DNA of 64,000 bases from Hahella sp. CCB-MM4 (GTDB lineage: Bacteria; Pseudomonadota; Gammaproteobacteria; Pseudomonadales; Oleiphilaceae): positions 62,001-126,000 of the forward strand of contig NZ_MRYI01000011.1 in the NCBI RefSeq assembly GCF_002260525.1, given 5' to 3'. How positions within the stretch are numbered: position 1 is the first letter of the stretch; every line of letters starts with the position of its first letter. The notes under the pieces were generated by a model that saw only the letters and a list, made by a program, of their open reading frames with translations, was not told where the DNA came from and did not search any database. Positions 1 through 64,000 of the stretch are shown here, one piece after another. The position numbers were made by a program, and so were the translations under genes.

Positions 1-884
1 AGCAGCTCAAGGAGACCTCTAACTTTAAATATGTCCGCGCCGGTTATACCACTCATGGAACCCCGGCCAAGATCAACGTCATTCGCAGTATGCGTGGCGC
101 CTATGCCCGAAGACTGGCGTTATCCGGGAATGCCCGTAAGAAAATCAGCGATCTGAAGGAACAGTTGGAAGCGATAAAACGTAGCCCGATGCCACCGGAT
201 CCTGTATTCAGCAAGGAAGATCAGATTCAGGCGCTAGAGGATGAAATCAAGCGGCTGAAGGGACGTATACAGCGTATTCCTTTCATCGACGAAATCGATA
301 TCCGTTACAACCAGCATATCAAGCAGCCCAAGCCTGCCACTGCAGCAGTAATGTTCTGCCTGATGGACGTGTCCGGCTCCATGAGCCAGACTCACAAGGA
401 TATCGCCAAGCGCTTTTTCATCCTGCTGTATCTGTTCCTGAAGAGAAACTACCAGAAAATCGACGTGGTGTTTATCCGCCACCACACCAGTGCCAAAGAA
501 GTGGACGAAGAAGAGTTCTTCTACTCCCGGGAAACCGGTGGGACCATTGTCTCCAGTGCATTGAAGCTCATGCGCGAGATCATGGAACAGCGCTATCCCA
601 CAGAAGACTGGAACATTTATGCAGCCCAGGCTTCTGACGGGGATAACTGGAACGATGACTCCCCGCGTTGCAGCAAACTGTTGGCCGAGAGCATTCTGCC
701 TTTTGTGCAGTACTACTCTTACATAGAAATTACCCCGCACGAGCACCAGATGCTGTGGCATGAATATGAAAAACTGATGGAGTCCTACAAGGAACGTTTT
801 TCCATGCAACAGATCATGGATGAAGCAGATATTTATCCAGTGTTCCGCAAACTGTTCCAGAAACAAGCCGAACACCTTGCTTGA
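1..884 (+). CDS. yeaH: YeaH/DUF444 family protein, 5' end cut off by window
   Basis: The reading frame is open from base 3, before the first internal ATG at 90, so the gene begins outside the window; residues before that ATG ([15 protein letters not shown]) fit the conserved middle of the family. What remains is about 294 residues of a protein usually a little over 400 long. The C-terminal half has a von Willebrand factor A-like fold with the metal-site motif DVSGSMS. YeaH is found beside the PrkA-type kinase and YcgB/SpoVR in many gammaproteobacteria, in an operon linked to nitrogen starvation and stationary phase in E. coli. The next gene here is the SpoVR homologue, nine bases downstream, so prkA is expected just left of the window. 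The biochemical role is not established. Confidence 0.93.
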
Positions 885-893
885 GGGTGAGTA

Positions 894-2483
894 ATGTCAG
901 AGATTGTAGACAACGACCTGATCGACAGACAGCCGGAACCGGAAGCCCCCAAACCGGTAGAGCGGAAGCCGATATCCACCGAGTCAGAGTGGACGTTTGA
1001 TCTGATCCGTCAGTATGACGAAGCCATCGCCATCTGTGCCAAAGAGTACAAGCTGGAGACCTATCCCAATCAAATTGAGGTCATCAGCGCCGAGCAGATG
1101 ATGGACGCTTATTCTTCTGTCGGCATGCCGGTGGGTTATCACCACTGGTCATTCGGCAAACAGTTCCTGCAGACGGAAAAACTCTACAAGCGGGGACAAA
1201 TGGGGCTGGCGTACGAGATCGTCATCAACTCCGACCCCTGTATCGCCTATCTGATGGAAGAAAACACCATGATGATGCAGGCCTTGGTGATCGCCCACGC
1301 CTGCTATGGTCATAATTCATTCTTCAAGGGCAATTATCTGTTCCAGACCTGGACTGATGCCAGCGCCATTATTGATTATCTGATTTTTGCCAAAAACTAT
1401 CTGGCAGAATGCGAACGCCGACATGGTATTGAGGCTGTAGAGCAAATTCTGGATTCCTGCCACGCCATCATGAACCACGGTGTTGATCGCTATAAACGCC
1501 CCTCCCCGATTTCAGCCGCTGAAGAAGCCAAACGCCAGCGGGAAAGGGAAGAATATCTGCAGAAGCAGGTGAACGATCTTTGGCGCACCATCCCGCTCAA
1601 AGCCGGGGACAAAGAGATTAAAAACAAACAGCGCTTCCCTGCCGAACCGCAGGAAAACCTGTTGTATTTCATCGAAAAAAATGCCCCGTTACTGGAGCCC
1701 TGGCAACGGGAAGTGGTACGTATCGTCCGCAAGGTAGCTCAGTACTTCTACCCCCAACGGCAGACTCAGGTCATGAACGAAGGGTGGGCCACTTTCTGGC
1801 ACTACACCCTTATGAACCGGCTTTATGAAAAAGGCTTGGTGACTGACGGCTTTATGCTGGAGTTCTTCCAGAGCCATACTTCCGTCGTCTATCAGCCACC
1901 CTTTGACAGCCCCTGGTATAGCGGCATGAATCCTTATGCTCTTGGTTTCTCGATGTTCCAGGACATTAAAAGAATCTGTGAGCACCCCACAGAAGAAGAC
2001 AAAAAGTGGTTCCCGGATATTGCCGGATCAGACTGGCTGGAAACGCTTCATTTCGCCATGCGCAACTTTAAAGATGAGAGCTTTATCCTCCAGTTCCTGT
2101 CTCCCAAAGTCATCCGAGACTTCAAATTCTTCACCATTCTCGATGATGATACGGAAAATGAGTACCAGGTTACCGCTATTCACGACGAGAATGGCTATCG
2201 AGCCGTCAGAGAGCAGCTTGCCCGGCAGTATAACCTGAGCTACAGAGACCCTAACATTCAGGTCTGGGACGTGGATATCCGTGGAGATCGCTCCCTCACG
2301 CTAAGGCATACCCCCATTGATCGGGTACCTCTTTACGATAAAGAGGTGGGGGAAGTACTCAAGCATATTCACCGGCTCTGGGGATTCGATATCCATCTGG
2401 TATCTGTGGATGGAGATAAGGCGACCAAAAGCTACCATTGCCCGGAAAAACCCGAGCCTGAAGAAGAGGAAATGGAAGATTAG
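894..2483 (+). CDS. ycgB: SpoVR family protein (YcgB)
   Basis: This 529-residue protein matches the SpoVR/YcgB family in length (E. coli YcgB is about 510) and in motifs: an N-terminal region with YHHWSFGK, then MNEGWATFWH in the middle, which resembles an HExxH-like metal site. The start ATG follows GAGGGTGAG, nine bases after yeaH, so the two genes are co-transcribed. In Bacillus SpoVR takes part in spore cortex formation; in proteobacteria the role is unclear but tied to the PrkA-YeaH-YcgB module and stationary-phase or nitrogen-stress responses. The C-terminus is strongly acidic (PEPEEEEMED). The stop codon lies inside the left arm of a terminator hairpin. Confidence 0.95.
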   Translation: MSEIVDNDLIDRQPEPEAPKPVERKPISTESEWTFDLIRQYDEAIAICAKEYKLETYPNQIEVISAEQMMDAYSSVGMPVGYHHWSFGKQFLQTEKLYKRGQMGLAYEIVINSDPCIAYLMEENTMMMQALVIAHACYGHNSFFKGNYLFQTWTDASAIIDYLIFAKNYLAECERRHGIEAVEQILDSCHAIMNHGVDRYKRPSPISAAEEAKRQREREEYLQKQVNDLWRTIPLKAGDKEIKNKQRFPAEPQENLLYFIEKNAPLLEPWQREVVRIVRKVAQYFYPQRQTQVMNEGWATFWHYTLMNRLYEKGLVTDGFMLEFFQSHTSVVYQPPFDSPWYSGMNPYALGFSMFQDIKRICEHPTEEDKKWFPDIAGSDWLETLHFAMRNFKDESFILQFLSPKVIRDFKFFTILDDDTENEYQVTAIHDENGYRAVREQLARQYNLSYRDPNIQVWDVDIRGDRSLTLRHTPIDRVPLYDKEVGEVLKHIHRLWGFDIHLVSVDGDKATKSYHCPEKPEPEEEEMED

Positions 2484-2505
2484 GGTCTGCAGTCAGACCC
2501 TATTT
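2481..2505 (+). terminator. Rho-independent-type hairpin after ycgB
   Basis: TAGGGTCTG-CAGT-CAGACCCTA followed by TTT makes a perfect nine-base-pair stem with a four-base loop. The TAG stop of ycgB is the first three bases of the stem. The T tract is short (TATTTGT), so efficiency is uncertain. Confidence 0.7.
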
Positions 2506-2568
2506 GTACACCTGAAGTCTCATTCCTGAATTCTCCTACGTCTGCCCTTCCCTCTGCCACGGCGCCGG

Positions 2569-3360
2569 CTATGGCGCCAGATGAAACATCTCGACGGGAG
2601 GTAAAGCAGTGTGGTGTTTGGCGTAGAGTGCCGCAATACGTCCTTCGTTCCACATCCCCATCACTTCATCATCGAAACGCTGCAAAATCTCCGTGGCATG
2701 GGGATATTCCTTCGATACCATCAAATGGTAACCGTTTACCTGGATAGGCTTGGTGAGCACTTTGAAATCATCCGGTGCAGGAAAGTTTTCGGCAATCACA
2801 GAATATCCGGTCTCCTCACCGATCGGCACCAGGTTCACTCGCCCTGCTGCCAGCAACTGAAAACAGGTTGCCAAGTCATTGGGAGCCCAAAGTCTGACTA
2901 CATTCTGCTCAATGAGATGATTGACGCTTTCCAGGCTATAACCCAACGGGCGGCAGAGGATCAATCCCTGCAGATCACTGTCCCGGGAAAATGTAATGTC
3001 CGAGTCATGAACCACAAAGAAGCGCTCAACCGTGACATACAAGGGCGTGGAAAAAAAGAAGTGTTGCAACCGCTCAGCATCTTTCACATAAGGATAAGCG
3101 CCAAGCACCAACGCTGAATCAGCCCGCCGATAGGCATGATTCCATGGCAGGTATTCTACCTGACTCTCAGCCCCCATTCGGGCTATCGCCTCCCGGATGA
3201 TCTCTGTAATCAAACCGCCTTGCGGAAGCTCCGGGCCACTAAAAGGCGGATTACTATCGGCACCGGTTACGACGATATAACTCTCCTCGGCCTGTGCAAC
3301 AAGCGCAAAGAAGAATATTGCCAACAGCATAAATTGCCGAAATACAGTTGTCGGCCTCAT
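2569..3360 (-). CDS. Periplasmic solute-binding protein, family 3 type
   Basis: A 263-residue protein with a clear signal peptide (hydrophobic LLAIFFFALVAQA, predicted cut after residue 23 or so). The mature part begins VVTGADSNPPFSG and continues with GGLITEIIREAI, typical of the SBP_bac_3 family that binds amino acids or other small polar compounds. There is no permease or ATPase next to it, so it may be an orphan binding protein, a sensor-like periplasmic protein, or part of a system encoded elsewhere. Many marine gammaproteobacteria carry stand-alone genes of this class and their ligands are mostly unknown. It points toward ycgB, whose terminator hairpin lies between them. Confidence 0.8.
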   Translation of the reverse strand: MRPTTVFRQFMLLAIFFFALVAQAEESYIVVTGADSNPPFSGPELPQGGLITEIIREAIARMGAESQVEYLPWNHAYRRADSALVLGAYPYVKDAERLQHFFFSTPLYVTVERFFVVHDSDITFSRDSDLQGLILCRPLGYSLESVNHLIEQNVVRLWAPNDLATCFQLLAAGRVNLVPIGEETGYSVIAENFPAPDDFKVLTKPIQVNGYHLMVSKEYPHATEILQRFDDEVMGMWNEGRIAALYAKHHTALPPVEMFHLAP

Positions 3361-3645
3361 AGACCCCCAGCGTAATGCAATATGAGTATTTACGTTTTTT
3401 GAAGCCGGAATCCAATGGTATTAACCATCGCCATAGATGACATCCAGGTCAGCTTCTAACCCGGCTTTAACAGCCACCTGTCTTTTTTAGTATAGGCAAC
3501 AGCCATAATTAACCAAGGGTTGATCCATATCATGCCGTACAAAATGACTGATTTGATTTCACTACCCGGCAACCAATAGCATAGAAGGAGCGATAGAAAG
3601 TGTATGCCCATTTGGAATGTCTACAACAACGGATAAAGATCTGCC

Positions 3646-4527
3646 ATGAAGCGCTCCAAGCACCTTCCACCCCGACTACTGGAGCACCACTTCATCCAAC
3701 GGAATGACAAGCTGCTGATTACCCTGTTGAGAACCTCCATCAATTTTGATGCCTCCGTGCATCAGGCCAGGAAGTTACTTAAGGAAATTCGCGCCTTCCT
3801 GAGAATGAGCAAGCCTCTTACCGGAAATCGAGCCACCGATTACCATCAATACCTTCGACAGTTGGCAACCGATCTGGGGCAATTCCGGGATCAGTATGTT
3901 TTGCAATCGGTCTGGCAATCATTCCAGAGTCATTTACCTGAACGTTTAGCTCTTCCCCCTTTGCCAAGAGAACTGATAAGACCCGAGTGCAGCCTTGGTA
4001 CTGATCCGGAGACGCCAGAGGAATTCATTAGCCGACTCATCGATATTACCCATCAACTACTACTTCGATCCGAGCCCGTACAAATATCTCTCCAACACTC
4101 AGATATCGATTACCCATGGGCTATGAAACGCTACCGCTGGCTTTACCTACGCGGCAGAAAAGCGCACTCAAAGGCAAATCAGACCCCCTCTGCTCCCCTG
4201 TACCATGATTTGAGAAAATGCCTTAAGGATGAGATGTACTGTCTACGACTGGTCAAACCTGGCTGGAATGAGTTCATCCGCAAGCGACACAAACGGCTAA
4301 AACAAACGACAGAAAGATTAGGGCAAGCCAATGACCTGGATTTGCTGCTGGAGACCTTCCATACAAATGCGTCTACCGAGACAGCCCGCCTTCTCCAATT
4401 GATCAGAAACAGGCAAACCAGGCAATGGGCCAAAGCAGAGAAAGAACTGTCCCGATTATTGTGCTACACACCAGAAGAATACGGTGATTATTTTCCATCG
4501 CTCATCGAGATCAATACCCACTGTTGA
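3646..4527 (+). CDS. CHAD domain protein
   Basis: The 293-residue protein has the helical, basic CHAD fold: the N-terminal motif VHQARKLLKEIRAFLRM (about residues 37-53) and a second helical repeat ending KRHKRLKQTTERLGQAND (about residues 208-225) carry the expected spaced Arg/Lys and His residues. CHAD domains bind inorganic polyphosphate, and in several bacteria localise to polyphosphate granules. Here there is no fused CYTH triphosphatase domain and no ppk or ppx gene next to it. It appears to be a single-gene unit, followed by a separate unknown gene on the same strand. Confidence 0.8.
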   Translation: MKRSKHLPPRLLEHHFIQRNDKLLITLLRTSINFDASVHQARKLLKEIRAFLRMSKPLTGNRATDYHQYLRQLATDLGQFRDQYVLQSVWQSFQSHLPERLALPPLPRELIRPECSLGTDPETPEEFISRLIDITHQLLLRSEPVQISLQHSDIDYPWAMKRYRWLYLRGRKAHSKANQTPSAPLYHDLRKCLKDEMYCLRLVKPGWNEFIRKRHKRLKQTTERLGQANDLDLLLETFHTNASTETARLLQLIRNRQTRQWAKAEKELSRLLCYTPEEYGDYFPSLIEINTHC

Positions 4528-4697
4528 TTCTCATCAAGATTCTTACCCGCTGACTCCATTAGCCTGCACGTTCACGACAGATCATGAAAGATCCCTCCAG
4601 ACACGATCATTGATCAAAGCCGACAAATGATTTTCCCACCTATTTTGCCTTCAATGGACCCCGAATAATCCGCTATTATTATAGGTTTTGGGCCGCT

Positions 4698-5090
4698 ATG
4701 GATTATCGGCCGATCGACACTCTCTCTGGTATTTATCCGGACTTTATGCAAAGTAACGAATTCGACACAGAAACTGCCTTACAGGCAGCGCAGGCATTGC
4801 AACAGGTACTGGCTGCACGTACTCATAGGAAGAAAATATGGGGGCAGGAAATTGTTGTGCCCGGACAGCTAGGGGAAGCATTAAAACTACCCACCATTGT
4901 GTCTCAGCTGTCAGGAAAGATTGCCAAGCGCCGGGATAAAGGCCTTGAACAGTTCAAAGAGCTTTGGGATACGTTGTCTGACTCAACCCGTCGCGAAGTA
5001 CTGACAGTTATCGGATGGTACGACCCGGAAGACCTTGACTGGGACGATAAGCGCTCCAACCGTCGCCCGACGATATCGAACGACGATTGA
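4698..5090 (+). CDS. Conserved hypothetical protein, 130 aa
   Basis: I do not recognise this protein. It is soluble, has no signal peptide or membrane segment, and ends in a charged tail (DWDDKRSNRRPTISNDD). The middle (residues 30-60, basic, with a WGQE stretch) and the helix LEQFKELWDTLSDSTRREV look like a small folded protein rather than a chance frame. Two starts are possible: the ATG at 4698, used here, with a weak GGG upstream, or the ATG at 4746 preceded by CCGGAC. An AT-rich TATTAT about 20 bases before the first ATG could be a -10 element. The gene stands alone between the CHAD gene and the convergent fghA. Confidence 0.6.
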   Translation: MDYRPIDTLSGIYPDFMQSNEFDTETALQAAQALQQVLAARTHRKKIWGQEIVVPGQLGEALKLPTIVSQLSGKIAKRRDKGLEQFKELWDTLSDSTRREVLTVIGWYDPEDLDWDDKRSNRRPTISNDD

Positions 5091-5128
5091 TTCATATCAG
5101 CCACTTACCAGCCAGCCGATTATAGCCT

Positions 5129-5977
5129 TCAGCCGTTCAACTGTTGGTAGTGGTAGCGCAAATGTTCTTCAATGAACGTGCTGATAAAGAAATAACTATG
5201 GTCGTAGCCTTCACGACGATTGAGGGTTAATTCAATTCCCTTTTCTACACAGACCGCTTCCAGAGCCTCTGGCATCAGCTGCTCCCCAAGAAACTGGTCG
5301 TCCATCCCCTGATCCACCAGTATAGAGTCAACCCGATGACCATCAGTAATCAGGGCACAGGTATCATAGCGACGCCAGGCCGGCGGATGATCCCCCAGGT
5401 ACCCCATTAAAGCTTTTTGCCCCCATGGACATTGAGAGGGCGCACAAATGGGTGCAAAGGCTGAGACTGAGCGGAACTTATCCGGATTCTTGAGCGCGAT
5501 TGTCAGGGCTCCGTGACCTCCCATAGAGTGGCCAAATATCCCCAACCGCTCATGATCTATAGGAAAGCGGGATAACACCAGCTCATATAGCTCAGAAGTG
5601 ATGTAAGAATACATTTTGTAATGAGCTGACCAGGGAGACTCCGTCGCATCCAGATAGAATCCGGCAGCCGATCCGAAATCGTAACTGTCGCCCTCTCCTG
5701 GAAGGTTGACGCCTCGCGGACTGGTATCGGGAACCACGATAATCATCCCCAGATCGTTGGCTCTCGCTTCCACGTGCGCCTTATCGACAAAGTTTCTGTC
5801 AGAACAGGTCAGACCAGACAGCCAAAATAGTCCGGGAAGATTCCTGACCACTTCTGTCGCGATTTCCGGAACATATACGGAAAACACCATCTCGCAACCA
5901 CAGGTCTCGGAATCATGCCTGAATTGCTTCCAGTAGCCCCCCTGGCACCGGTTTTGCTGAATCAGCTCAAAACTCAT
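5129..5977 (-). CDS. fghA: S-formylglutathione hydrolase
   Basis: This alpha/beta hydrolase of the esterase D family cleaves S-formylglutathione to formate and glutathione, the second step of glutathione-dependent formaldehyde detoxification. The nucleophile elbow GHSMGGHGA is present, and the C-terminal GYDHSYFFI supplies the catalytic His. I chose the second ATG (MSFELIQQ, 282 residues) because GGAG lies six bases before it; the ATG four codons upstream has no ribosome site. The gene directly follows frmA on the same strand with about 40 bases between them, so the two enzymes should be made together. Confidence 0.95.
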   Translation of the reverse strand: MSFELIQQNRCQGGYWKQFRHDSETCGCEMVFSVYVPEIATEVVRNLPGLFWLSGLTCSDRNFVDKAHVEARANDLGMIIVVPDTSPRGVNLPGEGDSYDFGSAAGFYLDATESPWSAHYKMYSYITSELYELVLSRFPIDHERLGIFGHSMGGHGALTIALKNPDKFRSVSAFAPICAPSQCPWGQKALMGYLGDHPPAWRRYDTCALITDGHRVDSILVDQGMDDQFLGEQLMPEALEAVCVEKGIELTLNRREGYDHSYFFISTFIEEHLRYHYQQLNG

Positions 5978-6016
5978 TGGACGCTCCATCCATCAAAAAT
6001 GCATAGGCATCCGGAA

Positions 6017-7162
<1,146 letters not shown>

Positions 7163-7338
7163 TTATCGCCTCAGAATATACGCCCCCGAAGTCCATGCTG
7201 CAACCGCGATTCAGGGCAATTTCTTTTTAACAACAATCACTTGCCCGTAGGCGACAGCATTACCAGAACAGCTGTCTGATTACGAAGCAGAGAACTAGCA
7301 ACTTAACAAAAAATGGGAGGCTAATTGGAAATAGATAT

Positions 7339-7536
7339 TCAACTGAAATGTAAGGACTGTTCGACCGTTTGGGAATGTTCCATGACATGGTCAAATTGAG
7401 GCGTTCCGAAGGACGGCATAATGCCAGCCTCATCCACTACGACAGCAGACAAGAGAATCACGCTCAAGATAGCCCAGACGACCAACAGCATATAACTGGT
7501 AAGGGAAGCATTGGACTTAGCAGCTTGAGCAGACAT
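7339..7536 (-). CDS. Small single-span membrane protein, unknown
   Basis: A 65-residue protein I do not recognise. It has one strong membrane helix (about residues 15-33, YMLLVVWAILSVILLSAVV) followed by a short polar tail. The start codon has a good ribosome site, GGGAG, about nine bases upstream. It lies on the same strand as the genes on both sides but with spacers of 80 to 210 bases, so it may be its own unit. Small proteins of this shape are often subunit stabilisers or regulators of membrane complexes, but nothing here says which. Confidence 0.6.
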   Translation of the reverse strand: MSAQAAKSNASLTSYMLLVVWAILSVILLSAVVVDEAGIMPSFGTPQFDHVMEHSQTVEQSLHFS

Positions 7537-7617
7537 GAATGATATCTCCCGAAAATATAGGTATGACGGTTTGTTATCATTTAAGCGCTATTTAACAGAG
7601 TTTCCCGTCATTCAAAT

Positions 7618-8040
7618 TTAGCGTCCAAGCACAGAAATCAGGAAAGACGTCACTGAAATGACCAATGACACTCCTGCCATACTGGTCGCGATCCGGTATT
7701 TTCGGCTGTCATCCCTCATACCCGCGATAATTGAAGACAAATAGGGAAAATTGACAACATACTGGTCCTGCCTGGCTCCCCGTCCAAAGGCTGAAGAAAA
7801 CAGAAAAACATAGCTATCCTTCTCTACCTGATAACGGTATTTCTTATCCAAATGATCCAGCAGACGACTCGTCAGAAGCGTCAGGTCAATACCCAGAAAG
7901 TTGGCAACGTACTCCAGATCAACAGGAACATAGCTTTTATGCTGTCTCACCGGGTCGTTATGAGGGGCTCGAAGATAGTCGGGAAGATGGTGTTCGAAAA
8001 TCAGATCAAGGATCTGTAAATCGGTCGGAGTTCTTGCCAT
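7618..8040 (-). CDS. Unknown protein with C-terminal membrane helix
   Basis: I do not recognise this 140-residue protein. The start is set by GGAGG seven bases before the ATG (MARTPTDLQ); a GTG-type start 18 codons earlier has no such site. Residues 1-110 are soluble and mixed helical, and include a segment (VDLEYVANFLGIDLTLLTSRLLDHL) that could be a small winged-helix or similar bundle. The last 24 residues form a membrane anchor (MAGVSLVISVTSFLISVLGR). It therefore looks like a tail-anchored protein facing the cytoplasm. It follows the acyltransferase gene on the same strand after 190 bases; a functional link is possible but not shown. Confidence 0.65.
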   Translation of the reverse strand: MARTPTDLQILDLIFEHHLPDYLRAPHNDPVRQHKSYVPVDLEYVANFLGIDLTLLTSRLLDHLDKKYRYQVEKDSYVFLFSSAFGRGARQDQYVVNFPYLSSIIAGMRDDSRKYRIATSMAGVSLVISVTSFLISVLGR

Positions 8041-8230
8041 ATCAACCTCCAGAGGATGATAGGCCGCTATAACCAAACAGGAGAGGACTCCCATTCAGGC
8101 AGTTATCAGCGCGGCAGTGGTCTAGATCGCTATATCCGGGGCCTGCAAAAAACTGCAACAGACCCAGGCATAATAGTCCAGAATGACCACCAATGCAGAA
8201 CAATCAGCCAGCAGTGAACAAGGTGAGCAA

Positions 8231-8968
8231 TCAGGCTACCTTGTAGGACAACGCACTTTCATTTTCTTCCTGCTCTTTGGCCAGCAGGCGTTCATAAATA
8301 ATTTTTGAGTCCCCTTTCAGGCTTTCCTTAACCACACCCTTACCTGCGTAGAACGGAGCCCGCTGTCCCTTGAACTCGAAATACTCCCCTATCTGAATAA
8401 AGGGAACTCCAAGAAATGACAGTCTTCTGGCCAGACGTTTTTCCATAAGACAATAAACATGCCTTAGTTTTGGATTTTCCTGCACATACGCCAGAGCCCC
8501 CAGGTACAGAAGCCGGGACACCTCTACGGAATAGGAACTGGATATAGCTGCCGCGTCCGGCAGTACGGCCAAGCGCGAGATCTCAATATAGGTTCCGGAA
8601 TCCAGACGTGAAGGAGCCAACTCAGGTGAGAAATATTCATTGGTATAAACATTCTCGATAGGAATGGCCTGAGAGGAGCGGGAGTGCGGCATCACCAGCC
8701 GAAGAGTGCCGACATAACGACCACTCAACTCGTCCCTGACCAGAAAGTGCTTGGACCAGCCATCATATATGTCTGTCTCAAGCCCTCTCGCATTCTTCTG
8801 TGAACTTTCATAGGCGAGATGCTTGCAGTACACCTCGTATCGAATCTTAAAAACTTCTTCCTTATGTCGAAGGCTGTCAGCCTTCAATACTGAAACAGGT
8901 CTTCCATAGGCGGTGAGAAGTGGTTCCAGTGGCGGCGTTGAATACAAACCCTTTTTTTCTGCTAACAC
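8231..8968 (-). CDS. PEP-CTERM/exosortase-associated GNAT-like acyltransferase
   Basis: The 245-residue protein matches the acyltransferase family that accompanies PEP-CTERM/exosortase systems, related to autoinducer synthases and N-acyl amino acid synthases: FKIRYEVYCKHLAYE near residue 42, FLVRDELSGRYVGTLRLV near 75-92, EISRLAVLPDA near 128, and a C-terminal half with MEKRLARRLSFLGVPF. Family members are predicted to use acyl carrier protein or acyl-CoA donors; the product is not known. The start is GTG, with AAGGT eight bases upstream. No exosortase or PEP-CTERM substrate is in the window, so the gene is detached from the main cluster, although the TPR gene at the right edge could belong to the same system. 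Confidence 0.85.
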   Translation of the reverse strand: MLAEKKGLYSTPPLEPLLTAYGRPVSVLKADSLRHKEEVFKIRYEVYCKHLAYESSQKNARGLETDIYDGWSKHFLVRDELSGRYVGTLRLVMPHSRSSQAIPIENVYTNEYFSPELAPSRLDSGTYIEISRLAVLPDAAAISSSYSVEVSRLLYLGALAYVQENPKLRHVYCLMEKRLARRLSFLGVPFIQIGEYFEFKGQRAPFYAGKGVVKESLKGDSKIIYERLLAKEQEENESALSYKVA

Positions 8969-9202
8969 GGCAGTTACCTTTATTCTGTTAGTTGGACACC
9001 TATAGTTCTGCTTCCATTCAAGCTCATGGTTTCAAGGGATGATGTCCTTAACCTATCGCTCTGAACGACACACGCCAAACAACAGCATATCCAATGCCAA
9101 AATCTTAAATCCTTCAAGTTTCAACAGCTTAATGAAGTTTTCTTATCTTTGTTCCGCACCTGCCACTGCGAAAGATACACAGCGTATCGGATATATGTTT
9201 CT

Positions 9203-9280
9203 AATTGGCGACAGATTACCCAAGGTGGTTAGATAATAACTTCTGGATCAAAAACTTACACTGTCGCCAATTTGCGACAG
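9203..9280. promoter_or_regulatory. Operator-like palindrome and matching half site
   Basis: The sequence CTGTCGCCAATTTGCGACAG (9261-9280) is a 20-base dyad with nine of ten pairs matching. A further copy of one half, AATTGGCGACAG, lies at 9203-9214 and is the exact reverse complement of 9261-9272. This arrangement of one full and one half site is typical of a repressor or activator target. The nearest genes are the leftward acyltransferase (start 8968) and the distant nrdA. The regulator is unknown. Confidence 0.5.
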
Positions 9281-9552
9281 TTCGTTTCAAAAAACAGGAC
9301 ATACTTCTCAAAGCCTGCTTCCGAAACAACAACGCGAGCACATGTCAGTCAGTCAAAAACTATGGATATCAGTCATCTGCAGATGACCTCATCGAATCAC
9401 GACATTTTGTCAAGCATAGACTACTCACAGGGCGCTACTATATACGATGTAACAAGAGGCACACAAAGTTAATTTCCATTGTCCGATTCCGCCAACCAAC
9501 GCACATTTTCTCTTATTTTGAAACGCAATCTTTTATTTGAATCGTACTTTTC

Positions 9553-9574
9553 ACTGAAAGACTGCTTTCAGTTT
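9553..9574 (+). other. Perfect hairpin in the acyltransferase-nrdA spacer
   Basis: ACTGAAAG-ACTG-CTTTCAGT followed by TT forms an eight-base-pair stem. No convincing gene precedes it on either strand, so it may be a terminator of an unrecognised transcript or a protein site. Confidence 0.35.
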
Positions 9575-9641
9575 AACGGCCAGATAGCGTGGGAGTTGGT
9601 GCGCAAACCATAACAAAGATTCAGTCAGCCTTTTTGATTCA

Positions 9642-9701
9642 GAACAGATAACCGCTGGTTATCCAGAATTCTGTTCAATCGCGTTATCCGAATTCTGTTC
9701 A
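9642..9701. repeat. Direct and inverted repeats upstream of nrdA
   Basis: Two near-identical direct copies, GTTATCCAGAATTCTGTTCA (9658-9677) and GTTATCCGAATTCTGTTCA (9683-9701), are about 25 bases apart. The first GTTATC also pairs with GATAACC at 9647-9653 across a three-base loop (GCT), with flanking GAACA and TGTTC. TTATCCAGA resembles a DnaA box with one mismatch, which is of interest because DnaA acts at nrd genes in E. coli. No function is proven. Confidence 0.5.
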
Positions 9702-9837
9702 GAAAAGTGCTCACTAACCGACATATCATTGCGTTGACGGCCTAGACTACCCGGATTATCCCACCAAACCAATAGGGAAAATGGATGATATGCCACCTAA
9801 TCGGCGGTCCGGAAAGCAGGCTCGACACCAGGCAGTA

Positions 9838-9866
9838 TTTACAACCCAAAGACAACTATATATAGT
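9838..9866 (+). promoter_or_regulatory. Sigma-70 promoter of nrdAB
   Basis: TTTACA (9838-9843), a 17-base spacer and TATAGT (9861-9866) give a promoter with one mismatch in each element. The start of transcription would be near 9873. The -10 element lies inside the first NrdR box, so repressor binding would block polymerase. Confidence 0.7.
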
Positions 9867-9868
9867 AC
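9853..9868. promoter_or_regulatory. NrdR box 1
   Basis: CAACTATATATAGTAC contains the perfect 12-base palindrome ACTATATATAGT and fits the NrdR box consensus (acaCwATATATwGtgt). It overlaps the predicted -10 element. NrdR is the ATP/dATP-sensing repressor of bacterial RNR genes and nearly always binds two such boxes a whole number of helical turns apart. Confidence 0.8.
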
Positions 9869-9884
9869 CCAGACTTTGGTTTGC

Positions 9885-9900
9885 CACCCATATCTAGTCC
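9885..9900. promoter_or_regulatory. NrdR box 2
   Basis: CACCCATATCTAGTCC is a weaker match to the NrdR consensus. Its centre lies exactly 32 bases, about three helical turns, from the centre of box 1, the spacing usual for functional NrdR pairs. Confidence 0.7.
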
Positions 9901-9955
9901 AAAGAATAACCGATGGGCATATTACTGTCATACCTGACGAAAGCTCTGACGTAGA

Positions 9956-10178
9956 GATATGGACGCCGCACTAAGAGGGAATCCGGTGAGAATCCGGAAC
10001 TGACGCGCAGCGGTATAGGGGAACGAAGACGACAAGGGCATCGTTTTAAGATGCTCACCTAATGGCACTGTTGTCCACTTGACGAAAATCGTTAATGCAA
10101 TGGGAAGCCGTCGTCGTAGGTGAAGTGGTGAAATACCACCTCTCTCGCCCCTGAGTCCGAAGACCTGCCAAAGATATC
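9956..10178 (+). ncRNA. Cobalamin (adenosylcobalamin) riboswitch
   Basis: All main landmarks are present in order: AAGAGGGAATCCGGTG and GAATCCGGAACTG (9973 onward), CGCAGCGGTA, AATGGCACTG (10061-10070, the GCCACTG-like segment), TGGGAAG (10101-10107) and the B12 box GAGTCCGAAGACCTGCCA (10153-10170). GATAT at 9956-9960 can pair with ATATC at 10174-10178 to close P1. It lies between the nrdAB promoter and nrdA. The aptamer ends about 190 bases before the start codon. ACAGG at 10356-10360 near the start codon could pair with CCTGT at 10323-10327, so control may act on translation. Binding of B12 is expected to lower nrdAB expression. Confidence 0.93.
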
Positions 10179-10368
10179 GCCGGAGCCTCCGGCCAGCTAA
10201 CAAGCCTTCGCGAACCAGGGCTAGAGATAGCGCAGCTACTCCGTATATCTGACGGCTTTTGAATTCGTTACGGCCAAATTCTGGCAACCGAATCGGCAAC
10301 GTCCGACATGCGACTATCAGCTCCTGTCTTCGCGAAGTACAACCTTTTACGCGATACAGGTACATGAT

Positions 10369-13236
10369 ATGACTGACACCGGGTTGCCGTCCCAGCCTCC
10401 TATTAATATCTCCCAGACTAGTAATATCTCCCAGACCAGTAACACTTCCCAGGCCAGCACACTTCACGTGATCAAACGCAATGGTCAGGCTGTTCCCTAT
10501 CAAGATCAAAAGATTGCCCTAGCCGTTACCAAAGCGTTTCTCGCCGTTGAAGGTGATCCGGCTTCCGGTTCAGCCCGGGTAAGGGACGCGGCCAACGCGT
10601 TGGTAAAAGACATTTCGGCACGCATCAGACGACGCCTGCCGGAGGGCGGAACCGTCCATATCGAGGAAATTCAGGATCTGGTGGAACTGGGCCTCATGCG
10701 TTCGGGATTCCATAAAGTAGCCAGGGCCTACGTGCTCTATCGCGAAGAACATGCCAAGCAACGCCTGAGCACGCCTGTCGCCCCCGAAGAAGCTCACCCC
10801 AGCATTAATGTGGTCAATGCCGATGGCTCCCAGGCGCCTTTGAATATCGCCCGCATGCGTACCGTGATTCAGGACGCATGCTCAGGCCTTGAAGGTGTTG
10901 ATGCAGAGAAGATAACCTCCAGCGCCCTCAAGAACCTTTACAACGGTGTGAAGTTCAAAGAAGTGAATACCGCGCTGGTGATGGCTGCCCGTCCGCTGAT
11001 TGAAGCCGAGCCCAACTACTCACTGGTCAGCGCCCGATTGTTATTGGACGGGTTACGATCTGAAGTCCTGAGCTTTCTTGGCTTGACCGATGCGGCAACA
11101 GAATCTGAAATGGCCGGGCTGTATCCCACAACTTTCCAGCAGACCATCGAGAAAGGCATCGAACTGGAGCTGCTGAGCCCAAAACTGAAGGAGTTCGATC
11201 TGGAGCGCCTGGGACAGGAACTGAAAGCCGATCGGGACAGGCAGTTTAATTATCTCGGCCTGCAGACTCTCTATGACCGTTACTTCCTGCACTGGAATGA
11301 TAACCGTCTGGAGCTGCCACAGGTATTCTTCATGCGGGTAGCGATGGGGCTGGCGTTGCAGGAAGACGATATTAATACTCGTGCGATTGAATTCTATGAA
11401 CTGCTGTCGTCATTCGATTACATGTGCTCCACACCGACACTCTTTAACGCCGGCACCAATCGACCACAATTGTCATCCTGCTATCTGACCACCGTGCCGG
11501 ACGATCTCTCAGGCATCTATAACGCCATGAAGGACAACGCTCTATTGTCCAAGTGGGCCGGCGGCCTTGGGAATGACTGGACACCGGTCAGGGCTCTGGG
11601 CTCCCACATTAAAGGTACTAACGGTAAATCCCAGGGGGTCGTCCCTTTCCTGAAAGTGGTGAACGATACAGCTGTTGCAGTGAATCAGGGCGGCAAACGA
11701 AAAGGAGCTGTATGTGCCTATCTGGAAAGCTGGCACCTGGACATTGAAGAGTTCCTGGAACTTCGCAAGAATACCGGAGACGAACGTCGCAGAACCCATG
11801 ACATGAACAGTGCAAACTGGATCCCGGATCTGTTCATGAAACGTGTTTTTGAAGACAGCCACTGGACCTTGTTTTCTCCCAGCGATGTTCCGGATCTGCA
11901 TGATCTCTATGGCCAGGAATTCGAGGACCGCTATCACCATTATGAGCAACTGGTGGAGTCCGGCCAGATTACTCTGTACAAAAAGGTCCAGGCTCAGACG
12001 CTATGGCGCAAAATGCTGTCCATGCTGTTTGAGACCGGCCATCCCTGGATCACCTTTAAAGATCCTTGCAACCTTCGCTCACCACAACAACACGCAGGTG
12101 TTGTGCACTCCTCCAACCTGTGCACGGAAATCACACTGAATACCAGTGAAGACGAGATTGCGGTTTGCAACCTGGGTTCCATCAATCTCGTCAACCATAT
12201 CCGAAACGGTGAACTCGATAGCAACCGTCTGCAAAAAACCGTCAACACCGCAGTCCGTATGCTCGATAACGTTATCGATATCAATTACTACGCGGTTCCC
12301 CAGGCGGAACGAGCCAATCTGCGGCATCGTCCTGTCGGTATGGGACTGATGGGTTTCCAGGATGCTCTCTATCAGTTGGGCCTGCCATATGAAAGTGTGG
12401 AAGCGGTGCACTTCGCCGATCAGTCCATGGAGCTGATCAGCTACTTTGCTTTACAGGCTTCGACAAATCTGGCAGTTGAACGTGGTTCCTACGAAACATA
12501 CGAAGGCAGCCTCTGGAGCCAGGGAATACTTCCCATTGATTCACTACGCCTGCTGGAAGAGTCCCGTGGCAGTCGCTATGCGGTGCTGGACAAAGCGGCC
12601 CAGTTGGATTGGGATAGTCTGCGGGAAAAAATTAAGCACCAGGGAATGCGCAACTCCAATGTTATGGCGATCGCCCCAACCGCCACTATTTCCAATATTG
12701 TCGGAGTGTCCCAGTCGATTGAGCCGACGTATCAGAACCTGTTTGTAAAGTCGAACCTGTCTGGCGAGTTCACCGTTATCAACCCCTGGCTGGTGAAAGA
12801 ATTGAAGAGTCGCAATTTGTGGGACTCCGTCATGGTTAACGACCTCAAATACTTTGACGGCTCAGTGGCTCAAATCGACCGAATTCCGGACGAAGTAAAG
12901 GTACTCTTCAAAACCGCTTTTGAAATTGATCCCCGCTGGTTGGTCGAAGCTGCTGCACGCCGCCAGAAATGGATTGATCAGGGACAGAGTCTGAACCTCT
13001 ATATGGCGGAGCCATCCGGCAAAAAGCTGGACAACCTATACAAGCTAGCCTGGTCACGCGGGTTGAAAACCACCTATTACCTGAGATCGCTCGGGGCAAC
13101 ACAAATGGAAAAAGTCTCAGTACAGGCGGAAGAGAAAGAACCCCTGCCTGAATCGGACGAGTTTGAACTTGGGGCCGGCCAGCCTGAACCCAAATTCTGT
13201 TCCATTCTCGACCCGGATTGTGAAGCCTGCCAATAG
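10369..13236 (+). CDS. nrdA: Class Ia ribonucleoside-diphosphate reductase, alpha subunit
   Basis: NrdA reduces ribonucleoside diphosphates to deoxyribonucleotides with the radical made by NrdB. The 955-residue protein has two N-terminal ATP-cone domains (about 30-130 and 145-230), as in Pseudomonas aeruginosa, then the barrel. The redox pair is C371 (in LSSCYL) and C600 (in CNLGSIN); the thiyl radical residue is C585 with E587 (in NLCTEI); the radical-transfer tyrosines are Y903 and Y904; the C-terminal shuttle pair is C951 and C954 (DCEACQ). Residues 13-30 are three copies of a six-residue repeat (NISQTS, NISQTS, NTSQAS) encoded by an 18-base tandem repeat, probably a flexible leader. It lies downstream of a B12 riboswitch and NrdR boxes and is co-transcribed with nrdB. 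Confidence 0.98.
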   Translation: MTDTGLPSQPPINISQTSNISQTSNTSQASTLHVIKRNGQAVPYQDQKIALAVTKAFLAVEGDPASGSARVRDAANALVKDISARIRRRLPEGGTVHIEEIQDLVELGLMRSGFHKVARAYVLYREEHAKQRLSTPVAPEEAHPSINVVNADGSQAPLNIARMRTVIQDACSGLEGVDAEKITSSALKNLYNGVKFKEVNTALVMAARPLIEAEPNYSLVSARLLLDGLRSEVLSFLGLTDAATESEMAGLYPTTFQQTIEKGIELELLSPKLKEFDLERLGQELKADRDRQFNYLGLQTLYDRYFLHWNDNRLELPQVFFMRVAMGLALQEDDINTRAIEFYELLSSFDYMCSTPTLFNAGTNRPQLSSCYLTTVPDDLSGIYNAMKDNALLSKWAGGLGNDWTPVRALGSHIKGTNGKSQGVVPFLKVVNDTAVAVNQGGKRKGAVCAYLESWHLDIEEFLELRKNTGDERRRTHDMNSANWIPDLFMKRVFEDSHWTLFSPSDVPDLHDLYGQEFEDRYHHYEQLVESGQITLYKKVQAQTLWRKMLSMLFETGHPWITFKDPCNLRSPQQHAGVVHSSNLCTEITLNTSEDEIAVCNLGSINLVNHIRNGELDSNRLQKTVNTAVRMLDNVIDINYYAVPQAERANLRHRPVGMGLMGFQDALYQLGLPYESVEAVHFADQSMELISYFALQASTNLAVERGSYETYEGSLWSQGILPIDSLRLLEESRGSRYAVLDKAAQLDWDSLREKIKHQGMRNSNVMAIAPTATISNIVGVSQSIEPTYQNLFVKSNLSGEFTVINPWLVKELKSRNLWDSVMVNDLKYFDGSVAQIDRIPDEVKVLFKTAFEIDPRWLVEAAARRQKWIDQGQSLNLYMAEPSGKKLDNLYKLAWSRGLKTTYYLRSLGATQMEKVSVQAEEKEPLPESDEFELGAGQPEPKFCSILDPDCEACQ
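10405..10458 (+). repeat. Three 18-base tandem repeats in the nrdA 5' coding region
   Basis: Units at 10405-10422, 10423-10440 and 10441-10458. The first two differ by one base; the third has diverged. They keep the reading frame and encode Ser/Gln/Thr-rich hexapeptides before the first ATP cone. Confidence 0.85.
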
Positions 13237-13272
13237 GCCCTGATCAGAGACCAGACAAAAGAGATCAAGACA

Positions 13273-14433
13273 ATGACTACCCAATATTCCAACTTTACCC
13301 CCAACTGGGACGATCCTCTGGCAGCGACAATTCCTTCTGTACCTGCACCAACATTTGCAGAATCCCCAGTAACGGAAGCAACGAAGGCTGCCACACCACA
13401 GATTGAATTATCCGAGGAAACACCGGAGTCCGTTGCCCCGGTGAATCCGGAAGACAAAAGGGTTATCAACGGACTGACAGATATCAACCAACTGGCACCG
13501 TTCAAGTACCCCTGGGCCTGGGAGTTTTTCCTCAACGCCAACAAGAATCACTGGACTCCGCTGGACATCAATATGTCCCAGGATGTTCACGATTATCATC
13601 ACAAACTGACGCTGGAAGAGCGGCATGTTTACGAAAACGTGCTCGCTTACCTGACCACCTCCGATATCCTGGCCATGCGCAATATCGGTTTGGCTGTCAT
13701 GGAGAAAATGAGTGCTCCGGAGCTGCAGATCTACCAAGCCAGGCAGGTTTATGAAGAGTCTCTGCATACCTGGACCTACCAGCATTGCATTGAAACCATC
13801 GGTCTGGATCAAAGTGAAATCTATAACCGCTATCGGGTGATTCCCGCTATTCATCGAAAGATCAAGATGGGTAACGAGCGGATCAGCGCCCTGCTTCGCC
13901 CGGATATCGATCTTCGAAATCGTGACGATCTGCATACATTCGTCATGGCCTATATATTCTTTGCCGGAATTTTTGAAGGCTGTTGGTTCTACAACGGATT
14001 CAGCCCGATATTCGCTTTACAGCGACGCGGTCTGATGAAAGGTACCGGCGAGCAATTGCAATACATCATGCGCGACGAAGTCATGCATTGCGCCTTCGGC
14101 ATCAGAGTCGTCAAGCAGATCATCAAAGAGGAGAACGTCGTCCTTGATCCTAAAGCCCTGCAACATATGTGGGAGGAAGCAGAAGCCGCTGAAAACGCCT
14201 ATGCCCGCTTCCTGCTGAAAGAACCTATTCTGGGCTATACCGCTGAGGACCATACAGAACAGTTCCGATTCATCGCCAACCGCAGAGCCAAGCAACTAAA
14301 GTTGGCAGAGCCTTTCCCGGGAGCAACCAATGCCCTTCCCTGGCTGGATGAACAAGCCAGCATGAGAAAGGAAAAGAACTTCTTTGAAACCCGGGTCACC
14401 GAGTATCAAACCGGTGCTTCGTTACAGTGGTAG
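13273..14433 (+). CDS. nrdB: Class Ia ribonucleoside-diphosphate reductase, beta subunit
   Basis: NrdB holds the diiron-tyrosyl radical cofactor that starts catalysis in NrdA. All ligands can be placed in this 386-residue protein: D131 (TTSDI), E162 and H165 (EESLH), the radical tyrosine Y169 four residues later, E235 (FEGCW), E269 and H272 (DEVMH). The presence of Y169 argues for a normal tyrosyl radical enzyme, not a radical-free or Mn-Fe variant. The first 60 residues are a low-complexity Pro/Thr/Glu-rich extension not seen in E. coli NrdB. The gene starts 36 bases after nrdA and shares its promoter, NrdR boxes and riboswitch. Confidence 0.98.
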   Translation: MTTQYSNFTPNWDDPLAATIPSVPAPTFAESPVTEATKAATPQIELSEETPESVAPVNPEDKRVINGLTDINQLAPFKYPWAWEFFLNANKNHWTPLDINMSQDVHDYHHKLTLEERHVYENVLAYLTTSDILAMRNIGLAVMEKMSAPELQIYQARQVYEESLHTWTYQHCIETIGLDQSEIYNRYRVIPAIHRKIKMGNERISALLRPDIDLRNRDDLHTFVMAYIFFAGIFEGCWFYNGFSPIFALQRRGLMKGTGEQLQYIMRDEVMHCAFGIRVVKQIIKEENVVLDPKALQHMWEEAEAAENAYARFLLKEPILGYTAEDHTEQFRFIANRRAKQLKLAEPFPGATNALPWLDEQASMRKEKNFFETRVTEYQTGASLQW

Positions 14434-14533
14434 TTATCGTCCAGGGAAGCATGTTCATTGATCAGCACTGCCGATAAACGGCAGCTTCAATAGACCGTCG
14501 TCCTGATAAGCAACAGCAGCGGTTCTTAACGAG

Positions 14534-14561
14534 AAAGCCTGTCGTATGACAGGCTTTTTTT
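14534..14561 (+). terminator. Terminator of nrdAB
   Basis: AAAGCCTGTC-GTAT-GACAGGCTTT followed by more T residues: a ten-base-pair stem, four-base loop and a run of seven T. A textbook intrinsic terminator about 100 bases after nrdB. Confidence 0.9.
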
Positions 14562-14714
14562 GTGCCACTTGATCGCCATTGGCGGCAGTGACACTCAGTG
14601 GCGCAAAGCATCCCTGTTCCCAATGGCACTTAAGCCCTCATCGATGTCACAAACTCCCTCCCTCAAAATCTGGAACAGGTGATATGTTCTTGAGCAGACA
14701 TTTCAGGAGGCGTT

Positions 14715-15482
14715 ATGGCAGCAACTCGTTTAGGAACCAGGCATTGGGCACTGACAAGCAAAGGTCGAATGACCTTTTGGGACCAGATGCACTACATTCG
14801 CTCAAGCATAAAAGTCCAACTGAAAACCAACCTTCCAGTCATTTCCCGAAACAAGTCCTGGAAATCCACAGAGGCGTTACTGGATCGCGTTTCAGTGCCG
14901 GACACCATCCTGGTAAAAGCTTCACAGGAGTATGTACGCGGCCTGGCCAGTGATGAGTTGTTCAATCACAGTATCCGAGCTTATTTCTGGGGCAGTCTGT
15001 TAAAACTGGCGGACAGGCAAAGCATGGACGATGAAACCCTTTATCTCAGTTGCCTGTTTCACGATTTAGGTCTGACGGATTCTTTTCATGATCAAATGGA
15101 AGGGGCTGAATGTTTTACATTGGAAAGTGCTGAAGCCGGCGACCAATTCATGCTTCAGCACGACGTAGATAACTCGACCAGAGATACTATTTACAACGCA
15201 ATCACATTACACCTGAACCCGGCCGTGTGCGGGCACGAACATGGGTGGCTGGCGCATTACCTCAATGCAGGCACTGCCTGCGATGTTATAGGGCTCCGTT
15301 ATGGCTCGATTGCCAAGCCTGATAGAGAGACTGTACTCAATAACTATCCGCGAGGGGCATTCAAATCAGCACTCGTGGACATATTCAAAAAAGAAAAGGC
15401 CATCCGGCCATGTTCACGGATAGCACTTATGAGCAGATTCGGCTTTTTGAATATGATACGTCAGGCACCATTTGGGAGCTGA
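14715..15482 (+). CDS. HD-domain protein, cyanamide hydratase-like
   Basis: The 255-residue protein has the metal-binding set of an HD hydrolase fold: H85 in FNHSIRAYFWG, H116-D117 in CLFHDLGL, and H166 in AITLHLNP. The order and the NHS..Y element resemble the cyanamide hydratase/HD phosphohydrolase group rather than c-di-GMP HD-GYP proteins. The substrate cannot be told from sequence. The start has AGGAGG seven bases upstream. The gene is alone between the nrd terminator and doxX. Fifteen-base tandem repeats begin 22 bases after its stop codon and stay open in the +1 frame, so a former C-terminal extension is possible. Confidence 0.8.
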   Translation: MAATRLGTRHWALTSKGRMTFWDQMHYIRSSIKVQLKTNLPVISRNKSWKSTEALLDRVSVPDTILVKASQEYVRGLASDELFNHSIRAYFWGSLLKLADRQSMDDETLYLSCLFHDLGLTDSFHDQMEGAECFTLESAEAGDQFMLQHDVDNSTRDTIYNAITLHLNPAVCGHEHGWLAHYLNAGTACDVIGLRYGSIAKPDRETVLNNYPRGAFKSALVDIFKKEKAIRPCSRIALMSRFGFLNMIRQAPFGS

Positions 15483-15503
15483 AGGGCCTAAACATATATG
15501 CGT

Positions 15504-15608
15504 GAAAGATCCACGCAAGAAAGATCTGCGTAAGGAAGATCTGTGTATGAAAGATCTATATATGGAAGATCCATGCGAGACAGGTCCACATGAGAAAGGT
15601 CCATAAAA
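15504..15608 (+). repeat. Seven 15-base tandem repeats after the HD-protein gene
   Basis: Units of the form GAAAGATCTgcgtAt start at 15504, 15519, 15534, 15549, 15564, 15579 and 15594. GAAGATC/GAAAGATC is the conserved part; the last two units have drifted to AGGTCC. Because 15 is a multiple of three, one frame is open throughout and would encode pentapeptides such as KDLRK and EDLCM. Confidence 0.9.
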
Positions 15609-15723
15609 CTCCTAGAACAGCATTCTTTCTAATTTTTAGAATATTTTAATAAAAATAAGCACATTTTCTTTCTACCACAACGGATATAATCTACCTTCAT
15701 CAACTGAAGAGGAGGATTTCGCG

Positions 15724-16116
15724 ATGAATAAGATTCTGTCCAACACCTTGTTTTTGGTGCCTGCCCGAATTTTTCTGGCTGTCATGTTCATTATGGCAGG
15801 CATTAGCAAAATATCTGGCTTCGAAGGCACCCAAGGATATATGCAAGCCTTTGGCATTCCGGGAATGATGCTCCCCGTAGTGATCCTGGCTGAAATTGGT
15901 TTGGGTATATTGATAGTGATCGGATTCCAGACACGCCTGGCCGCTCTCCTGCTTGCCGGTTTTACACTAATGGCAGCTCTGGTTTTCCACAGCAATTTCG
16001 ACGATCAAATGCAATCAATCCTGTTCATGAAAAACCTGGCAGTTGCAGGAGGCTTTCTGGGATTGATGGTTGCAGGAGCCGGTCCTTTCAGTCTGGACAA
16101 CCGGGCCAAGTCCTGA
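15724..16116 (+). CDS. DoxX family membrane protein
   Basis: A 130-residue integral membrane protein with four predicted helices and the DoxX family signature near the N-terminus (ARIFLAVMFIMAGISKISG), followed by GYMQAFGIPG. Many homologues are annotated as quinol oxidase subunits or as parts of redox and thiol-stress complexes, but the function of most is unknown. The start ATG is preceded by GAAGAGGAGG. It is a single gene with its own terminator. Confidence 0.85.
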   Translation: MNKILSNTLFLVPARIFLAVMFIMAGISKISGFEGTQGYMQAFGIPGMMLPVVILAEIGLGILIVIGFQTRLAALLLAGFTLMAALVFHSNFDDQMQSILFMKNLAVAGGFLGLMVAGAGPFSLDNRAKS

Positions 16117-16149
16117 ACCTTGTAACACTGAGAAATATTCACGCCCCTT

Positions 16150-16180
16150 AAGCTCTGCGTCGCAGGGCTTTTCTTTTTTT
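16150..16180 (+). terminator. Terminator of the doxX gene
   Basis: AAGCTCTGC and GCAGGGCTT pair with one G-U pair around a short loop, followed by TTCTTTTTTT. Confidence 0.85.
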
Positions 16181-16268
16181 CATTTCCGGGTGATGATGCC
16201 AAAGTCTGTCAATGGCGGACTCTGGAAAATTTCGAATTCGGATGATAGAAAGCAAGGCGAACGGTCCC

Positions 16269-16718
16269 ATGAAATGGATTCTAAAATCACTGACACCATT
16301 CATTCTTTCGATACTCGTGTTTGGAACCTCCCAGGCAGCCGTATCCACTTCCCCTCCTGATCCTACAATCCCCAATGCCGTTGGATTTGAAGGCATCATT
16401 TACGATGATTCAGATGTACGGGCCTTGATGAAAGCCTACGGTGTCAATTTCACGATGCTTCGTTATCAGTGTGAACTTCCCGTTAAGCGGGCGATTTCCG
16501 ATGCTTCAGCCTGCCGGGTCAGATGCTCAGATCAGGGGGTTAATATATTAGACGTCTTTGCCGTCGACCGGCTAAGCGTAGGACAGACCAAAAGTGGCAG
16601 ACAACTGCTCATTCTCTCGCGGACGGAAAATCACGATGGCGTGAAAGAAAACGGCGGCGTTGCGTTGCTTAACGCTACCGCTTCCTGTTTTTTCCAGGGG
16701 CTGAAACTACAGCCTTAG
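16269..16718 (+). CDS. Exported protein, unknown
   Basis: I do not recognise this protein. The ATG at 16269 gives 149 residues and places a signal peptide at the N-terminus (MKWILKSLTPFILSILVFGTSQAAV, cut expected near residue 24); the longer frame from 16212 would hide it behind 19 polar residues. The mature part has four Cys (YQCELP, SACRVRC, ASCFF), consistent with two disulfide bonds in the periplasm. Its end overlaps the end of the convergent oxidoreductase by four bases. Confidence 0.6.
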   Translation: MKWILKSLTPFILSILVFGTSQAAVSTSPPDPTIPNAVGFEGIIYDDSDVRALMKAYGVNFTMLRYQCELPVKRAISDASACRVRCSDQGVNILDVFAVDRLSVGQTKSGRQLLILSRTENHDGVKENGGVALLNATASCFFQGLKLQP

Positions 16719-17749
16719 AGTTCGGGGACGGCCAGCCGCTGACCGGTATTATAGGACTGTCCTGCCAGTTCAATTAACTGAATCACTCTTAACGCCTGTT
16801 CAGGCGGAACCGGATTGGCGGCTCCGTGTTTGATAGCATTGCCTAACGCTTGATAGTAGTGCTGATATCCCCCTACTTCCGTAGGCACGACCACACTGCT
16901 TCCGTCAGCATGAGTGATATGACCAAACGAAGCGGCCTGCTCCTGCGCCCAATCCGGATGGTCCGGCAAAACACCGTCTTTCAGCCTGTCCTCCTGCGGA
17001 TCCAGTCCAGACTTTATAAAGGTTCCCAAACTGCCATGAATACAGAATCGAGGACCCGGCAGAGGTGTCAGCATACTGGCATGTAAGATCACCTGCCTGG
17101 AAGGGTATTCCAGCAGCAAGTGAATATAGTCATCCACCTCAGAGTTTTCCCTCATCGCCTTGACCGTTGCCGAGATCGTGGCGGGGACACCAAACAGGAC
17201 GAGCGCCTGATCAATCAGATGAGACCCCAGGTCATAAAGAATTCCCGATCCCGGTAACGGCGTTTCTCTCCACCGCTCCCTGGGCTCAGGACGGAAACGA
17301 TCAAAATGGCTTTCGTAATGGGAAATTGACCCGAGTTTATTTTCCGACAACATCTTTTTAATTGTCAGGAAATCTCCATCCCAGCGCCTGTTGTGGTAGA
17401 CACTGAGAATCCTCTGCTTTTTTTCTGCCAGTTGAATCAGCTCTTGCCCCTCAGCCACCGAATTCACAAATGGCTTTTCCAGCACGACATGCTTTCCAGC
17501 TTCCAGTGCCGCTTTGGCGTAGGGAAAGTGCTCAGTATTGGGGGCTGTAATGACGACCAAATCCACATCCGCCACGAGCAACTGATCAAGACTCTGAACA
17601 CAGATCGCTTCGGGCGCGATTTCTGCCACAACGTCTGTCTGCCGGCTCAGTACGGCACTCAATTGATATTCAGGAAGTACTTTATAGAAGGGAAAGTGGA
17701 AGGTTTTTCCGGATAGTCCAAGACCGATAAGCCCAACTTTAATTACCAT
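16715..17749 (-). CDS. Gfo/Idh/MocA family oxidoreductase
   Basis: The 344-residue protein has an N-terminal NAD(P) fold (VGLIGLGLSGKTFHFPFY) and the family's EKPF motif (VVLEKPFVNS, about residue 94), then the C-terminal beta-sheet domain with GSHLIDQALVLFG. These enzymes act on sugars, inositols or related cyclic compounds; the YdgJ/YvaA-like architecture here fits a scyllo-inosose or aldose-type dehydrogenase, but the substrate is not set by neighbours. GGAGG precedes the ATG. The gene stands alone on its strand. Confidence 0.88.
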   Translation of the reverse strand: MVIKVGLIGLGLSGKTFHFPFYKVLPEYQLSAVLSRQTDVVAEIAPEAICVQSLDQLLVADVDLVVITAPNTEHFPYAKAALEAGKHVVLEKPFVNSVAEGQELIQLAEKKQRILSVYHNRRWDGDFLTIKKMLSENKLGSISHYESHFDRFRPEPRERWRETPLPGSGILYDLGSHLIDQALVLFGVPATISATVKAMRENSEVDDYIHLLLEYPSRQVILHASMLTPLPGPRFCIHGSLGTFIKSGLDPQEDRLKDGVLPDHPDWAQEQAASFGHITHADGSSVVVPTEVGGYQHYYQALGNAIKHGAANPVPPEQALRVIQLIELAGQSYNTGQRLAVPEL

Positions 17750-17969
17750 AACCCCTCCGCATCTGACTTTGATTTTCCTCTGCCAGAAATCCTGTCACCG
17801 GCAATAGGGAGTTCAAGCATACATGATGAAGGAGTAAAGAAGGGAGAACCTAGTCTTTTTGCTAGGGGGCTGTCGCACTCATCAGATTGACGGCTGTCAC
17901 TTCCGAAGTTTCATCCGGGACAGCCACAATGCCAGTCGACAGGAATTACAGAAGTTACCACAGTGCTGC

Positions 17970-18611
17970 TTACTCAATACCTTTAGCACGTCCGCAGTCC
18001 GGACAGATCAAAACATTCATATATTTTTTAGCATTGCTGGCAACCACAATAGTGGGACAGAGTGCACAACGAACTCTTGGGCTTTTCTCGTTAAATCTGG
18101 CTGGTGGCTCTTGCATGGCCAGTTTCTGTTTTTCACGACAGTCATGTAGCTGATCCTTCAGAGCCTCCCACAATGCGATATCCTCTTCCGGGTCAGAAGT
18201 ATTGAATGACTCCATTCCCAGCTTGTAGTACCACCCGTGCTCAGTATCCATTGCATCCTGAACCCGTGCAATATAGGCACACCATTCTCCTTCGTTGGAA
18301 ACTACTCCTTCTTTGAGAATCAAATAGCCATAGGTGATGGTCACCAGGTGGAACATCTCGGACTTTGAGTTTTGAGATCCGGCGAAACTGGATTTCAGAA
18401 ATCCTTCAATCGCACCAATCATAAAGGCCAACAACCGACGGTTCATGCCGCCGTATGCAGGAATATTCATTTCGTCCCGAACCAATTCACAACGGTAGTG
18501 AATCAACGCGACCTCACTGTAGAGCAACTCCAGATAATGATACCTGCTGACATACTCCTTCAGGATTCTGTCTTTCCAATCAACTACCATTGCCTTAAGT
18601 CTCCCGGACAT
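17970..18611 (-). CDS. Unknown protein with C-terminal zinc ribbon
   Basis: I do not recognise this protein. The start (MSGRLKAMV, 213 residues) is chosen for GAGGAAG just before it; a longer frame adds 16 residues without a ribosome site. The N-terminal 170 residues are helical. The end has two Cys pairs (VRCALCPT and LICPDCGRAKG) separated by 19 residues, the spacing of a zinc ribbon. The small neighbour upstream (18740-18913) also carries two CxxC pairs. The two genes are on the same strand with 128 bases between them. Confidence 0.65.
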   Translation of the reverse strand: MSGRLKAMVVDWKDRILKEYVSRYHYLELLYSEVALIHYRCELVRDEMNIPAYGGMNRRLLAFMIGAIEGFLKSSFAGSQNSKSEMFHLVTITYGYLILKEGVVSNEGEWCAYIARVQDAMDTEHGWYYKLGMESFNTSDPEEDIALWEALKDQLHDCREKQKLAMQEPPARFNEKSPRVRCALCPTIVVASNAKKYMNVLICPDCGRAKGIE

Positions 18612-18680
18612 AGCTTCCTCACTTCCCCGGATTCGGGAATTAACTAACGGGTTAAACAATCATTGATATACAAATCTGAT

Positions 18681-18698
18681 GTCACGTCATATCGTGAC
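18681..18698. promoter_or_regulatory. Inverted repeat between two zinc-ribbon genes
   Basis: GTCACG-TCATAT-CGTGAC is a perfect six-base inverted repeat around a six-base centre, 70-90 bases before the 213-residue zinc-ribbon gene. It may be an operator or a small hairpin. Confidence 0.35.
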
Positions 18699-18739
18699 TT
18701 GTGTTGCCCTGCTGGTAAGACGGTTTCCCCAGGCAGACT

Positions 18740-18913
18740 TTATGGCTTGTCCGACATTCTGCATTCGAATTCTTTATGACATCCCAAGCAGGTGATGTTC
18801 CGAATTTCCAGAGGATTGGAACCGGTGATGGATCCCATCAGCGGCACCATTTCCATAAAACTCTGACTCTCGCAAAAAGGGCATACAAACATTTCACTCT
18901 GAGTGTTATCCAT
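18740..18913 (-). CDS. Small zinc-finger-type protein, unknown
   Basis: A 57-residue protein with two CxxC pairs, FVCPFCES and ITCLGCHKEF, 31 residues apart, in the style of a small zinc ribbon. I placed the start at the second ATG (MDNTQSEMF) because GGAGG lies about eight bases before it and overlaps the first ATG. Function unknown; it sits directly upstream of a larger gene that also ends in a zinc ribbon. Confidence 0.6.
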   Translation of the reverse strand: MDNTQSEMFVCPFCESQSFMEMVPLMGSITGSNPLEIRNITCLGCHKEFECRMSDKP

Positions 18914-19266
18914 TTCTACTGCCTCCATGAATCACTACTCTACGAGTCCGAACTTTACCCAAAGCCAATCAATTGACGTGTGAGATATTTCCTACAAGGA
19001 ATGTGAGACATTCAACCTCAGATGGCCTAATCCACAGGCTCTGAACTACGCGTTTGAGCTAAACGAAAGTTGTAGGGGAATAAACTACCTGCGAAATTTA
19101 TTCCTTACAAAACAATAAATTAAAAGACAAAAAAGAAAGCAAGAGAGGATGCTAAATATGAAAATCCGCCAAACAGGACAAACTAACACTTACGAGATGG
19201 GTTTAGGGATATTGGCTAAAAAGCTGAAATTGAAGAGCCGACTTATGAATGTAACAGGCACCTTGA
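18914..19266. other. Spacer between glcF and small zinc-finger gene
   Basis: About 350 AT-rich bases between two leftward genes. I see no hairpin terminator or clear promoter. The only coding candidate is the short rightward frame at 19158 listed separately. Confidence 0.5.
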
Positions 19267-19277
19267 TCAGGACATAA
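19158..19277 (+). CDS. Possible 39-aa basic peptide
   Basis: ATG at 19158 is preceded by GAGAGGA eight bases upstream. The frame gives a 39-residue peptide rich in Lys and Arg (LAKKLKLKSRLMN) and runs 11 bases into the end of the convergent glcF. No family is recognised; it could be chance. Confidence 0.25.
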   Translation: MKIRQTGQTNTYEMGLGILAKKLKLKSRLMNVTGTLIRT

Positions 19278-20481
19278 AGTGATCAACCAATTCAATCCAA
19301 TGCCTCACCGGCACATCGGATTTAGACGCAAGATGGAGCTGACATCCGATATTTGCCGTCGCAATAACGTCCGGTGAATCGACGCTGAGTGCAGTGAGTT
19401 TATTGTCCAAAAGTTTTTGGCTCATTTCCGGCTGCAGGATTGAATAGGTTCCTGCCGATCCACAGCAGAGGTGTTTGTCCCTGGTTTTTGCCAGACTGAC
19501 TCCGAGTCGGTTGAAAACATCCTCCAATGCCTGGGGAAGCTTTTGCCCGTGCTGAAGTGTACAAGGGCAATGAACCGCCACTTTCTCAACTGATTTCACC
19601 TTGAGCGCCGAGATATCTTCGTGCGCGAGGATTTCACTCAGATCATAGGTCATGGCCGATATCCGGCTGGCTTTATCCGCATATTCAGCATCGTCTTTCA
19701 GAATGTAGCCATAATCCTTCACCATCACACCACAACCTGAGGCCGTCATAACCAGAGCTTCCACTCCAGCTTCCACGTGAGGCCACCAGGCATCAATATT
19801 ATGACGTACATGCTTTTTCGCTGTGCCAGAATCAGCAAGGTGATAGTTAACCGCTCCACAACACCCGGCGCCCGCTATCTCCTGCAACGTAATGCCCAGT
19901 CGATCCAGGACTCTGGCCGCAGCGGCATTGGTCTCAGGAGTCGCCGCGCCTTGCACACACCCCTTTAAAGCAATCATCCTGCGTGGATGTTTAGGTATCG
20001 GCCACACTGGACGATCCTGTTTAGGGGGGACCTTTTCCCTCATCGTATCAGGCAAAATCGGCCTGATCGTTTGGCCGATCTTAAGCAATAATGAGAAGAG
20101 AGGCTCATTCGGCAGTACTCGACGCAGCCCCCACCGCATAACCCTTTCATTTAGCGGCCGATCTATTTTTTGCTCTATGATTTCCCGACCGATATCCAAT
20201 AAGTGCCCGTACTCCACACCAGAAGGACAGGTGGTCTCACAGCTTCGACAGGTCAGGCATCGATCAAGGTGGGTTAATGTCTTCTCACTTACCCGATCAG
20301 TTTCGAGTAACTGTTTGATCAGATATATCCGCCCTCTCGGGCCGTCACGTTCATCGTTCAATTCCTGATACGTCGGACAGGTCGCTGTACAAAATCCACA
20401 ATGAACACACGATCTTAATATCGATTCAGCTTCGCGCCCCTGAGGGGTGTTTTTGTACTTGTCGTGAATATCAGTTTTCAT
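19267..20481 (-). CDS. glcF: Glycolate oxidase iron-sulfur subunit
   Basis: GlcF carries electrons from the flavin subunits of glycolate oxidase to the membrane quinone pool. The 404-residue protein has two ferredoxin-type 4Fe-4S motifs, CVHCGFCTATCP (about 26-37) and CLTCRSCETTCP (about 75-86), followed by two CCG domains (AGCCGAVNYH and HLCCGSAGTY). It is the last gene of the leftward glcD-glcE-glcF set. The spacer to glcE (about 90 bases) is filled mostly by a 17-base tandem repeat. Confidence 0.96.
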   Translation of the reverse strand: MKTDIHDKYKNTPQGREAESILRSCVHCGFCTATCPTYQELNDERDGPRGRIYLIKQLLETDRVSEKTLTHLDRCLTCRSCETTCPSGVEYGHLLDIGREIIEQKIDRPLNERVMRWGLRRVLPNEPLFSLLLKIGQTIRPILPDTMREKVPPKQDRPVWPIPKHPRRMIALKGCVQGAATPETNAAAARVLDRLGITLQEIAGAGCCGAVNYHLADSGTAKKHVRHNIDAWWPHVEAGVEALVMTASGCGVMVKDYGYILKDDAEYADKASRISAMTYDLSEILAHEDISALKVKSVEKVAVHCPCTLQHGQKLPQALEDVFNRLGVSLAKTRDKHLCCGSAGTYSILQPEMSQKLLDNKLTALSVDSPDVIATANIGCQLHLASKSDVPVRHWIELVDHFMS

Positions 20482-20517
20482 TCAATGCCGTCTTTTATTC
20501 TGTCCAGAGCTGTTTTT

Positions 20518-20585
20518 ATTTAGAGCCAACTATTATTTAGAGCCTGCTGTTATTTAGAGCCAACTACTATTTAAAGCCAACTATA
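20518..20585 (-). repeat. Four 17-base tandem repeats at the glcE stop codon
   Basis: Units at 20518-20534, 20535-20551, 20552-20568 and 20569-20585. On the coding strand the first copy contains the last glcE codons and stop (TATAGTTGGCTTTAAAT, encoding YSWL-stop) and the next three repeat it in the spacer. The period of 17 shifts the frame, so the copies are not coding. A weak fifth copy may follow. Confidence 0.88.
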
Positions 20586-21632
20586 TAGCCGTCCGGGATT
20601 GAAAATGCCGTAGGGATCCATTGCCCTTTTTATCTGCTGATGAAGCTGTTTCATTGGTGTCGGCAATGGTGCAAAAACTTCGGCTTCACGATCACCATTG
20701 CGATACAGGCTCACCTGTCCCTCCATTGGAATAGCCTGTTGCACCATGTTTGGTAGAGATGCCTCCCTTCTAACCCAGCGTATAGCGCCCCCCCAATCCA
20801 CCATAGCATCATCGCCTGTTGCTGCCAGGGAGGACTTGACAGAAAAACGCCACAAGGGGCGACTATCATGAAAGAAACGATGGGTCTGTTCCCTGATCGA
20901 TTCCCAGAATAAAGTGGCTTCTTTCTCGTCCATTAACTCACCTCCCCACTGCCTGCTGGTGCCGTCGACAGCTCTCTGAGCACCGGACAAGCGAATGGAC
21001 AGTACGCCATCAACCCACACTGCAGCCGATATGGGTTTGGGTTGCTTTTGCCATTGCGTTAATTTTTGAATCGCATCAGCTTGCGAAAGCTCAAAGGTAA
21101 GCGTTTTCTCAGTAGCCGGTTTCGGTAATACTTTAAAACTGACTTCAGTGATCACGCCAAGGGATCCCATCGCACCAGCCTGAAATCGCGACAAATCGTA
21201 ACCGGCGACATTTTTCATGACGACGCCACCAAATCTCAAATGCTGACCCTCGCCATTAATCAGCCTAATACCCAATACCGAATCTCGGACAGCACCACGC
21301 CAGGGCCTGGAAGGACCAGAACTATTGGTTGCCAGGGTTCCCCCCAGGGTAGCTTGGCCGTTATATAACGGTGGCTCGAAGGCCAGCATCTGATGGTGCT
21401 GGTCCAAGAGATCAATCAGGTCCACCAGCGGCGTACCTGCACGAGCAGTCATCACCAGTTCAGAGGGAGAATAGTCCACAATACCGCAGTGTTCCCGCAT
21501 ATGTAGGGGCTGGCCTTCAGATACTCTGCCTAGAAATTCTTTACTGCCGCCACCCACAATGTTCAGGGGTTGCAGAGTAGATTTCGCAGCTGAAACCTGA
21601 TCCACTAACTCTGAAGAAATATCTTTGTTCAT
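20571..21632 (-). CDS. glcE: Glycolate oxidase FAD-binding subunit
   Basis: The 353-residue protein is the shorter of the two FAD_binding_4 subunits of glycolate oxidase. The FAD site is recognisable in QATLGGTLATNSSGPSRPW and the following KNVAGYDLSRF, and the end FNPGRLYSWL is typical of the family. It works with GlcD (flavin) and GlcF (Fe-S) to oxidise glycolate to glyoxylate. It is 87 bases after glcD. The last five codons are part of a 17-base tandem repeat that continues beyond the stop. Confidence 0.95.
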   Translation of the reverse strand: MNKDISSELVDQVSAAKSTLQPLNIVGGGSKEFLGRVSEGQPLHMREHCGIVDYSPSELVMTARAGTPLVDLIDLLDQHHQMLAFEPPLYNGQATLGGTLATNSSGPSRPWRGAVRDSVLGIRLINGEGQHLRFGGVVMKNVAGYDLSRFQAGAMGSLGVITEVSFKVLPKPATEKTLTFELSQADAIQKLTQWQKQPKPISAAVWVDGVLSIRLSGAQRAVDGTSRQWGGELMDEKEATLFWESIREQTHRFFHDSRPLWRFSVKSSLAATGDDAMVDWGGAIRWVRREASLPNMVQQAIPMEGQVSLYRNGDREAEVFAPLPTPMKQLHQQIKRAMDPYGIFNPGRLYSWL

Positions 21633-21719
21633 TGCTTCCGAATACCCGGCGTCATTATTTGTCTCTGGCCGTTCTGGTTGTTCTGCCCTTCTATCGACAC
21701 TTAGTATGATGCCGACATA

Positions 21720-23165
21720 TCACTTCGCCGCTTCAATTGATCGATATTCCTGACATCGCTTTAACACAGGAATCCCCTTACCGGGATTCAATATTCCCTT
21801 GGGATCAAATGCTTCTTTTATGCGATGGAACTGGGACAGCTCTTCGTCATTAAACTGAGCATGCATTTGCCTGAGCTTTTCTACACCCACCCCATGCTCT
21901 CCCGTAATACAGCCACCGACCTCAACACACAGCTCCAGAATTTTGCCTCCGAACTCTTCTGTTTTTTCCAGCTCGCCAGGAACATTGGCGTCAAACAGAA
22001 TCAGGGGGTGAAGGTTCCCATCCCCGGCATGGAATACGTTCGCCACCCGCAACCCGTATTGCTCAGACATTTCATTCATACGCTTTAATACATTGGAGAG
22101 CTGGCTGCGGGGAATCGTACCATCCATGCAATAGTAGTCAGGTGAAATACGCCCTACAGCAGGAAACGCGGACTTGCGCCCCTTCCATAAAAGCATCCGC
22201 TCTTCTTCATTATTGGATGTGCGAACGGCAATCGCCCCGAGTTGCCGAAACAAATTTTCAACCCGGAGTATATGTTCCTGAACTTCTTCAAGCGTACCGT
22301 CAATCTCACATAATAGTAGTGCTTCAGCATCGATAGGATAGCCGGCATGACAGTATTCCTCAGCGGCCCGAATAGCGTGACTGTCCATCATCTCAAGCCC
22401 CCCGGGAATTATTCCGGCGCCGATAATATCTGCCACGGCATTTGCTGCTTTTTCCACGTCATCAAATGCGGCCATAACCACCTGGGCCACCTCTGGCCTG
22501 GGCAATAACTTCACGGTGATTTCAGTCACAATACCCAGCATTCCCTCTGATCCAATGAGCAAAGCCAACAGGTCAAAACCAGCGCCGTCCAATCCTTGGT
22601 GCCCAATGGTTACGAGGTCGCCTTCTGCCGTTAACATGTCAAATGCCAGAACATTGTGAACCGTCAGCCCATATTTAAGACAGTGCACACCACCGGAGTT
22701 TTCCGCCACATTGCCACCAATCGTACAGGCAATCTGGGAAGACGGATCCGGTGCATAATAAAGACCGAATTCTCCAACCGCTTCACTGATAGCAAGATTA
22801 CGCACACCGGGCTGTACTCGTGCCGTCCGGGCATCTTCATCAATATCAATAATGCGGTTAAAGCGGGCAAGTGAAACAACCACTCCCTGTGCATGTGGCA
22901 TAGCGCCAGCACACAACCCTGTACCCGCCCCTCTGGCTACCAGTGGTATCGCATGTTGGTGACACAGCCTTACGACTGCCTGCAGTTGCTGAACCGTCTC
23001 AGGGATCACCACGACAAGCGGCATTTCACAATAGACGGACAACCCATCACATTCATATGGGCGGAGCGTTTCCTCATCTTCAATAATACAATTTGTGGGG
23101 AGCACTCTACCCAGCTCGACCAGTATCTGCGGCTTGGTAAGAGTGATATCGGAAGCGTCCTTCAT
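21720..23165 (-). CDS. glcD: Glycolate oxidase, FAD-linked subunit
   Basis: A 481-residue FAD-linked oxidase with the N-terminal FAD_binding_4 domain (VPLVARGAGTGLCAGA, CTIGGNVAENSGG) and the C-terminal oxidase domain ending in CVEVGGCITGEHGVGVEK and FDPKGILNPGK. This is the catalytic flavin subunit for glycolate (D-2-hydroxyacid) oxidation. GGAG lies before the ATG. It is first in glcDEF; no glcC regulator is adjacent, and the upstream spacer of 243 bases should hold the promoter, which I could not place. Confidence 0.96.
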   Translation of the reverse strand: MKDASDITLTKPQILVELGRVLPTNCIIEDEETLRPYECDGLSVYCEMPLVVVIPETVQQLQAVVRLCHQHAIPLVARGAGTGLCAGAMPHAQGVVVSLARFNRIIDIDEDARTARVQPGVRNLAISEAVGEFGLYYAPDPSSQIACTIGGNVAENSGGVHCLKYGLTVHNVLAFDMLTAEGDLVTIGHQGLDGAGFDLLALLIGSEGMLGIVTEITVKLLPRPEVAQVVMAAFDDVEKAANAVADIIGAGIIPGGLEMMDSHAIRAAEEYCHAGYPIDAEALLLCEIDGTLEEVQEHILRVENLFRQLGAIAVRTSNNEEERMLLWKGRKSAFPAVGRISPDYYCMDGTIPRSQLSNVLKRMNEMSEQYGLRVANVFHAGDGNLHPLILFDANVPGELEKTEEFGGKILELCVEVGGCITGEHGVGVEKLRQMHAQFNDEELSQFHRIKEAFDPKGILNPGKGIPVLKRCQEYRSIEAAK

Positions 23166-23408
23166 GCAGGGCTCCGTTACCTGTTCATTATTTAATTATC
23201 TATGTGATAACAATAATGGCCTGCGGGAAGCAATGGTGACAAGTTTAAAAGATGGTGTTTTAAAAATGATGATGATTTAAAGATGCTGTACTTACTCCCG
23301 AAGCCAGAGGTTCAGCTCAGAACCTTCGACTCCGAGAAATCAACGATAGGCTCTATGATGCGATCATCTCTGGAGCGAGCCGTTGTGAAACAATCATCTG
23401 TAGAACGA

Positions 23409-24281
23409 TCAATAATCCTGCTGCCCGGCAATGGCCCGAGTCAATGACAGGATACGATTGGCTTCATCCACGTGAAGTTTCTCTACCAGTTTCCCATTCA
23501 CAACACATACTCCCTTACCTTCGTCCAACGCTTCCTGCCAGGCTCGAACGATCAGTCTTGCCTGCTCCACTTCAACCGGTGATGGCGAGAATACTTCATT
23601 CACAATATCGATCTGATTGGGATGAATGACCGTCTTGCCGTCAAATCCCATATTTCTGCCCTGCATGGCGACAGCTTTTAAACCCGGCAGGTCTTTTAAG
23701 TCCACATGGACACCGTCAAGAATAGACAAGCCATGAGCACGGGCGGCCAATAAACATAAATGCAATGACACCAAAATAGGACCACGGTCCTGAGTCGATC
23801 TGGCATGAAGGTCTTTGATCAAGTCCGAAGTTCCCATTACCAGACAATCCAGGCGGGGGCTCGAAGTGGCAATTGACTGAACATTCAATACTCCCAGAGG
23901 GGTTTCAATCATCGCCCATAAAGCAATGCGGCGTTTGGGATCCGCCTGATCCATCATGGCCCCCACCTCTTTCACCGTATCCGCGGACTCCACTTTCGGT
24001 AACAGGATGGCATCAACCTTTGATGACAACGCCGCGGCCAGATCTGCCTTTCCCCATACGCTATCGATGGTATTAATGCGAATCACTTTTTCCCGGTGAG
24101 AATAGTCGAAGCTATCGAGAGCATTGCTGACCTTTTCCCTTGCGACCACCTTCTGCTCAGGAGCAACAGCATCCTCCAGATCAAAAATCAGACTATCTAC
24201 TTTTAGGTTTTGTGCTTTCTCCAAAGAACGGGAATTGGCACCCGACATATACAGTACAGAGCGACGTGGTCGAATGGACAT
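23409..24281 (-). CDS. HpcH/HpaI aldolase family, CitE-like CoA lyase
   Basis: The 290-residue protein fits the CitE/malyl-CoA lyase branch of the HpcH/HpaI family: RSVLYMSGANSRSLEKA at the start, DSLIFDLEDAVAPEQK with the metal-binding acids, and FDGKTVIHPNQI near residue 214. Members cleave or form malyl-CoA, citramalyl-CoA or citryl-CoA, or hydrolyse malyl-CoA. Its place next to glcDEF on the same strand suggests a reaction that uses or releases glyoxylate, but this is inference. The start has GAGGTGAAAT directly upstream. A gap of 243 bases separates it from glcD. Confidence 0.83.
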   Translation of the reverse strand: MSIRPRRSVLYMSGANSRSLEKAQNLKVDSLIFDLEDAVAPEQKVVAREKVSNALDSFDYSHREKVIRINTIDSVWGKADLAAALSSKVDAILLPKVESADTVKEVGAMMDQADPKRRIALWAMIETPLGVLNVQSIATSSPRLDCLVMGTSDLIKDLHARSTQDRGPILVSLHLCLLAARAHGLSILDGVHVDLKDLPGLKAVAMQGRNMGFDGKTVIHPNQIDIVNEVFSPSPVEVEQARLIVRAWQEALDEGKGVCVVNGKLVEKLHVDEANRILSLTRAIAGQQDY

Positions 24282-24742
24282 ATTTCACCTCAAATATCCC
24301 TGAAATTTTTCCAAGTCTTCATTTTGCACTATATATATAAGAGCCAAGCATTAGATATTAGGATGACCTGATCGCTCACACTGTTTCGAACAAATGACAA
24401 ACAACTTGAGCAAGATATAAACAAGCATAATTCATACACAAAGATGACAGACCAACATCATCGAAAAACGAAAGTGCACTCCTATGAGTCCTGATCGCAA
24501 AAAATTGCGCCAACTTAAAGCACGAATTTTTTATCACCTTTGCCAAGTAAGCTTTTTTATTTCTTTATTTTCAATAAGTTATAAGCACACATTATGTGAC
24601 AGAATCGCAACTTTGCGCCTCATAAGTAATTACCGAAACAGCGATTTCTTTTATCCAAACAGTTCTCGTTTTCTAAAAAACACTGTGCTAACTTAAATCG
24701 GGTCATAAAAACGAACGATAAACAACCAACCGAGGGTATACA
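24282..24742. other. Divergent control region between CitE-like gene and aapJ
   Basis: An AT-rich stretch of 461 bases between divergent genes. It must contain promoters for both directions. I found no confident sigma-70 or sigma-54 element. A 70-codon frame at 24484 lacks a ribosome site and looks like chance. Confidence 0.5.
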
Positions 24743-25759
24743 ATGAAGAAACAACTCGTTTCCGCTGTTGCGGCGCTGGGTCTCGTAGCGGTTTCAACCG
24801 CTTCTTTGGCAGCTACTTTGGACGACGTAAAGAAAAAAGGCTTCGTACAATGCGGCGTCAGCACAGGCCTCCCCGGCTTCTCCAACCCTGACGACAAAGG
24901 TAACTGGACAGGATTGGACGTTGATGTTTGCCGCGCGGTTGCAGCTGCTACCTTGGGCGACGCAAGCAAAGTTAAATACATCCCTCTGAACGCCAAGGAG
25001 CGTTTTACCGCTCTGCAATCCGGCGAAGTTGACATGCTTTCACGTAACACCACCTGGACTCTTACCCGTGACGGTTCACTGGGTCTGAACTTCGCTGGTG
25101 TTAACTATTATGACGGTCAAGGCTTCATGGTCAGCAAAGAGCTGGGCGTGAAAAGCGCTAAAGAACTCGACGGTGCTGCGGTATGTATTCAGGCCGGTAC
25201 CACCACTGAGTTGAACCTGGCTGACTATTTCCGTGAGCTGGGCATGAAATACCAGCCAGTCGTATTTGATACCTCTGACCAAACTGTACAAGGTTTCGAA
25301 GCAGGTCGTTGTGACGTTCTGACTTCTGACCAGTCTCAGCTGTATGCTCTGCGCATCAAGCTGTCCAAGCCAGATTCAGCCATGGTTCTGCCAGAAGTTA
25401 TCTCTAAAGAGCCTCTGGGTCCTGTTGTTCGTCAAGGCGACGATCAGTGGTTCAACATCGTTAAGTGGTCCATGTTCGCACTGGTTACCGCTGAAGAGCT
25501 GGGTGTAACCACTTCTAATGTTGACCAGATGAAGTCAAGCACTAACCCTAACGTTCAGCGTCTGCTCGGTACTGAAGCAGGACAAGGCAAAAACCTTGGT
25601 CTGGACGATACCTGGGCGTACAACATCGTTAAGCAGGTAGGTAACTACGGCGAAATGTTCGAGCGTAATGTTGGTTCCGGTTCTGCTCTGGGAATCTCTC
25701 GTGGTCTGAACGCATTGTGGACTAAAGGTGGTCTGCAGTACGCTCCCCCTATCCGCTAA
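24743..25759 (+). CDS. aapJ: General L-amino acid ABC transporter, binding protein
   Basis: The 338-residue periplasmic binding protein has a signal peptide ending SLAA near residue 23 and the mature start LDDVKKKGFVQCGVSTGLPG, characteristic of the AapJ/BztA family. It binds a broad range of L-amino acids (in Rhizobium Aap) or Glu/Gln/Asp/Asn (in Rhodobacter Bzt). It is first of a four-gene operon whose other members follow in the usual order, permease, permease, ATPase. Base use at the third position favours T more than in the neighbouring genes, consistent with high expression. A strong hairpin after it probably raises its level relative to the rest of the operon. Confidence 0.95.
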   Translation: MKKQLVSAVAALGLVAVSTASLAATLDDVKKKGFVQCGVSTGLPGFSNPDDKGNWTGLDVDVCRAVAAATLGDASKVKYIPLNAKERFTALQSGEVDMLSRNTTWTLTRDGSLGLNFAGVNYYDGQGFMVSKELGVKSAKELDGAAVCIQAGTTTELNLADYFRELGMKYQPVVFDTSDQTVQGFEAGRCDVLTSDQSQLYALRIKLSKPDSAMVLPEVISKEPLGPVVRQGDDQWFNIVKWSMFALVTAEELGVTTSNVDQMKSSTNPNVQRLLGTEAGQGKNLGLDDTWAYNIVKQVGNYGEMFERNVGSGSALGISRGLNALWTKGGLQYAPPIR

Positions 25760-25777
25760 TAAAGCGACCTGATATTC

Positions 25778-25800
25778 GGGCGCACATCCTGTGCGCCCTT
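25778..25800 (+). terminator. Intercistronic hairpin between aapJ and aapQ
   Basis: GGGCGCAC-ATCCT-GTGCGCCC, then TT: eight G/C-rich pairs with a five-base loop. With almost no T tract it is more likely an mRNA-stabilising or partial-termination hairpin, as is common after binding-protein genes. Confidence 0.75.
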
Positions 25801-25858
25801 AACCTGTTCAAAAACTCAATTATACAACTCCTTTGACATCACCCGGGGAGATCACTGA

Positions 25859-27046
25859 GTGGCAAATCAACTCAACGAACAGGGAAAAGCGAAAACCAGT
25901 TTTTGGAACGATCCTGCAGTACGTTCGGTTATATTCCAGATACTTGCTGTAGGGGCGGTCGTCGCTTTCTTCCTGTATATTATTAACAATGCGCTGACGA
26001 ATATGGAGGCGCGGGGTATCACAACCGGTTTTGCGTTTTTAAACGACACTGCCGGCTTTGGTATCATTCAGACCCTGGTCCCGTTTGACGAGACCTACAC
26101 CTATGGCCGGACCTTTATTGTCGGCTTATTGAATACCGTCCTGGTTTCATTCCTGGGCATTATTCTGGCAACCGTCCTTGGATTTATTATTGGTATTGCA
26201 AGGCTGTCAAAGAACTGGCTGATCGCCAAACTGGCAACTGTGTATATTGAGATATTCCGTAATATTCCTCTGCTGCTGCAAATTTTCTTCTGGTACTTTG
26301 CGGTACTTCGCGCATTGCCAAGTCCGCGCGAGAGTATGAATCTCGGCGACTCCATATTCTTCAATGTTCGTGGCCTGTACATGCCTGAACCTATTGCAGA
26401 AGATGGTTTCGGCGTAGTCTGGATTGCCATTTTTGCGGCGATTGCCATCATTATCGGGATGGTGAAATACGAGAAGAAGCGTCAACTCACGACGGGTAAA
26501 ACCTTCCCTCTCTTCTTCCCTTCTCTCGGCATTCTCTTGGGATTACCGCTGATCGTCTTTTTCATCTCAGGCTCTCCTATGCACCTGGAGTATCCTGAAT
26601 TGAAAGGCTTTAATTTCCAAAACGGAATGACGATTATTCCTGAGCTGATGGCCCTGCTTCTGGCCCTGACCATCTACACTGCTGCATTTATTGCCGAAGT
26701 TGTACGTTCAGGTATTGAAGCGGTTCCACACGGCCAGAGTGAAGCAGCAAATGCTCTTGGACTGACTAACGGGCAACGGTTGCGACTGATCATCATTCCG
26801 CAAGCCATGCGCGTAATCATTCCACCTCTGACGAATCAGTATCTCAACCTGACCAAGAACTCTTCTCTGGCCACGGCAATCGGCTATCCGGACCTGGTGT
26901 CTGTTTTCGCCGGAACGACGCTGAACCAAACAGGTCAGGCAGTGGAAATTATCTTCATGACGATGGGGGTCTATCTCACCTTGAGCCTGACAACATCGGC
27001 ATTGATGAACTGGTACAACAAGCGTATTGCACTGATTGAGAGGTAG
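25859..27046 (+). CDS. aapQ: General L-amino acid ABC transporter, permease Q
   Basis: A 395-residue inner-membrane protein of the HisM family with the enlarged N-terminal region typical of AapQ/BztB. The EAA loop (GQSEAANALGLTNGQRLRLIIIPQAMR) that contacts the ATPase is near residues 292-318. The start is GTG, with CGGGGAG about eight bases upstream. It pairs with aapM, which begins six bases after its stop. Confidence 0.94.
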   Translation: MANQLNEQGKAKTSFWNDPAVRSVIFQILAVGAVVAFFLYIINNALTNMEARGITTGFAFLNDTAGFGIIQTLVPFDETYTYGRTFIVGLLNTVLVSFLGIILATVLGFIIGIARLSKNWLIAKLATVYIEIFRNIPLLLQIFFWYFAVLRALPSPRESMNLGDSIFFNVRGLYMPEPIAEDGFGVVWIAIFAAIAIIIGMVKYEKKRQLTTGKTFPLFFPSLGILLGLPLIVFFISGSPMHLEYPELKGFNFQNGMTIIPELMALLLALTIYTAAFIAEVVRSGIEAVPHGQSEAANALGLTNGQRLRLIIIPQAMRVIIPPLTNQYLNLTKNSSLATAIGYPDLVSVFAGTTLNQTGQAVEIIFMTMGVYLTLSLTTSALMNWYNKRIALIER

Positions 27047-27052
27047 TCTGAG

Positions 27053-28147
27053 ATGAGTGAATTCAAACCATTACCGGATCAGCCACCTCCCCCGAATACC
27101 ATTGGTGCGGTTGGCTGGATGCGTGCCCACCTGTTTACAGGCCCTATCAACTCGGTACTGACAGTCGCTGCTGCCTTTTTGATTTTGTTCGGGATCAGCT
27201 GGTTTATAAATTGGGGCCTGTTCGATGCGGACTTTGTCGGCTCTACCAGGGATGACTGCAGTGGTGAAGGCGCTTGCTGGGTCTTTATCATTGCTCGTCT
27301 GAGCCAGTTTATTTATGGGTTCTTTCCTGAAGAGCAAATCTGGCGCATCAATGTGATGTTCTTCATTTTCGCCGCATGCATCATTGCATTGATGATCGAA
27401 AAGACGCCGAAGAAAGGCTGGATTTCCCTGTTCACTCTGGTTGGCTTCCCGATTATCAGCTTCTATCTTCTGAACGGCGGTATTTTCGGCCTTGAAGAGG
27501 TGGAAACCCACAAATGGGGCGGCCTCACATTGACGCTGGTTATCGCGATTGTCGGCATCGTGGCATCACTGCCCATCGGCATATTATTGGCTCTCGGGCG
27601 TCGCTCGGACATGCCGGTCATTCGAAGTATCAGTATTGTGTACATCGAATTCTGGCGTGGTGTTCCTCTAATCACCGTATTGTTCATGGCTTCAGTAATG
27701 CTGCCGTTGTTCATGAGCGCTGGTGCAGAGACCGATAAGCTGATGCGTGCCATGATCGGGGTTATCATGTTCCAGAGTGCTTATATGGCGGAAGTGGTTC
27801 GTGGTGGTCTGCAGGCGATTCCAAAAGGCCAGACTGAAGCTGCACAAGCTTTGGGCTTGAGCTACTGGAAAACCATGTTCCTGATCATTCTGCCCCAGGC
27901 TCTTAAACTGATGATTCCGGGCATCGTGAATACCTTTATCGCGCTGTTCAAAGATACCAGTCTGGTGTTGATCATCGGTCTGTTCGACCTGCTGGCCATT
28001 GTACAGTCGGCGCTTAACGACCCTAACTGGCTGGGCTTCTCAGTCGAAGGTTACATATTCGTCGCGTTTATGTTCTGGATTTTCTGTTTCGGTATGTCCC
28101 GCTACAGCCAGGCCCTGGAACGCAAACTGAACACTAGCCATCGTTAA
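27053..28147 (+). CDS. aapM: General L-amino acid ABC transporter, permease M
   Basis: The second membrane subunit, 364 residues, with about eight hydrophobic segments and the EAA loop GQTEAAQALGLSYWKT near residue 260. The N-terminus has the Pro-rich stretch LPDQPPPPNTIG seen in AapM/BztC proteins. It forms the channel with AapQ. Spacing of six bases to aapQ and 32 bases to aapP indicates one transcript. Confidence 0.94.
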   Translation: MSEFKPLPDQPPPPNTIGAVGWMRAHLFTGPINSVLTVAAAFLILFGISWFINWGLFDADFVGSTRDDCSGEGACWVFIIARLSQFIYGFFPEEQIWRINVMFFIFAACIIALMIEKTPKKGWISLFTLVGFPIISFYLLNGGIFGLEEVETHKWGGLTLTLVIAIVGIVASLPIGILLALGRRSDMPVIRSISIVYIEFWRGVPLITVLFMASVMLPLFMSAGAETDKLMRAMIGVIMFQSAYMAEVVRGGLQAIPKGQTEAAQALGLSYWKTMFLIILPQALKLMIPGIVNTFIALFKDTSLVLIIGLFDLLAIVQSALNDPNWLGFSVEGYIFVAFMFWIFCFGMSRYSQALERKLNTSHR

Positions 28148-28179
28148 GCTACTGGCTACATATTTAAAGCGGAGTTTTT

Positions 28180-28947
28180 ATGAGTACTCAAAGCAACGCA
28201 ACTGAATCCCGCAGCAAGATGATTCAGCTTAAAAATGTGAACAAATGGTACGGCACCTTCCACGTGTTGAAAGACATCAACCTGGACGTGTACAAGGGCG
28301 AACGTATTGTTGTCTGTGGCCCTTCAGGTTCAGGCAAATCCACCATGATTCGCTGCATCAACCGCCTGGAAGAACACCAGGCCGGGGACATCATCGTGAA
28401 GGACATCCCCCTTACCAACGACCTGAAGAACATTGATAGTGTTCGCCGGGAAGTCGGTATGGTATTCCAGCACTTCAACCTGTTCCCTCACCTGACGGTA
28501 TTGCAGAATTGTACCCTCGCTCCAATCTGGGTACGCAAAATGCCTCAGAAGCAGGCGGAAGAAGTCGCCATGAGCTTTCTGGAAAGGGTTAAGATTCCCC
28601 ATCAGGCCCACAAGTATCCAGGACAGCTTTCAGGTGGTCAGCAACAGCGTGTGGCCATTGCTCGCAGTCTGTGTATGAATCCGGAAGTCATGTTGTTCGA
28701 TGAACCTACGTCTGCACTTGACCCGGAAATGATCAAAGAAGTACTGGATACCATGGTCCAGCTGGCTGAATCCGGCATGACGATGATTTGCGTAACCCAC
28801 GAAATGGGCTTTGCAAAAACAGTCGCAGACCGGGTCATATTCATGGATGCCGGACAGATTGTGGAAGAAAACGAACCTGAAGAATTCTTCCATAATCCGC
28901 AGAACGAACGGACCCAGTTGTTCCTCAGCCAGATATTGCAACACTGA
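28180..28947 (+). CDS. aapP: General L-amino acid ABC transporter, ATPase
   Basis: The 255-residue ATPase drives uptake by the Aap system. Walker A is GPSGSGKST (about residue 47), the signature is LSGGQQQR (about 150), Walker B is [14 protein letters not shown] (about 169), and the switch His is in [10 protein letters not shown]. The last gene of the transporter operon; GAG-type ribosome site in CGGAGTT upstream. Confidence 0.96.
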
Positions 28948-28971
28948 TCCGGGCACGTTAAGGCCTGAAGT

Positions 28972-29418
28972 ATGGCTCACAGTGACGTGACAATCAGAAC
29001 AGCGGCGCCCGATGACGGCGCCGCTTTACTATTGCTGGTCGGCGAACTCGGCTATCCCATGGAAGCCGGCATTCTGCAAACTAACCTTGAAAACCTGATC
29101 CACGACCCGGAATGCGCCCTTCTGGTGGCAGAAATTGCCAATGAGGTATGCGGCGTAGCCATGGCTTACACTTCCAAATCCCTGACCAATGGCAGATGTG
29201 CGGTTATAGGAAATCTGGTGGTTTCCGAAAATAAGAGAGGCTTCGGAATCGGAAGCCGGCTTGTCACCGAACTCAAGAATTGGACGAAACAACGAGGGCT
29301 TACTACTATTCGAGTAGGCTCGCAAACTTACAGGGAAGCCGCCCATAAATTTTACGAGAACCTGGGTTTCACCAAGATTAAAACCCAACATTGGTTTCAA
29401 TACACCTTGGGTGATTGA
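28972..29418 (+). CDS. GNAT family N-acetyltransferase
   Basis: A 148-residue GNAT protein with the acetyl-CoA binding core VIGNLVVSENKRGFGIGSRL (motif A, R/QxxGxG/A as KRGFGIG) and motif B KFYENLGFTK. The substrate is unknown. It begins 24 bases after aapP and may be the last gene of the same transcript, which would fit a role in amino-acid or small-molecule acetylation, but this is only position-based. Confidence 0.82.
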   Translation: MAHSDVTIRTAAPDDGAALLLLVGELGYPMEAGILQTNLENLIHDPECALLVAEIANEVCGVAMAYTSKSLTNGRCAVIGNLVVSENKRGFGIGSRLVTELKNWTKQRGLTTIRVGSQTYREAAHKFYENLGFTKIKTQHWFQYTLGD

Positions 29419-29522
29419 AAACTATTTTTTCTGACCAAAGGCCGCTTCATTTGCCTTGCTATTGAATCCACCCGGCATTTGGAGTTAAAAAGAGATGTCA
29501 GAGACTTCGGTTGCAGGCGCGT

Positions 29523-30320
29523 ATGAGCAAACATCGCTTTTATCAGGTTGATGCATTCACCAGTGAAGTTTTCTCCGGTAATCCAGCGGGCGTTTGCCAG
29601 TTGGATGATTGGCTGCCGGATCGAACACTCATCAACATTGCCGCCGAGAACTGCCTTTCCGAGACGGCATTCTATGTCCCCCGCACTAACGGCTTTGATC
29701 TGAGATGGTTTACCCCAGAGGCAGAAGTCGACCTTTGCGGTCATGCAACACTCGCCACTGCCTACATTCTTTATACAATAGAGGGATTCAAGGGTCAGCG
29801 GCTCCAATTTCATACCCGCAGCGGAATACTTGAGGTGACGCCCCATAAGAGCGGATATTCCATGTTGCTGCCCAGCCGTAAAGGTGAAAAAACTGAAGCC
29901 ACGGAGGCACTTCTGGAAGCGTTGGGAGGCGTCAGCCCTGTCGAAGTACTCAAAGCCCGCGACTACATCGTGGTATTGGAAAACGAAGACCAGATCAAAG
30001 CTCTGAAACCTGATTTCCGGCTTCTAAGACTGTTGAATGCTTTCGGCGTCTGTGTAACGGCACCGGGCAGAAAAGTAGATTTTGTCTCCCGGTTTTTTGC
30101 TCCCAGTGTTGGCATCAATGAAGACTCGGTCACCGGCTCTGCCTACTGTTCCCTGACGCCTTACTGGTCCGACCGTCTGGGTAAAGTCGAGCTTTTGTCA
30201 CAGCAGCTTTCGCCTCGCGGCGGCCAAGTGGAAAGCCATTACCGTGGGCCCAATATTATGCTGGTGGGTAACGCCAAACTTTATCTGGAAGGCATCATCC
30301 ACGTGCCGGGTGAAAGCTAA
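29523..30320 (+). CDS. PhzF family isomerase-like protein
   Basis: The protein has the PhzF/YddE diaminopimelate epimerase-like fold: YQVDAFTSEVFSGNPAGVC at the N-terminus with the catalytic Glu in NCLSETAFY, WFTPEAEVDLCGHATLA, and EDSVTGSAYCSL in the second half. PhzF itself isomerises a phenazine precursor, but most homologues have unknown substrates and no phenazine genes are nearby. I chose ATG at 29523 (265 residues); a TTG four codons earlier is possible. A separate 18-codon frame with a good ribosome site (ATG 29495) overlaps this start in another frame. Confidence 0.85.
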   Translation: MSKHRFYQVDAFTSEVFSGNPAGVCQLDDWLPDRTLINIAAENCLSETAFYVPRTNGFDLRWFTPEAEVDLCGHATLATAYILYTIEGFKGQRLQFHTRSGILEVTPHKSGYSMLLPSRKGEKTEATEALLEALGGVSPVEVLKARDYIVVLENEDQIKALKPDFRLLRLLNAFGVCVTAPGRKVDFVSRFFAPSVGINEDSVTGSAYCSLTPYWSDRLGKVELLSQQLSPRGGQVESHYRGPNIMLVGNAKLYLEGIIHVPGES

Positions 30321-30415
30321 TTTTGCCCGATAGGGACCTGGCATTGCCCTTTTTGCCCGATAGAGACTTGGCCTTGCCCTACATTGGGATCTAGCATGCC
30401 CGATAGAAATCTGAC
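30321..30415 (+). repeat. Thirty-base tandem repeats after the phzF-like gene
   Basis: Two units, 30321-30350 and 30351-30380, differ at three of 30 positions (TTTTGCCCGATAGgGACcTG...). A degraded third copy containing TGCCCGATAGAAATCTG follows at about 30394. The first unit starts on the base after the TAA stop. Confidence 0.88.
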
Positions 30416-30444
30416 AGCAACAAGTCGGTTGCGAATCTTCTCCT

Positions 30445-32178
30445 CTACCCCCGGTGCAGTATCCACCAGAGCGTTAATAACTGTGTTGCCATCAACGTCA
30501 AGGCGGTAATTTTCCAGAATACCAGCGGATTTCTCTCGACCAGTGGCAATGCATGCTCCGGCATCAGCCGAGAGTTCGGCCGCTTCATATCATGGAGCCA
30601 TTCCGAGAAGCTCTCATATCGCCGCCTTGGATCCAACTGAAGGGCCTTTTTCAACGCACCATCCATCCAGACCGGTACCAAAGGGTTATAGTGATAGGCA
30701 GGAGTGTACTTGAGTCGTGCAAATGCCGTCGGTGAAGCCGCCTTTTCATAAGCCTCACCATAAGGAAGCTCTCCTGTCAGCATCTCGTAGGCCACCACGG
30801 CAACAGAGAACTGTTCGGACAACACAGACCCTCGTTTGCCTAAGGCATATTCGGGAGCACTGTAACAGGCTGTTCCCAACGCATGTTCACGCTCCAGGGG
30901 GGCGTTGATTTCCTGAATCCCCGGAATCCAGCAGGAGCCGAAGTCGATTAAGGTCACCCGGTCGTCATTGGTAATCAGGAGATTGTCCGGCTTAATGTCC
31001 TGGTGCAGAGTTTCCTTGCGGTGAAGCGCCCGCACCCCTTTAACGATCTGTTCCACAATCTGGATAACACGATTGATATCAGGCCGGGTGTTGTCACGAA
31101 TCCATCGGGACAATGGAACTCCGGGGATATATTCAGTCAGATAATACATGGCCGAACGCCCGACACTGGGGTTGACCAGTTTAACCACATGGGGATTGTT
31201 CACCCGGGCGGCGATCCACTCCTCGTGACGGAAACGCTCAATATAGGCTGGATCGTCCTCGAAGTTGACTGAGGGGGTCTTCATCACCGAGCGTTCACCG
31301 CTCTCCACGTCCTCAACCAGATAGGCTTGGCTGCGATGACTCTCGTGAATGATACGCTTAACTTCATAGCCATCCAGCCTCTGCCCGACACTCAAGGGAG
31401 GAGGAAACGGCAGGAGCCCCAATTCATTGCAATAGTCTCTGGCACTCTGCAACCCAAGGCTGTCCACACGCACAATCTGACAACTCAGATTATCATCGCT
31501 ACCGTTTTTCATGGCTCCATTGACCATCCAACGGGTCAGCCCTTCAAATTTTCCCGGCAATTTGGCCAGTGAGGAGGTCAGTTCCTGCTCAGATACAAAG
31601 TCATGAACACCATCGGTCGACAGGAAAAAAACATCCCCCTCTTCCAGATCAATGCTGCGATAGTCAATTTCCAGGTGAGCGGAAAAACCCATAGCCTGTG
31701 CCAGATAGCTTTGTTCAGCATTGATCTTATGGGTGTGATCAGTGGTCAATTGATCCAGCACACCGTCGCGCATCAGATAGATGCGGCTGTCGCCCACATG
31801 AAATATATGGGCTTTAGTGGACTTCAGAACCAATATGGATAATGTGCATACGTAGCCACGGCTCTCGTCCAATGCCCGCAGCCCCTGCCCGTATAACCAT
31901 CGATTAAGCGCAACCAGCACCTTTTGGGCAGATTGTTTTACGGACCAGGAGTCGGGAGTGGAATAGTAATCGTTGAGGAAATTAATGACACAGGTTTCTG
32001 CCGCTTCCTTGCCGTTTTCAGCAGCGCTGACCCCGTCCGCAATTAGTGCCACGGCTCCCTTCAGGCTAAGCATCTCCGCATCAGGGACACGGATACCGAT
32101 ACAGTCTTCATTACGGGACTTTACTCCCTGGGTAGAGTACTGATCGACAGAAAGAGATAATACATTTCCTAGGACCAT
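30445..32178 (-). CDS. PP2C phosphatase-Ser/Thr kinase fusion, membrane anchored
   Basis: The 577-residue protein joins two opposing enzymes. Residues 1-235 are a PP2C phosphatase (NEDCIGI, ALIADGVSAAE, HVGDSRIYL, STDGVHDFV, GSDDNLSCQ hold the metal-binding Asp residues). Residues 265-540 are a kinase with LHQDIKPDNLLI and LIDFGS; the catalytic Asp is kept, HRD reads HQD, and the glycine-rich loop (IIHESHRSQAYL) lacks its glycines. A single helix near the C-terminus anchors it. In Pseudomonas a protein of this kind sits between the nitrate transporter and nirB; here it follows the transporter on the same strand. Its targets are unknown. Confidence 0.9.
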   Translation of the reverse strand: MVLGNVLSLSVDQYSTQGVKSRNEDCIGIRVPDAEMLSLKGAVALIADGVSAAENGKEAAETCVINFLNDYYSTPDSWSVKQSAQKVLVALNRWLYGQGLRALDESRGYVCTLSILVLKSTKAHIFHVGDSRIYLMRDGVLDQLTTDHTHKINAEQSYLAQAMGFSAHLEIDYRSIDLEEGDVFFLSTDGVHDFVSEQELTSSLAKLPGKFEGLTRWMVNGAMKNGSDDNLSCQIVRVDSLGLQSARDYCNELGLLPFPPPLSVGQRLDGYEVKRIIHESHRSQAYLVEDVESGERSVMKTPSVNFEDDPAYIERFRHEEWIAARVNNPHVVKLVNPSVGRSAMYYLTEYIPGVPLSRWIRDNTRPDINRVIQIVEQIVKGVRALHRKETLHQDIKPDNLLITNDDRVTLIDFGSCWIPGIQEINAPLEREHALGTACYSAPEYALGKRGSVLSEQFSVAVVAYEMLTGELPYGEAYEKAASPTAFARLKYTPAYHYNPLVPVWMDGALKKALQLDPRRRYESFSEWLHDMKRPNSRLMPEHALPLVERNPLVFWKITALTLMATQLLTLWWILHRG

Positions 32179-32378
32179 GACCTGTTCTTGCTTCCTGTAT
32201 CGCTGGATAATCTGGATCTGATTGAATGAGCCATTGCAACGATGCTAGTTTGCTGACGCACATGCATCCCGACTCCTACTACATGGTGGCCGAAGGTCAC
32301 TATGATGAAAAGCTTTGTGTTCCATGGACTGAGTTGAATGCAGCACTTCCATGTGCAGATTCATCAGCCGGGTACTGA

Positions 32379-33851
32379 TCAGCTAACCTCAATTAACTGA
32401 ACACTGCCATCCTCGGCCACTTCCACCATATGTCCCTGCGGCTCTTCAAGAAATTGTACCGCGATGAAACACAGACCTGCCGCACCGGCAATGGTCATGA
32501 AGAAGGTTGAGGCATCAACAAAGGAAAATACCGTCAGAAAGGTTACAGCTCCAACGTTCCCGTAGGCTCCTGCCATGCCAGCAATTTGCCCGGTCATACG
32601 ACGCTGGATCAGGGGAACCATCGCAAATACTGCCCCTTCACCGGCCTGAACAAAGAAAGAACACCCCATGACAGCCAATACCGCACCAAGAAGTGCCCAG
32701 GAACTGTCAATCTGACTCAACACAAGGTATCCCAGCGCAAGCCCGCAGATCAGTATGGAGAGTGTTTTACGGCGGCCAAAGCGATCAGAAATCAGCCCTC
32801 CACCAGGACGAGCCACCAGATTCATCAAAGCAAATGCCCCGCCAAGAAGACCAGCTTTCACCGGAGTAAGATCAAAGGTCTCCATAAAGAAGGCAGGCAA
32901 CATGGACACTACCGCCAGCTCAGACCCAAAGGTCACAAAGTAAGCCCAATCCAGAATCGCCACCTGCTTGAATTTATAGCGTTGCATCTCCGGCACCCCT
33001 TCCTTCAGATGGTCCTTATTGACCTTGTAGATCTGACTAAACTGCACCACAAAGAGCAACACCAAACCAATCCATAACAACAGAGCGGTAGTCGCAGACA
33101 GCAGGCCGACACCTGATGGAGACAACTTCCAGGTTAGCACGGCCAATGCCAGATACATTGGCAGGTTCATGGCGATATAAAACCAGAAATCTTTCCAGGA
33201 GCTGACCTCCAGACCGCCACTCTTCTTCGGTTTGAAATAGGTTGATCCCTTGGGGGTATTGCGCACCTTACGGTAAAAGATAATCCCATAAACAAAAGCC
33301 ACTACGCCGGTTGTCGCAATAGCATAGCGCCAGCCTTCTTCTCCTCCATAGATATAGGCAGCCACTGCCGGGAGAGTCCAGGCGGCAGCCGAGGAGCCGA
33401 AATTACCCCAACCGCCATACACGCCTTCGGCTACACCGACAGTTTTGGCCGGGAACCATTCCCCCACTAGGCGAATGCCGATAACAAAGCCGGCTCCGAT
33501 AAATCCGCAAAGGAAGCGGAAAAGCGCCAGTTGCTCGAAACTGGTGGCGAACGCAAAGCCCCAACATAGAAATGAGGAAGCCAATAACAGCAAGCTGTAT
33601 ACGGCCCTGGGACCGAATTTATCCACCAGCATACCAATGACGATTCGGGCAGGAATGGTCAGAGCCACGTTCAGGATAAGCAGCGCTTTCCACTGCTCAT
33701 TCGTCATATTAAAGGCTTCCATAATGAAAGGTTTCATCGGGGCATGGGAAAACCACATGACGAAAGTAAGAAAGAATGCGAACCAGGTGTAGTGCAGGGT
33801 ACGAATCCTGGCCTGGCCAAAATCGAGAACATTTAGTTTTTCTGATGACAT
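32379..33851 (-). CDS. Nitrate/nitrite MFS transporter (NarK/NasA type)
   Basis: A 490-residue major facilitator with 12 predicted helices. The nitrate signature motifs are visible: [19 protein letters not shown] (first, around residue 114) and the second copy around [20 protein letters not shown] long loop between the halves is also usual. It imports nitrate for the assimilatory pathway encoded divergently. The start has GAGG eight bases upstream and a sigma-54-like element about 40 bases before it. Confidence 0.93.
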
Positions 33852-33890
33852 TTAAAGCCTCATCTGCTCATTGGTTATGCAGATGCGTAG

Positions 33891-33906
33891 TACAAAAGGC
33901 ATGCCA
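33891..33906 (-). promoter_or_regulatory. Sigma-54-like promoter for the nitrate transporter
   Basis: Read leftward: TGGCAT-GCCTT-TTGTA, with the -24 GG and -12 G at the right spacing but T in place of the -12 C. It ends about 40 bases before the start codon and is on the far side of NtrC-like boxes from nirB. One key base is wrong, so this is a candidate only. Confidence 0.45.
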
Positions 33907-34003
33907 ACCCCATGAAATTCGTTAGCAACAGATTACAAATAAAGACATTTTATTTATAAATTCAAATGTTTACGCATACATCCATAATCTCACAGTCACA
34001 CAA

Positions 34004-34020
34004 TGCACCATTTAGGTGCA
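34004..34020. promoter_or_regulatory. NtrC-type box, perfect palindrome
   Basis: TGCACCATTTAGGTGCA is a perfect match to the NtrC site pattern TGCACC-N5-GGTGCA, between the divergent transporter and nirB genes. It lies about 220 bases upstream of the predicted nirB transcription start, suitable for an enhancer. Confidence 0.8.
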
Positions 34021-34038
34021 CTCCCTTTTTCGTCGTAC

Positions 34039-34151
34039 GCACCATTTTGATCATGATTTTGGTGCAACCGAACAAATTGTCGCACTCGAATGGTTCATAA
34101 ATTGAAATTTTCATCTCTCCAATATCCGTAAATCGCGCACCATGACAGCGC
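34039..34151. promoter_or_regulatory. Further NtrC-like half and full sites
   Basis: GCACCA at 34039-34044 and TGGTGC at 34060-34065 are two half sites. GCACT-CGAAT-GGTTC (34082-34096) and GCACC-ATGAC-AGCGC (34137-34151) are full-length sites with one mismatch each to the R-G-T-G-C half. Clusters of strong and weak sites are usual at NtrC enhancers. Confidence 0.55.
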
Positions 34152-34204
34152 AAAAATATATTTTTTCTTTTTATATCATCGTGTTACAGAAGACTAAAAT
34201 GAAA

Positions 34205-34221
34205 TGGCACCAATCGTGCTT
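34205..34221 (+). promoter_or_regulatory. Sigma-54 promoter of nirB
   Basis: TGGCAC-CAATC-GTGCT keeps the -24 GG and -12 GC exactly ten bases apart. It is about 85 bases before the nirB start codon and downstream of the NtrC-like boxes. Confidence 0.75.
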
Positions 34222-34306
34222 TAACCAGAGAAATTACAGATTACTCGGGCTACAGAACATTTAACGCAGAGACTATAGATCCTGCTATTTATATGTGGAG
34301 AAGATC

Positions 34307-36757
34307 ATGAAACAGAAGCTGGTGGTTGTCGGAAATGGCATGGCAGGTATGAGGACTGTCGAAGAGCTGTTAAAGATAGCATCCGACAAATACGACATTA
34401 CCGTGTTTGGTTCAGAACCCCATGGCAATTACAACCGGATCATGCTGTCTCCCCTCCTCTCTGGAGAAAAAAGCCTCAACGACATCATGATCAATGACCT
34501 CGAATGGTATTCCACTAACAACATCACCTTGCATGCCGGTTATGAAAAGCGTGTCGTGAAAGTGGATCGTCGCAGCAAAGTGGTATACGCAGCCGACGGC
34601 ACCGAAGCGGTATATGACAGATTGCTTCTGGCTACCGGCTCGAACCCCTTTATTATTCCCGTCCCCGGTAAAGACCTCGGTGGAGTGATCGCGTTTCGGG
34701 ATATCTCTGACGTAGACACCATGCTCAGTGCCGCCAAAAGCAAGCAACACGCAATCGTCATCGGTGGTGGTCTTCTGGGCCTTGAAGCGGCCAACGGCCT
34801 GTTGAAACAGGGGATGGATGTGACCGTAGTCCATAACCTGGAGGTTCTGATGAACCGCCAGCTGGATACTGTTTCCGCTCAATATCTGCAGAAGGCACTG
34901 GAAGAACGGGGCATGAAGTTCCGTATGTCAGCCAACACTTCCTGCCTGGAGGGCGATGAACACGGACAGGTAAAGAGCATCAAGTTCGATACTGGGGAGA
35001 CCCTGCCGGCCGATATCGTGGTTATGGCTGCCGGTATTCGCCCAAATACAGAGCTCGCACAAACCATTGGCCTGTACTGCGAACGCGGTATTGTGGTCAA
35101 CGATACCCTGCAGACATATGACCCTTGCATCTACGCTGTTGGTGAATGCGTTCAGCACCGCGGAGAACTATTCGGTCTGGTTGCACCGATCTGGGATCAA
35201 GCTAAAGTCTGTGCCAACCATCTGGCAGGCTTCGGCATCGGCATCTATAAACAGAAAGATGTGTCCACCAAGCTTAAAGTGACCGGCATTGACCTGTTTT
35301 CTGCCGGAAACTTCCTCGGTGACAACGACAGCGAACAAATTGTGTTCCAGGACCCGAGCCGTGGAATCTATAAGAAGCTGGTGCTGAAAGACGACCGAAT
35401 CATTGGTTCGGTTCTTTACGGTGATACGGTTGAAGGCTCCTGGTATTTCAACTTGATGCGGGAAAAAACCAGTGTTGCCGACTTCCGGGACGCACTGATC
35501 TTCGGCCAGCACTTTGTCGGAGATGCCGGCCATCAAGGTCAAAACGCCATTGTGGACATGCCGGACGATGCGGAAGTCTGTGGCTGTAACGGCATCTGCA
35601 AAGGTGACATCGTCAAAGCCATCACCGAGAACAAACTCTTCACCCTGGATGACGTGCGCTCTGCCACCAAGGCTTCTGCGTCCTGTGGTTCCTGTTCAGG
35701 TCTGGTCGAACAAATCCTGACGGCGACTGTGGGCGGCAACTACAGCGAGAGCCCCAGCGAAAAACCCATGTGCGCCTGCACCAAGTACAGTCACGATAGT
35801 GTACGGGCCTCCATTACCGAGAATGGCCTGAAATCATTCCATGAAGTGGCAGCATTTCTTGAATGGGATTCCGGTGACGGCTGCCATGTCTGCCGCCCTG
35901 CGATCAACTACTACCTGGTATGCGCATGGCCGACCGAGAAAGTCGATGACCCCCGTTCCCGTTTCATCAATGAAAGGGTTCATGCCAATATCCAGAAAGA
36001 CAACACTTACAGTGTCATCCCCCGTATGTGGGGCGGTGTTACCACCCCAAGCGAGCTGAGAGCCATTGCTGATGCCGCGGACAAATACCACGTTCCCTGC
36101 GTCAAGGTGACCGGCGGCCAACGTATCGACCTGCTGGGCGTCAAGAAAGAGGACCTGCCGCATATCTGGAAAGATCTGAATAATGCCGGCATGGTTTCCG
36201 GACACGCCTACGGAAAAGCCCTGAGAACCGTTAAGACCTGTGTCGGTTCCGAGTATTGCCGCTTCGGAACCCAGGATTCCACGGGAATGGGTATCAAACT
36301 GGAAAAAATGACCTGGGGCTCCTGGACACCGGCCAAAGTCAAAATGGCGGTTTCAGGTTGTCCTCGAAACTGTGCTGAGGCCACCATCAAGGATTTTGGT
36401 GTCGTGGCAGTAGACTCAGGCTGGGAGCTGTATGTGGCAGGAAACGGCGGCATTAAAGTCCGCGCCTGCGATTATCTCTGCAAAGTCACCACCGAAGAGG
36501 AAGTCCTGGAGTATGCAGGCGCCTTCATGCAGATGTACCGGGAACAAGGCAGACATAACGAAAGAAGCGCTCCGTGGGTGGAGCGTGTCGGACTGAGTTA
36601 TATCAAATCGGAAATTGTTGAAAACCCCGAACAGCGCAAAGCCTTCCATGCACGCTTTCTCGAATCCCAAAAATACGCCCAGGTGGATCCATGGGCTGAG
36701 AGAGCCAGCCACGAAGTGGAAAAACAGGAATTTATTCCATTGACCCAAGTCGGTTAA
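34307..36757 (+). CDS. nirB: Assimilatory nitrite reductase NAD(P)H, large subunit
   Basis: NirB reduces nitrite to ammonium with six electrons from NAD(P)H. The 816-residue protein has an N-terminal FAD/NAD(P)H domain (VVGNGMAGMRTVEEL; IGGGLLGLEAANGL), a BFD-type [2Fe-2S] segment with C425 and C427 (VCGCNGICKG), and the sirohaem/4Fe-4S domain with C645, C651, C685 and C689 (CVGSEYCRFG and SGCPRNCAEA). The ATG at 34307 is preceded by TGGAG at six bases; a GTG four codons earlier would overlap that site and is less likely. It is followed by nirD. Control by sigma-54 and NtrC is suggested by the upstream sites. Confidence 0.97.
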   Translation: MKQKLVVVGNGMAGMRTVEELLKIASDKYDITVFGSEPHGNYNRIMLSPLLSGEKSLNDIMINDLEWYSTNNITLHAGYEKRVVKVDRRSKVVYAADGTEAVYDRLLLATGSNPFIIPVPGKDLGGVIAFRDISDVDTMLSAAKSKQHAIVIGGGLLGLEAANGLLKQGMDVTVVHNLEVLMNRQLDTVSAQYLQKALEERGMKFRMSANTSCLEGDEHGQVKSIKFDTGETLPADIVVMAAGIRPNTELAQTIGLYCERGIVVNDTLQTYDPCIYAVGECVQHRGELFGLVAPIWDQAKVCANHLAGFGIGIYKQKDVSTKLKVTGIDLFSAGNFLGDNDSEQIVFQDPSRGIYKKLVLKDDRIIGSVLYGDTVEGSWYFNLMREKTSVADFRDALIFGQHFVGDAGHQGQNAIVDMPDDAEVCGCNGICKGDIVKAITENKLFTLDDVRSATKASASCGSCSGLVEQILTATVGGNYSESPSEKPMCACTKYSHDSVRASITENGLKSFHEVAAFLEWDSGDGCHVCRPAINYYLVCAWPTEKVDDPRSRFINERVHANIQKDNTYSVIPRMWGGVTTPSELRAIADAADKYHVPCVKVTGGQRIDLLGVKKEDLPHIWKDLNNAGMVSGHAYGKALRTVKTCVGSEYCRFGTQDSTGMGIKLEKMTWGSWTPAKVKMAVSGCPRNCAEATIKDFGVVAVDSGWELYVAGNGGIKVRACDYLCKVTTEEEVLEYAGAFMQMYREQGRHNERSAPWVERVGLSYIKSEIVENPEQRKAFHARFLESQKYAQVDPWAERASHEVEKQEFIPLTQVG

Positions 36758-36776
36758 TCCGGGTCTGAGCAGAATA

Positions 36777-36927
36777 TTCCGACCTGAACGGAATACCCGG
36801 GGCAAAAACCCCGGTGAAAAAAGTATTCAGGATATAACAAGGCATAAGCCACGAGCTGAAGAAAACGCGGAGTGTACCTGGCAGTCACTACCGCAGGTAT
36901 ATCAACGGCCGGCTGTTTCAGCCGGCC
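36777..36927 (+). other. Three hairpins in the nirB-nirD spacer
   Basis: TTCCG...CGGAA (36777-36793), CCGGGG-CAAAAA-CCCCGG (36797-36814) and GGCCGGCTG-TTT-CAGCCGGCC (36907-36927) lie in a 188-base spacer. The last is just before the nirD ribosome site. None has a T tract, so they are more likely RNA processing or stability elements than full terminators. Confidence 0.65.
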
Positions 36928-36945
36928 CTGTCAAGAGTATTGGTT

Positions 36946-37275
36946 ATGACACAGTGGATTGATATTGGGCAACTGGAGGATATCCCCAGACTGGGCTCGC
37001 GGGTTGTCGAGTCTGTCCATGGCGATATCGCCATATTCCGCACCAAAGAGGACAAGGTGTTTGCACTCAGGGACAAATGCCCTCACAAAGGCGGTGCGCT
37101 ATCACAAGGCATCGTACACGGCGAACGCGTCACCTGCCCCTTGCACAACTGGGTTATCAGCCTGCTGGACGGCGAAGCACAGGGCTTCGACAGCGGCTGC
37201 ACACCGGCTTACCCGGTAAAATTGGAAAACAACCGTGTTTACCTCTCTTTGGAGCAGGAACGCAAAACCGGTTGA
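36946..37275 (+). CDS. nirD: Nitrite reductase NAD(P)H, small subunit, Rieske type
   Basis: A 109-residue Rieske-like protein, the partner of NirB. The start is the ATG at 36946 with AAGAG about eight bases before it. The cluster motifs are CPHKGGALSQG and CPLHNWVISLLDGEA, so both Cys-His pairs of a true Rieske [2Fe-2S] centre are kept; E. coli NirD has lost them, while many assimilatory versions keep them. Confidence 0.93.
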   Translation: MTQWIDIGQLEDIPRLGSRVVESVHGDIAIFRTKEDKVFALRDKCPHKGGALSQGIVHGERVTCPLHNWVISLLDGEAQGFDSGCTPAYPVKLENNRVYLSLEQERKTG

Positions 37276-37426
37276 ATCAGTTCCCCCGCCGGAAGTGGTG
37301 CGGTTGCGGTCCCCGCCCCAGCCGCATCACTTCCCCTTTCCTCAGGCGTTTTACACAAGACGTCTAAGCAAAGTGTCAGGCAGGCTCTGATATCGTAAGT
37401 GAGATATGTAAATAATCGGATACATC

Positions 37427-40105
37427 ATGTCAGCTCAATGTGCCTCCAACATTCACACCACCTGCGCTTACTGTGGAGTAGGCTGCGGAATCACGGCGGA
37501 AGTGGTGGATGTCGATACTCGCCAGGTAAAAATTAAAGGCCAGTCTGATCACCCGGCTAACTTCGGAAGGCTTTGTTCCAAAGGAACTGCGCTGGCTGAA
37601 ACCCTGGGAGCAGAGAACCGGCTTCTTCACCCTCTGGTCGATGGCCAACAGGTTTCCTGGGAATCAGCCCTGGACCAAGTGGCACAGCGCTTCATGGCTG
37701 TGATCGACGAACACGGCCCCGACGCCGTTGCATTCTATCTGTCCGGACAACTGTTAACCGAAGACTACTACGTTGCCAACAAGCTGATGAAAGGGTTCAT
37801 CGGCACAGCCAATGTGGACACTAACTCCCGGCTTTGCATGTCCTCCTCCGTTGTCGGCCACAAACGTGCTTTTGGTACTGACACCGTTCCCGGCAATTAT
37901 GAAGACCTTGAACAGGCAGATCTGGTCATTTTGACAGGGTCAAATACTGCCTGGTGTCACCCGATCGTATTCCAGCGCATCAAAGCGGCCAAAAAACTGC
38001 GTCCGGAAATGAAAGTGGTGGTGATCGACCCCCGCCGGACAGCCACCTGCGAAATTGCCGACTTGTATCTGCCGGTTAAGCCGGGAACCGATGCCTTCCT
38101 GTTTAACGGACTACTCTCGTATCTCAGTCGACTGGGATCCATCGATTACGAATATCTGGAACGACACACAGAAGGCTTCGGCTCTGCGATCAAGGCAGCC
38201 AATGAGACAGCCGGCGACATTGTGACAGTTGCATTGAAATGTGGCTTGAAAGAAGCAGAAGTGGCCACGTTATTCGACTGGTTCCGCCGCACGGAAAAGT
38301 CTGTCTCCGTGTATTCACAAGGCATTAACCAATCAAGCAGTGGTTCAGACAAAGTCAACGCAATCATCAACTGTCATCTGGCCACCGGACGTATCGGAAA
38401 GCCAGGCATGGGCCCGTTTTCCCTGACGGGACAACCCAATGCCATGGGTGGCCGGGAGGTTGGAGGGCTGGCAAATCAATTGGCTGCGCACATGGACTTC
38501 GAGCCAGAAGACATTGAACGTGTCAGTCGCTTCTGGAATGCTCCGAACATCGCACAGAAAGCCGGTTTAAAAGCGGTAGATTTATTTGAAGCCGTGGCAG
38601 AAGGCCGCATAAAGGCGGTCTGGATCATGGGGACCAATCCAGCCGTGAGCCTGCCCAATGCCAATCGCGTGGCGCAGGCTTTGTCCCGCTGCGCAACGGT
38701 GATCGTTTCCGACTGCATACACCACACTGACACGGCAGAGTATGCCAATATTCTACTCCCCGCCCTTGGCTGGGGAGAGAAAGACGGAACGGTCACCAAC
38801 TCTGAGAGACGGATCTCCCGTCAGCGTGCCCTGCTTCCACCAATGGGTGAAGCCCGTCCCGACTGGTGGGCACTTTGTGAAGTGGGCCGGAGAATGGGAT
38901 ATAAAGAGGGTTTTAACTTTCAATCCAGCCATGAAATCTTTATCGAACATGCCGCTCTCTCCGGGTTTGAAAACTCCCCGGATGACAGGCTACGTGACTT
39001 CAACATTGCCGCACTAAGTGATATCAGCCCGCAGCAATATGATCAGCTGCAACCTTTCCAATGGCCTTTGTATAAACAGGAAACCACAGGAACCTCACGC
39101 CTATTTGCTGACGGCCAGTATTTTACCTCCAATCGCAAGGCCAGACTGCTGCCCATCATCCCCAGTCTGCCAAAGGGGGAGCTATCCGAGGAATATCCAC
39201 TAAGCCTCAATACCGGTCGCATCAGGGATCAGTGGCACACTATGACCCGAACGGGACTGGCACCACAACTCAATCAACACATTGCTGAACCGTTCTGCGA
39301 AATTCATCCTGATGATGCTGCTGCCATCAATGTGGAGCAGGACAGCCTGATCAGAATCAGTTCCAGTTACGGCAAGATGCTGGCCCGGGCACAGATTACT
39401 GACACACAGCAACCGGGACAACTCTTCGTTCCCATGCACTGGACCGGTCAGCTATCTAGCGCCGGGCGTATGGGGCCGCTAATCAACCCCGTTACTGATC
39501 CGTTTTCCGGACAACCTGAAAGCAAGCATACGCCGGTTAAGGCCGAAGCCTTTGCTGCCAATTGGCATGGCTTTGTATTTTCCCGCAAGCCATTAGAAGT
39601 GGAAGGCATTGCTTACTGGGTGAAGATTCGCGGACGTCAGTTCTATCGTTATGAACTGGCGGGTGATGCCGCCATAGAAAACTTCAGCCATTGGAGTCGG
39701 AAGCTTTTGTTGTCGGGCGTCCCTCATGAGGAGTGGCAAGAATATTCTGACCCTTCCGCAGGTAAATATCGTGCAGCGGCCTTTGTTGACGGGAAGCTCA
39801 CCGGCTGCCTGTTTATTGCACCCGACAGTCAGTTACCTGAACGGTCCTGGCTGGCCAGCATGTTTGACGCAGAAAACCTGACTGACAAGGATCGCTTGAG
39901 TCTGCTGGCGGGTATTCCGATGAATCAAGCAGCGAACACTGGTAAGACAGTCTGCGCCTGCTTTGGCGTGGGTGAAAACACCATACGCAACACGATTCAG
40001 CAGCAACAGCTCAATTCTGTCGAAGCAATCGGAAAATGCCTGAATGCGGGCACCAACTGCGGCTCTTGTATCCCAGAGCTCCAGGCTTTACTGGATGCGC
40101 AATAG
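37427..40105 (+). CDS. nasA: Assimilatory nitrate reductase, molybdopterin subunit
   Basis: The enzyme reduces nitrate to nitrite in the cytoplasm. The 892-residue protein begins with a 4Fe-4S site (C13, C16, C20, C50 in CAYCGVGCG and GRLCSKG), continues through the molybdopterin oxidoreductase and dinucleotide-binding domains (LTGSNTAWCHPI, TGRIGKPGMGPFSLTGQPNA), and ends in a BFD-like [2Fe-2S] domain with C843, C845, C878 and C881. This extra C-terminal cluster is typical of NasA/NasC-type reductases fed by a separate NADH flavoprotein or ferredoxin; no such gene is adjacent. It is 151 bases after nirD. The symbol nasA follows Klebsiella use; in some Pseudomonas annotations nasA is the transporter. 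Confidence 0.95.
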   Translation: MSAQCASNIHTTCAYCGVGCGITAEVVDVDTRQVKIKGQSDHPANFGRLCSKGTALAETLGAENRLLHPLVDGQQVSWESALDQVAQRFMAVIDEHGPDAVAFYLSGQLLTEDYYVANKLMKGFIGTANVDTNSRLCMSSSVVGHKRAFGTDTVPGNYEDLEQADLVILTGSNTAWCHPIVFQRIKAAKKLRPEMKVVVIDPRRTATCEIADLYLPVKPGTDAFLFNGLLSYLSRLGSIDYEYLERHTEGFGSAIKAANETAGDIVTVALKCGLKEAEVATLFDWFRRTEKSVSVYSQGINQSSSGSDKVNAIINCHLATGRIGKPGMGPFSLTGQPNAMGGREVGGLANQLAAHMDFEPEDIERVSRFWNAPNIAQKAGLKAVDLFEAVAEGRIKAVWIMGTNPAVSLPNANRVAQALSRCATVIVSDCIHHTDTAEYANILLPALGWGEKDGTVTNSERRISRQRALLPPMGEARPDWWALCEVGRRMGYKEGFNFQSSHEIFIEHAALSGFENSPDDRLRDFNIAALSDISPQQYDQLQPFQWPLYKQETTGTSRLFADGQYFTSNRKARLLPIIPSLPKGELSEEYPLSLNTGRIRDQWHTMTRTGLAPQLNQHIAEPFCEIHPDDAAAINVEQDSLIRISSSYGKMLARAQITDTQQPGQLFVPMHWTGQLSSAGRMGPLINPVTDPFSGQPESKHTPVKAEAFAANWHGFVFSRKPLEVEGIAYWVKIRGRQFYRYELAGDAAIENFSHWSRKLLLSGVPHEEWQEYSDPSAGKYRAAAFVDGKLTGCLFIAPDSQLPERSWLASMFDAENLTDKDRLSLLAGIPMNQAANTGKTVCACFGVGENTIRNTIQQQQLNSVEAIGKCLNAGTNCGSCIPELQALLDAQ

Positions 40106-40163
40106 GATTAACCCTTTAAACGATTTTGAGGAGCATTTATCAGCAACGACTCACTCCTCGACA

Positions 40164-40189
40164 AAGGAGCCTATACGGCTCCTCTTTTT
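40164..40189 (+). terminator. Terminator after the nitrate reductase gene
   Basis: AGGAGCC-TATAC-GGCTCCT followed by CTTTTTC: a seven-base-pair stem with a T run. It lies between convergent genes. Confidence 0.85.
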
Positions 40190-40219
40190 CATAAGCGGTA
40201 ATTGGCAGATAAGTGCAGA

Positions 40220-40576
40220 TTACTGAGTACCTGAACGTAGCTCAATATCCCCATATTTTGACTGGTCATACATGGTATAAGGCAGGGCCAGCGTATCCAG
40301 AACACCTGAAACGACCAAGTCTACCAACCACAGAGTAGCGGCACCTTCGGTTCCCTGCCAGGCATGAACCGGTGCAGGACGACCATACATCCGACACAGA
40401 TCATAACTGACACCACTGTATACCCGCGGCAGACTGGTACAGTATGACCCCTCTTCCTTCAGGTTTTTTGCAGCAACGTGTTCAGGTTTTCCTAATGTAT
40501 TAATGGTCCCGCAGCCCGTCTGGAGCGCGAGAATAGACAGCAAACCGATAGTGGCGGTCAATCGGATTAACAACAT
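40220..40576 (-). CDS. YceK/YidQ-like lipoprotein
   Basis: A 118-residue protein whose signal peptide ends in a lipobox (LALQTGCGTI), with the acceptor Cys near residue 22, so it should be a lipoprotein. The body matches the small YceK/YidQ group: YSGVSYDLCRMYG and a hydrophobic stretch LWLVDLVVSGVLDTLALPYTMY. E. coli homologues are outer-membrane-type lipoproteins of unknown function. The ATG at 40576 is used; a TTG two codons earlier is possible. The ribosome site is weak. Confidence 0.8.
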   Translation of the reverse strand: MLLIRLTATIGLLSILALQTGCGTINTLGKPEHVAAKNLKEEGSYCTSLPRVYSGVSYDLCRMYGRPAPVHAWQGTEGAATLWLVDLVVSGVLDTLALPYTMYDQSKYGDIELRSGTQ

Positions 40577-40888
40577 AAACAAAGGCTTTTTAATCGTTAG
40601 TTTTTTTTAGTTCGTTATCTTTTTTGTACGTAATTTTCTAGTTCTTTTTTCTTGTTCTTTCATCGTGCAGCCCGGCATCAATACCGGGACTGGAAACAAA
40701 GACTACCCCATAACAGGCAGCAATAGCGTGAGGAACATCATAGACCGGGTAATTCACCGCAGAATCTAGAGTGTCAAATGAGAAGGTAAAAGAAAATTAT
40801 TTCAGACTGGTGAAAGAGAACCAGGGAGTGCAGGCCGACATTCAAGCAGGCCTGCTGCTATTCAGACAATCAGCAAAGAAGCCTAAAT
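40577..40888. other. Spacer between lipoprotein and GFA gene
   Basis: About 310 bases, T-rich near the lipoprotein gene. A 63-codon GTG frame at 40771 has no ribosome site and overlaps the GFA gene. I see no other element. Confidence 0.5.
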
Positions 40889-41239
40889 TTATAACGAAGC
40901 CCCATCAAAAACTTCAAAAGGCAAAGCCGTCGAATCCAATTCTTCCAGGCAACCCAGGTTAACCCTGTAATGTCCCGGCTTCCGAAAGGTTTGATGAAAG
41001 GTATAAATGCCGCAATGGTTACAGTAATAATGTTTGGCGATACAGCTTCCAAATTCATACTTGGCTAACGCATTATCATCCGCTGAAATTTTCAATTGCT
41101 CCGGCGGCATCACAAAGGCCGACATGACAGCCCCTTTCCGACGACAGATTGAACAGTTGCAACGCAGCCCCTTCTCGATTGTTTCACTCTCAAATTCGAA
41201 TTTGACGGCGCCGCAATGGCAGCTTCCTGTATAGCGCAT
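40889..41239 (-). CDS. GFA family zinc protein
   Basis: The 116-residue protein has the GFA/CENP-V zinc fold: GSCHCGAVKFEFE near the start, LRCNCSICRRKGA (about 27-39) and YYCNHCGIYTFHQ (about 71-83). The family name comes from the glutathione-dependent formaldehyde-activating enzyme, but most members have no shown activity and that original assignment has been doubted. It is not next to the formaldehyde genes of this window. Confidence 0.88.
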   Translation of the reverse strand: MRYTGSCHCGAVKFEFESETIEKGLRCNCSICRRKGAVMSAFVMPPEQLKISADDNALAKYEFGSCIAKHYYCNHCGIYTFHQTFRKPGHYRVNLGCLEELDSTALPFEVFDGASL

Positions 41240-41284
41240 ATCCGGAGTTCCTACTCAATGGTTTAACGGTGAAGTTCACAGCTG

Positions 41285-42685
41285 TTACTGCTTAGCCGAA
41301 CCATTGTCATCAGGATACAAATACTGAGTCAATATTTCTCTGCCGTTAAACTCGGCATCGAGGACCGAAAGAAAGGTATATACACCCACCAATTTACGGT
41401 TCAGAAACACAAATTCTTTGGGTGGGATCTGGAAATAGCGACTAATCGCCGATCTGGTGGCACGTTTTGCAATCCGGGTGGGTAGGTCACTGCGCTTCCA
41501 GCAATACTCCGCTTTGTCATTCAGCGAGTTGGAAGGGACATGCAAGCTCTCCGGCCCCAATGGCTCCAGCACCGCCATACAGACTTCACCAAACTCCTTC
41601 AGAACATAATCCGGCCACTCCCTGCGCATAAACCTGAGCCGGATAGCCCCCTCAATCACGGAATCAAGATCCTGCTCATAGGAAGCTTTGATCATCTGGC
41701 AGACTGGCTCAATGAATTCCGGTGGGTATTTCTGAACGGCACCAAAATCCAGAAGCACAATCCGGTCCTTGTCCTCGCCCAATCGAATTCGGTAATTCCC
41801 AAAATTGGGATCTGTCTGCAGTTCACTCCAGACAAACAGCTCACGCAGGAATAGCTCCAAGGCAGCCTTGGCTAGATGATTGCGCCGTTCCAACGGTAGA
41901 GCAACGACCGTAGCATCACCTACGCCAACACCCTCTTCATAAGAAGTGGTAATCACGTGGCCGGTAGAATATTCAGGAAAAACTTCGGGCACTACGTAGC
42001 GATCGTCACCTTTCAGCATTTCGCCAAAACGACGGGTAGTCTCAAGCTCAAGCTGGTAATCCACTTCCCGGTGCATCATTGTCCGGACTTCATCCAACCA
42101 ATCATCGAAATCCCGGCCCAGTGAGACCATACGGGCCATTTTTAACAGTGTGGCTACCGCATTGATATCACTGTCAATCGCATCCGCGACCCCGGGATAT
42201 TGAATCTTCATGCATAGGACTCTGCCGTCGGATTTACGTACGGCTTTGTGTACCTGTCCCAGTGATGCAGCCCCAAGGGGTTCATGATCGATGTCCAGCT
42301 CGGCAAGGTGAGATTCTCCCAGCTCCCGCACCAGCACCTGCCTCATGACCGGCCATTCCAAGGCCGTCGTTCTATCCTCAAGGGTATGTAGAGCCTCAGT
42401 GACTTCAACGGGAAGGAAGTGCTCACCATACAAGGCCATCACCTGACCAATTTTCACCACACTTCCCTTCAGATGTCCAAGCTCCTCCACCAGGTAATGT
42501 GCCTGCCTGGAGAGCGCATCTCGCTTACGCTGCTCTTTCTTGTCTTTGGATGAAAACAGGTTGGCGGCCATATTGCCGGCTAAACGTGAGCCCGCCATGA
42601 CGCCGGCACGAGTCAGGCTAAGACGGCGCTCGAAACTTCCGGTTTTAATACGCTGAACTGAGCGATGTTTGGGTTTGTCTGCCAT
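41285..42685 (-). CDS. ABC1/UbiB family kinase-like protein
   Basis: A 466-residue member of the ABC1/AarF family. The family's distinctive KxGQ motif is present (VVKIGQVMALYGE, about residue 76), as are the Ala-rich loop LGAASLGQVHKA and the metal-binding VLLDFGAVQ. Unlike UbiB proper it has no C-terminal membrane helices, so it belongs to the soluble group found beside the ubiquinone type. Members are linked to quinone or lipid metabolism; the substrate is unknown. Confidence 0.88.
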   Translation of the reverse strand: MADKPKHRSVQRIKTGSFERRLSLTRAGVMAGSRLAGNMAANLFSSKDKKEQRKRDALSRQAHYLVEELGHLKGSVVKIGQVMALYGEHFLPVEVTEALHTLEDRTTALEWPVMRQVLVRELGESHLAELDIDHEPLGAASLGQVHKAVRKSDGRVLCMKIQYPGVADAIDSDINAVATLLKMARMVSLGRDFDDWLDEVRTMMHREVDYQLELETTRRFGEMLKGDDRYVVPEVFPEYSTGHVITTSYEEGVGVGDATVVALPLERRNHLAKAALELFLRELFVWSELQTDPNFGNYRIRLGEDKDRIVLLDFGAVQKYPPEFIEPVCQMIKASYEQDLDSVIEGAIRLRFMRREWPDYVLKEFGEVCMAVLEPLGPESLHVPSNSLNDKAEYCWKRSDLPTRIAKRATRSAISRYFQIPPKEFVFLNRKLVGVYTFLSVLDAEFNGREILTQYLYPDDNGSAKQ

Positions 42686-42850
42686 GTATTGGTCGTTGAG
42701 GTTAGTCAGTGAGTGTGGACTTCCTGAAGAACTTCTGCGCAGTTACCTGCTGACAAAGAACAATGGAGCTGTTTAGCCTGAAGATTCAGAAGGAGTCTTA
42801 ATTTCCGAGAAATCGGAGAAATTCAGAGGAGAGATTATAAGGGAATTAGA

Positions 42851-42874
42851 CCGGTAATGCAGGCACATTACCGG
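42851..42874 (-). terminator. Hairpin after lipA
   Basis: CCGGTAATG-TGCCTG-CATTACCGG on the minus strand, nine pairs and a six-base loop, about 25 bases beyond the lipA stop. The following TCTAATTCCCTT is only moderately T-rich. Confidence 0.6.
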
Positions 42875-42896
42875 CCTCAAAGTGATCCAGTTAGAC

Positions 42897-43895
42897 CTAG
42901 TTAACGATTTCTCCCGCCGCCTGTTTGTCAGCATGATAGGAAGAACGGACCAAAGGTCCACTGGCCACTTGCTTGAACCCTATCTCGTACCCGTAATCTG
43001 CCAATTCCTTGAACTCATCAGGGGTGACAAAACGGTCCACAGGAATGTGATCCTTGGAAGGCGCGAGGTACTGCCCAAGGGTCAGCATGTCGACATTATG
43101 ATCACGCAGATCACGCATCACCTGCTTCACTTCTTCTATCTCCTCGCCAAGACCGAGCATCAGGCCGGATTTGGTTGGAACGTCAGGCGCGAATTCCTTG
43201 AATCGCTTCAACAGCAACAAGGACCACTCGTAATCTGCTCCAGGCCGGGCTTTCTTATAAAGACGGGGAACCGTTTCCAGATTGTGGTTGAACACATCCG
43301 GCGGAGTATCCTTGAGAATCTCCAGTGCAACATCCATGCGTCCACGAAAATCCGGGACCAGAACTTCAATTTTCAGCTCTGGGCTGTATTTACGTGATTC
43401 GCTGATGCACTTGGCAAAATGAGCCGCCCCGCCATCGCGCAGATCGTCCCGGTCCACAGAGGTAACGACCACATATTTCAGCCCCATCTCACCTATTGCC
43501 TGAGCCAAATGAGTCGGCTCATTCTCATCCAGAGGATTTGGGCGGCCGTGAGCAACATCGCAGAAAGGACAACGACGGGTACAGATGTCACCCATGATCA
43601 TAAAGGTGGCAGTACCATGACTGAAACATTCACTCAGGTTGGGGCATGCAGCCTCTTCACAGACAGAATGCAGGTTTAGCTTGCGCAGTTTTTTCTTGAT
43701 ATCTTCCACAGCAGGTGAGCTGGAAAGACGAACCCGAATCCACTCCGGTTTGCGGGGCATGGTATCAGTTGCAATGATTTTTACAGGGTTGCGAGCCACC
43801 TTATCATGGCCCCTCAGCTTAACGCCCTGTTCCACCCTCTTAACCGGCGCTTTTGACGCCTTTGGCAGTGAACCGTCAGTCATGGCATCACTCAT
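42897..43895 (-). CDS. lipA: Lipoyl synthase
   Basis: LipA inserts two sulfur atoms into octanoyl groups on lipoyl domains. The radical-SAM motif is [13 protein letters not shown], and the auxiliary cluster Cys set is [12 protein letters not shown]. The start is taken as the ATG at 43895 (332 residues), which overlaps the end of lipB; the ribosome site AAAGAGG is about 11 bases upstream. A TTG eight codons before would lengthen the protein. It uses the product of LipB encoded just upstream. Confidence 0.97.
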
Positions 43896-44562
43896 ATTCG
43901 GGTAAACCTCTTTTTTCAATAATATTCCGGTAGCCCAGCCGCATACTCATTATTTCAAGCCAACGGGCCGCCACATCCGGCAGAGTTGCCGCCGGGTTTA
44001 AATCTGACACCTGTGTCATTTGCAATCCGGCGTATCCGCAGGGATTAATGCGCAGGAAAGGTTCCAGGTCCATATTGATGTTCAACGCCAGACCATGAAA
44101 GGAGGACCCACGGCGTATCCGCAATCCCAGAGAAGCAATTTTGGCTTCATCCACGTACACACCTGGTGCGTCAGGTTTGGGGTAGGCTTTAATTCCGTAG
44201 CCCGCCAAAGTTTCAACCGTAGTTTCCTCAATGGCAGTAACCAGCTCACGGACGCCTATTTTCAGCCTTGGTAAACGCAACAGTAAATACGCCATTAGTT
44301 GGCCCGGTCCGTGATATGTGACCTGACCACCACGATCCACTTTGACCACAGGAATATCCCCAGGCATCAGAACATGTTCTGCTTTGCCTGCCTGCCCCTG
44401 AGTAAATACCCGTTCATGTTGCAACAACCAGATCTCATCCAGCGTGTCATCATCCCGGTCCTGGGTAAACGCCTGCATGGCCTTCCATACCGGCTCATAC
44501 GGCATCACGCCGAACTGCCGGACGATCACATCCTGTGGAGGGGCTATTTCGATTTCAGACAT
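43888..44562 (-). CDS. lipB: Octanoyltransferase
   Basis: The 224-residue protein transfers octanoyl from acyl carrier protein to lipoyl domains. The family signature [18 protein letters not shown] is at about residues 78-95, and the catalytic Cys is in [12 protein letters not shown] with the Lys in [13 protein letters not shown]. It is 20 bases after ybeD and overlaps lipA, so the three are one unit. AGGATGA precedes the start. Confidence 0.97.
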
Positions 44563-44582
44563 GATTCATCCTGATCAGAGCG

Positions 44583-44846
44583 TTAAAGAACCATTTGCAC
44601 ATATTTATGGGCCTTCAGGGCCACAAACAAGTTCTTAACATGATCTTCACTCTCCGCCACGATGGTAAACCTCAGTGAGGCAAACCGGCCATTGCGGCTG
44701 TCTATCACCTCGATGGAGGACTCGATGAACGCCGGATAGTGTTCCTTGACGATACCGGCAACCACTTCTTTGAAGTCAGTTTCGGCATGACCAATGACTT
44801 TAAGGGGATAGTCACAAGGGAACTCGATTTTAGGCGTTTCGGACAC
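44583..44846 (-). CDS. ybeD: DUF493/YbeD family protein
   Basis: An 87-residue protein with the ACT-like YbeD fold (FPCDYPLKVIGHAETDF; YVQMVL at the end). It lies between dacA and lipB throughout gammaproteobacteria and may regulate lipoate synthesis, but no activity is proven. The start is GTG with AGGTTG upstream. Confidence 0.93.
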   Translation of the reverse strand: MSETPKIEFPCDYPLKVIGHAETDFKEVVAGIVKEHYPAFIESSIEVIDSRNGRFASLRFTIVAESEDHVKNLFVALKAHKYVQMVL

Positions 44847-45031
44847 TGCGCAACCTATTTGATATTTTCAAGTGATTCGATACTTCCAGCCGTCACTGCC
44901 ATCCATCACAAGCAGTCACAGGAATAACAATCGCACGTTACGCGACGTTATGCAGTCTGGGAATTAGACCCAAAATTAGTACGAGGGTCTGTCAGGTAGG
45001 GCTTATTTTAACCGCTGATGGCTTCAGTAGC

Positions 45032-45050
45032 TAATTTACACTGTAAATTA
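45032..45050. promoter_or_regulatory. Nineteen-base palindrome upstream of ybeD-lipB-lipA
   Basis: TAATTTACA-C-TGTAAATTA is perfect over both nine-base arms, inside a spacer of about 270 bases. GGCTT and AAGCC flank it. It looks like a dimer-binding operator for the ybeD-lipBA unit. The regulator is unknown. Confidence 0.5.
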
Positions 45051-45080
45051 AGCCATAAGTATGGCAAATCGAGGGAGATA

Positions 45081-45103
45081 CCGGGTCCGACCTGCGGACC
45101 CGG
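45081..45103 (-). terminator. Hairpin after dacA
   Basis: CCGGGTCCG-CAGGT-CGGACCCGG on the minus strand, nine G/C-rich pairs, 12 bases past the dacA stop, without a T run. Confidence 0.65.
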
Positions 45104-45114
45104 ATAGCTGCGGA

Positions 45115-46275
45115 TTACTCAAATAATCCCAGGAAAAACAGGACAATGGCGTGCCAGATACGTTTGAAGAAACCGGCTTCCTCAACAGACTGCAAAGCGA
45201 CCACAGGCTCATCCACCAGTAAAGTATCGCCAAGTTTGACCTTCAACTGACCCAGTTCATCACCGGTCTGGACGGGTGCCTTAATCACTTTATCCACATC
45301 TACAGAGGCTTCAAGAGCGCCTTTTTGCCCGCGGGGAATGGTGACCACGATATTTTTGGCCAGCCCCAGCGGCAACTCATCCGCCTCACCTGCCCAAAGC
45401 TTGCTGTCCATAAGCTTCTCACCGGCAGCGTATAGCTTATGAGTCTCATAGTAGCGGAACCCATAGTTGAGCAACTTCAGGGTTTCCCTGGCACGGGCCT
45501 CTTCGCTCTTGGTTCCCATGACGACACTGATCAGGCGCATACCATCGCGCACCGCAGACGACACAAGGCAGTATCCGGCTTCATTGGTATGACCGGTTTT
45601 CAAGCCGTCTACACTCTTGTCGCGCCATAAAAGCAAATTGCGGTTAGGCTGACGAATGTTGTTGTAGGTAAAGTATTTTTCCGAATAGATAGGATACTGC
45701 TCGGGAAAATCATTAATGATGGCATTAGCCAATAGCGCCAGATCGTAGGCAGACGAGAAATGATTCTCATGTGGCAGCCCTGTAGCATTCATGAAGTTTG
45801 AGTTTTTCATCCCCAAACGCGCAGCATGCTGATTCATGATCGATGCAAAGGCATCTTCGCTGCCAGCCAGGTATTCGGCGACCGCGACACTGGCATCATT
45901 ACCCGACTGAATAACGATCCCCTTCAATAACTCTTTCAGAGGAACTGTCGTGCCTTCGCGGACAAACATTTTTGATCCGCCGGTTTTCCAGGCATTAACG
46001 CTGATCGGAACCTCGTCCTTAAATCCAACGTTCCCTTTGCTGACTTCATAATCAAGGATATAGGAAGTCATCATTTTGGTCAGGCTGGCCGGAGGCAATT
46101 GTTCGTGGGCATTATGCTCCACAATAATGGCGCCACTCTCAGCGTCCATCAATATATATGATGAACCCGCGATCTGGGGCGGAGCAGGAATCATTGCCGG
46201 CTGTTCGGCAAATACCTGGCATGTAAATAGGCTGAAAACGAAGGCAAGAAAGAATTTCATCCTTGGTTGCGACAT
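45115..46275 (-). CDS. dacA: D-alanyl-D-alanine carboxypeptidase (PBP5/6 type)
   Basis: A 386-residue serine carboxypeptidase that trims the terminal D-Ala of peptidoglycan stem peptides. The active-site triads are S64-L-T-K67, S124-G-N126 and K226-T-G228. A signal peptide ends at VFA near residue 23, and the C-terminal amphipathic tail (FFKRIWHAIVLFFLGLF) attaches the protein to the outer face of the inner membrane. The start may instead be the ATG five codons later (MKFFLAF). Confidence 0.96.
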   Translation of the reverse strand: MSQPRMKFFLAFVFSLFTCQVFAEQPAMIPAPPQIAGSSYILMDAESGAIIVEHNAHEQLPPASLTKMMTSYILDYEVSKGNVGFKDEVPISVNAWKTGGSKMFVREGTTVPLKELLKGIVIQSGNDASVAVAEYLAGSEDAFASIMNQHAARLGMKNSNFMNATGLPHENHFSSAYDLALLANAIINDFPEQYPIYSEKYFTYNNIRQPNRNLLLWRDKSVDGLKTGHTNEAGYCLVSSAVRDGMRLISVVMGTKSEEARARETLKLLNYGFRYYETHKLYAAGEKLMDSKLWAGEADELPLGLAKNIVVTIPRGQKGALEASVDVDKVIKAPVQTGDELGQLKVKLGDTLLVDEPVVALQSVEEAGFFKRIWHAIVLFFLGLFE

Positions 46276-46395
46276 GGGAAACTCTGGACTCTTTGATTTT
46301 TAATTAGGGATGAATAACGACTGTGATTAACCTGTCGATGTTCAACTGGTTAGTGGTTCGAGGAATAGTATCGGAAAGTGACTACGAATTCACCT

Positions 46396-46463
46396 CCAGC
46401 CATCATTACCATGGCGTAATGCCTCAAAGCCAGCCGTCGTTAGCATGGCGTAATACGTCAAAA
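46396..46463. repeat. Two 34-base direct repeats between rlpA and dacA
   Basis: Units at 46396-46429 and 46430-46463 differ at about six positions; CATGGCGTAAT is common to both. They are directly adjacent and lie 35 bases past the rlpA stop on the minus strand, beyond its terminator. Confidence 0.85.
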
Positions 46464-46471
46464 ATATGAAA

Positions 46472-46488
46472 GAGAGGTGTACCCTCTC
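46472..46488 (-). terminator. Terminator of rlpA
   Basis: On the minus strand GAGAGG-GTACA-CCTCTC followed by TTTCATATTTTT, 10 bases beyond the rlpA stop. Six-pair stem with a T-rich tail. Confidence 0.7.
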
Positions 46489-46497
46489 CCCAAAATC

Positions 46498-47391
46498 TCA
46501 GCTGTTGGCCTCGGAAAGTGGCCGTTTGATCATCAGTGCATCCGGATAAGCCGCTCGTTGCAGAATATCAAGGAATCGTTTCGCGTCTCTCTCATCAGCA
46601 AAGGGCCCTACCCGTACCCGGTACACCGGAGTATCGGCCCCTCCCCGGCTCACGAATACCGGAGCATCCAACAGAGCACTCACTCGATTCAAGGTTCGGA
46701 TGGCCGTAACTTCGTTGCTGAAGGCCCCCACCTGAAGGAAAAATCCCTCCGCACCAACCGGAGTTTGACCTGTTGAGGACGGCATCGTGGAATCTATTTG
46801 ATCGGCAATCGTGGGAGTGCCAGCAAACGGGTAAGCTTCTATGCGGACCCGCGCCGTACCTTTGTTGACATACCCCAGTTTTTTGGCCGCGGCGTATGAC
46901 AAATCTATGATTCTGTCACTATGAAACGGCCCCCGATCGTTCACGCGGACGATAACCTGAGCACCGTTTTCCAGATTGGTGATTCGCGCATAGGTCGGTA
47001 ACGGCAAACTGCGGTGGGCAGCAGAATAGCCATACATGTCATAGGTTTCGCCATTGGAGGTTTTATATCCATGAAATTTCTTGCCGTACCAGGAGGCGAC
47101 CCCCTCAGCCACATACCCGTCCGCATTATCCATGACATGATACGTTTTACCCCAGACCTGATAGGGAGACTTATTTCCGCCCCGACTTTTAGGTTCTGCC
47201 CGTGGCTTGGGCTCAGATACCGAGCTGGGGTTAAATGTGGAATCTTCCGGCCCACGATCCTGCGACAAATGATAACGAGAGGGTGAACTGCCGCAGCCAG
47301 ACAATACCAACATGAAAGCCACCAACAGCGCCCATACTGGCAAGCAATATACTTTTTTATCAGATTTCAATTCATCAAATATCAACGTCAC
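46498..47391 (-). CDS. rlpA: RlpA, septal/rare lipoprotein lytic transglycosylase
   Basis: The 297-residue lipoprotein has a lipobox (VLSGCGSS, acceptor Cys 33), a double-psi beta-barrel domain (EGVASWYGKKFHGYKTSNGE, then VNDRGPFHSDRIIDLS) and a C-terminal SPOR domain (FLQVGAFSNEVTAI). In Pseudomonas RlpA cleaves peptidoglycan strands that lack stem peptides and its SPOR domain guides it to septa. The start is GTG, overlapping the mltB stop in GTGA, so translation is probably coupled. Confidence 0.95.
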   Translation of the reverse strand: MTLIFDELKSDKKVYCLPVWALLVAFMLVLSGCGSSPSRYHLSQDRGPEDSTFNPSSVSEPKPRAEPKSRGGNKSPYQVWGKTYHVMDNADGYVAEGVASWYGKKFHGYKTSNGETYDMYGYSAAHRSLPLPTYARITNLENGAQVIVRVNDRGPFHSDRIIDLSYAAAKKLGYVNKGTARVRIEAYPFAGTPTIADQIDSTMPSSTGQTPVGAEGFFLQVGAFSNEVTAIRTLNRVSALLDAPVFVSRGGADTPVYRVRVGPFADERDAKRFLDILQRAAYPDALMIKRPLSEANS

Positions 47392-48416
47392 GAACTTACC
47401 TCAGCTTCTTCCGCCGGAGGGCTTTCCACTTCTACCGCCTGCCTGATGGCCTGACCAAGCTGATAGACGGCCATTGCATACAAGTCACTATGATTATAGC
47501 GGGTGATCGAATAAAAATTGTTCAAGGCAACCCAATACTCTCTTCCCTTAGCCCCTTCCAACTTCAACAAACGGGCTTTGTCGCGCTCCTGCGCTGAGCT
47601 TTGAAACGACACACCACTTTTTCTGATGAGTCCAACGTCAGAGTTCAGCTTGAGCGTCTTGGGAAGTTTGATAGCGTCATTAGATTCTTCGACTTGAGCG
47701 CGGACGACAATATCCGTGCCCCGCGTCCATCCATGCTTTGCCAGGTAATTGGCGATACTACCGATCGCATCCTGGCGACTCTCCAGAAGGTCAGCTTTAT
47801 TGTCACCATCGAAATCAATAGCAAACCGACGATAGCTGCTGGAAATAAACTGTCCGAACCCCATCGCCCCCGCATATGAGCCATTTAATGACAGAGGATC
47901 AAAACCCTGCTCTCTGGCTAACAGCAGGAACTGCTCCAGTTCACTGCGAAAGAATTTGCCTCTGGGGGGATAGTCAAAGGCCAGCGTCGACAGGGCATCC
48001 ACGACCCTGTAACGACCTTTATGCTCCCCATACAGAGTCTCGACACCGATAACGGCCGTGATAATTTCTGCCGGTACACCAAACCTTTCTTCTGCAGCCT
48101 GCAGCGCTTTCTGATGCGTGCGGTAAAACTCCACACCGCCGGCAATTCGGGAATCGGTAAGGAATATTTTTCGGTAGTCCTTCCATTCCAGCACCCGCTC
48201 AGCCGGGTGACTGATGGCTTCAATGATTTTTTGCTTCTTTTCGGCTTTTGAGAACAGCAGCGACAGCTCTGCTTTATCGAACTGGTGTTTTGCCACCATT
48301 TCATCAATAAACTGCAACGTCTCTTCACGCTGATCGTAGGTCAGATCGTCACTGGCCTGCACCCCGGCACCTAAAAGCGTAAAGCACACGGGGATCAACC
48401 ACTTCACTCGTTTCAT
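47388..48416 (-). CDS. mltB: Membrane-bound lytic transglycosylase B
   Basis: A 342-residue lytic transglycosylase with signal peptide (KWLIPVCFTLLGAGVQAS). The catalytic Glu is in IGVETLYGEHKG, and FGQFISSSYRRFAIDF and GDNKADLL match the family. There is no obvious lipobox Cys at the cleavage site, so it resembles the soluble SltB-like form more than the E. coli lipoprotein. The ATG at 48416 is preferred to a TTG eight codons earlier. Confidence 0.94.
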   Translation of the reverse strand: MKRVKWLIPVCFTLLGAGVQASDDLTYDQREETLQFIDEMVAKHQFDKAELSLLFSKAEKKQKIIEAISHPAERVLEWKDYRKIFLTDSRIAGGVEFYRTHQKALQAAEERFGVPAEIITAVIGVETLYGEHKGRYRVVDALSTLAFDYPPRGKFFRSELEQFLLLAREQGFDPLSLNGSYAGAMGFGQFISSSYRRFAIDFDGDNKADLLESRQDAIGSIANYLAKHGWTRGTDIVVRAQVEESNDAIKLPKTLKLNSDVGLIRKSGVSFQSSAQERDKARLLKLEGAKGREYWVALNNFYSITRYNHSDLYAMAVYQLGQAIRQAVEVESPPAEEAEVSS

Positions 48417-48465
48417 TAATTTATTCTTTTCCTGCAACAACTGCGATTTCGATAGCCTACAGCGG

Positions 48466-49617
48466 CTAGCGTGGCAGCATTTTCTTATGTGTTTGAATAG
48501 ACATCAGAACCCCGAAGGATACCATCAGGGTCAATACTGATGTTCCGCCGTAACTGACCAAAGGAAGAGGCACCCCCACAACAGGGAGAATACCGCTCAC
48601 CATCCCCATATTCACGAAGACATAAACAAAAAAGGTCATCGTCAGTGAACCTGCCAACAGGCGGGAGAACGTATCCTGCCCGTTCATGGCGATTTGCAAT
48701 CCCCGGAGAATGATCAAAAGGTACAAGGTCAGCAGAACAGTGACACCGATGAACCCAAATTCCTCGGCAAAGACCGCGATAATAAAATCCGTATGGCTTT
48801 CCGGCAGAAAGTCCAATTGGGACTGAGTACCACTCAGCCAGCCTTTACCTTCCAGCCCGCCGGAGCCGATGGCGGTTTTGGATTGGATGATGTTCCACCC
48901 GGCTCCAAGAGGATCCTGCTCCGGATCCAGCATCGTCAGAACACGTTGCTTCTGATATTCCTTCATACCGAAGAACCACATGATAGGAGCCAGCGCAGCC
49001 ACCGCCCCCAGGAATCCGACAATCCAGCGAAGCCCGAGCCCGGCGAAAAGCAGGACGAAAATACCCGACGCAGCGATCAAAATAGAGGTTCCAAGGTCCG
49101 GCTGAATGATAATCAGCGCGGCAGGTATCGCCACGATGATCAAAGTCCCCACAATGTGCTTGAAGCTCGGGGGGAGAGTCCGGTCAGCCAGGTACCAGGA
49201 CACCATCATGGGTACGGCTATTTTCATGAACTCAGACGGCTGAATACGAACCCCGACACCGGGAATCTTCAGCCAGCGTTGCGCACCCTTGGCATCAGCA
49301 CCTGCCAGTAGAACAGCAACCAGACCGATCAAGCCCAGCATAAACACCCACGGCGCCCACCGCCTCAAGACAGCGGGGTCCACCTGCGCCACTGTGGCCA
49401 TAAGTGTCAACGCCACAATGAAATGAATTCCCTGCTTTTTAACGTCCGCCAGGTTCTGCCCGCTGCCGCTATAGAGAACAAATAGTCCGGACCCGATCAA
49501 CAGTAAAAGCAAACCGAGTAGCGGCAGATCAATATGAATGATATCCGACAATCCGGGCCGGCGGCTGAAGTGGCTTTCTGCACCTGGCAGTTGTCGGAGA
49601 AAATCACCATTTGCCAT
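48466..49617 (-). CDS. rodA: Rod-shape SEDS peptidoglycan polymerase
   Basis: RodA (MrdB) polymerises lipid II during side-wall growth together with PBP2. The 383-residue SEDS protein has ten predicted helices and the family's motifs, including VQPSEFMKIAVPM-like RIQPSEFMKI, QPDLGTS (the catalytic Asp region) and PVVGVPLPLVSYGGTS. It follows mrdA by about 55 bases. Confidence 0.97.
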   Translation of the reverse strand: MANGDFLRQLPGAESHFSRRPGLSDIIHIDLPLLGLLLLLIGSGLFVLYSGSGQNLADVKKQGIHFIVALTLMATVAQVDPAVLRRWAPWVFMLGLIGLVAVLLAGADAKGAQRWLKIPGVGVRIQPSEFMKIAVPMMVSWYLADRTLPPSFKHIVGTLIIVAIPAALIIIQPDLGTSILIAASGIFVLLFAGLGLRWIVGFLGAVAALAPIMWFFGMKEYQKQRVLTMLDPEQDPLGAGWNIIQSKTAIGSGGLEGKGWLSGTQSQLDFLPESHTDFIIAVFAEEFGFIGVTVLLTLYLLIILRGLQIAMNGQDTFSRLLAGSLTMTFFVYVFVNMGMVSGILPVVGVPLPLVSYGGTSVLTLMVSFGVLMSIQTHKKMLPR

Positions 49618-49671
49618 CGATTAAACACTCACCTTTGCCATCAACCGGTACTCATCATTCATCAGGAGGGG

Positions 49672-51525
49672 CTATTTGGCCGCCTGAAGTTTAGTGGATT
49701 CGCCTACCAGATAGGCATCAAATACTTTCCTGGCAACAGGGGCCGCAGCACTACTGCCACCACCACCGTTTTCAACCACCACCGCCAGGGCTATCTTGGG
49801 ATTATTGACCGGCGCAAAACCAATGAACAAACCATGGTCACGATACTCTTCAGCAATGGCGTCAGCATCATATCGTTCTCCCTGTTTGATGCCGATAACC
49901 TGAGCGGTACCGGTTTTCCCGGCCATACGATACTCGGCACCACGCCCGCTGCCGCGGGCCGTTCCATGCCGACCGTGCATGACCTCTTCCATCGCTTTAA
50001 TAACATAATCCCAATACCATTCCTGGTGGAGTTGCATGTCCGGGGGGGAAGGCACGTCGGTCACTTCCACTTCGTTAATGGTTTTAATCAGGCGGGGAGC
50101 AACCCAGTGTCCTCGATTAGCCAATACTGCCATACCTGTCGCCAGCTGCAGAGGGGTTGTCAGCATATAACCCTGACCGATGGACATATTGATTGAATCA
50201 CCGGGAAACCATGGAAGCCCTTTGACTCCACGCTTCCATTCTCTGGAGGGCAGAATGCCGTCACGTGCATTATCAATATCGTAGGCCGTCAGTTGACCGA
50301 AACCGAACTGAGCGAGGTACTGCTGCATGGAATCGACCCCCATGCGATAGCCCAGATCATAGAAAAATACATCACAGGATTGAGCAATGGCCGCCTTAAG
50401 ATCCACCCAGCCGTGTCCCTGCCTCTTCCAGTCGCGATATTTGCGCTCGTCACCTTTCAACTGGTAGTAACCTGGATCCCAAACTGTGGTCCCTGTATTC
50501 ACTTTTTCCGTATCCAGACCAGCCACACCCACAAATGGTTTAATCGTGGAACCGGGAGGATACTGACCGCGCAGCGCTCTATTGAACAGCGGGATAGCCG
50601 GCGAATTCTGCAATTCTTTATAGGTTTTGGAATCAATACCTGTCACAAACAGGTTGGGATCAAAGCTCGGTGTGCTGACCAAAGCCAGAATGCCACCGGT
50701 CTTGGGATCTATCGCAACCACAGCACCTTTACGCCCGTCGAGGGCTTTCACCGCCACCTTTTGTAACTCAGTATCAATATTCAGCGAAATATCTGCTCCC
50801 GGTGTCGGGGCAACTTTTTCAAGAACCCGAAGCACTCTTCCCCGCACATCGGTTTCCACTGTCTGGAAGCCGGCCTGTCCATGCAGCAGCTCTTCGTAGT
50901 GGCCTTCAACCCCCAGTTTTCCGTAATACTGAGTGCCGCTGTAATTGGCGGGATCAACTTTTTTCAGCTCCTGTTCGCTGATACGCCCGACATAACCGAG
51001 CATATGGGCAAAGTCCTCTCCCTGGGGATAATAACGAATCAGGTCCGCTTCAACTTCAACCCCCGCAAGCAGATGACGATTGACCGCCACCTTGGCGATC
51101 TCATCTTCATTCAGTCTGGTCTTCAGTGTGACGGATTCATATGGACGGCGGCGCTGATGCAGACGCTTTTCAAAGGACTCGATGTCTTCGGGTGCAATTT
51201 CAATCAGATCTGACAGGAAGGCCAGCGTCTCTTCCATATCCTTCACCCGCTCCCTGACAATCGTCAGGGAAAAGGTTGGCTGATTATCAGCCAGCAACAC
51301 CCCGTTGCGGTCATATATCAATCCGCGGGTAGGTGTAATCGGCTGCAACTGCATCCTATTACGATCAGATAATGTGCTGAAGACGTCATGCTGAACAACT
51401 TGCAGGTAATAATATCTAGCCGCCAGCGACAGCAGCATCAGCAATACAACCAGTCCCGCGACGATGGTCCGGTTGAAGAATATTCGCTGCTCGCGATAGT
51501 GATCCTTAAATTCTCTGGAGGCCAT
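49672..51525 (-). CDS. mrdA: Penicillin-binding protein 2
   Basis: The 617-residue transpeptidase crosslinks peptidoglycan in the elongation machine with RodA. One N-terminal membrane helix (about 20-40) is followed by the dimerisation domain and the transpeptidase domain with S326-T-I-K329, S383-C-D385 and K537-T-G539. The SCD second motif is usual for PBP2. Confidence 0.97.
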   Translation of the reverse strand: MASREFKDHYREQRIFFNRTIVAGLVVLLMLLSLAARYYYLQVVQHDVFSTLSDRNRMQLQPITPTRGLIYDRNGVLLADNQPTFSLTIVRERVKDMEETLAFLSDLIEIAPEDIESFEKRLHQRRRPYESVTLKTRLNEDEIAKVAVNRHLLAGVEVEADLIRYYPQGEDFAHMLGYVGRISEQELKKVDPANYSGTQYYGKLGVEGHYEELLHGQAGFQTVETDVRGRVLRVLEKVAPTPGADISLNIDTELQKVAVKALDGRKGAVVAIDPKTGGILALVSTPSFDPNLFVTGIDSKTYKELQNSPAIPLFNRALRGQYPPGSTIKPFVGVAGLDTEKVNTGTTVWDPGYYQLKGDERKYRDWKRQGHGWVDLKAAIAQSCDVFFYDLGYRMGVDSMQQYLAQFGFGQLTAYDIDNARDGILPSREWKRGVKGLPWFPGDSINMSIGQGYMLTTPLQLATGMAVLANRGHWVAPRLIKTINEVEVTDVPSPPDMQLHQEWYWDYVIKAMEEVMHGRHGTARGSGRGAEYRMAGKTGTAQVIGIKQGERYDADAIAEEYRDHGLFIGFAPVNNPKIALAVVVENGGGGSSAAAPVARKVFDAYLVGESTKLQAAK

Positions 51526-51708
51526 GGGATCAGCTTGATATTAACCGTATAGAAATTGATACGACATAATGAGTGGTCCGGCAAATAATATGAGGAAACT
51601 CGACTGTAATCATTTATTTTCCGCCAGAACCGGCAAGCATGGTAGACAAATTTTCAGGTATCTCACATTGCCTAATCATTAAGCTTTCTACAGGCTCGGA
51701 TCATCATC

Positions 51709-52179
51709 CTATTCACGGTGATAAGGATGTCCCTGTATAACACTCCAGGCCCGATATATCTGCTCAGCGAGAATGACCCTCACCAATGGGTGTGGCAATG
51801 TCAAAGGAGACAACGACCATTGCTGGTCAGCCCGCTGGCGGCAGGCCTCACTCAGGCCGTCCGGCCCTCCCACCAGTAAGGCGACATCCTTGCCTGACAT
51901 GCGCCAGCGATCAAGCTGCCGAGACAACTCAAGGGTCGTCCACGGCTTACCTTTGACCTCCAGGGCGACAACATGGTCAGCAGAGGATAGCTGCGCCAGG
52001 ATGCTCTCACCCTCAGCCGACTTGAGCTTCTCAGGGTCTGAGTTTTTCTGACGCTTGGCCATAGCAATCTCCTGGATTGAGAGCGGCATGTCTCTGGGCA
52101 TCCTTTTAAGATACTCACTACTGCCGTCCTCTACCCAGCGGGGCATTTTACTGCCCACAGCCAGTATGCGGATTCGCAT
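51709..52179 (-). CDS. rlmH: 23S rRNA pseudouridine-1915 N3-methyltransferase
   Basis: A 156-residue SPOUT methyltransferase: VALLVGGPDGLSEACR and LPHPLVRVILAEQIYRAW form the knot that binds S-adenosylmethionine. It methylates pseudouridine 1915 in helix 69 of 23S rRNA. It follows rsfS by about 11 bases, as in most gammaproteobacteria. Confidence 0.97.
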   Translation of the reverse strand: MRIRILAVGSKMPRWVEDGSSEYLKRMPRDMPLSIQEIAMAKRQKNSDPEKLKSAEGESILAQLSSADHVVALEVKGKPWTTLELSRQLDRWRMSGKDVALLVGGPDGLSEACRQRADQQWSLSPLTLPHPLVRVILAEQIYRAWSVIQGHPYHRE

Positions 52180-52190
52180 GGCTGCGGGAT

Positions 52191-52547
52191 CTAGTGCATC
52201 TGGCCGGTCAGGCTTTCCTCAACGGGAGCATCCCGCCAGAAACGCTCGAGGTCATAGAATTCGCGGGCCGCAGGTAACATAACGTGCACCACGATATCGC
52301 CGAGATCCACCAGAATCCAATCCGATGCAGCGCCGCCTTCAGATCCGAGAGGACGAACACCACTGGCTTTGACTTCTGTCACCAGATTGTCGGCAATAGA
52401 CTTCACATGACGGTTAGAGGTACCACTGGCAATAATCATGTAGTCAGTGACGCTGGTTCGGTCTTTAACATCAAGAACCGAAATGTCTTTTGCTTTGAGA
52501 TCTTCCAAAGCTTTAATGACGATATCTTTCAGAGTATCAGTCTCCAT
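52191..52547 (-). CDS. rsfS: Ribosomal silencing factor
   Basis: The 118-residue RsfS/Iojap protein binds ribosomal protein L14 and blocks subunit joining in poor growth conditions. The family motif [22 protein letters not shown] is near residues 27-48, with [15 protein letters not shown] further on. Co-transcribed with nadD upstream and rlmH downstream. Confidence 0.96.
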
Positions 52548-52588
52548 AGTGCCTCATAGAGGGGGGTGGTTGGGTTGTCGACAGCCGA

Positions 52589-53242
52589 TCAAGCATCAGT
52601 GCTGCCATACAGATGGTGTGAACGTATATAGTCCAGCACCAAATCGGGGATTAAAAATCGGGGAGATTGGCCGTCCTTAATCAAGGCTCGGACCTGTGTA
52701 CTGGATATGTCCAGTTGAGTCAGCGCACATTCAGCTATGCGCCCACTTGGGAGTTCGGTAAGTTCATTCAGGTTAGTTGCGGTATGCCTTCGCAATAGTT
52801 CGCTCAATTCACCCTGTCCATTATTTGACCAATTCGGCCTGTTAATAACCATTATATGGGCTAGTTGAATAATTTCCACCCATCGATGCCATTTCGGCAA
52901 GGACAGAAAAGCATCACCGCCCATCACAAAAATGATCGGCCGTTCGGGCCCTTCCTCTTCCCGCAGTTCTATCAGGGTATCCACAGTGTAGGTAGCGCCA
53001 GTACGGTTTACTTCCCGGTCGCTCACGACCAGACCGGGCTCAAAGGAAACAGCCAATCGGAGCATTTCCAGACGATGCCGGGCTGAAGCATGGGGAGCCG
53101 CACGATGACGGGGATCGCCACAGGGCAACAACTGCACCTCTGTGTCGCGCCCCAACAACTGCTGAATTTCCAGAGCTGTACGCAGATGTGCGTGATGAAC
53201 AGGATCAAAGGTGCCACCCAGCACCACCAGGGGAGATGGCAC
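52589..53242 (-). CDS. nadD: Nicotinate-nucleotide adenylyltransferase
   Basis: NadD makes deamido-NAD from nicotinate mononucleotide and ATP. The 217-residue protein has GGTFDPVHHAHLRTA (nucleotidyltransferase HxGH region) and the C-terminal ISSTQVRALI. The start is GTG. In Pseudomonas it is also flanked by proA and rsfS. Confidence 0.96.
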   Translation of the reverse strand: MPSPLVVLGGTFDPVHHAHLRTALEIQQLLGRDTEVQLLPCGDPRHRAAPHASARHRLEMLRLAVSFEPGLVVSDREVNRTGATYTVDTLIELREEEGPERPIIFVMGGDAFLSLPKWHRWVEIIQLAHIMVINRPNWSNNGQGELSELLRRHTATNLNELTELPSGRIAECALTQLDISSTQVRALIKDGQSPRFLIPDLVLDYIRSHHLYGSTDA

Positions 53243-53323
53243 TAGTGGATCACCCTTCTATCCATTGAACAGGTATGCATTGAGCTGGCATCGATTGAAA
53301 TCATCATGGCGAATAAAAACAGC

Positions 53324-54580
53324 TTACTGGCGGATATGCCCTTCACCGTACACCACATATTTCTGTGAAGTCAGTCCTTCCAATCCAACAGGTCCACGAG
53401 CATGAATCTTATCGGTTGAAATGCCGATTTCGGCTCCCAGGCCATACTCAAATCCATCCGCAAATCTCGTGGAAGCATTTACCATTACAGAGCTGGAATC
53501 AACTTCTGTGACAAACTGACGGCTCTTTGTATAGTTCTCGGTAATGATCGCATCGGTGTGCTGGGAACTGTAAGTATTGATATGTTCAATCGCGGCATCA
53601 ATATCGTCCACAATTCTAATCGCCAGAACAGGTGCCAGATACTCTGTGTGCCAGTCTTCCTCGGTTGCCGGAACGACATCATCCAGAATTTCACGTGTAC
53701 GTTCGCAACCCCGAAGTTCCACACCTTTTTCACGGTATTGCTCAGCCAGCAAAGGCAGAACAGTTGATGCCACCGGAGCGTCAACCAGAAGAGTTTCCAT
53801 GGTGTTGCACGTACCATAACGGTGGGTTTTGGCATTCACTGCCACTCTGACGGCTTTTTCAAGATCTGCATCGCGATCAATAAACACATGGCAGATACCA
53901 TCCAGGTGTTTGATCACAGGAACCTTGGCCTCATTGCTGATACGTTCAATCAGTCCCTTTCCGCCACGGGGTACGATCACATCCACAAACTCAGGCATGG
54001 TAATCAGATGCCCCACTGCTGCACGGTCAGTGGTTTTTACAACCTGCACGACAGATTCAGGCAAACCGGCGGACTCAAGCCCTCTCGCAATACAAGCAGC
54101 AACCGCCTGATTGGAATGAATCGCCTCACTGCCTCCACGAAGGATGGTGGAATTGCCGGACTTCAGGCACAGACTGGCCGCTTCCACGGTCACATTGGGG
54201 CGACTCTCATAAATAATGCCGACAACTCCCAGAGGAACACGCATTTTTCCTACCTGAATCCCACTTGGGCGGTAGTTCAGGCCAGTAATTTCACCTACCG
54301 GGTCCGGTAATGCAGCCACCTGCTTCAGGCCTTCTATCATGGTATCGATGCGTGCCGGCGTCAGTTCCAGGCGATCCAGCAGAGCTGGCTCCAGACCGTT
54401 GCTACGACCGGCATCCAAATCTTTTTGGTTTTCAGCCATGAGCATTTCCCGGCTTGCCTGAATTTCCTCTGCAATCGCCAGGAGTGCAGCATTCTTAGCG
54501 CCGGTGGATGCTTTGGCAATTTGTCGCGATGCGACACGGGCCTGTTGCCCGACTTCGCGCATATACGCTTCGATATCCAT
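53324..54580 (-). CDS. proA: Gamma-glutamyl phosphate reductase
   Basis: ProA reduces gamma-glutamyl phosphate to the semialdehyde in proline synthesis. The 418-residue protein has the aldehyde-dehydrogenase fold, the catalytic Cys in [13 protein letters not shown] and the substrate loop [14 protein letters not shown]. It is first in the leftward block leading to nadD; the spacer is about 80 bases. Confidence 0.97.
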
Positions 54581-54734
54581 GAATTCAAAGCCCTCTGCTT
54601 TGCGTCAGTGTTTCGTAATTTGCTATAAACGGCATATTATACGTTATCTGGGACTCACCCAGAAACGTTTGATTGGGAATGCAGGAGTTTCGCATCCCGA
54701 CGCCATAATAACAACTGCACCTCAAGAGACTGGG

Positions 54735-55739
54735 ATGACACCTGTTGAACTGAACAATCAACTCCGCAGCAAGGCCTACTCACTGGCGTCAGTGGTAGCG
54801 GCAATACTCGCACTGGGCTCACTGCTCAGCGGTGAATGGCTAATGGTGGGCTTTGCCGTCACCTTTGCCATTCTGTTGACGGCCAACTGGCGATTGAACG
54901 CACGCCATGCTGACCAGCCGGCTCCGATGTGGCTGTCCCATGTTATTGTGGGCTTCCTGATCGTCACCACCCTCGCCAGCCTGGTCAAGTACCAGCATAC
55001 CGCTGAACAGTGGTGTTATATTCTTCCTCTCATCGCCTTTCTGATCTATCGGATCCAGATCGCCACTTTCCTGACTGCCGGCTACTCTATCGCTCTGGCA
55101 ATTGCCCTGATCGGTTACTACCAGGGCCCGGAAAAGGTACAGCTTTTCTTCATTTATCTGCTGAGCCTGGCCATGACCCTGGCCTTTGTATATCTGAGGG
55201 AAATCAAGGAACAACAACTGCGCCCGTTGCGCCGAACCGACAACCTGACCCTGGCCTGTACCCGCGAATACCTGATTCAGGACCTGGACAAGGAAGTGCA
55301 AAGAAGCGAACGCGAAGGCACCGACCTGTCAGTGCTGGCTTTGAGTCTGGATACTTCGTCCGTACACCAGGCCACTCAGGAGGATAAAGATCACCTGTTG
55401 CACCAGCTGGGCGGACTGTTGCACGAAAATTTGAGACTGTTTGACAGTTACTATCGCTATGAAAGTGTCGATTTCATTATTGTGCTGCCTCACACCGGTT
55501 CCAAAGAAGCGAATAAGAAAGCTGCACAGCTGCGTTTAAAGACCCGTCAGGAACTCAGCACCCGGGAGAGTACCGTATCAATCAGTATCGGAGTTTCCAC
55601 CCTCAACGTTGGCGACACCGCTGAAACCCTGATCGCCAATGCACGCAAAGCCCTGACAGTAGCCAGATCCAAGGGCAACAATCACACCGTCGCCTATCTC
55701 GACATTGCCACTACTGAGGAGGCTAACCTTGCTGGCTGA
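54735..55739 (+). CDS. Membrane protein with degenerate GGDEF domain, first of pair
   Basis: A 334-residue protein with five or six membrane helices (about 15-155) and a C-terminal GGDEF-like domain. The signature is E243-S-V-D-F247 instead of GGDEF, inside RYESVDFIIVLP, and the metal-binding Asp near the start of the domain reads SLDTSSV. It is therefore unlikely to make c-di-GMP. The rest of the fold (SISIGVSTL; ARKALTVARSKGNN) is kept. The longer open frame from 54504 overlaps proA and lacks a ribosome site, so the ATG at 54735 is used. It overlaps the second GGDEF gene. Confidence 0.85.
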   Translation: MTPVELNNQLRSKAYSLASVVAAILALGSLLSGEWLMVGFAVTFAILLTANWRLNARHADQPAPMWLSHVIVGFLIVTTLASLVKYQHTAEQWCYILPLIAFLIYRIQIATFLTAGYSIALAIALIGYYQGPEKVQLFFIYLLSLAMTLAFVYLREIKEQQLRPLRRTDNLTLACTREYLIQDLDKEVQRSEREGTDLSVLALSLDTSSVHQATQEDKDHLLHQLGGLLHENLRLFDSYYRYESVDFIIVLPHTGSKEANKKAAQLRLKTRQELSTRESTVSISIGVSTLNVGDTAETLIANARKALTVARSKGNNHTVAYLDIATTEEANLAG

Positions 55740-56712
55740 ATCCTATCTACGGACCCGGGCACGCATTGCCCTTTACGTTACCAGTGCCTTTCTTCTGTTA
55801 TTCATGGCTGTCCAGAATGTTCGCTACGGCCTGTACGATCTGTTCTACATGAGCATATTGCTTGCTCCGATCATGCTTATCGGAGCGGTGTATGCCTGGA
55901 GTCGCCGTAGTGACCTGAATGCGCACCGGGGCCATCTTTGTGTATTGACCTTTATGCTGATCGTCATTGTGATTCAGTTGGGTCTGGGCGAGACCGCCAT
56001 CAGCCACTGGCTTTATGGTCTGGGGTTATTCAGCTTTCTACTACTGCCACTCAAGAAGGCCTTTGTTTTCAATATTGCCACCCTTGTTTGCAGCAGCCTG
56101 GCATTGTCATTGAACGAAAGTTTCTACATTACGCTCAGATTCGCCACGAGCTATTCGCTGCTGGTTGGGCTGGCAGGGATGTATGCTTACCTTTATCACC
56201 ATAAATCCCGATTCCTGGTGGAAGTTTCCATCAAAGATCCCACCACCGGGGCCTACAATCTCAAGCACCTGGACTTTACGCTCAAGCAGGAAATCTCACG
56301 CTCGGAAACCACCGCTCACCCCCTGTCCATTATCGTCCTGGAGATCGACTTTTTTGATCAGCAGCTGGAAGTCCACGGCCCCAATTTCGCCAACGAACTT
56401 CTCGCCGCCTTTGGCCAGCGCTTGCTACAGGCAACCCGGGCCGGCGACAGCATTTACTATGCGGAAAAGGGGCGATTCTATATTTTGCTTCCAGTGACAC
56501 CCGAGGAAGGCCTTCTGGTCATCGCAGAGCGCTTACGCCGCAGTGTGGAGGAGCAAACCTGGCCAGTCGTGGACAAACTGAGCATATCGATTGGATGTCT
56601 TACCCGCTCTGCTGGAGAGGTCGACGACAAGCTTCTTCTGGAACGGACTCAAACCGCTCTGAAACAAGCCCAGAAATCAGGACGCAACAAGGTGATCCTG
56701 AGTAAAAAATGA
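55729..56712 (+). CDS. Membrane protein with degenerate GGDEF domain, second of pair
   Basis: A 327-residue protein of the same plan as its neighbour: about six helices (10-157) and a GGDEF-like domain whose signature is E246-K-G-R-F250 (YYAEKGRFYILLP). The domain entry DPTTGAYNLKHLD, a probable metal Asp (EIDFFD) and SISIGCL are kept. The start is TTG at 55729, placed by GAGGAGG six bases upstream; it overlaps the end of the first gene by 11 bases, so the two are translationally coupled. The last codons form the first unit of a 17-base tandem repeat. Confidence 0.82.
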   Translation: MLAESYLRTRARIALYVTSAFLLLFMAVQNVRYGLYDLFYMSILLAPIMLIGAVYAWSRRSDLNAHRGHLCVLTFMLIVIVIQLGLGETAISHWLYGLGLFSFLLLPLKKAFVFNIATLVCSSLALSLNESFYITLRFATSYSLLVGLAGMYAYLYHHKSRFLVEVSIKDPTTGAYNLKHLDFTLKQEISRSETTAHPLSIIVLEIDFFDQQLEVHGPNFANELLAAFGQRLLQATRAGDSIYYAEKGRFYILLPVTPEEGLLVIAERLRRSVEEQTWPVVDKLSISIGCLTRSAGEVDDKLLLERTQTALKQAQKSGRNKVILSKK

Positions 56713-56777
56713 TCTTAAGTTAGAAGTGATCTTCAGTAAAAAGAGACCCTAAGCAAAAAGTAATCTTCCAAAGAAGT
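56693..56777 (+). repeat. Five 17-base tandem repeats at the end of the second GGDEF gene
   Basis: Units at 56693, 56710, 56727, 56744 and 56761. Consensus TGATCTTAAGTAAAAAG. The first unit is coding (ILSKK region) and the second begins with the TGA stop codon. Later units drift. Confidence 0.88.
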
Positions 56778-56855
56778 AAGTTAACTTCTCAATCCCCGCG
56801 TCGACCCCATAAAATATGGCGCGGATATATTGATCATCAGGGCATCGGTTAGAGT

Positions 56856-58307
56856 ATGGATTTCAGCGGCTGGGTCAACCAGAGCATCACATGGGTTGGG
56901 CAATATCCTGAGCTGCTGGCCATCACCATTTTTCTTGTTTCCTTCCTCGAATCTCTGGTCATTATCGGCATATTTATTCCTGGAGTGGTATTGTTATTCG
57001 GTCTCGCCGCACTTTGTGGAGGAGGCGCATTAAGTCTGGAAAGTACACTATTTGCGGCCTTCCTCGGCGCCGTTGCGGGAGATGGACTCAGTTTCTACGT
57101 CGGCCGCAGGTACAGTACTCAGACTCAGTCCATATGGCCGCTTACCCGCTATCCCGAGCTGATCATCCAGTCCGAACGTTTTTTTAAGCAGCACGGCGGC
57201 AAGAGCGTTGTCATCGGCCGCTTTGTGGGACCTCTACGATGCTTTCTCCCGCTTGCAGTGGGCGCGTTGGGAATGCCTCCCTCCCGATTTATCGCTTTCA
57301 ATGTCGCTTCGGCAATCGCCTGGGCTCCATGGTATATCCTCCCCGGCTTCCTGGTCGGAGCCGCCATCGACATTGAAACCCCACTCCCCCAGCACTTCTA
57401 TCCCGTATTGGGCAGCCTGCTTCTCATTATTGTTCTAACAGCGGGGCTCTTTACTCAACTGCACTGGCACCTTCGTCCAAGCGGCTCGTTTTATCGCTGG
57501 ATCAGCAACCGATTCGAGACGTCAGGATTCGCTCATCGGCTTTGGGACAACCTGTACAGCCTGCGCAATGGTGAAAGGGAATACCCCATCAGTTCCGCAC
57601 TGCTGTTTACGGGGGGAGTGTTCGGTTTTGCCTTTGTCACTTTGCTAACGCTGTACCTGCCTTCTGTTCAGCAGCTTAACCTGACGGTTGCAGGAGTCCT
57701 GACCGACATACATATTCCACTGCTGGACATGATTTTTGTGGGCCTGACACTACTGGGCAATCCCGGATTTCTTTATCTGTTTTTCGGGTGGTTCGTCACT
57801 CTTTTGGTTGTTCGACAACGTTTTCATCTGGCGTTTCTTTGCATTCTGGGCGGTCTTTCCGCCCACGCCCTGACGAGCTTCCTGAAAGCCGTCCTGCAAA
57901 TCCAACGTCCTGACAGTCCGGGCATCCCGGATTCATTTGCCTACCCTAGCGGACACACCAGCGGCGCTATCCTGGTTTATGGATTAATCACCGCCTTTAT
58001 TGCCCGGGAACGCCTCCCCCACCATCGTTGGGGGATCTATGTCACAGGTGGAATTTGGGTGCTGCTGATTGCCTGCAGTCGGCTATACCTGCAGGTTCAC
58101 TGGCTAAGCGACATAGTAGGAGGGACATTGCTTGGACTGACGCTCTGTGGTTTGATCAGAACCCTGCAGAGTCCTTACGACCGTCAGCCCGTATGGACAG
58201 ATAAATGGATTGCGGTATTCGGATTCGGTGCCGCTATTTTGGTGATCAGCTATCTCTTGCTGACTTTCCCTGCGGCAATTGCCAGGTTTCAATTATTCTC
58301 AGGCTAG
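56856..58307 (+). CDS. DedA-PAP2 phosphatase fusion membrane protein
   Basis: The 483-residue protein fuses a DedA/SNARE-associated domain (about 1-200: ESLVIIGIFIPGVVLLFG, GRFVGPLRCFLPLAVGALGM) to a PAP2-type phosphatase (about 250-480). The PAP2 triad is complete: K-x6-RP in KAVLQIQRP, PSGHTSGA, and SRLYLQVHWLSDIVGG. DedA proteins are now linked to flipping or recycling of undecaprenyl phosphate and phospholipids, and PAP2 enzymes dephosphorylate lipid pyrophosphates, so a joint role in lipid-carrier recycling is likely but not proven. Tandem repeats start at its stop codon. Confidence 0.9.
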   Translation: MDFSGWVNQSITWVGQYPELLAITIFLVSFLESLVIIGIFIPGVVLLFGLAALCGGGALSLESTLFAAFLGAVAGDGLSFYVGRRYSTQTQSIWPLTRYPELIIQSERFFKQHGGKSVVIGRFVGPLRCFLPLAVGALGMPPSRFIAFNVASAIAWAPWYILPGFLVGAAIDIETPLPQHFYPVLGSLLLIIVLTAGLFTQLHWHLRPSGSFYRWISNRFETSGFAHRLWDNLYSLRNGEREYPISSALLFTGGVFGFAFVTLLTLYLPSVQQLNLTVAGVLTDIHIPLLDMIFVGLTLLGNPGFLYLFFGWFVTLLVVRQRFHLAFLCILGGLSAHALTSFLKAVLQIQRPDSPGIPDSFAYPSGHTSGAILVYGLITAFIARERLPHHRWGIYVTGGIWVLLIACSRLYLQVHWLSDIVGGTLLGLTLCGLIRTLQSPYDRQPVWTDKWIAVFGFGAAILVISYLLLTFPAAIARFQLFSG

Positions 58308-58356
58308 TCATGCCACCAAGTCATGCCGGTCTGTCATACAGGCTAGCCATGAAAGG
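58305..58356 (+). repeat. Four 13-base tandem repeats starting at the DedA-PAP2 stop codon
   Basis: TAGTCATGCCACC, AAGTCATGCCGGT, CTGTCATACAGGC and TAGCCATGAAAGG, starting exactly with the TAG stop. The core is (A/T)GtCATGcc. Copies are diverged, the last most so. Confidence 0.6.
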
Positions 58357-58361
58357 CATGC

Positions 58362-58958
58362 TTACTCTGCCAGGACATGTATCAGATAACGGATCTGTTC
58401 AAGCCGGTAAACCGGATTATCCAGCGTCAACAGATACTGCTTATCCTGCAACTCCAGCGGCAAGAGTTCTATGAGCCGCCATCCAACTTCCCTGGCATCG
58501 GCATAATTGACATCCATTCCAAGAATCCTGACCACCGGATGACGCAACAGCTCTTCCAACAGCTCAGCCAACTCAAAAAAACTGTCCGGTATATCCGACT
58601 CGCTTTCCATCGGTACCGGCAGCAGATCGCCTACATAAAGACCATCGTCCTGACGGGTCACATGATGAATCGCCACCTTACTGACACCTTCCACAGTGAT
58701 ACCTAGCAGCCCATTGGGTAACTGTTGAAAGTCCACGACTTTCGCATAGGTACCAACGTCAAACATGCGGACATCGTCTCCCACTTCATTGCCTTCCTTG
58801 ATCAGCACCACAACAAACCCTGCCTCCTCTTTCAGACAACGTGTAATCATGCTGAGGTAGCGCTGCTCAAATATCTGCAACGGCAGTTTGCCTTTTGGAC
58901 ACAGAACAGTCTTCAGGGGAAACAAGGGCACTTGCTGAAATGACTTGGACGACTCCAT
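58362..58958 (-). CDS. Lon-N-terminal-domain (LAPS) protein
   Basis: A 198-residue protein made up of the substrate-binding domain of Lon protease without ATPase or protease parts: PLFPLKTVLCPKGKLPLQIFEQRYL at the N-terminus and the PNGLLGITVEGVSK motif near 80. Such proteins are common in gammaproteobacteria; function unknown. AAGGACC precedes the start. It overlaps the 3' spacer of the convergent DedA-PAP2 gene. Confidence 0.92.
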   Translation of the reverse strand: MESSKSFQQVPLFPLKTVLCPKGKLPLQIFEQRYLSMITRCLKEEAGFVVVLIKEGNEVGDDVRMFDVGTYAKVVDFQQLPNGLLGITVEGVSKVAIHHVTRQDDGLYVGDLLPVPMESESDIPDSFFELAELLEELLRHPVVRILGMDVNYADAREVGWRLIELLPLELQDKQYLLTLDNPVYRLEQIRYLIHVLAE

Positions 58959-59023
58959 GATTTGGTCCTTACGCTATACACCGTTCCCAATTTTCTTATG
59001 ACCGGCAAACCAAATCCTCCCGG

Positions 59024-59053
59024 CTTGCCCCTATAAACTTGCCCCTATTAAAT
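59024..59053. repeat. Short tandem repeat upstream of the Lon-N-like gene
   Basis: CTTGCCCCTATAAA directly followed by CTTGCCCCTATTAAA, two near-identical copies. No known role. Confidence 0.6.
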
Positions 59054-59254
59054 AGCACAATAATTTAAAGCCGCCATGCAGGAGACTACTCTGATATTAG
59101 TCAGTGATAGATCACTAAGGCAAATTCCCTGCCCTGATCTACCGTCATGAGCCATGCTCGGTTCAGAACGGCGGTTATGTTATAAAGGTGCGGAATTCAA
59201 TTGAAACAGGGTCACCGACGGGCCCCATACAGTAAAAAACACGGATAGAGCTTT

Positions 59255-60100
59255 ATGACCACTCATGATCACATCAGCCAGATTTTCGGCCTGGCCGGCG
59301 TCGACATACGAGAGAATGCCAAAGCCAAACGCTGGGCCGGTTATCTTGAGTGGCCCATGATACTTGTGGCGTTGTGGATCATTGTGTCCTGGTATCTGGA
59401 AGCAGGCCATCACCTGACGAAGGCTGTGATCGGCTTAACTGACTGGATTGTCTGGCTGTTTTTCCTGGCGGAAACAATCATTCTGGCCAGTCTGGTCGAT
59501 AAAAAACTCAATTACCTTAAACGCAACTGGATCAATCTGGTCATCATCATATTCGGGTTCCCGCTGATTTGGTGGTATTTCCCTTTCACAGGCGCCCTAC
59601 GTACATTGCGGATTCTGGCCATGCTCGGGTTGTTTCTGCAAATATCCAAGACCACAAGAAAACTACTATCCCAACACAATCTTGGCACCACACTAGCCCT
59701 GGGGTTCATCATGATCATCATGGCGGGCTTTATCGTGGCAGGAATAGAGCCGTCTATCGATACCCCTATGGATGGTATTTGGTGGGCACTGGTCACTATG
59801 TCGACCGTTGGTTATGGGGATATTGTTCCAGAGAGTACTGCCGGAAGACTCTTTGCTTCAATACTCATCATTATCGGCCTGGGCATGATATCGGTATTGA
59901 CCGCCAGCTTTGCGGCCTTTTTCCTCAGCGAAGAAGAAGGTCAGTTGCGCCGTAAAGAAAACGAAATTCTTCGGAAGATCAACCATCTTGAAGACGAATT
60001 GGCGGAGATGCGCACTCTGCTGGAAGAAGTGGCTGGCAGGAAAACACCTCCTACTCAACCAACCTCCAGAAAAAGATCTAAGAAAAAGGAACCTGATTGA
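59255..60100 (+). CDS. Voltage-gated-type potassium channel
   Basis: The 281-residue protein has six predicted membrane helices. S4 is short (GALRTLRILAML, with two Arg), and the pore carries the selectivity filter TVGYGDIVP at about residue 188. The C-terminus is a charged coiled coil (RKENEILRKINHLEDELAEM, about 231-250) that could hold the tetramer together, followed by a basic tail (SRKRSKKKEPD). It is probably a potassium channel; gating and ion cannot be proven from sequence. Confidence 0.88.
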   Translation: MTTHDHISQIFGLAGVDIRENAKAKRWAGYLEWPMILVALWIIVSWYLEAGHHLTKAVIGLTDWIVWLFFLAETIILASLVDKKLNYLKRNWINLVIIIFGFPLIWWYFPFTGALRTLRILAMLGLFLQISKTTRKLLSQHNLGTTLALGFIMIIMAGFIVAGIEPSIDTPMDGIWWALVTMSTVGYGDIVPESTAGRLFASILIIIGLGMISVLTASFAAFFLSEEEGQLRRKENEILRKINHLEDELAEMRTLLEEVAGRKTPPTQPTSRKRSKKKEPD

Positions 60101-60122
60101 GATGGATTGCTGAAGGTAACAC

Positions 60123-61370
60123 TCAGCGTAATATCGATTGCATGCCCTCAATTTCCTCGCGGGCCATCTGCATGACCTGCAGACTGCGCTGAGGGGAAAG
60201 CTCACCCAACGCCAGTTTATGGAACGCAGGGATCTGATCCATCTGGGGTATGGCCGCATGCTCCGGCTTACCGATGAAAGCATGGACTTGCGCGACTATC
60301 ACAATATCGGCATAGCTGGGCTTGTCATTACCGGAATCATAACGATAGTTCTCTGCCTGCCGGGCTGCTTCAACAAACACATCCGGGAACCCCCAGTTTT
60401 CAAGCAAAGCACATCCGATTTCCTCCCTCACTTCAGGGATAATCGCCTCCAACATGTCCTGATGGGTGCGCAATACAGGGTGCTCCTCCGCATACTTGAT
60501 GACGGGAACCACACCGATATCGTGGAGAATGCCCGCCAGCATGGCTTGCTCTGGTTTTAGTCCCGGCGTCATCCGGGCCAGCACAAACGCGATACTGCCC
60601 ACTTCCATGGTGTGCTTCCAAAGGGCAGACATTTTCTTCTGCAGAAGTTCGTATTTGCTCTTGAACAATTCACGCAGGGTAAAAATAGTGATCAATTGAC
60701 GAGTGGCATCCAGCCCCAGGCGCACAACCGCATCTTCACAGCTCTCAATTTCTTTAAAGCCCCGATATAGCGGGCTGTTGGCTGCATGAATCAATTTGGC
60801 AGTGATGGAAGGATCGCGCATGATGGCCTTGGCGACATCCACAATGTTGCAGTCATTCTGCTCCGTCATGGTTCGAATCCGCATAGCCATATCCGGAAGA
60901 CTGGGCAGGCTTAAACGATGGGCATTGAGATCCTGATAAAAAGACGACACAAGGGCATATGCCGGATTGTCCGCATGTTCCATCGCCGTCCCGGCTTCAC
61001 TCATAGAGAATTCCTGCGGGGCATTCTTGAGCATTTGAGTCAGCGTCGGCTGATCGACAATCAACATGGTGGATTGTTTGACGGCTGTCACGGTGAATTG
61101 GCGCGGCTGAAGGTGGGCAATAGGCTGACGCGCCCTCTCTGAGCCTGCAGCGACCTGGACACTACGCCCGTCCTGAGCTTCGAGCTTCACCTCTCCCTCT
61201 AGGAGATAATAGTCAGAACTGTCACGGCTGCCGCGCTCAAGTATGACCTGTCCCCGCCGATACTCCCTCGAATCAGCTCGGGATGCCAATACGATCAACT
61301 GCTCGTCAGACAACTTTTCCAATAGGGTGAAGTGTTTCAGCGCTTCCAGATTATGTTTGAGGTCTTCCAT
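60123..61370 (-). CDS. Cyclic-nucleotide-binding-like and HDOD protein
   Basis: The 415-residue protein has an N-terminal cNMP-binding-like domain (FTLLEKLSDEQLIVLASRAD, RGQVILERGSRDSSDYYLLEGEVKL) and a C-terminal HDOD domain (LPSLPDMAMRIRTM, AGILHDIGVVPVIKYAEEH). The cNMP domain lacks a clear phosphate-binding cassette (the FGE..R segment reads differently), so it may not bind cAMP. HDOD proteins act in signalling without known catalysis. The start is placed at MEDLKHN; a GTG 16 codons earlier has no ribosome site. Confidence 0.85.
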   Translation of the reverse strand: MEDLKHNLEALKHFTLLEKLSDEQLIVLASRADSREYRRGQVILERGSRDSSDYYLLEGEVKLEAQDGRSVQVAAGSERARQPIAHLQPRQFTVTAVKQSTMLIVDQPTLTQMLKNAPQEFSMSEAGTAMEHADNPAYALVSSFYQDLNAHRLSLPSLPDMAMRIRTMTEQNDCNIVDVAKAIMRDPSITAKLIHAANSPLYRGFKEIESCEDAVVRLGLDATRQLITIFTLRELFKSKYELLQKKMSALWKHTMEVGSIAFVLARMTPGLKPEQAMLAGILHDIGVVPVIKYAEEHPVLRTHQDMLEAIIPEVREEIGCALLENWGFPDVFVEAARQAENYRYDSGNDKPSYADIVIVAQVHAFIGKPEHAAIPQMDQIPAFHKLALGELSPQRSLQVMQMAREEIEGMQSILR

Positions 61371-61642
61371 CAGGATTCCATTTCTCTCATCGATTTCGAA
61401 TCCGGCACAACCTGCCACCGGTAAGACTGTTATAGCAAAGATTTTAGAATTGCGTGCGCCTGAAAACCATTTAACTCACCAGGCACAATTAAATTACTAC
61501 GGATATAAACCGAATACCACCAGACTCATATGACATCTTCAATACGCCCGTTCCCCGCGTATAGCAGGCATTTATAGAAAAAACTATTAATGCTATTCTT
61601 CCCGATCTGATCCCATTTCAATCAGGATGTACGGAGCACGAC

Positions 61643-63484
61643 ATGCCGACCTATCGTTCAGCGACAACAACAAAAGGCCGCAATATGGCCGGAGCCCGGG
61701 CCTTGTGGCGGGCTACCGGGATGAAATCAGAAGATTTCGACAAGCCCATCATTGCCGTAGCCAACTCTTTTACCCAATTCGTGCCAGGGCACGTGCATCT
61801 GAAAGACCTGGGACAACTGGTCTGCCGGGAAATCGAAGCAGCAGGCGGCGTCGCCAAAGAATTTAATACCATCGCGGTGGATGACGGCATAGCCATGGGA
61901 CATGACGGCATGCTCTACAGCCTGCCCTCCCGCGAGATCATTGCCGATTCTGTGGAATACATGGTGAACGCCCATTGTGCCGACGCCCTGGTTTGTATTT
62001 CCAACTGTGACAAGATCACCCCGGGAATGCTGATGGCCTCACTGCGCCTCAACATTCCGACGATTTTTGTTTCCGGCGGCCCAATGGAAGCAGGCAAAAC
62101 CAAACTGGCAGAACATAAGCTGGATCTGGTTGATGCCATGGTCATTGCGGCTGACTCCAATGCGTCCGACGAACTGGCAGATGAATATGAACGTTCAGCC
62201 TGCCCTACCTGCGGTTCCTGCTCCGGTATGTTTACTGCGAACTCCATGAACTGCCTGACTGAGGCGATCGGACTCTCCCTTCCCGGGAACGGCACAATGC
62301 TGGCCACCCATGCAGACCGTGAACAGTTATTCCTGGAAGCGGCCCGCCGTATTGTCGGCATCACCCGCCAATACTACGAAGAGAACGATGAGTCAGTCCT
62401 GCCCCGCTCCATAGCCAGTCTCAAGTCCTTTGAAAATGCGATGACTCTGGATATCGCCATGGGCGGTTCCACCAATACCATTCTCCATCTGTTAGCTGCC
62501 GCGCAAGAAGCAGAAGTAGACTTCAGCATGACCCACATCGACCAGCTATCCCGCAAAGTCGGTCAGTTCTGCAAAGTGGCTCCCAACACCCCCAAATATC
62601 ACATAGAAGATGTGCACCGCGCCGGCGGCATTATGGGGATCCTGGGTGAACTTGAACGCGCAGGGCTTCTGCATACGGATGTCCCCACGGTACACAGCAA
62701 GACGTTGCTGGACGCCATTAATGAGTGGGACATCGTCAGAACCCAGGAAGAAGCCATTCGGACTTTCTACAAGGCAGGTCCCGCCGGCATTCCCACACAA
62801 ACAGCTTTCAGCCAGTCAACCCGCTGGTCATCTCTCGACCTGGATAGGGAAAACGGCTGTATTCGTAACCTTGAGCATGCTTTCAGTAAGCAAGGCGGCC
62901 TGGCAGTACTGTACGGCAATATTGCAGAAGACGGCTGTATTGTTAAGACAGCCGGGGTCGATGACAGCATTCTGGTCTTTAAAGGCAAAGCAAGAATATT
63001 TGAAAGCCAGGACGATGCGGTTAAGGGCATTCTTGCGGATCAAGTCAAAGAAGGTGATATCGTCATTATCCGTTATGAAGGACCTAAGGGCGGTCCCGGG
63101 ATGCAGGAAATGCTGTATCCCACCAGTTACCTGAAATCAAAAGGCCTGGGCAAAGCCTGCGCACTGCTAACTGATGGCCGATTCTCCGGAGGTACTTCCG
63201 GGCTGTCGATTGGACATTGTTCCCCTGAGGCTGCCGCAGGGGGAGCCATCGGGCTGATTGAGGAAGGGGATACCATTTTGATCGACATCCCCAACCGTAC
63301 GATCAATGTCGACCTGAGTTCTGAAGAATTGGAGAATCGTCGTTCTGCCATGGATGCCAAAGGCGATGAGGCGTGGAAGCCTGCTGCGACCCGTCCACGA
63401 AAAGTGACTACAGCCCTGAAAGCCTACGCTCTTCTGGCAACATCCGCGGACAAAGGCGCTGTCCGGGATAAATCTTTGCTGTAA
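61643..63484 (+). CDS. ilvD: Dihydroxy-acid dehydratase
   Basis: IlvD makes the 2-oxo acids that lead to valine, leucine and isoleucine. The 613-residue protein has the Fe-S cluster and family motifs [12 protein letters not shown] and [18 protein letters not shown], and the C-terminal [14 protein letters not shown]. The length and the three Cys sites fit the 4Fe-4S E. coli-type enzyme. GGAG lies seven bases before the start. Confidence 0.98.
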
Positions 63485-63504
63485 TCCAACTCCCCTAATC
63501 TAAC

Positions 63505-63538
63505 ACCCTAACCCGTCCATCGGGTTAGGGTTTCGTTT
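63505..63538 (+). terminator. Terminator of ilvD
   Basis: ACCCTAACCCG-TCCAT-CGGGTTAGGGT followed by TTCGTTT, an 11-pair stem. It sits between convergent genes and may serve both. Confidence 0.85.
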
Positions 63539-63558
63539 CCCTGTACCACCTGCCTTCG

Positions 63559-64000
63559 CTATTTCTGAGACTCAAGTAGCGCCTTAGCCTTATTGAACTC
63601 CGGATAGGTATTTCCGGCAGCTACAGCAGCCTCCAGTTCAACCAGAGCCTCACGGGACCGGTCCAGTTTAAGCAGGGTGTAGCCCAGGTGATAACGAATT
63701 TCGCCACTTCTGGCATCAACGCTATACGCGTTCCGCAGATATGGCAGGGCTTCCTTATACTTGTCCTGGCGGGCCAAAATCCATCCCACGGTATCCAGCA
63801 ATGCAGGATTTTTCTCATCTTTTTCCAACCCCTGGGTTGCTGTCTGCAGCGCTTTATTGAGGTCCGAATTTGCGTAGATGTTGGCCAGATTATTCAAAAT
63901 AGCTGGATCATCTCCCAATCCAGGCACTTTTCTAAGCTGCTCATAATGACCTTGAGCCTGATCAAGCATGCCCCGGTTAAGATAGCTGTCTGCAAGCAGC
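63559..64000 (-). CDS. TPR repeat protein, 5' end outside the window
   Basis: The frame is open from the right edge of the window, beyond the internal Met at 63969, so the gene starts outside. About 147 residues remain. They form at least four tetratricopeptide repeats (for example LLDTVGWILARQDKYKEALPYLRNAY and IRYHLGYTLLKLDRSREALVELE). The end resembles the C-terminal repeats of large TPR lipoproteins that accompany PEP-CTERM/exosortase systems, which would fit the acyltransferase at the left of the window, but TPR repeats are too general to be sure. Confidence 0.8.
   Translation of the reverse strand, partial: LLADSYLNRGMLDQAQGHYEQLRKVPGLGDDPAILNNLANIYANSDLNKALQTATQGLEKDEKNPALLDTVGWILARQDKYKEALPYLRNAYSVDARSGEIRYHLGYTLLKLDRSREALVELEAAVAAGNTYPEFNKAKALLESQK

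Follow-up and report, generated by a model that had tools for sequence, protein, structure and literature searches.

Tandem arrays near stop codons in a Hahella genome: local duplications, probably filtered by selection

In a 64,000-nucleotide stretch (the window) of the genome of the marine bacterium Hahella sp. CCB-MM4, five unrelated genes carry short tandem repeats at or near their stop codons. The first-pass annotation suggested either a local process that recurs at 3' ends or selection in favor of a repeated stop or spacer sequence. Which process places these arrays where they are found? Tandem Repeats Finder (TRF), run on the window, together with self-matching recovered all five arrays at the places claimed, four of them strong and the one at DedA-PAP2 weak:

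15504 to 15608, plus strand: HD array, 15-bp unit in seven copies, GAAAGATCYRYRYRA type (TRF 15506-15604, 15/30 bp)
20515 to 20584, minus strand: glcE array, 17-bp unit in four copies, sense AGTTGGCTCTAAATAAT (TRF 20516-20584, 17 bp x4.1)
30321 to 30406, plus strand: phzF-like array, 30-bp unit in two copies (TRF 30321-30380, x2.0), plus an echo
56692 to 56776, plus strand: GGDEF array, 17-bp unit in 4.5 to 5 copies (TRF 56692-56767, 17 bp x4.5)
about 58302-58353, plus strand: weak DedA-PAP2 array, 13-bp unit in four copies (lag-13 self-match)

The HD array starts 21 nt past the stop of the HD-domain gene 14715-15482 (stop end 15482), whose product falls narrowly under the Pfam HD cut-off (21.5 bits versus 22). 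In glcE, on the minus strand with its stop at 20571, the first copy opens in the last three codons plus the stop and is the gene's own AGT TGG CTT TAA. The glcE/glcF spacer, more than half of which is occupied by the array, measures 89 nt here and 1 nt in the sister species; the product exceeds the Pfam FAD_binding_4 cut-off, which fits a glcE assignment. The phzF-like array begins at the base right after the stop of gene 29511-30320 (Pfam PhzC-PhzF above cut-off), and its two units (30321-30380) are trailed by an out-of-register echo, TGCCCGATAG. The GGDEF array opens 21 nt ahead of the stop end (56712) of gene 55705-56712 (Pfam GGDEF above cut-off); its first copy is the terminal codons GTG ATC CTG AGT AAA AAA TGA, and its fifth copy is weak. 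The DedA-PAP2 array opens about 6 nt before the stop end (stop 58305-58307) of the VTT/PAP2 gene 56856-58307 (Pfam VTT_dom and PAP2, both above cut-offs). It is absent from the TRF output even at score 30, and adjacent copies have only 6-10 of 13 bases in common; its lag-13 self-match is 18/26, a value reached by 0 of 1000 dinucleotide shuffles.

The window also holds arrays that the first-pass annotation did not include, in mid-spacer, on the start side, 35 b from a stop and inside a gene:

10400 to 10442, plus strand: 18-bp unit x2.4, in frame, inside ORF 10369-13236 (TRF)
23247 to 23285, no strand assigned: 17-bp unit x2.3, mid-spacer (TRF), with a start at a distance of 81 b and a stop at 123 b
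40587 to 40660, no strand assigned: T-rich degenerate units of 13-18 bp (TRF)
46396 to 46462, no strand assigned: 34-bp unit x2, 35 b from the stop of the minus-strand gene at 46498 (TRF)

ORF 10369-13236 is, by Pfam, the large subunit of ribonucleotide reductase. The array at 40587-40660 lies 10 b upstream of the start of the minus-strand gene 40220-40576 and is a start-side counter-example.

Genome-wide counts were made on a non-random sample of 1.33 Mb, about 20% of the genome, composed of the window plus parts of three contigs; the counts exclude 12 contigs about 400 bases long. Gene calls were our own and recovered 38 of 42 CDS stops in a 50-kb E. coli benchmark, 31 of these 38 genes with the exact start; the benchmark omitted 3 of 45 CDS (two cut by the edge, one the 14-aa yacM). 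The sample contains 119 noncoding and 30 coding arrays. At a TRF score of at least 50, 113 arrays were found in 831 spacers compared with a mean of 1.0 in three shuffles; the head-to-tail units are thus more alike than chance, as in minisatellites. Periods are mostly 15-23 bp (96 of 118 arrays), and TRF matches range from 64 to 100%. The sharp lower unit limit of 15 bp is largely the TRF threshold, since shorter periods are also in excess at scores of 30-49, most clearly at 11-17; the drop above 23 bp persists.

How the arrays arise can be read from relatives, with G000 denoting this genome, G001-G006 the congeners and G006 the sister species. The six congeners together have 10 noncoding arrays in 0.997 Mb, and the ratio of noncoding to coding arrays, 119:30 here, is 10:13 in them (P = 0.0005). 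G006, sampled at 230 kb (4 noncoding arrays) and partly picked for synteny, has 5-fold fewer arrays than G000 and no significant excess over G001-G005 (P = 0.17). The GGDEF and glcE tails are conserved in G006, which has no array there, and the 34-bp unit of 46396-46462 is single-copy in that species. Hence the arrays at the loci compared arise by local tandem duplication, and the earlier claim that the first copies in glcE and GGDEF are the genes' own terminal codons holds. Since, in addition, no 8-mer is common to the arrays beyond shuffle level, the units are locus-specific and of local origin, again as in minisatellites.

The same contrast is seen across gene pairs. Arrays are present in G000 at 11 of the 96 pairs that are adjacent in both species, and in 10 of the 11 the spacer exceeds its G006 counterpart in length (Mann-Whitney P = 2e-4); the array-bearing spacer 23166-23408 is shorter here than in G006. 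Ten of the 11 orthologous G006 spacers have no array, and the remaining one, at phzF, has a different one. At C85:356780-356856 the array breaks a spacer that is otherwise alignable with G006, and at C85:351243-351302 it lies between the stop and a terminator-like hairpin which in G006 abuts the stop. The HD gene had no match in the sequenced stretches sampled from relatives; the DedA-PAP2 genes have matches there, and the base-by-base spacer comparison covered other loci.

With regard to position, the first-pass annotation had proposed a comparison of stops with starts. Arrays are enriched within 30 b of stops (55 of 118 versus 41.6 expected, P = 0.0005) and depleted within 30 b of starts (18 versus 33.9 expected; 0 of 2000 placements were as low). 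An equal occurrence in all spacers, which it had named as evidence against anchoring, is not found per kb (1.25 arrays in convergent and 0.41 in divergent spacers) but is almost found per spacer (0.136 versus 0.150). Spacers with at least one array number 18 among 147 convergent, 67 among 591 tandem and 25 among 173 divergent ones. In spacers of 20-600 b, the density of array edges per kb, counted from the stop end, is 0.11 at -96 to -25, 1.16 at -24 to -1 and 1.51 at 0-24; it is 0.45 at 0-24 upstream of starts and 0.02 deep in genes. Edge density is thus about ten times higher in the final 24 nt ahead of the stop, a length of roughly one unit. A lower density at 24-48 b past the stop (P = 0.0015 versus its neighbours) was tested after looking. 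Ten of 31 stop overlaps extend more than one unit into the gene, meaning that some arrays altered the C-terminus or that the stop was mis-called.

Inside genes, 28 of the 30 arrays are in frame (periods modulo three 28/1/1, compared with 46/36/37 for noncoding arrays; Fisher P = 2e-8), and they are spread evenly along the genes, with a mean relative position of 0.50.

We consider it likely that the arrays are locus-specific minisatellites and that purifying selection sets where they survive. A short local stretch, mostly of 15-23 bp, would be duplicated head-to-tail in place; the array would sometimes expand to 3-8 copies, and point mutation would then erode the copies. Any part of the chromosome seems open to such duplications, and their rate or persistence in this species would be far above that in the congeners. 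As a unit reaching past the stop would keep the protein unchanged, arrays could build up in the 3' spacer and in the last unit length or so of the gene. Elsewhere in genes, arrays in frame would be almost the only ones to survive, and upstream of starts arrays would be thinned, probably since promoters and ribosome sites would be disturbed. Arrays would then be most visible past gene ends, probably because copying does least harm there. The species excess is mostly noncoding, and thus a uniform rise in rate would need a strong loss of coding insertions.

Alternatively, a 3'-end mutational process, such as transcription termination, RNA-DNA hybrids or replication-transcription conflict, could preferentially make duplications at gene ends. 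We regard this as unlikely, yet several observations are in its favor. Stop-proximal edges number 46 in 35.2 kb, versus 18 in 33.8 kb of spacer more than 100 b from starts (a 2.45-fold excess, one-sided P = 0.0006), and convergent spacers are the densest per kb. At C1:270042/270260 arrays sit at both facing stops of a spacer of 217 b, compared with 40 b in G006 and 6 b in G002. The phzF stop carries arrays of unrelated units in two species, that of G006 having a 17-bp unit which includes the stop. However, this coincidence is one among the 96 conserved pairs versus 0.23 expected and is not significant. Coding arrays show no drift towards gene 3' ends, and divergent spacers, where no gene ends, hold arrays as often as convergent ones.

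The in-frame, evenly spread coding arrays leave the proposal of a process special to 3' ends unsupported. Together with the arrays in divergent spacers, the edge at the stop and the thinning at starts they make selection preferable to a 3'-end machine. Stop-codon anchoring is therefore best explained by selection, which we infer to be the cause of the pattern rather than 3'-biased mutation. The 2.5-fold excess that remains at stops relative to mid-spacer DNA could conceal a slight bias towards 3' ends; selection in long spacers may also be its source. It is rather doubtful that this is a lineage with 3'-end-biased duplication, in which 15-23-bp units would be copied at transcription ends or in post-stop DNA with no flanking homology needed. 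If it were, the array at a given stop would differ between species, and repeats would gradually supply genes with new 3' tails and spacers.

Slippage between short repeats is not favored as the origin by a small test. Eight exact pairs judged isolated (period of at least 11) have 0, 0, 0, 2, 1, 0, 2 and 0 bases beyond two copies; the mean of 0.6 is near our own estimate of 0.67 expected without homology. Simple 6-7-mers and exact runs that form part of longer arrays were kept out of the set, and two borderline runs (6 extra bases of 12 and 7 of 34, both 2.5-copy) would lift the mean from 0.6 to 1.8. A mismatch-tolerant test for flanking homology was blurred by arrays with three or more copies. 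End-joining by Ku was rejected as a source, as Ku had no match in any of the 7 genomes that represent the genus; among 38 relatives, 2 have one. MutS is present in 8 of 8 genomes searched, a set outside which G006 lies, and RecJ and ExoI in 7 of 7.

Loss of SbcCD as the cause of the array excess appears improbable. By profile cut-offs, SbcC and SbcD were not found in G000 or G006, the two genomes with the highest sampled array densities in the genus. Both exceed the cut-off in G001, G002, G004 and G005; in G003 SbcD does, and SbcC is under it but in a 1099-aa frame. However, G000 and G006 are close, so that this may be one event, and G006 shares the loss without sharing the abundance of arrays. 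In control genera, represented by loci of about 20 kb around one gene (44 of 80 named loci used), SbcD and density are unlinked: Psychrobacter has SbcD in 5 of 5 genomes, yet 8 noncoding arrays in 105 kb, whereas Marinobacter has it over the cut-off in 0 of 9, yet 3 in 188 kb.

It is still less probable that selection favors the arrays for a role at 3' ends, be it all-frame stop back-up, termination, mRNA stability or protein binding. They do sit after stops, units can hold the copied stop triplet, lengths not divisible by 3 would put stops in several frames, and strong folding (z below -1.5) is slightly commoner than in random spacer pieces (21% versus 14%). Yet mean folding is near random (z -0.65 versus -0.51), and tandem-spacer arrays are slightly AT-richer, with near-symmetric strands and no A bias (sense A 0.307 and T 0.298; all tandem spacers 0.279 and 0.280). 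The arrays show no clear signal for hairpins, strand or motifs, and the suggestion of selection for repeated stops is thus unsupported. Furthermore, copies decay to matches as low as 64%, sampled congeners have few arrays and the orthologous G006 spacers mostly none. Hairpins occur in 12 of 64 array-bearing spacers and 70 of 423 others, with no difference in their distance from the stop (P = 0.64, n = 12 versus 70).

A dispersed mobile repeat (MIRU-, REP/BIME- or MITE-like) is hardly credible as the source of the arrays in spite of their many loci, some between operon genes in MIRU fashion: the annotation's statement that they are no dispersed element agrees with an 8-mer count in which no motif common to the 118 arrays exceeds shuffle level (the commonest 8-mer is in 3 arrays, the shuffle maximum averaging 3.04), and single-copy units or tails at the orthologous sites of the three loci compared refute such a repeat there.

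The intergenic DNA of this bacterium is visibly being assembled by short duplications of local sequence. If purifying selection filters them, the arrays would form a natural record of tolerated insertions: up to about one unit before the stop, in frame in genes and rarely before starts. The contrast with the sister species offers a tractable pair for asking what determines how often bacterial DNA undergoes tandem duplication of 10-30 bp.

In the literature searched, which included the available part of PMC2884548 and left most subscription papers outside its scope, no bacterial account of stop-edge arrays was found. The remark that no described system matches is nevertheless too strong, as bacterial minisatellites and above all Borg tandem repeats (PMC9879509) behave much alike. 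In M. tuberculosis, according to the available text of PMC2734929, the few-base rnc-fpg1 spacer became a long repeat region in one lineage, 40 bp past the stop, with a length tied to expression of the downstream gene. The likeness is a short spacer turned into a repeat region past a stop codon; there it is a single locus with a link to expression, here a genome-wide population.

REP/BIME elements are located at 3' ends. They are described as small extragenic repeats, palindromic and dispersed, in the part of PMC3733652 available, whereas the arrays here have no clear hairpin enrichment (z -0.65 versus -0.51) or common sequence. The MIRU of mycobacteria, in the accessible portion of PMC12548453, also occupy gene junctions with little harm to expression, but are mobile and insert at start codons. 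The units here share no sequence with each other and are copied from their own site.

Minisatellites of the VNTR type consist of head-to-tail units of about 10-100 bp, with copy numbers varying between strains. Bacterial minisatellite or VNTR loci have imperfect head-to-tail units of 10-45 bp and are locus-specific and mostly intergenic. The arrays here share the unit type, locus specificity and mostly intergenic position of the latter, but their density is far above that of the sampled congeners; the unusual part is their number relative to close relatives.

The archaeal Borg repeats, as far as the available text of PMC9879509 describes them, are near-perfect, A-enriched and on extrachromosomal elements, with repeat regions of recent, independent formation that are rare in host genomes. 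Here matches are 64-100%, A (0.307) is near T (0.298), and in the part sampled the arrays lie on large bacterial contigs. Borg unit sequences are virtually all unique (18-36 nt in the examples of PMC9879509), and their lengths are multiples of three in ORFs, a rule not followed between genes. In the same way, the units here are unrelated, in frame in genes (28 of 30) and free between them (46 of 119 divisible by 3).

The first-pass annotation had reported short head-to-tail repeats (arrays) at the stop codons of five genes of the window. Four of these five arrays were recovered by TRF at the positions described. The fifth, at the DedA-PAP2 gene, is weaker: its self-match at lag 13 was not equalled in any of 1000 shuffles, but TRF at score 30 misses it. 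According to Pfam, the flanking genes encode an HD protein (score slightly below the cut-off), a FAD_binding_4 protein, which fits glcE, PhzC-PhzF, GGDEF and a VTT/PAP2 fusion. TRF likewise found arrays in the window that do not lie at stop codons.

Further features of the window (window coordinates)
9930-10186: cobalamin riboswitch (Rfam RF00174, 63.8 bits), upstream of the ribonucleotide reductase gene
10369-13236: gene for the large subunit of ribonucleotide reductase, which contains ATP-cone domains
10400-10442: 18-bp in-frame tandem repeat, close to the start of the ribonucleotide reductase ORF
30445-32178: gene for a 577-aa protein with fused PP2C phosphatase and protein kinase domains, convergent with the phzF-like gene that bears the 30-bp array

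Arrays with a TRF score of 50 or more and a period of 10-45 were counted in 1.33 Mb, about 20%, of the genome of the window (G000; assembly of 6.66 Mb in 161 contigs), namely contig C1 as a whole, C85 1-420000, C2 1-40000 and the window. This sample contained 119 noncoding and 30 coding arrays; shuffled spacers gave about one. Provided that the sample is typical, the whole genome would hold about 600 noncoding arrays. The six congeners together had 10 noncoding arrays in 0.997 Mb (four in the sister species G006, three in G002, one each in G001, G003 and G004, none in G005). Psychrobacter (loci L068-L071 and L074) was also rich, with 8 noncoding arrays in 105 kb, Burkholderiales controls were intermediate (14 in 456 kb) and arrays were few in Marinobacter controls (3 in 188 kb); the Pseudomonas group had no spacer arrays in 164 kb, and E. 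coli no arrays of any kind in 50 kb. Because the counts differ among these groups, array abundance is lineage-dependent, and the species of G000 is high within its genus.

The repeat units of different loci are not related to each other. Their origin was followed in the sister species G006, whose reciprocal best hits with G000 have a median protein identity of 87%. In both species the C-terminus of the GGDEF protein is RNKVILSK followed by one further residue, and the DNA of this tail is repeated in G000 only. The C-terminus of glcE, RLYSWL, is also common to both; the glcE-glcF spacer measures 1 nt in G006 and 89 nt in G000, over half of it array. A 34-bp unit is present in two copies in G000 and in one in G006. 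At C85:356780-356856 an array breaks an otherwise alignable spacer. At C85:351243-351302 one lies between the stop and a terminator-like hairpin, which in G006 directly adjoins the stop, and at C85:356664-356696 the duplication has copied the second arm of such a hairpin; we read these two hairpins as putative terminators. In G000 an array occurs in 11 of 96 conserved gene pairs, and 10 of the 11 spacers exceed their G006 counterparts in length (Mann-Whitney P = 2e-4, using the corrected glcE/glcF spacer length). The arrays at the loci compared are insertions through local tandem duplication, the orthologous G006 sites showing the source. Transitions make up 62% of the differences between neighbouring copies, and the match within arrays ranges from 64 to 100%. 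Since copies diverge after duplication and the matches span this range, arrays of many ages exist side by side.

The proposed enrichment near stop codons was borne out: arrays lie nearer to stops and farther from starts than uniform placement within their own spacers predicts. In spacers of 20-600 b, with a 24-nt bin of our choice, the density of array edges was 0.11 per kb between 96 and 25 nt upstream of the stop end, 1.16 per kb in the last 24 nt before it and 1.51 per kb in the first 24 nt after the stop. The last 24 nt are the zone where one unit can extend beyond the stop and so leave the protein unaltered. Of the coding arrays, 28 of 30 are in frame, and they are distributed evenly along genes (mean position 0.50). 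Divergent spacers bear arrays as often as convergent ones (25/173 vs 18/147). Edge profile, frame, even coding spread and divergent spacers point to tolerance and not to the process special to 3' ends that the annotation had suggested. Edges dip 24-48 b after stops in the G000 sample, perhaps the site of terminators: this zone has 6 in 12.3 kb, the two flanking zones 22 in 14.6 kb and 18 in 9.9 kb.

Weaker selection on spacers, alongside a higher duplication rate, is possible, because the G000 excess is mainly noncoding (noncoding to coding 119:30 vs 10:13 in the congeners, P = 0.0005). Besides selection, a mild 3' bias may add to the excess near stops. At stops, edges are still 2.45 times as dense as in spacer DNA lying over 100 b away from starts (P = 0.0006); however, long spacers are likely kept by regulatory function, which would lower the mid-spacer reference density. 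The facing stops C1:270042 and C1:270260 have one array each. Arrays with unrelated units are also present at the phzF stop of G000 and of G006, but the coincidence at phzF lacks significance, as 0.23 would be expected from frequencies of 11 and 2 of 96. The G006 array (L160, G006:C133:110447-110510) has a 17-bp unit that includes TGA and is unrelated to the 30-bp array of the window.

Within the genus, the data are suggestive of a loss of SbcCD that may have raised array number. No SbcC or SbcD scored over the family cut-off in the whole genomes of G000 and G006; among the five other congeners SbcD did so in all five and SbcC in four, that of G003 scoring under it. However, the relation to array density fails in Psychrobacter and Marinobacter. 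For the first duplication, slippage between flanking repeats and Ku end-joining are both not favoured, because in G000 the eight exact pairs that were judged to be isolated, a small set, show flanking homology no greater than chance, and Ku has no match in the genus (G000-G006). Growth to 3-8 copies afterwards can use the repeats themselves. In Psychrobacter, six exact runs (period 11 or more) extend 2-8 bases beyond two copies, above the isolated pairs of G000.

The arrays are real and, for the genus, unusually abundant, and their selective signature is clean. Selection acting on local duplication throughout the genome probably accounts, as an edge effect, for most of their anchoring at stops. 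We consider it probable that local tandem duplication occurs genome-wide and that selection sets the sites where arrays survive, a confidence very slightly lowered by the omission of two borderline runs when flanking homology was counted.

In the literature, largely that outside subscription journals, we found neither such arrays in Hahella nor a stop-edge array pattern in bacteria described. A similar tolerance at gene junctions is reported for MIRUs (PMC12548453) and for the rnc-fpg1 spacer of M. tuberculosis (PMC2734929). Unlike the tandem repeats of Borg elements, archaeal extrachromosomal elements (PMC9879509), the G000 arrays are imperfect, lack A-enrichment and are part of a bacterial genome, where they lie on large contigs.
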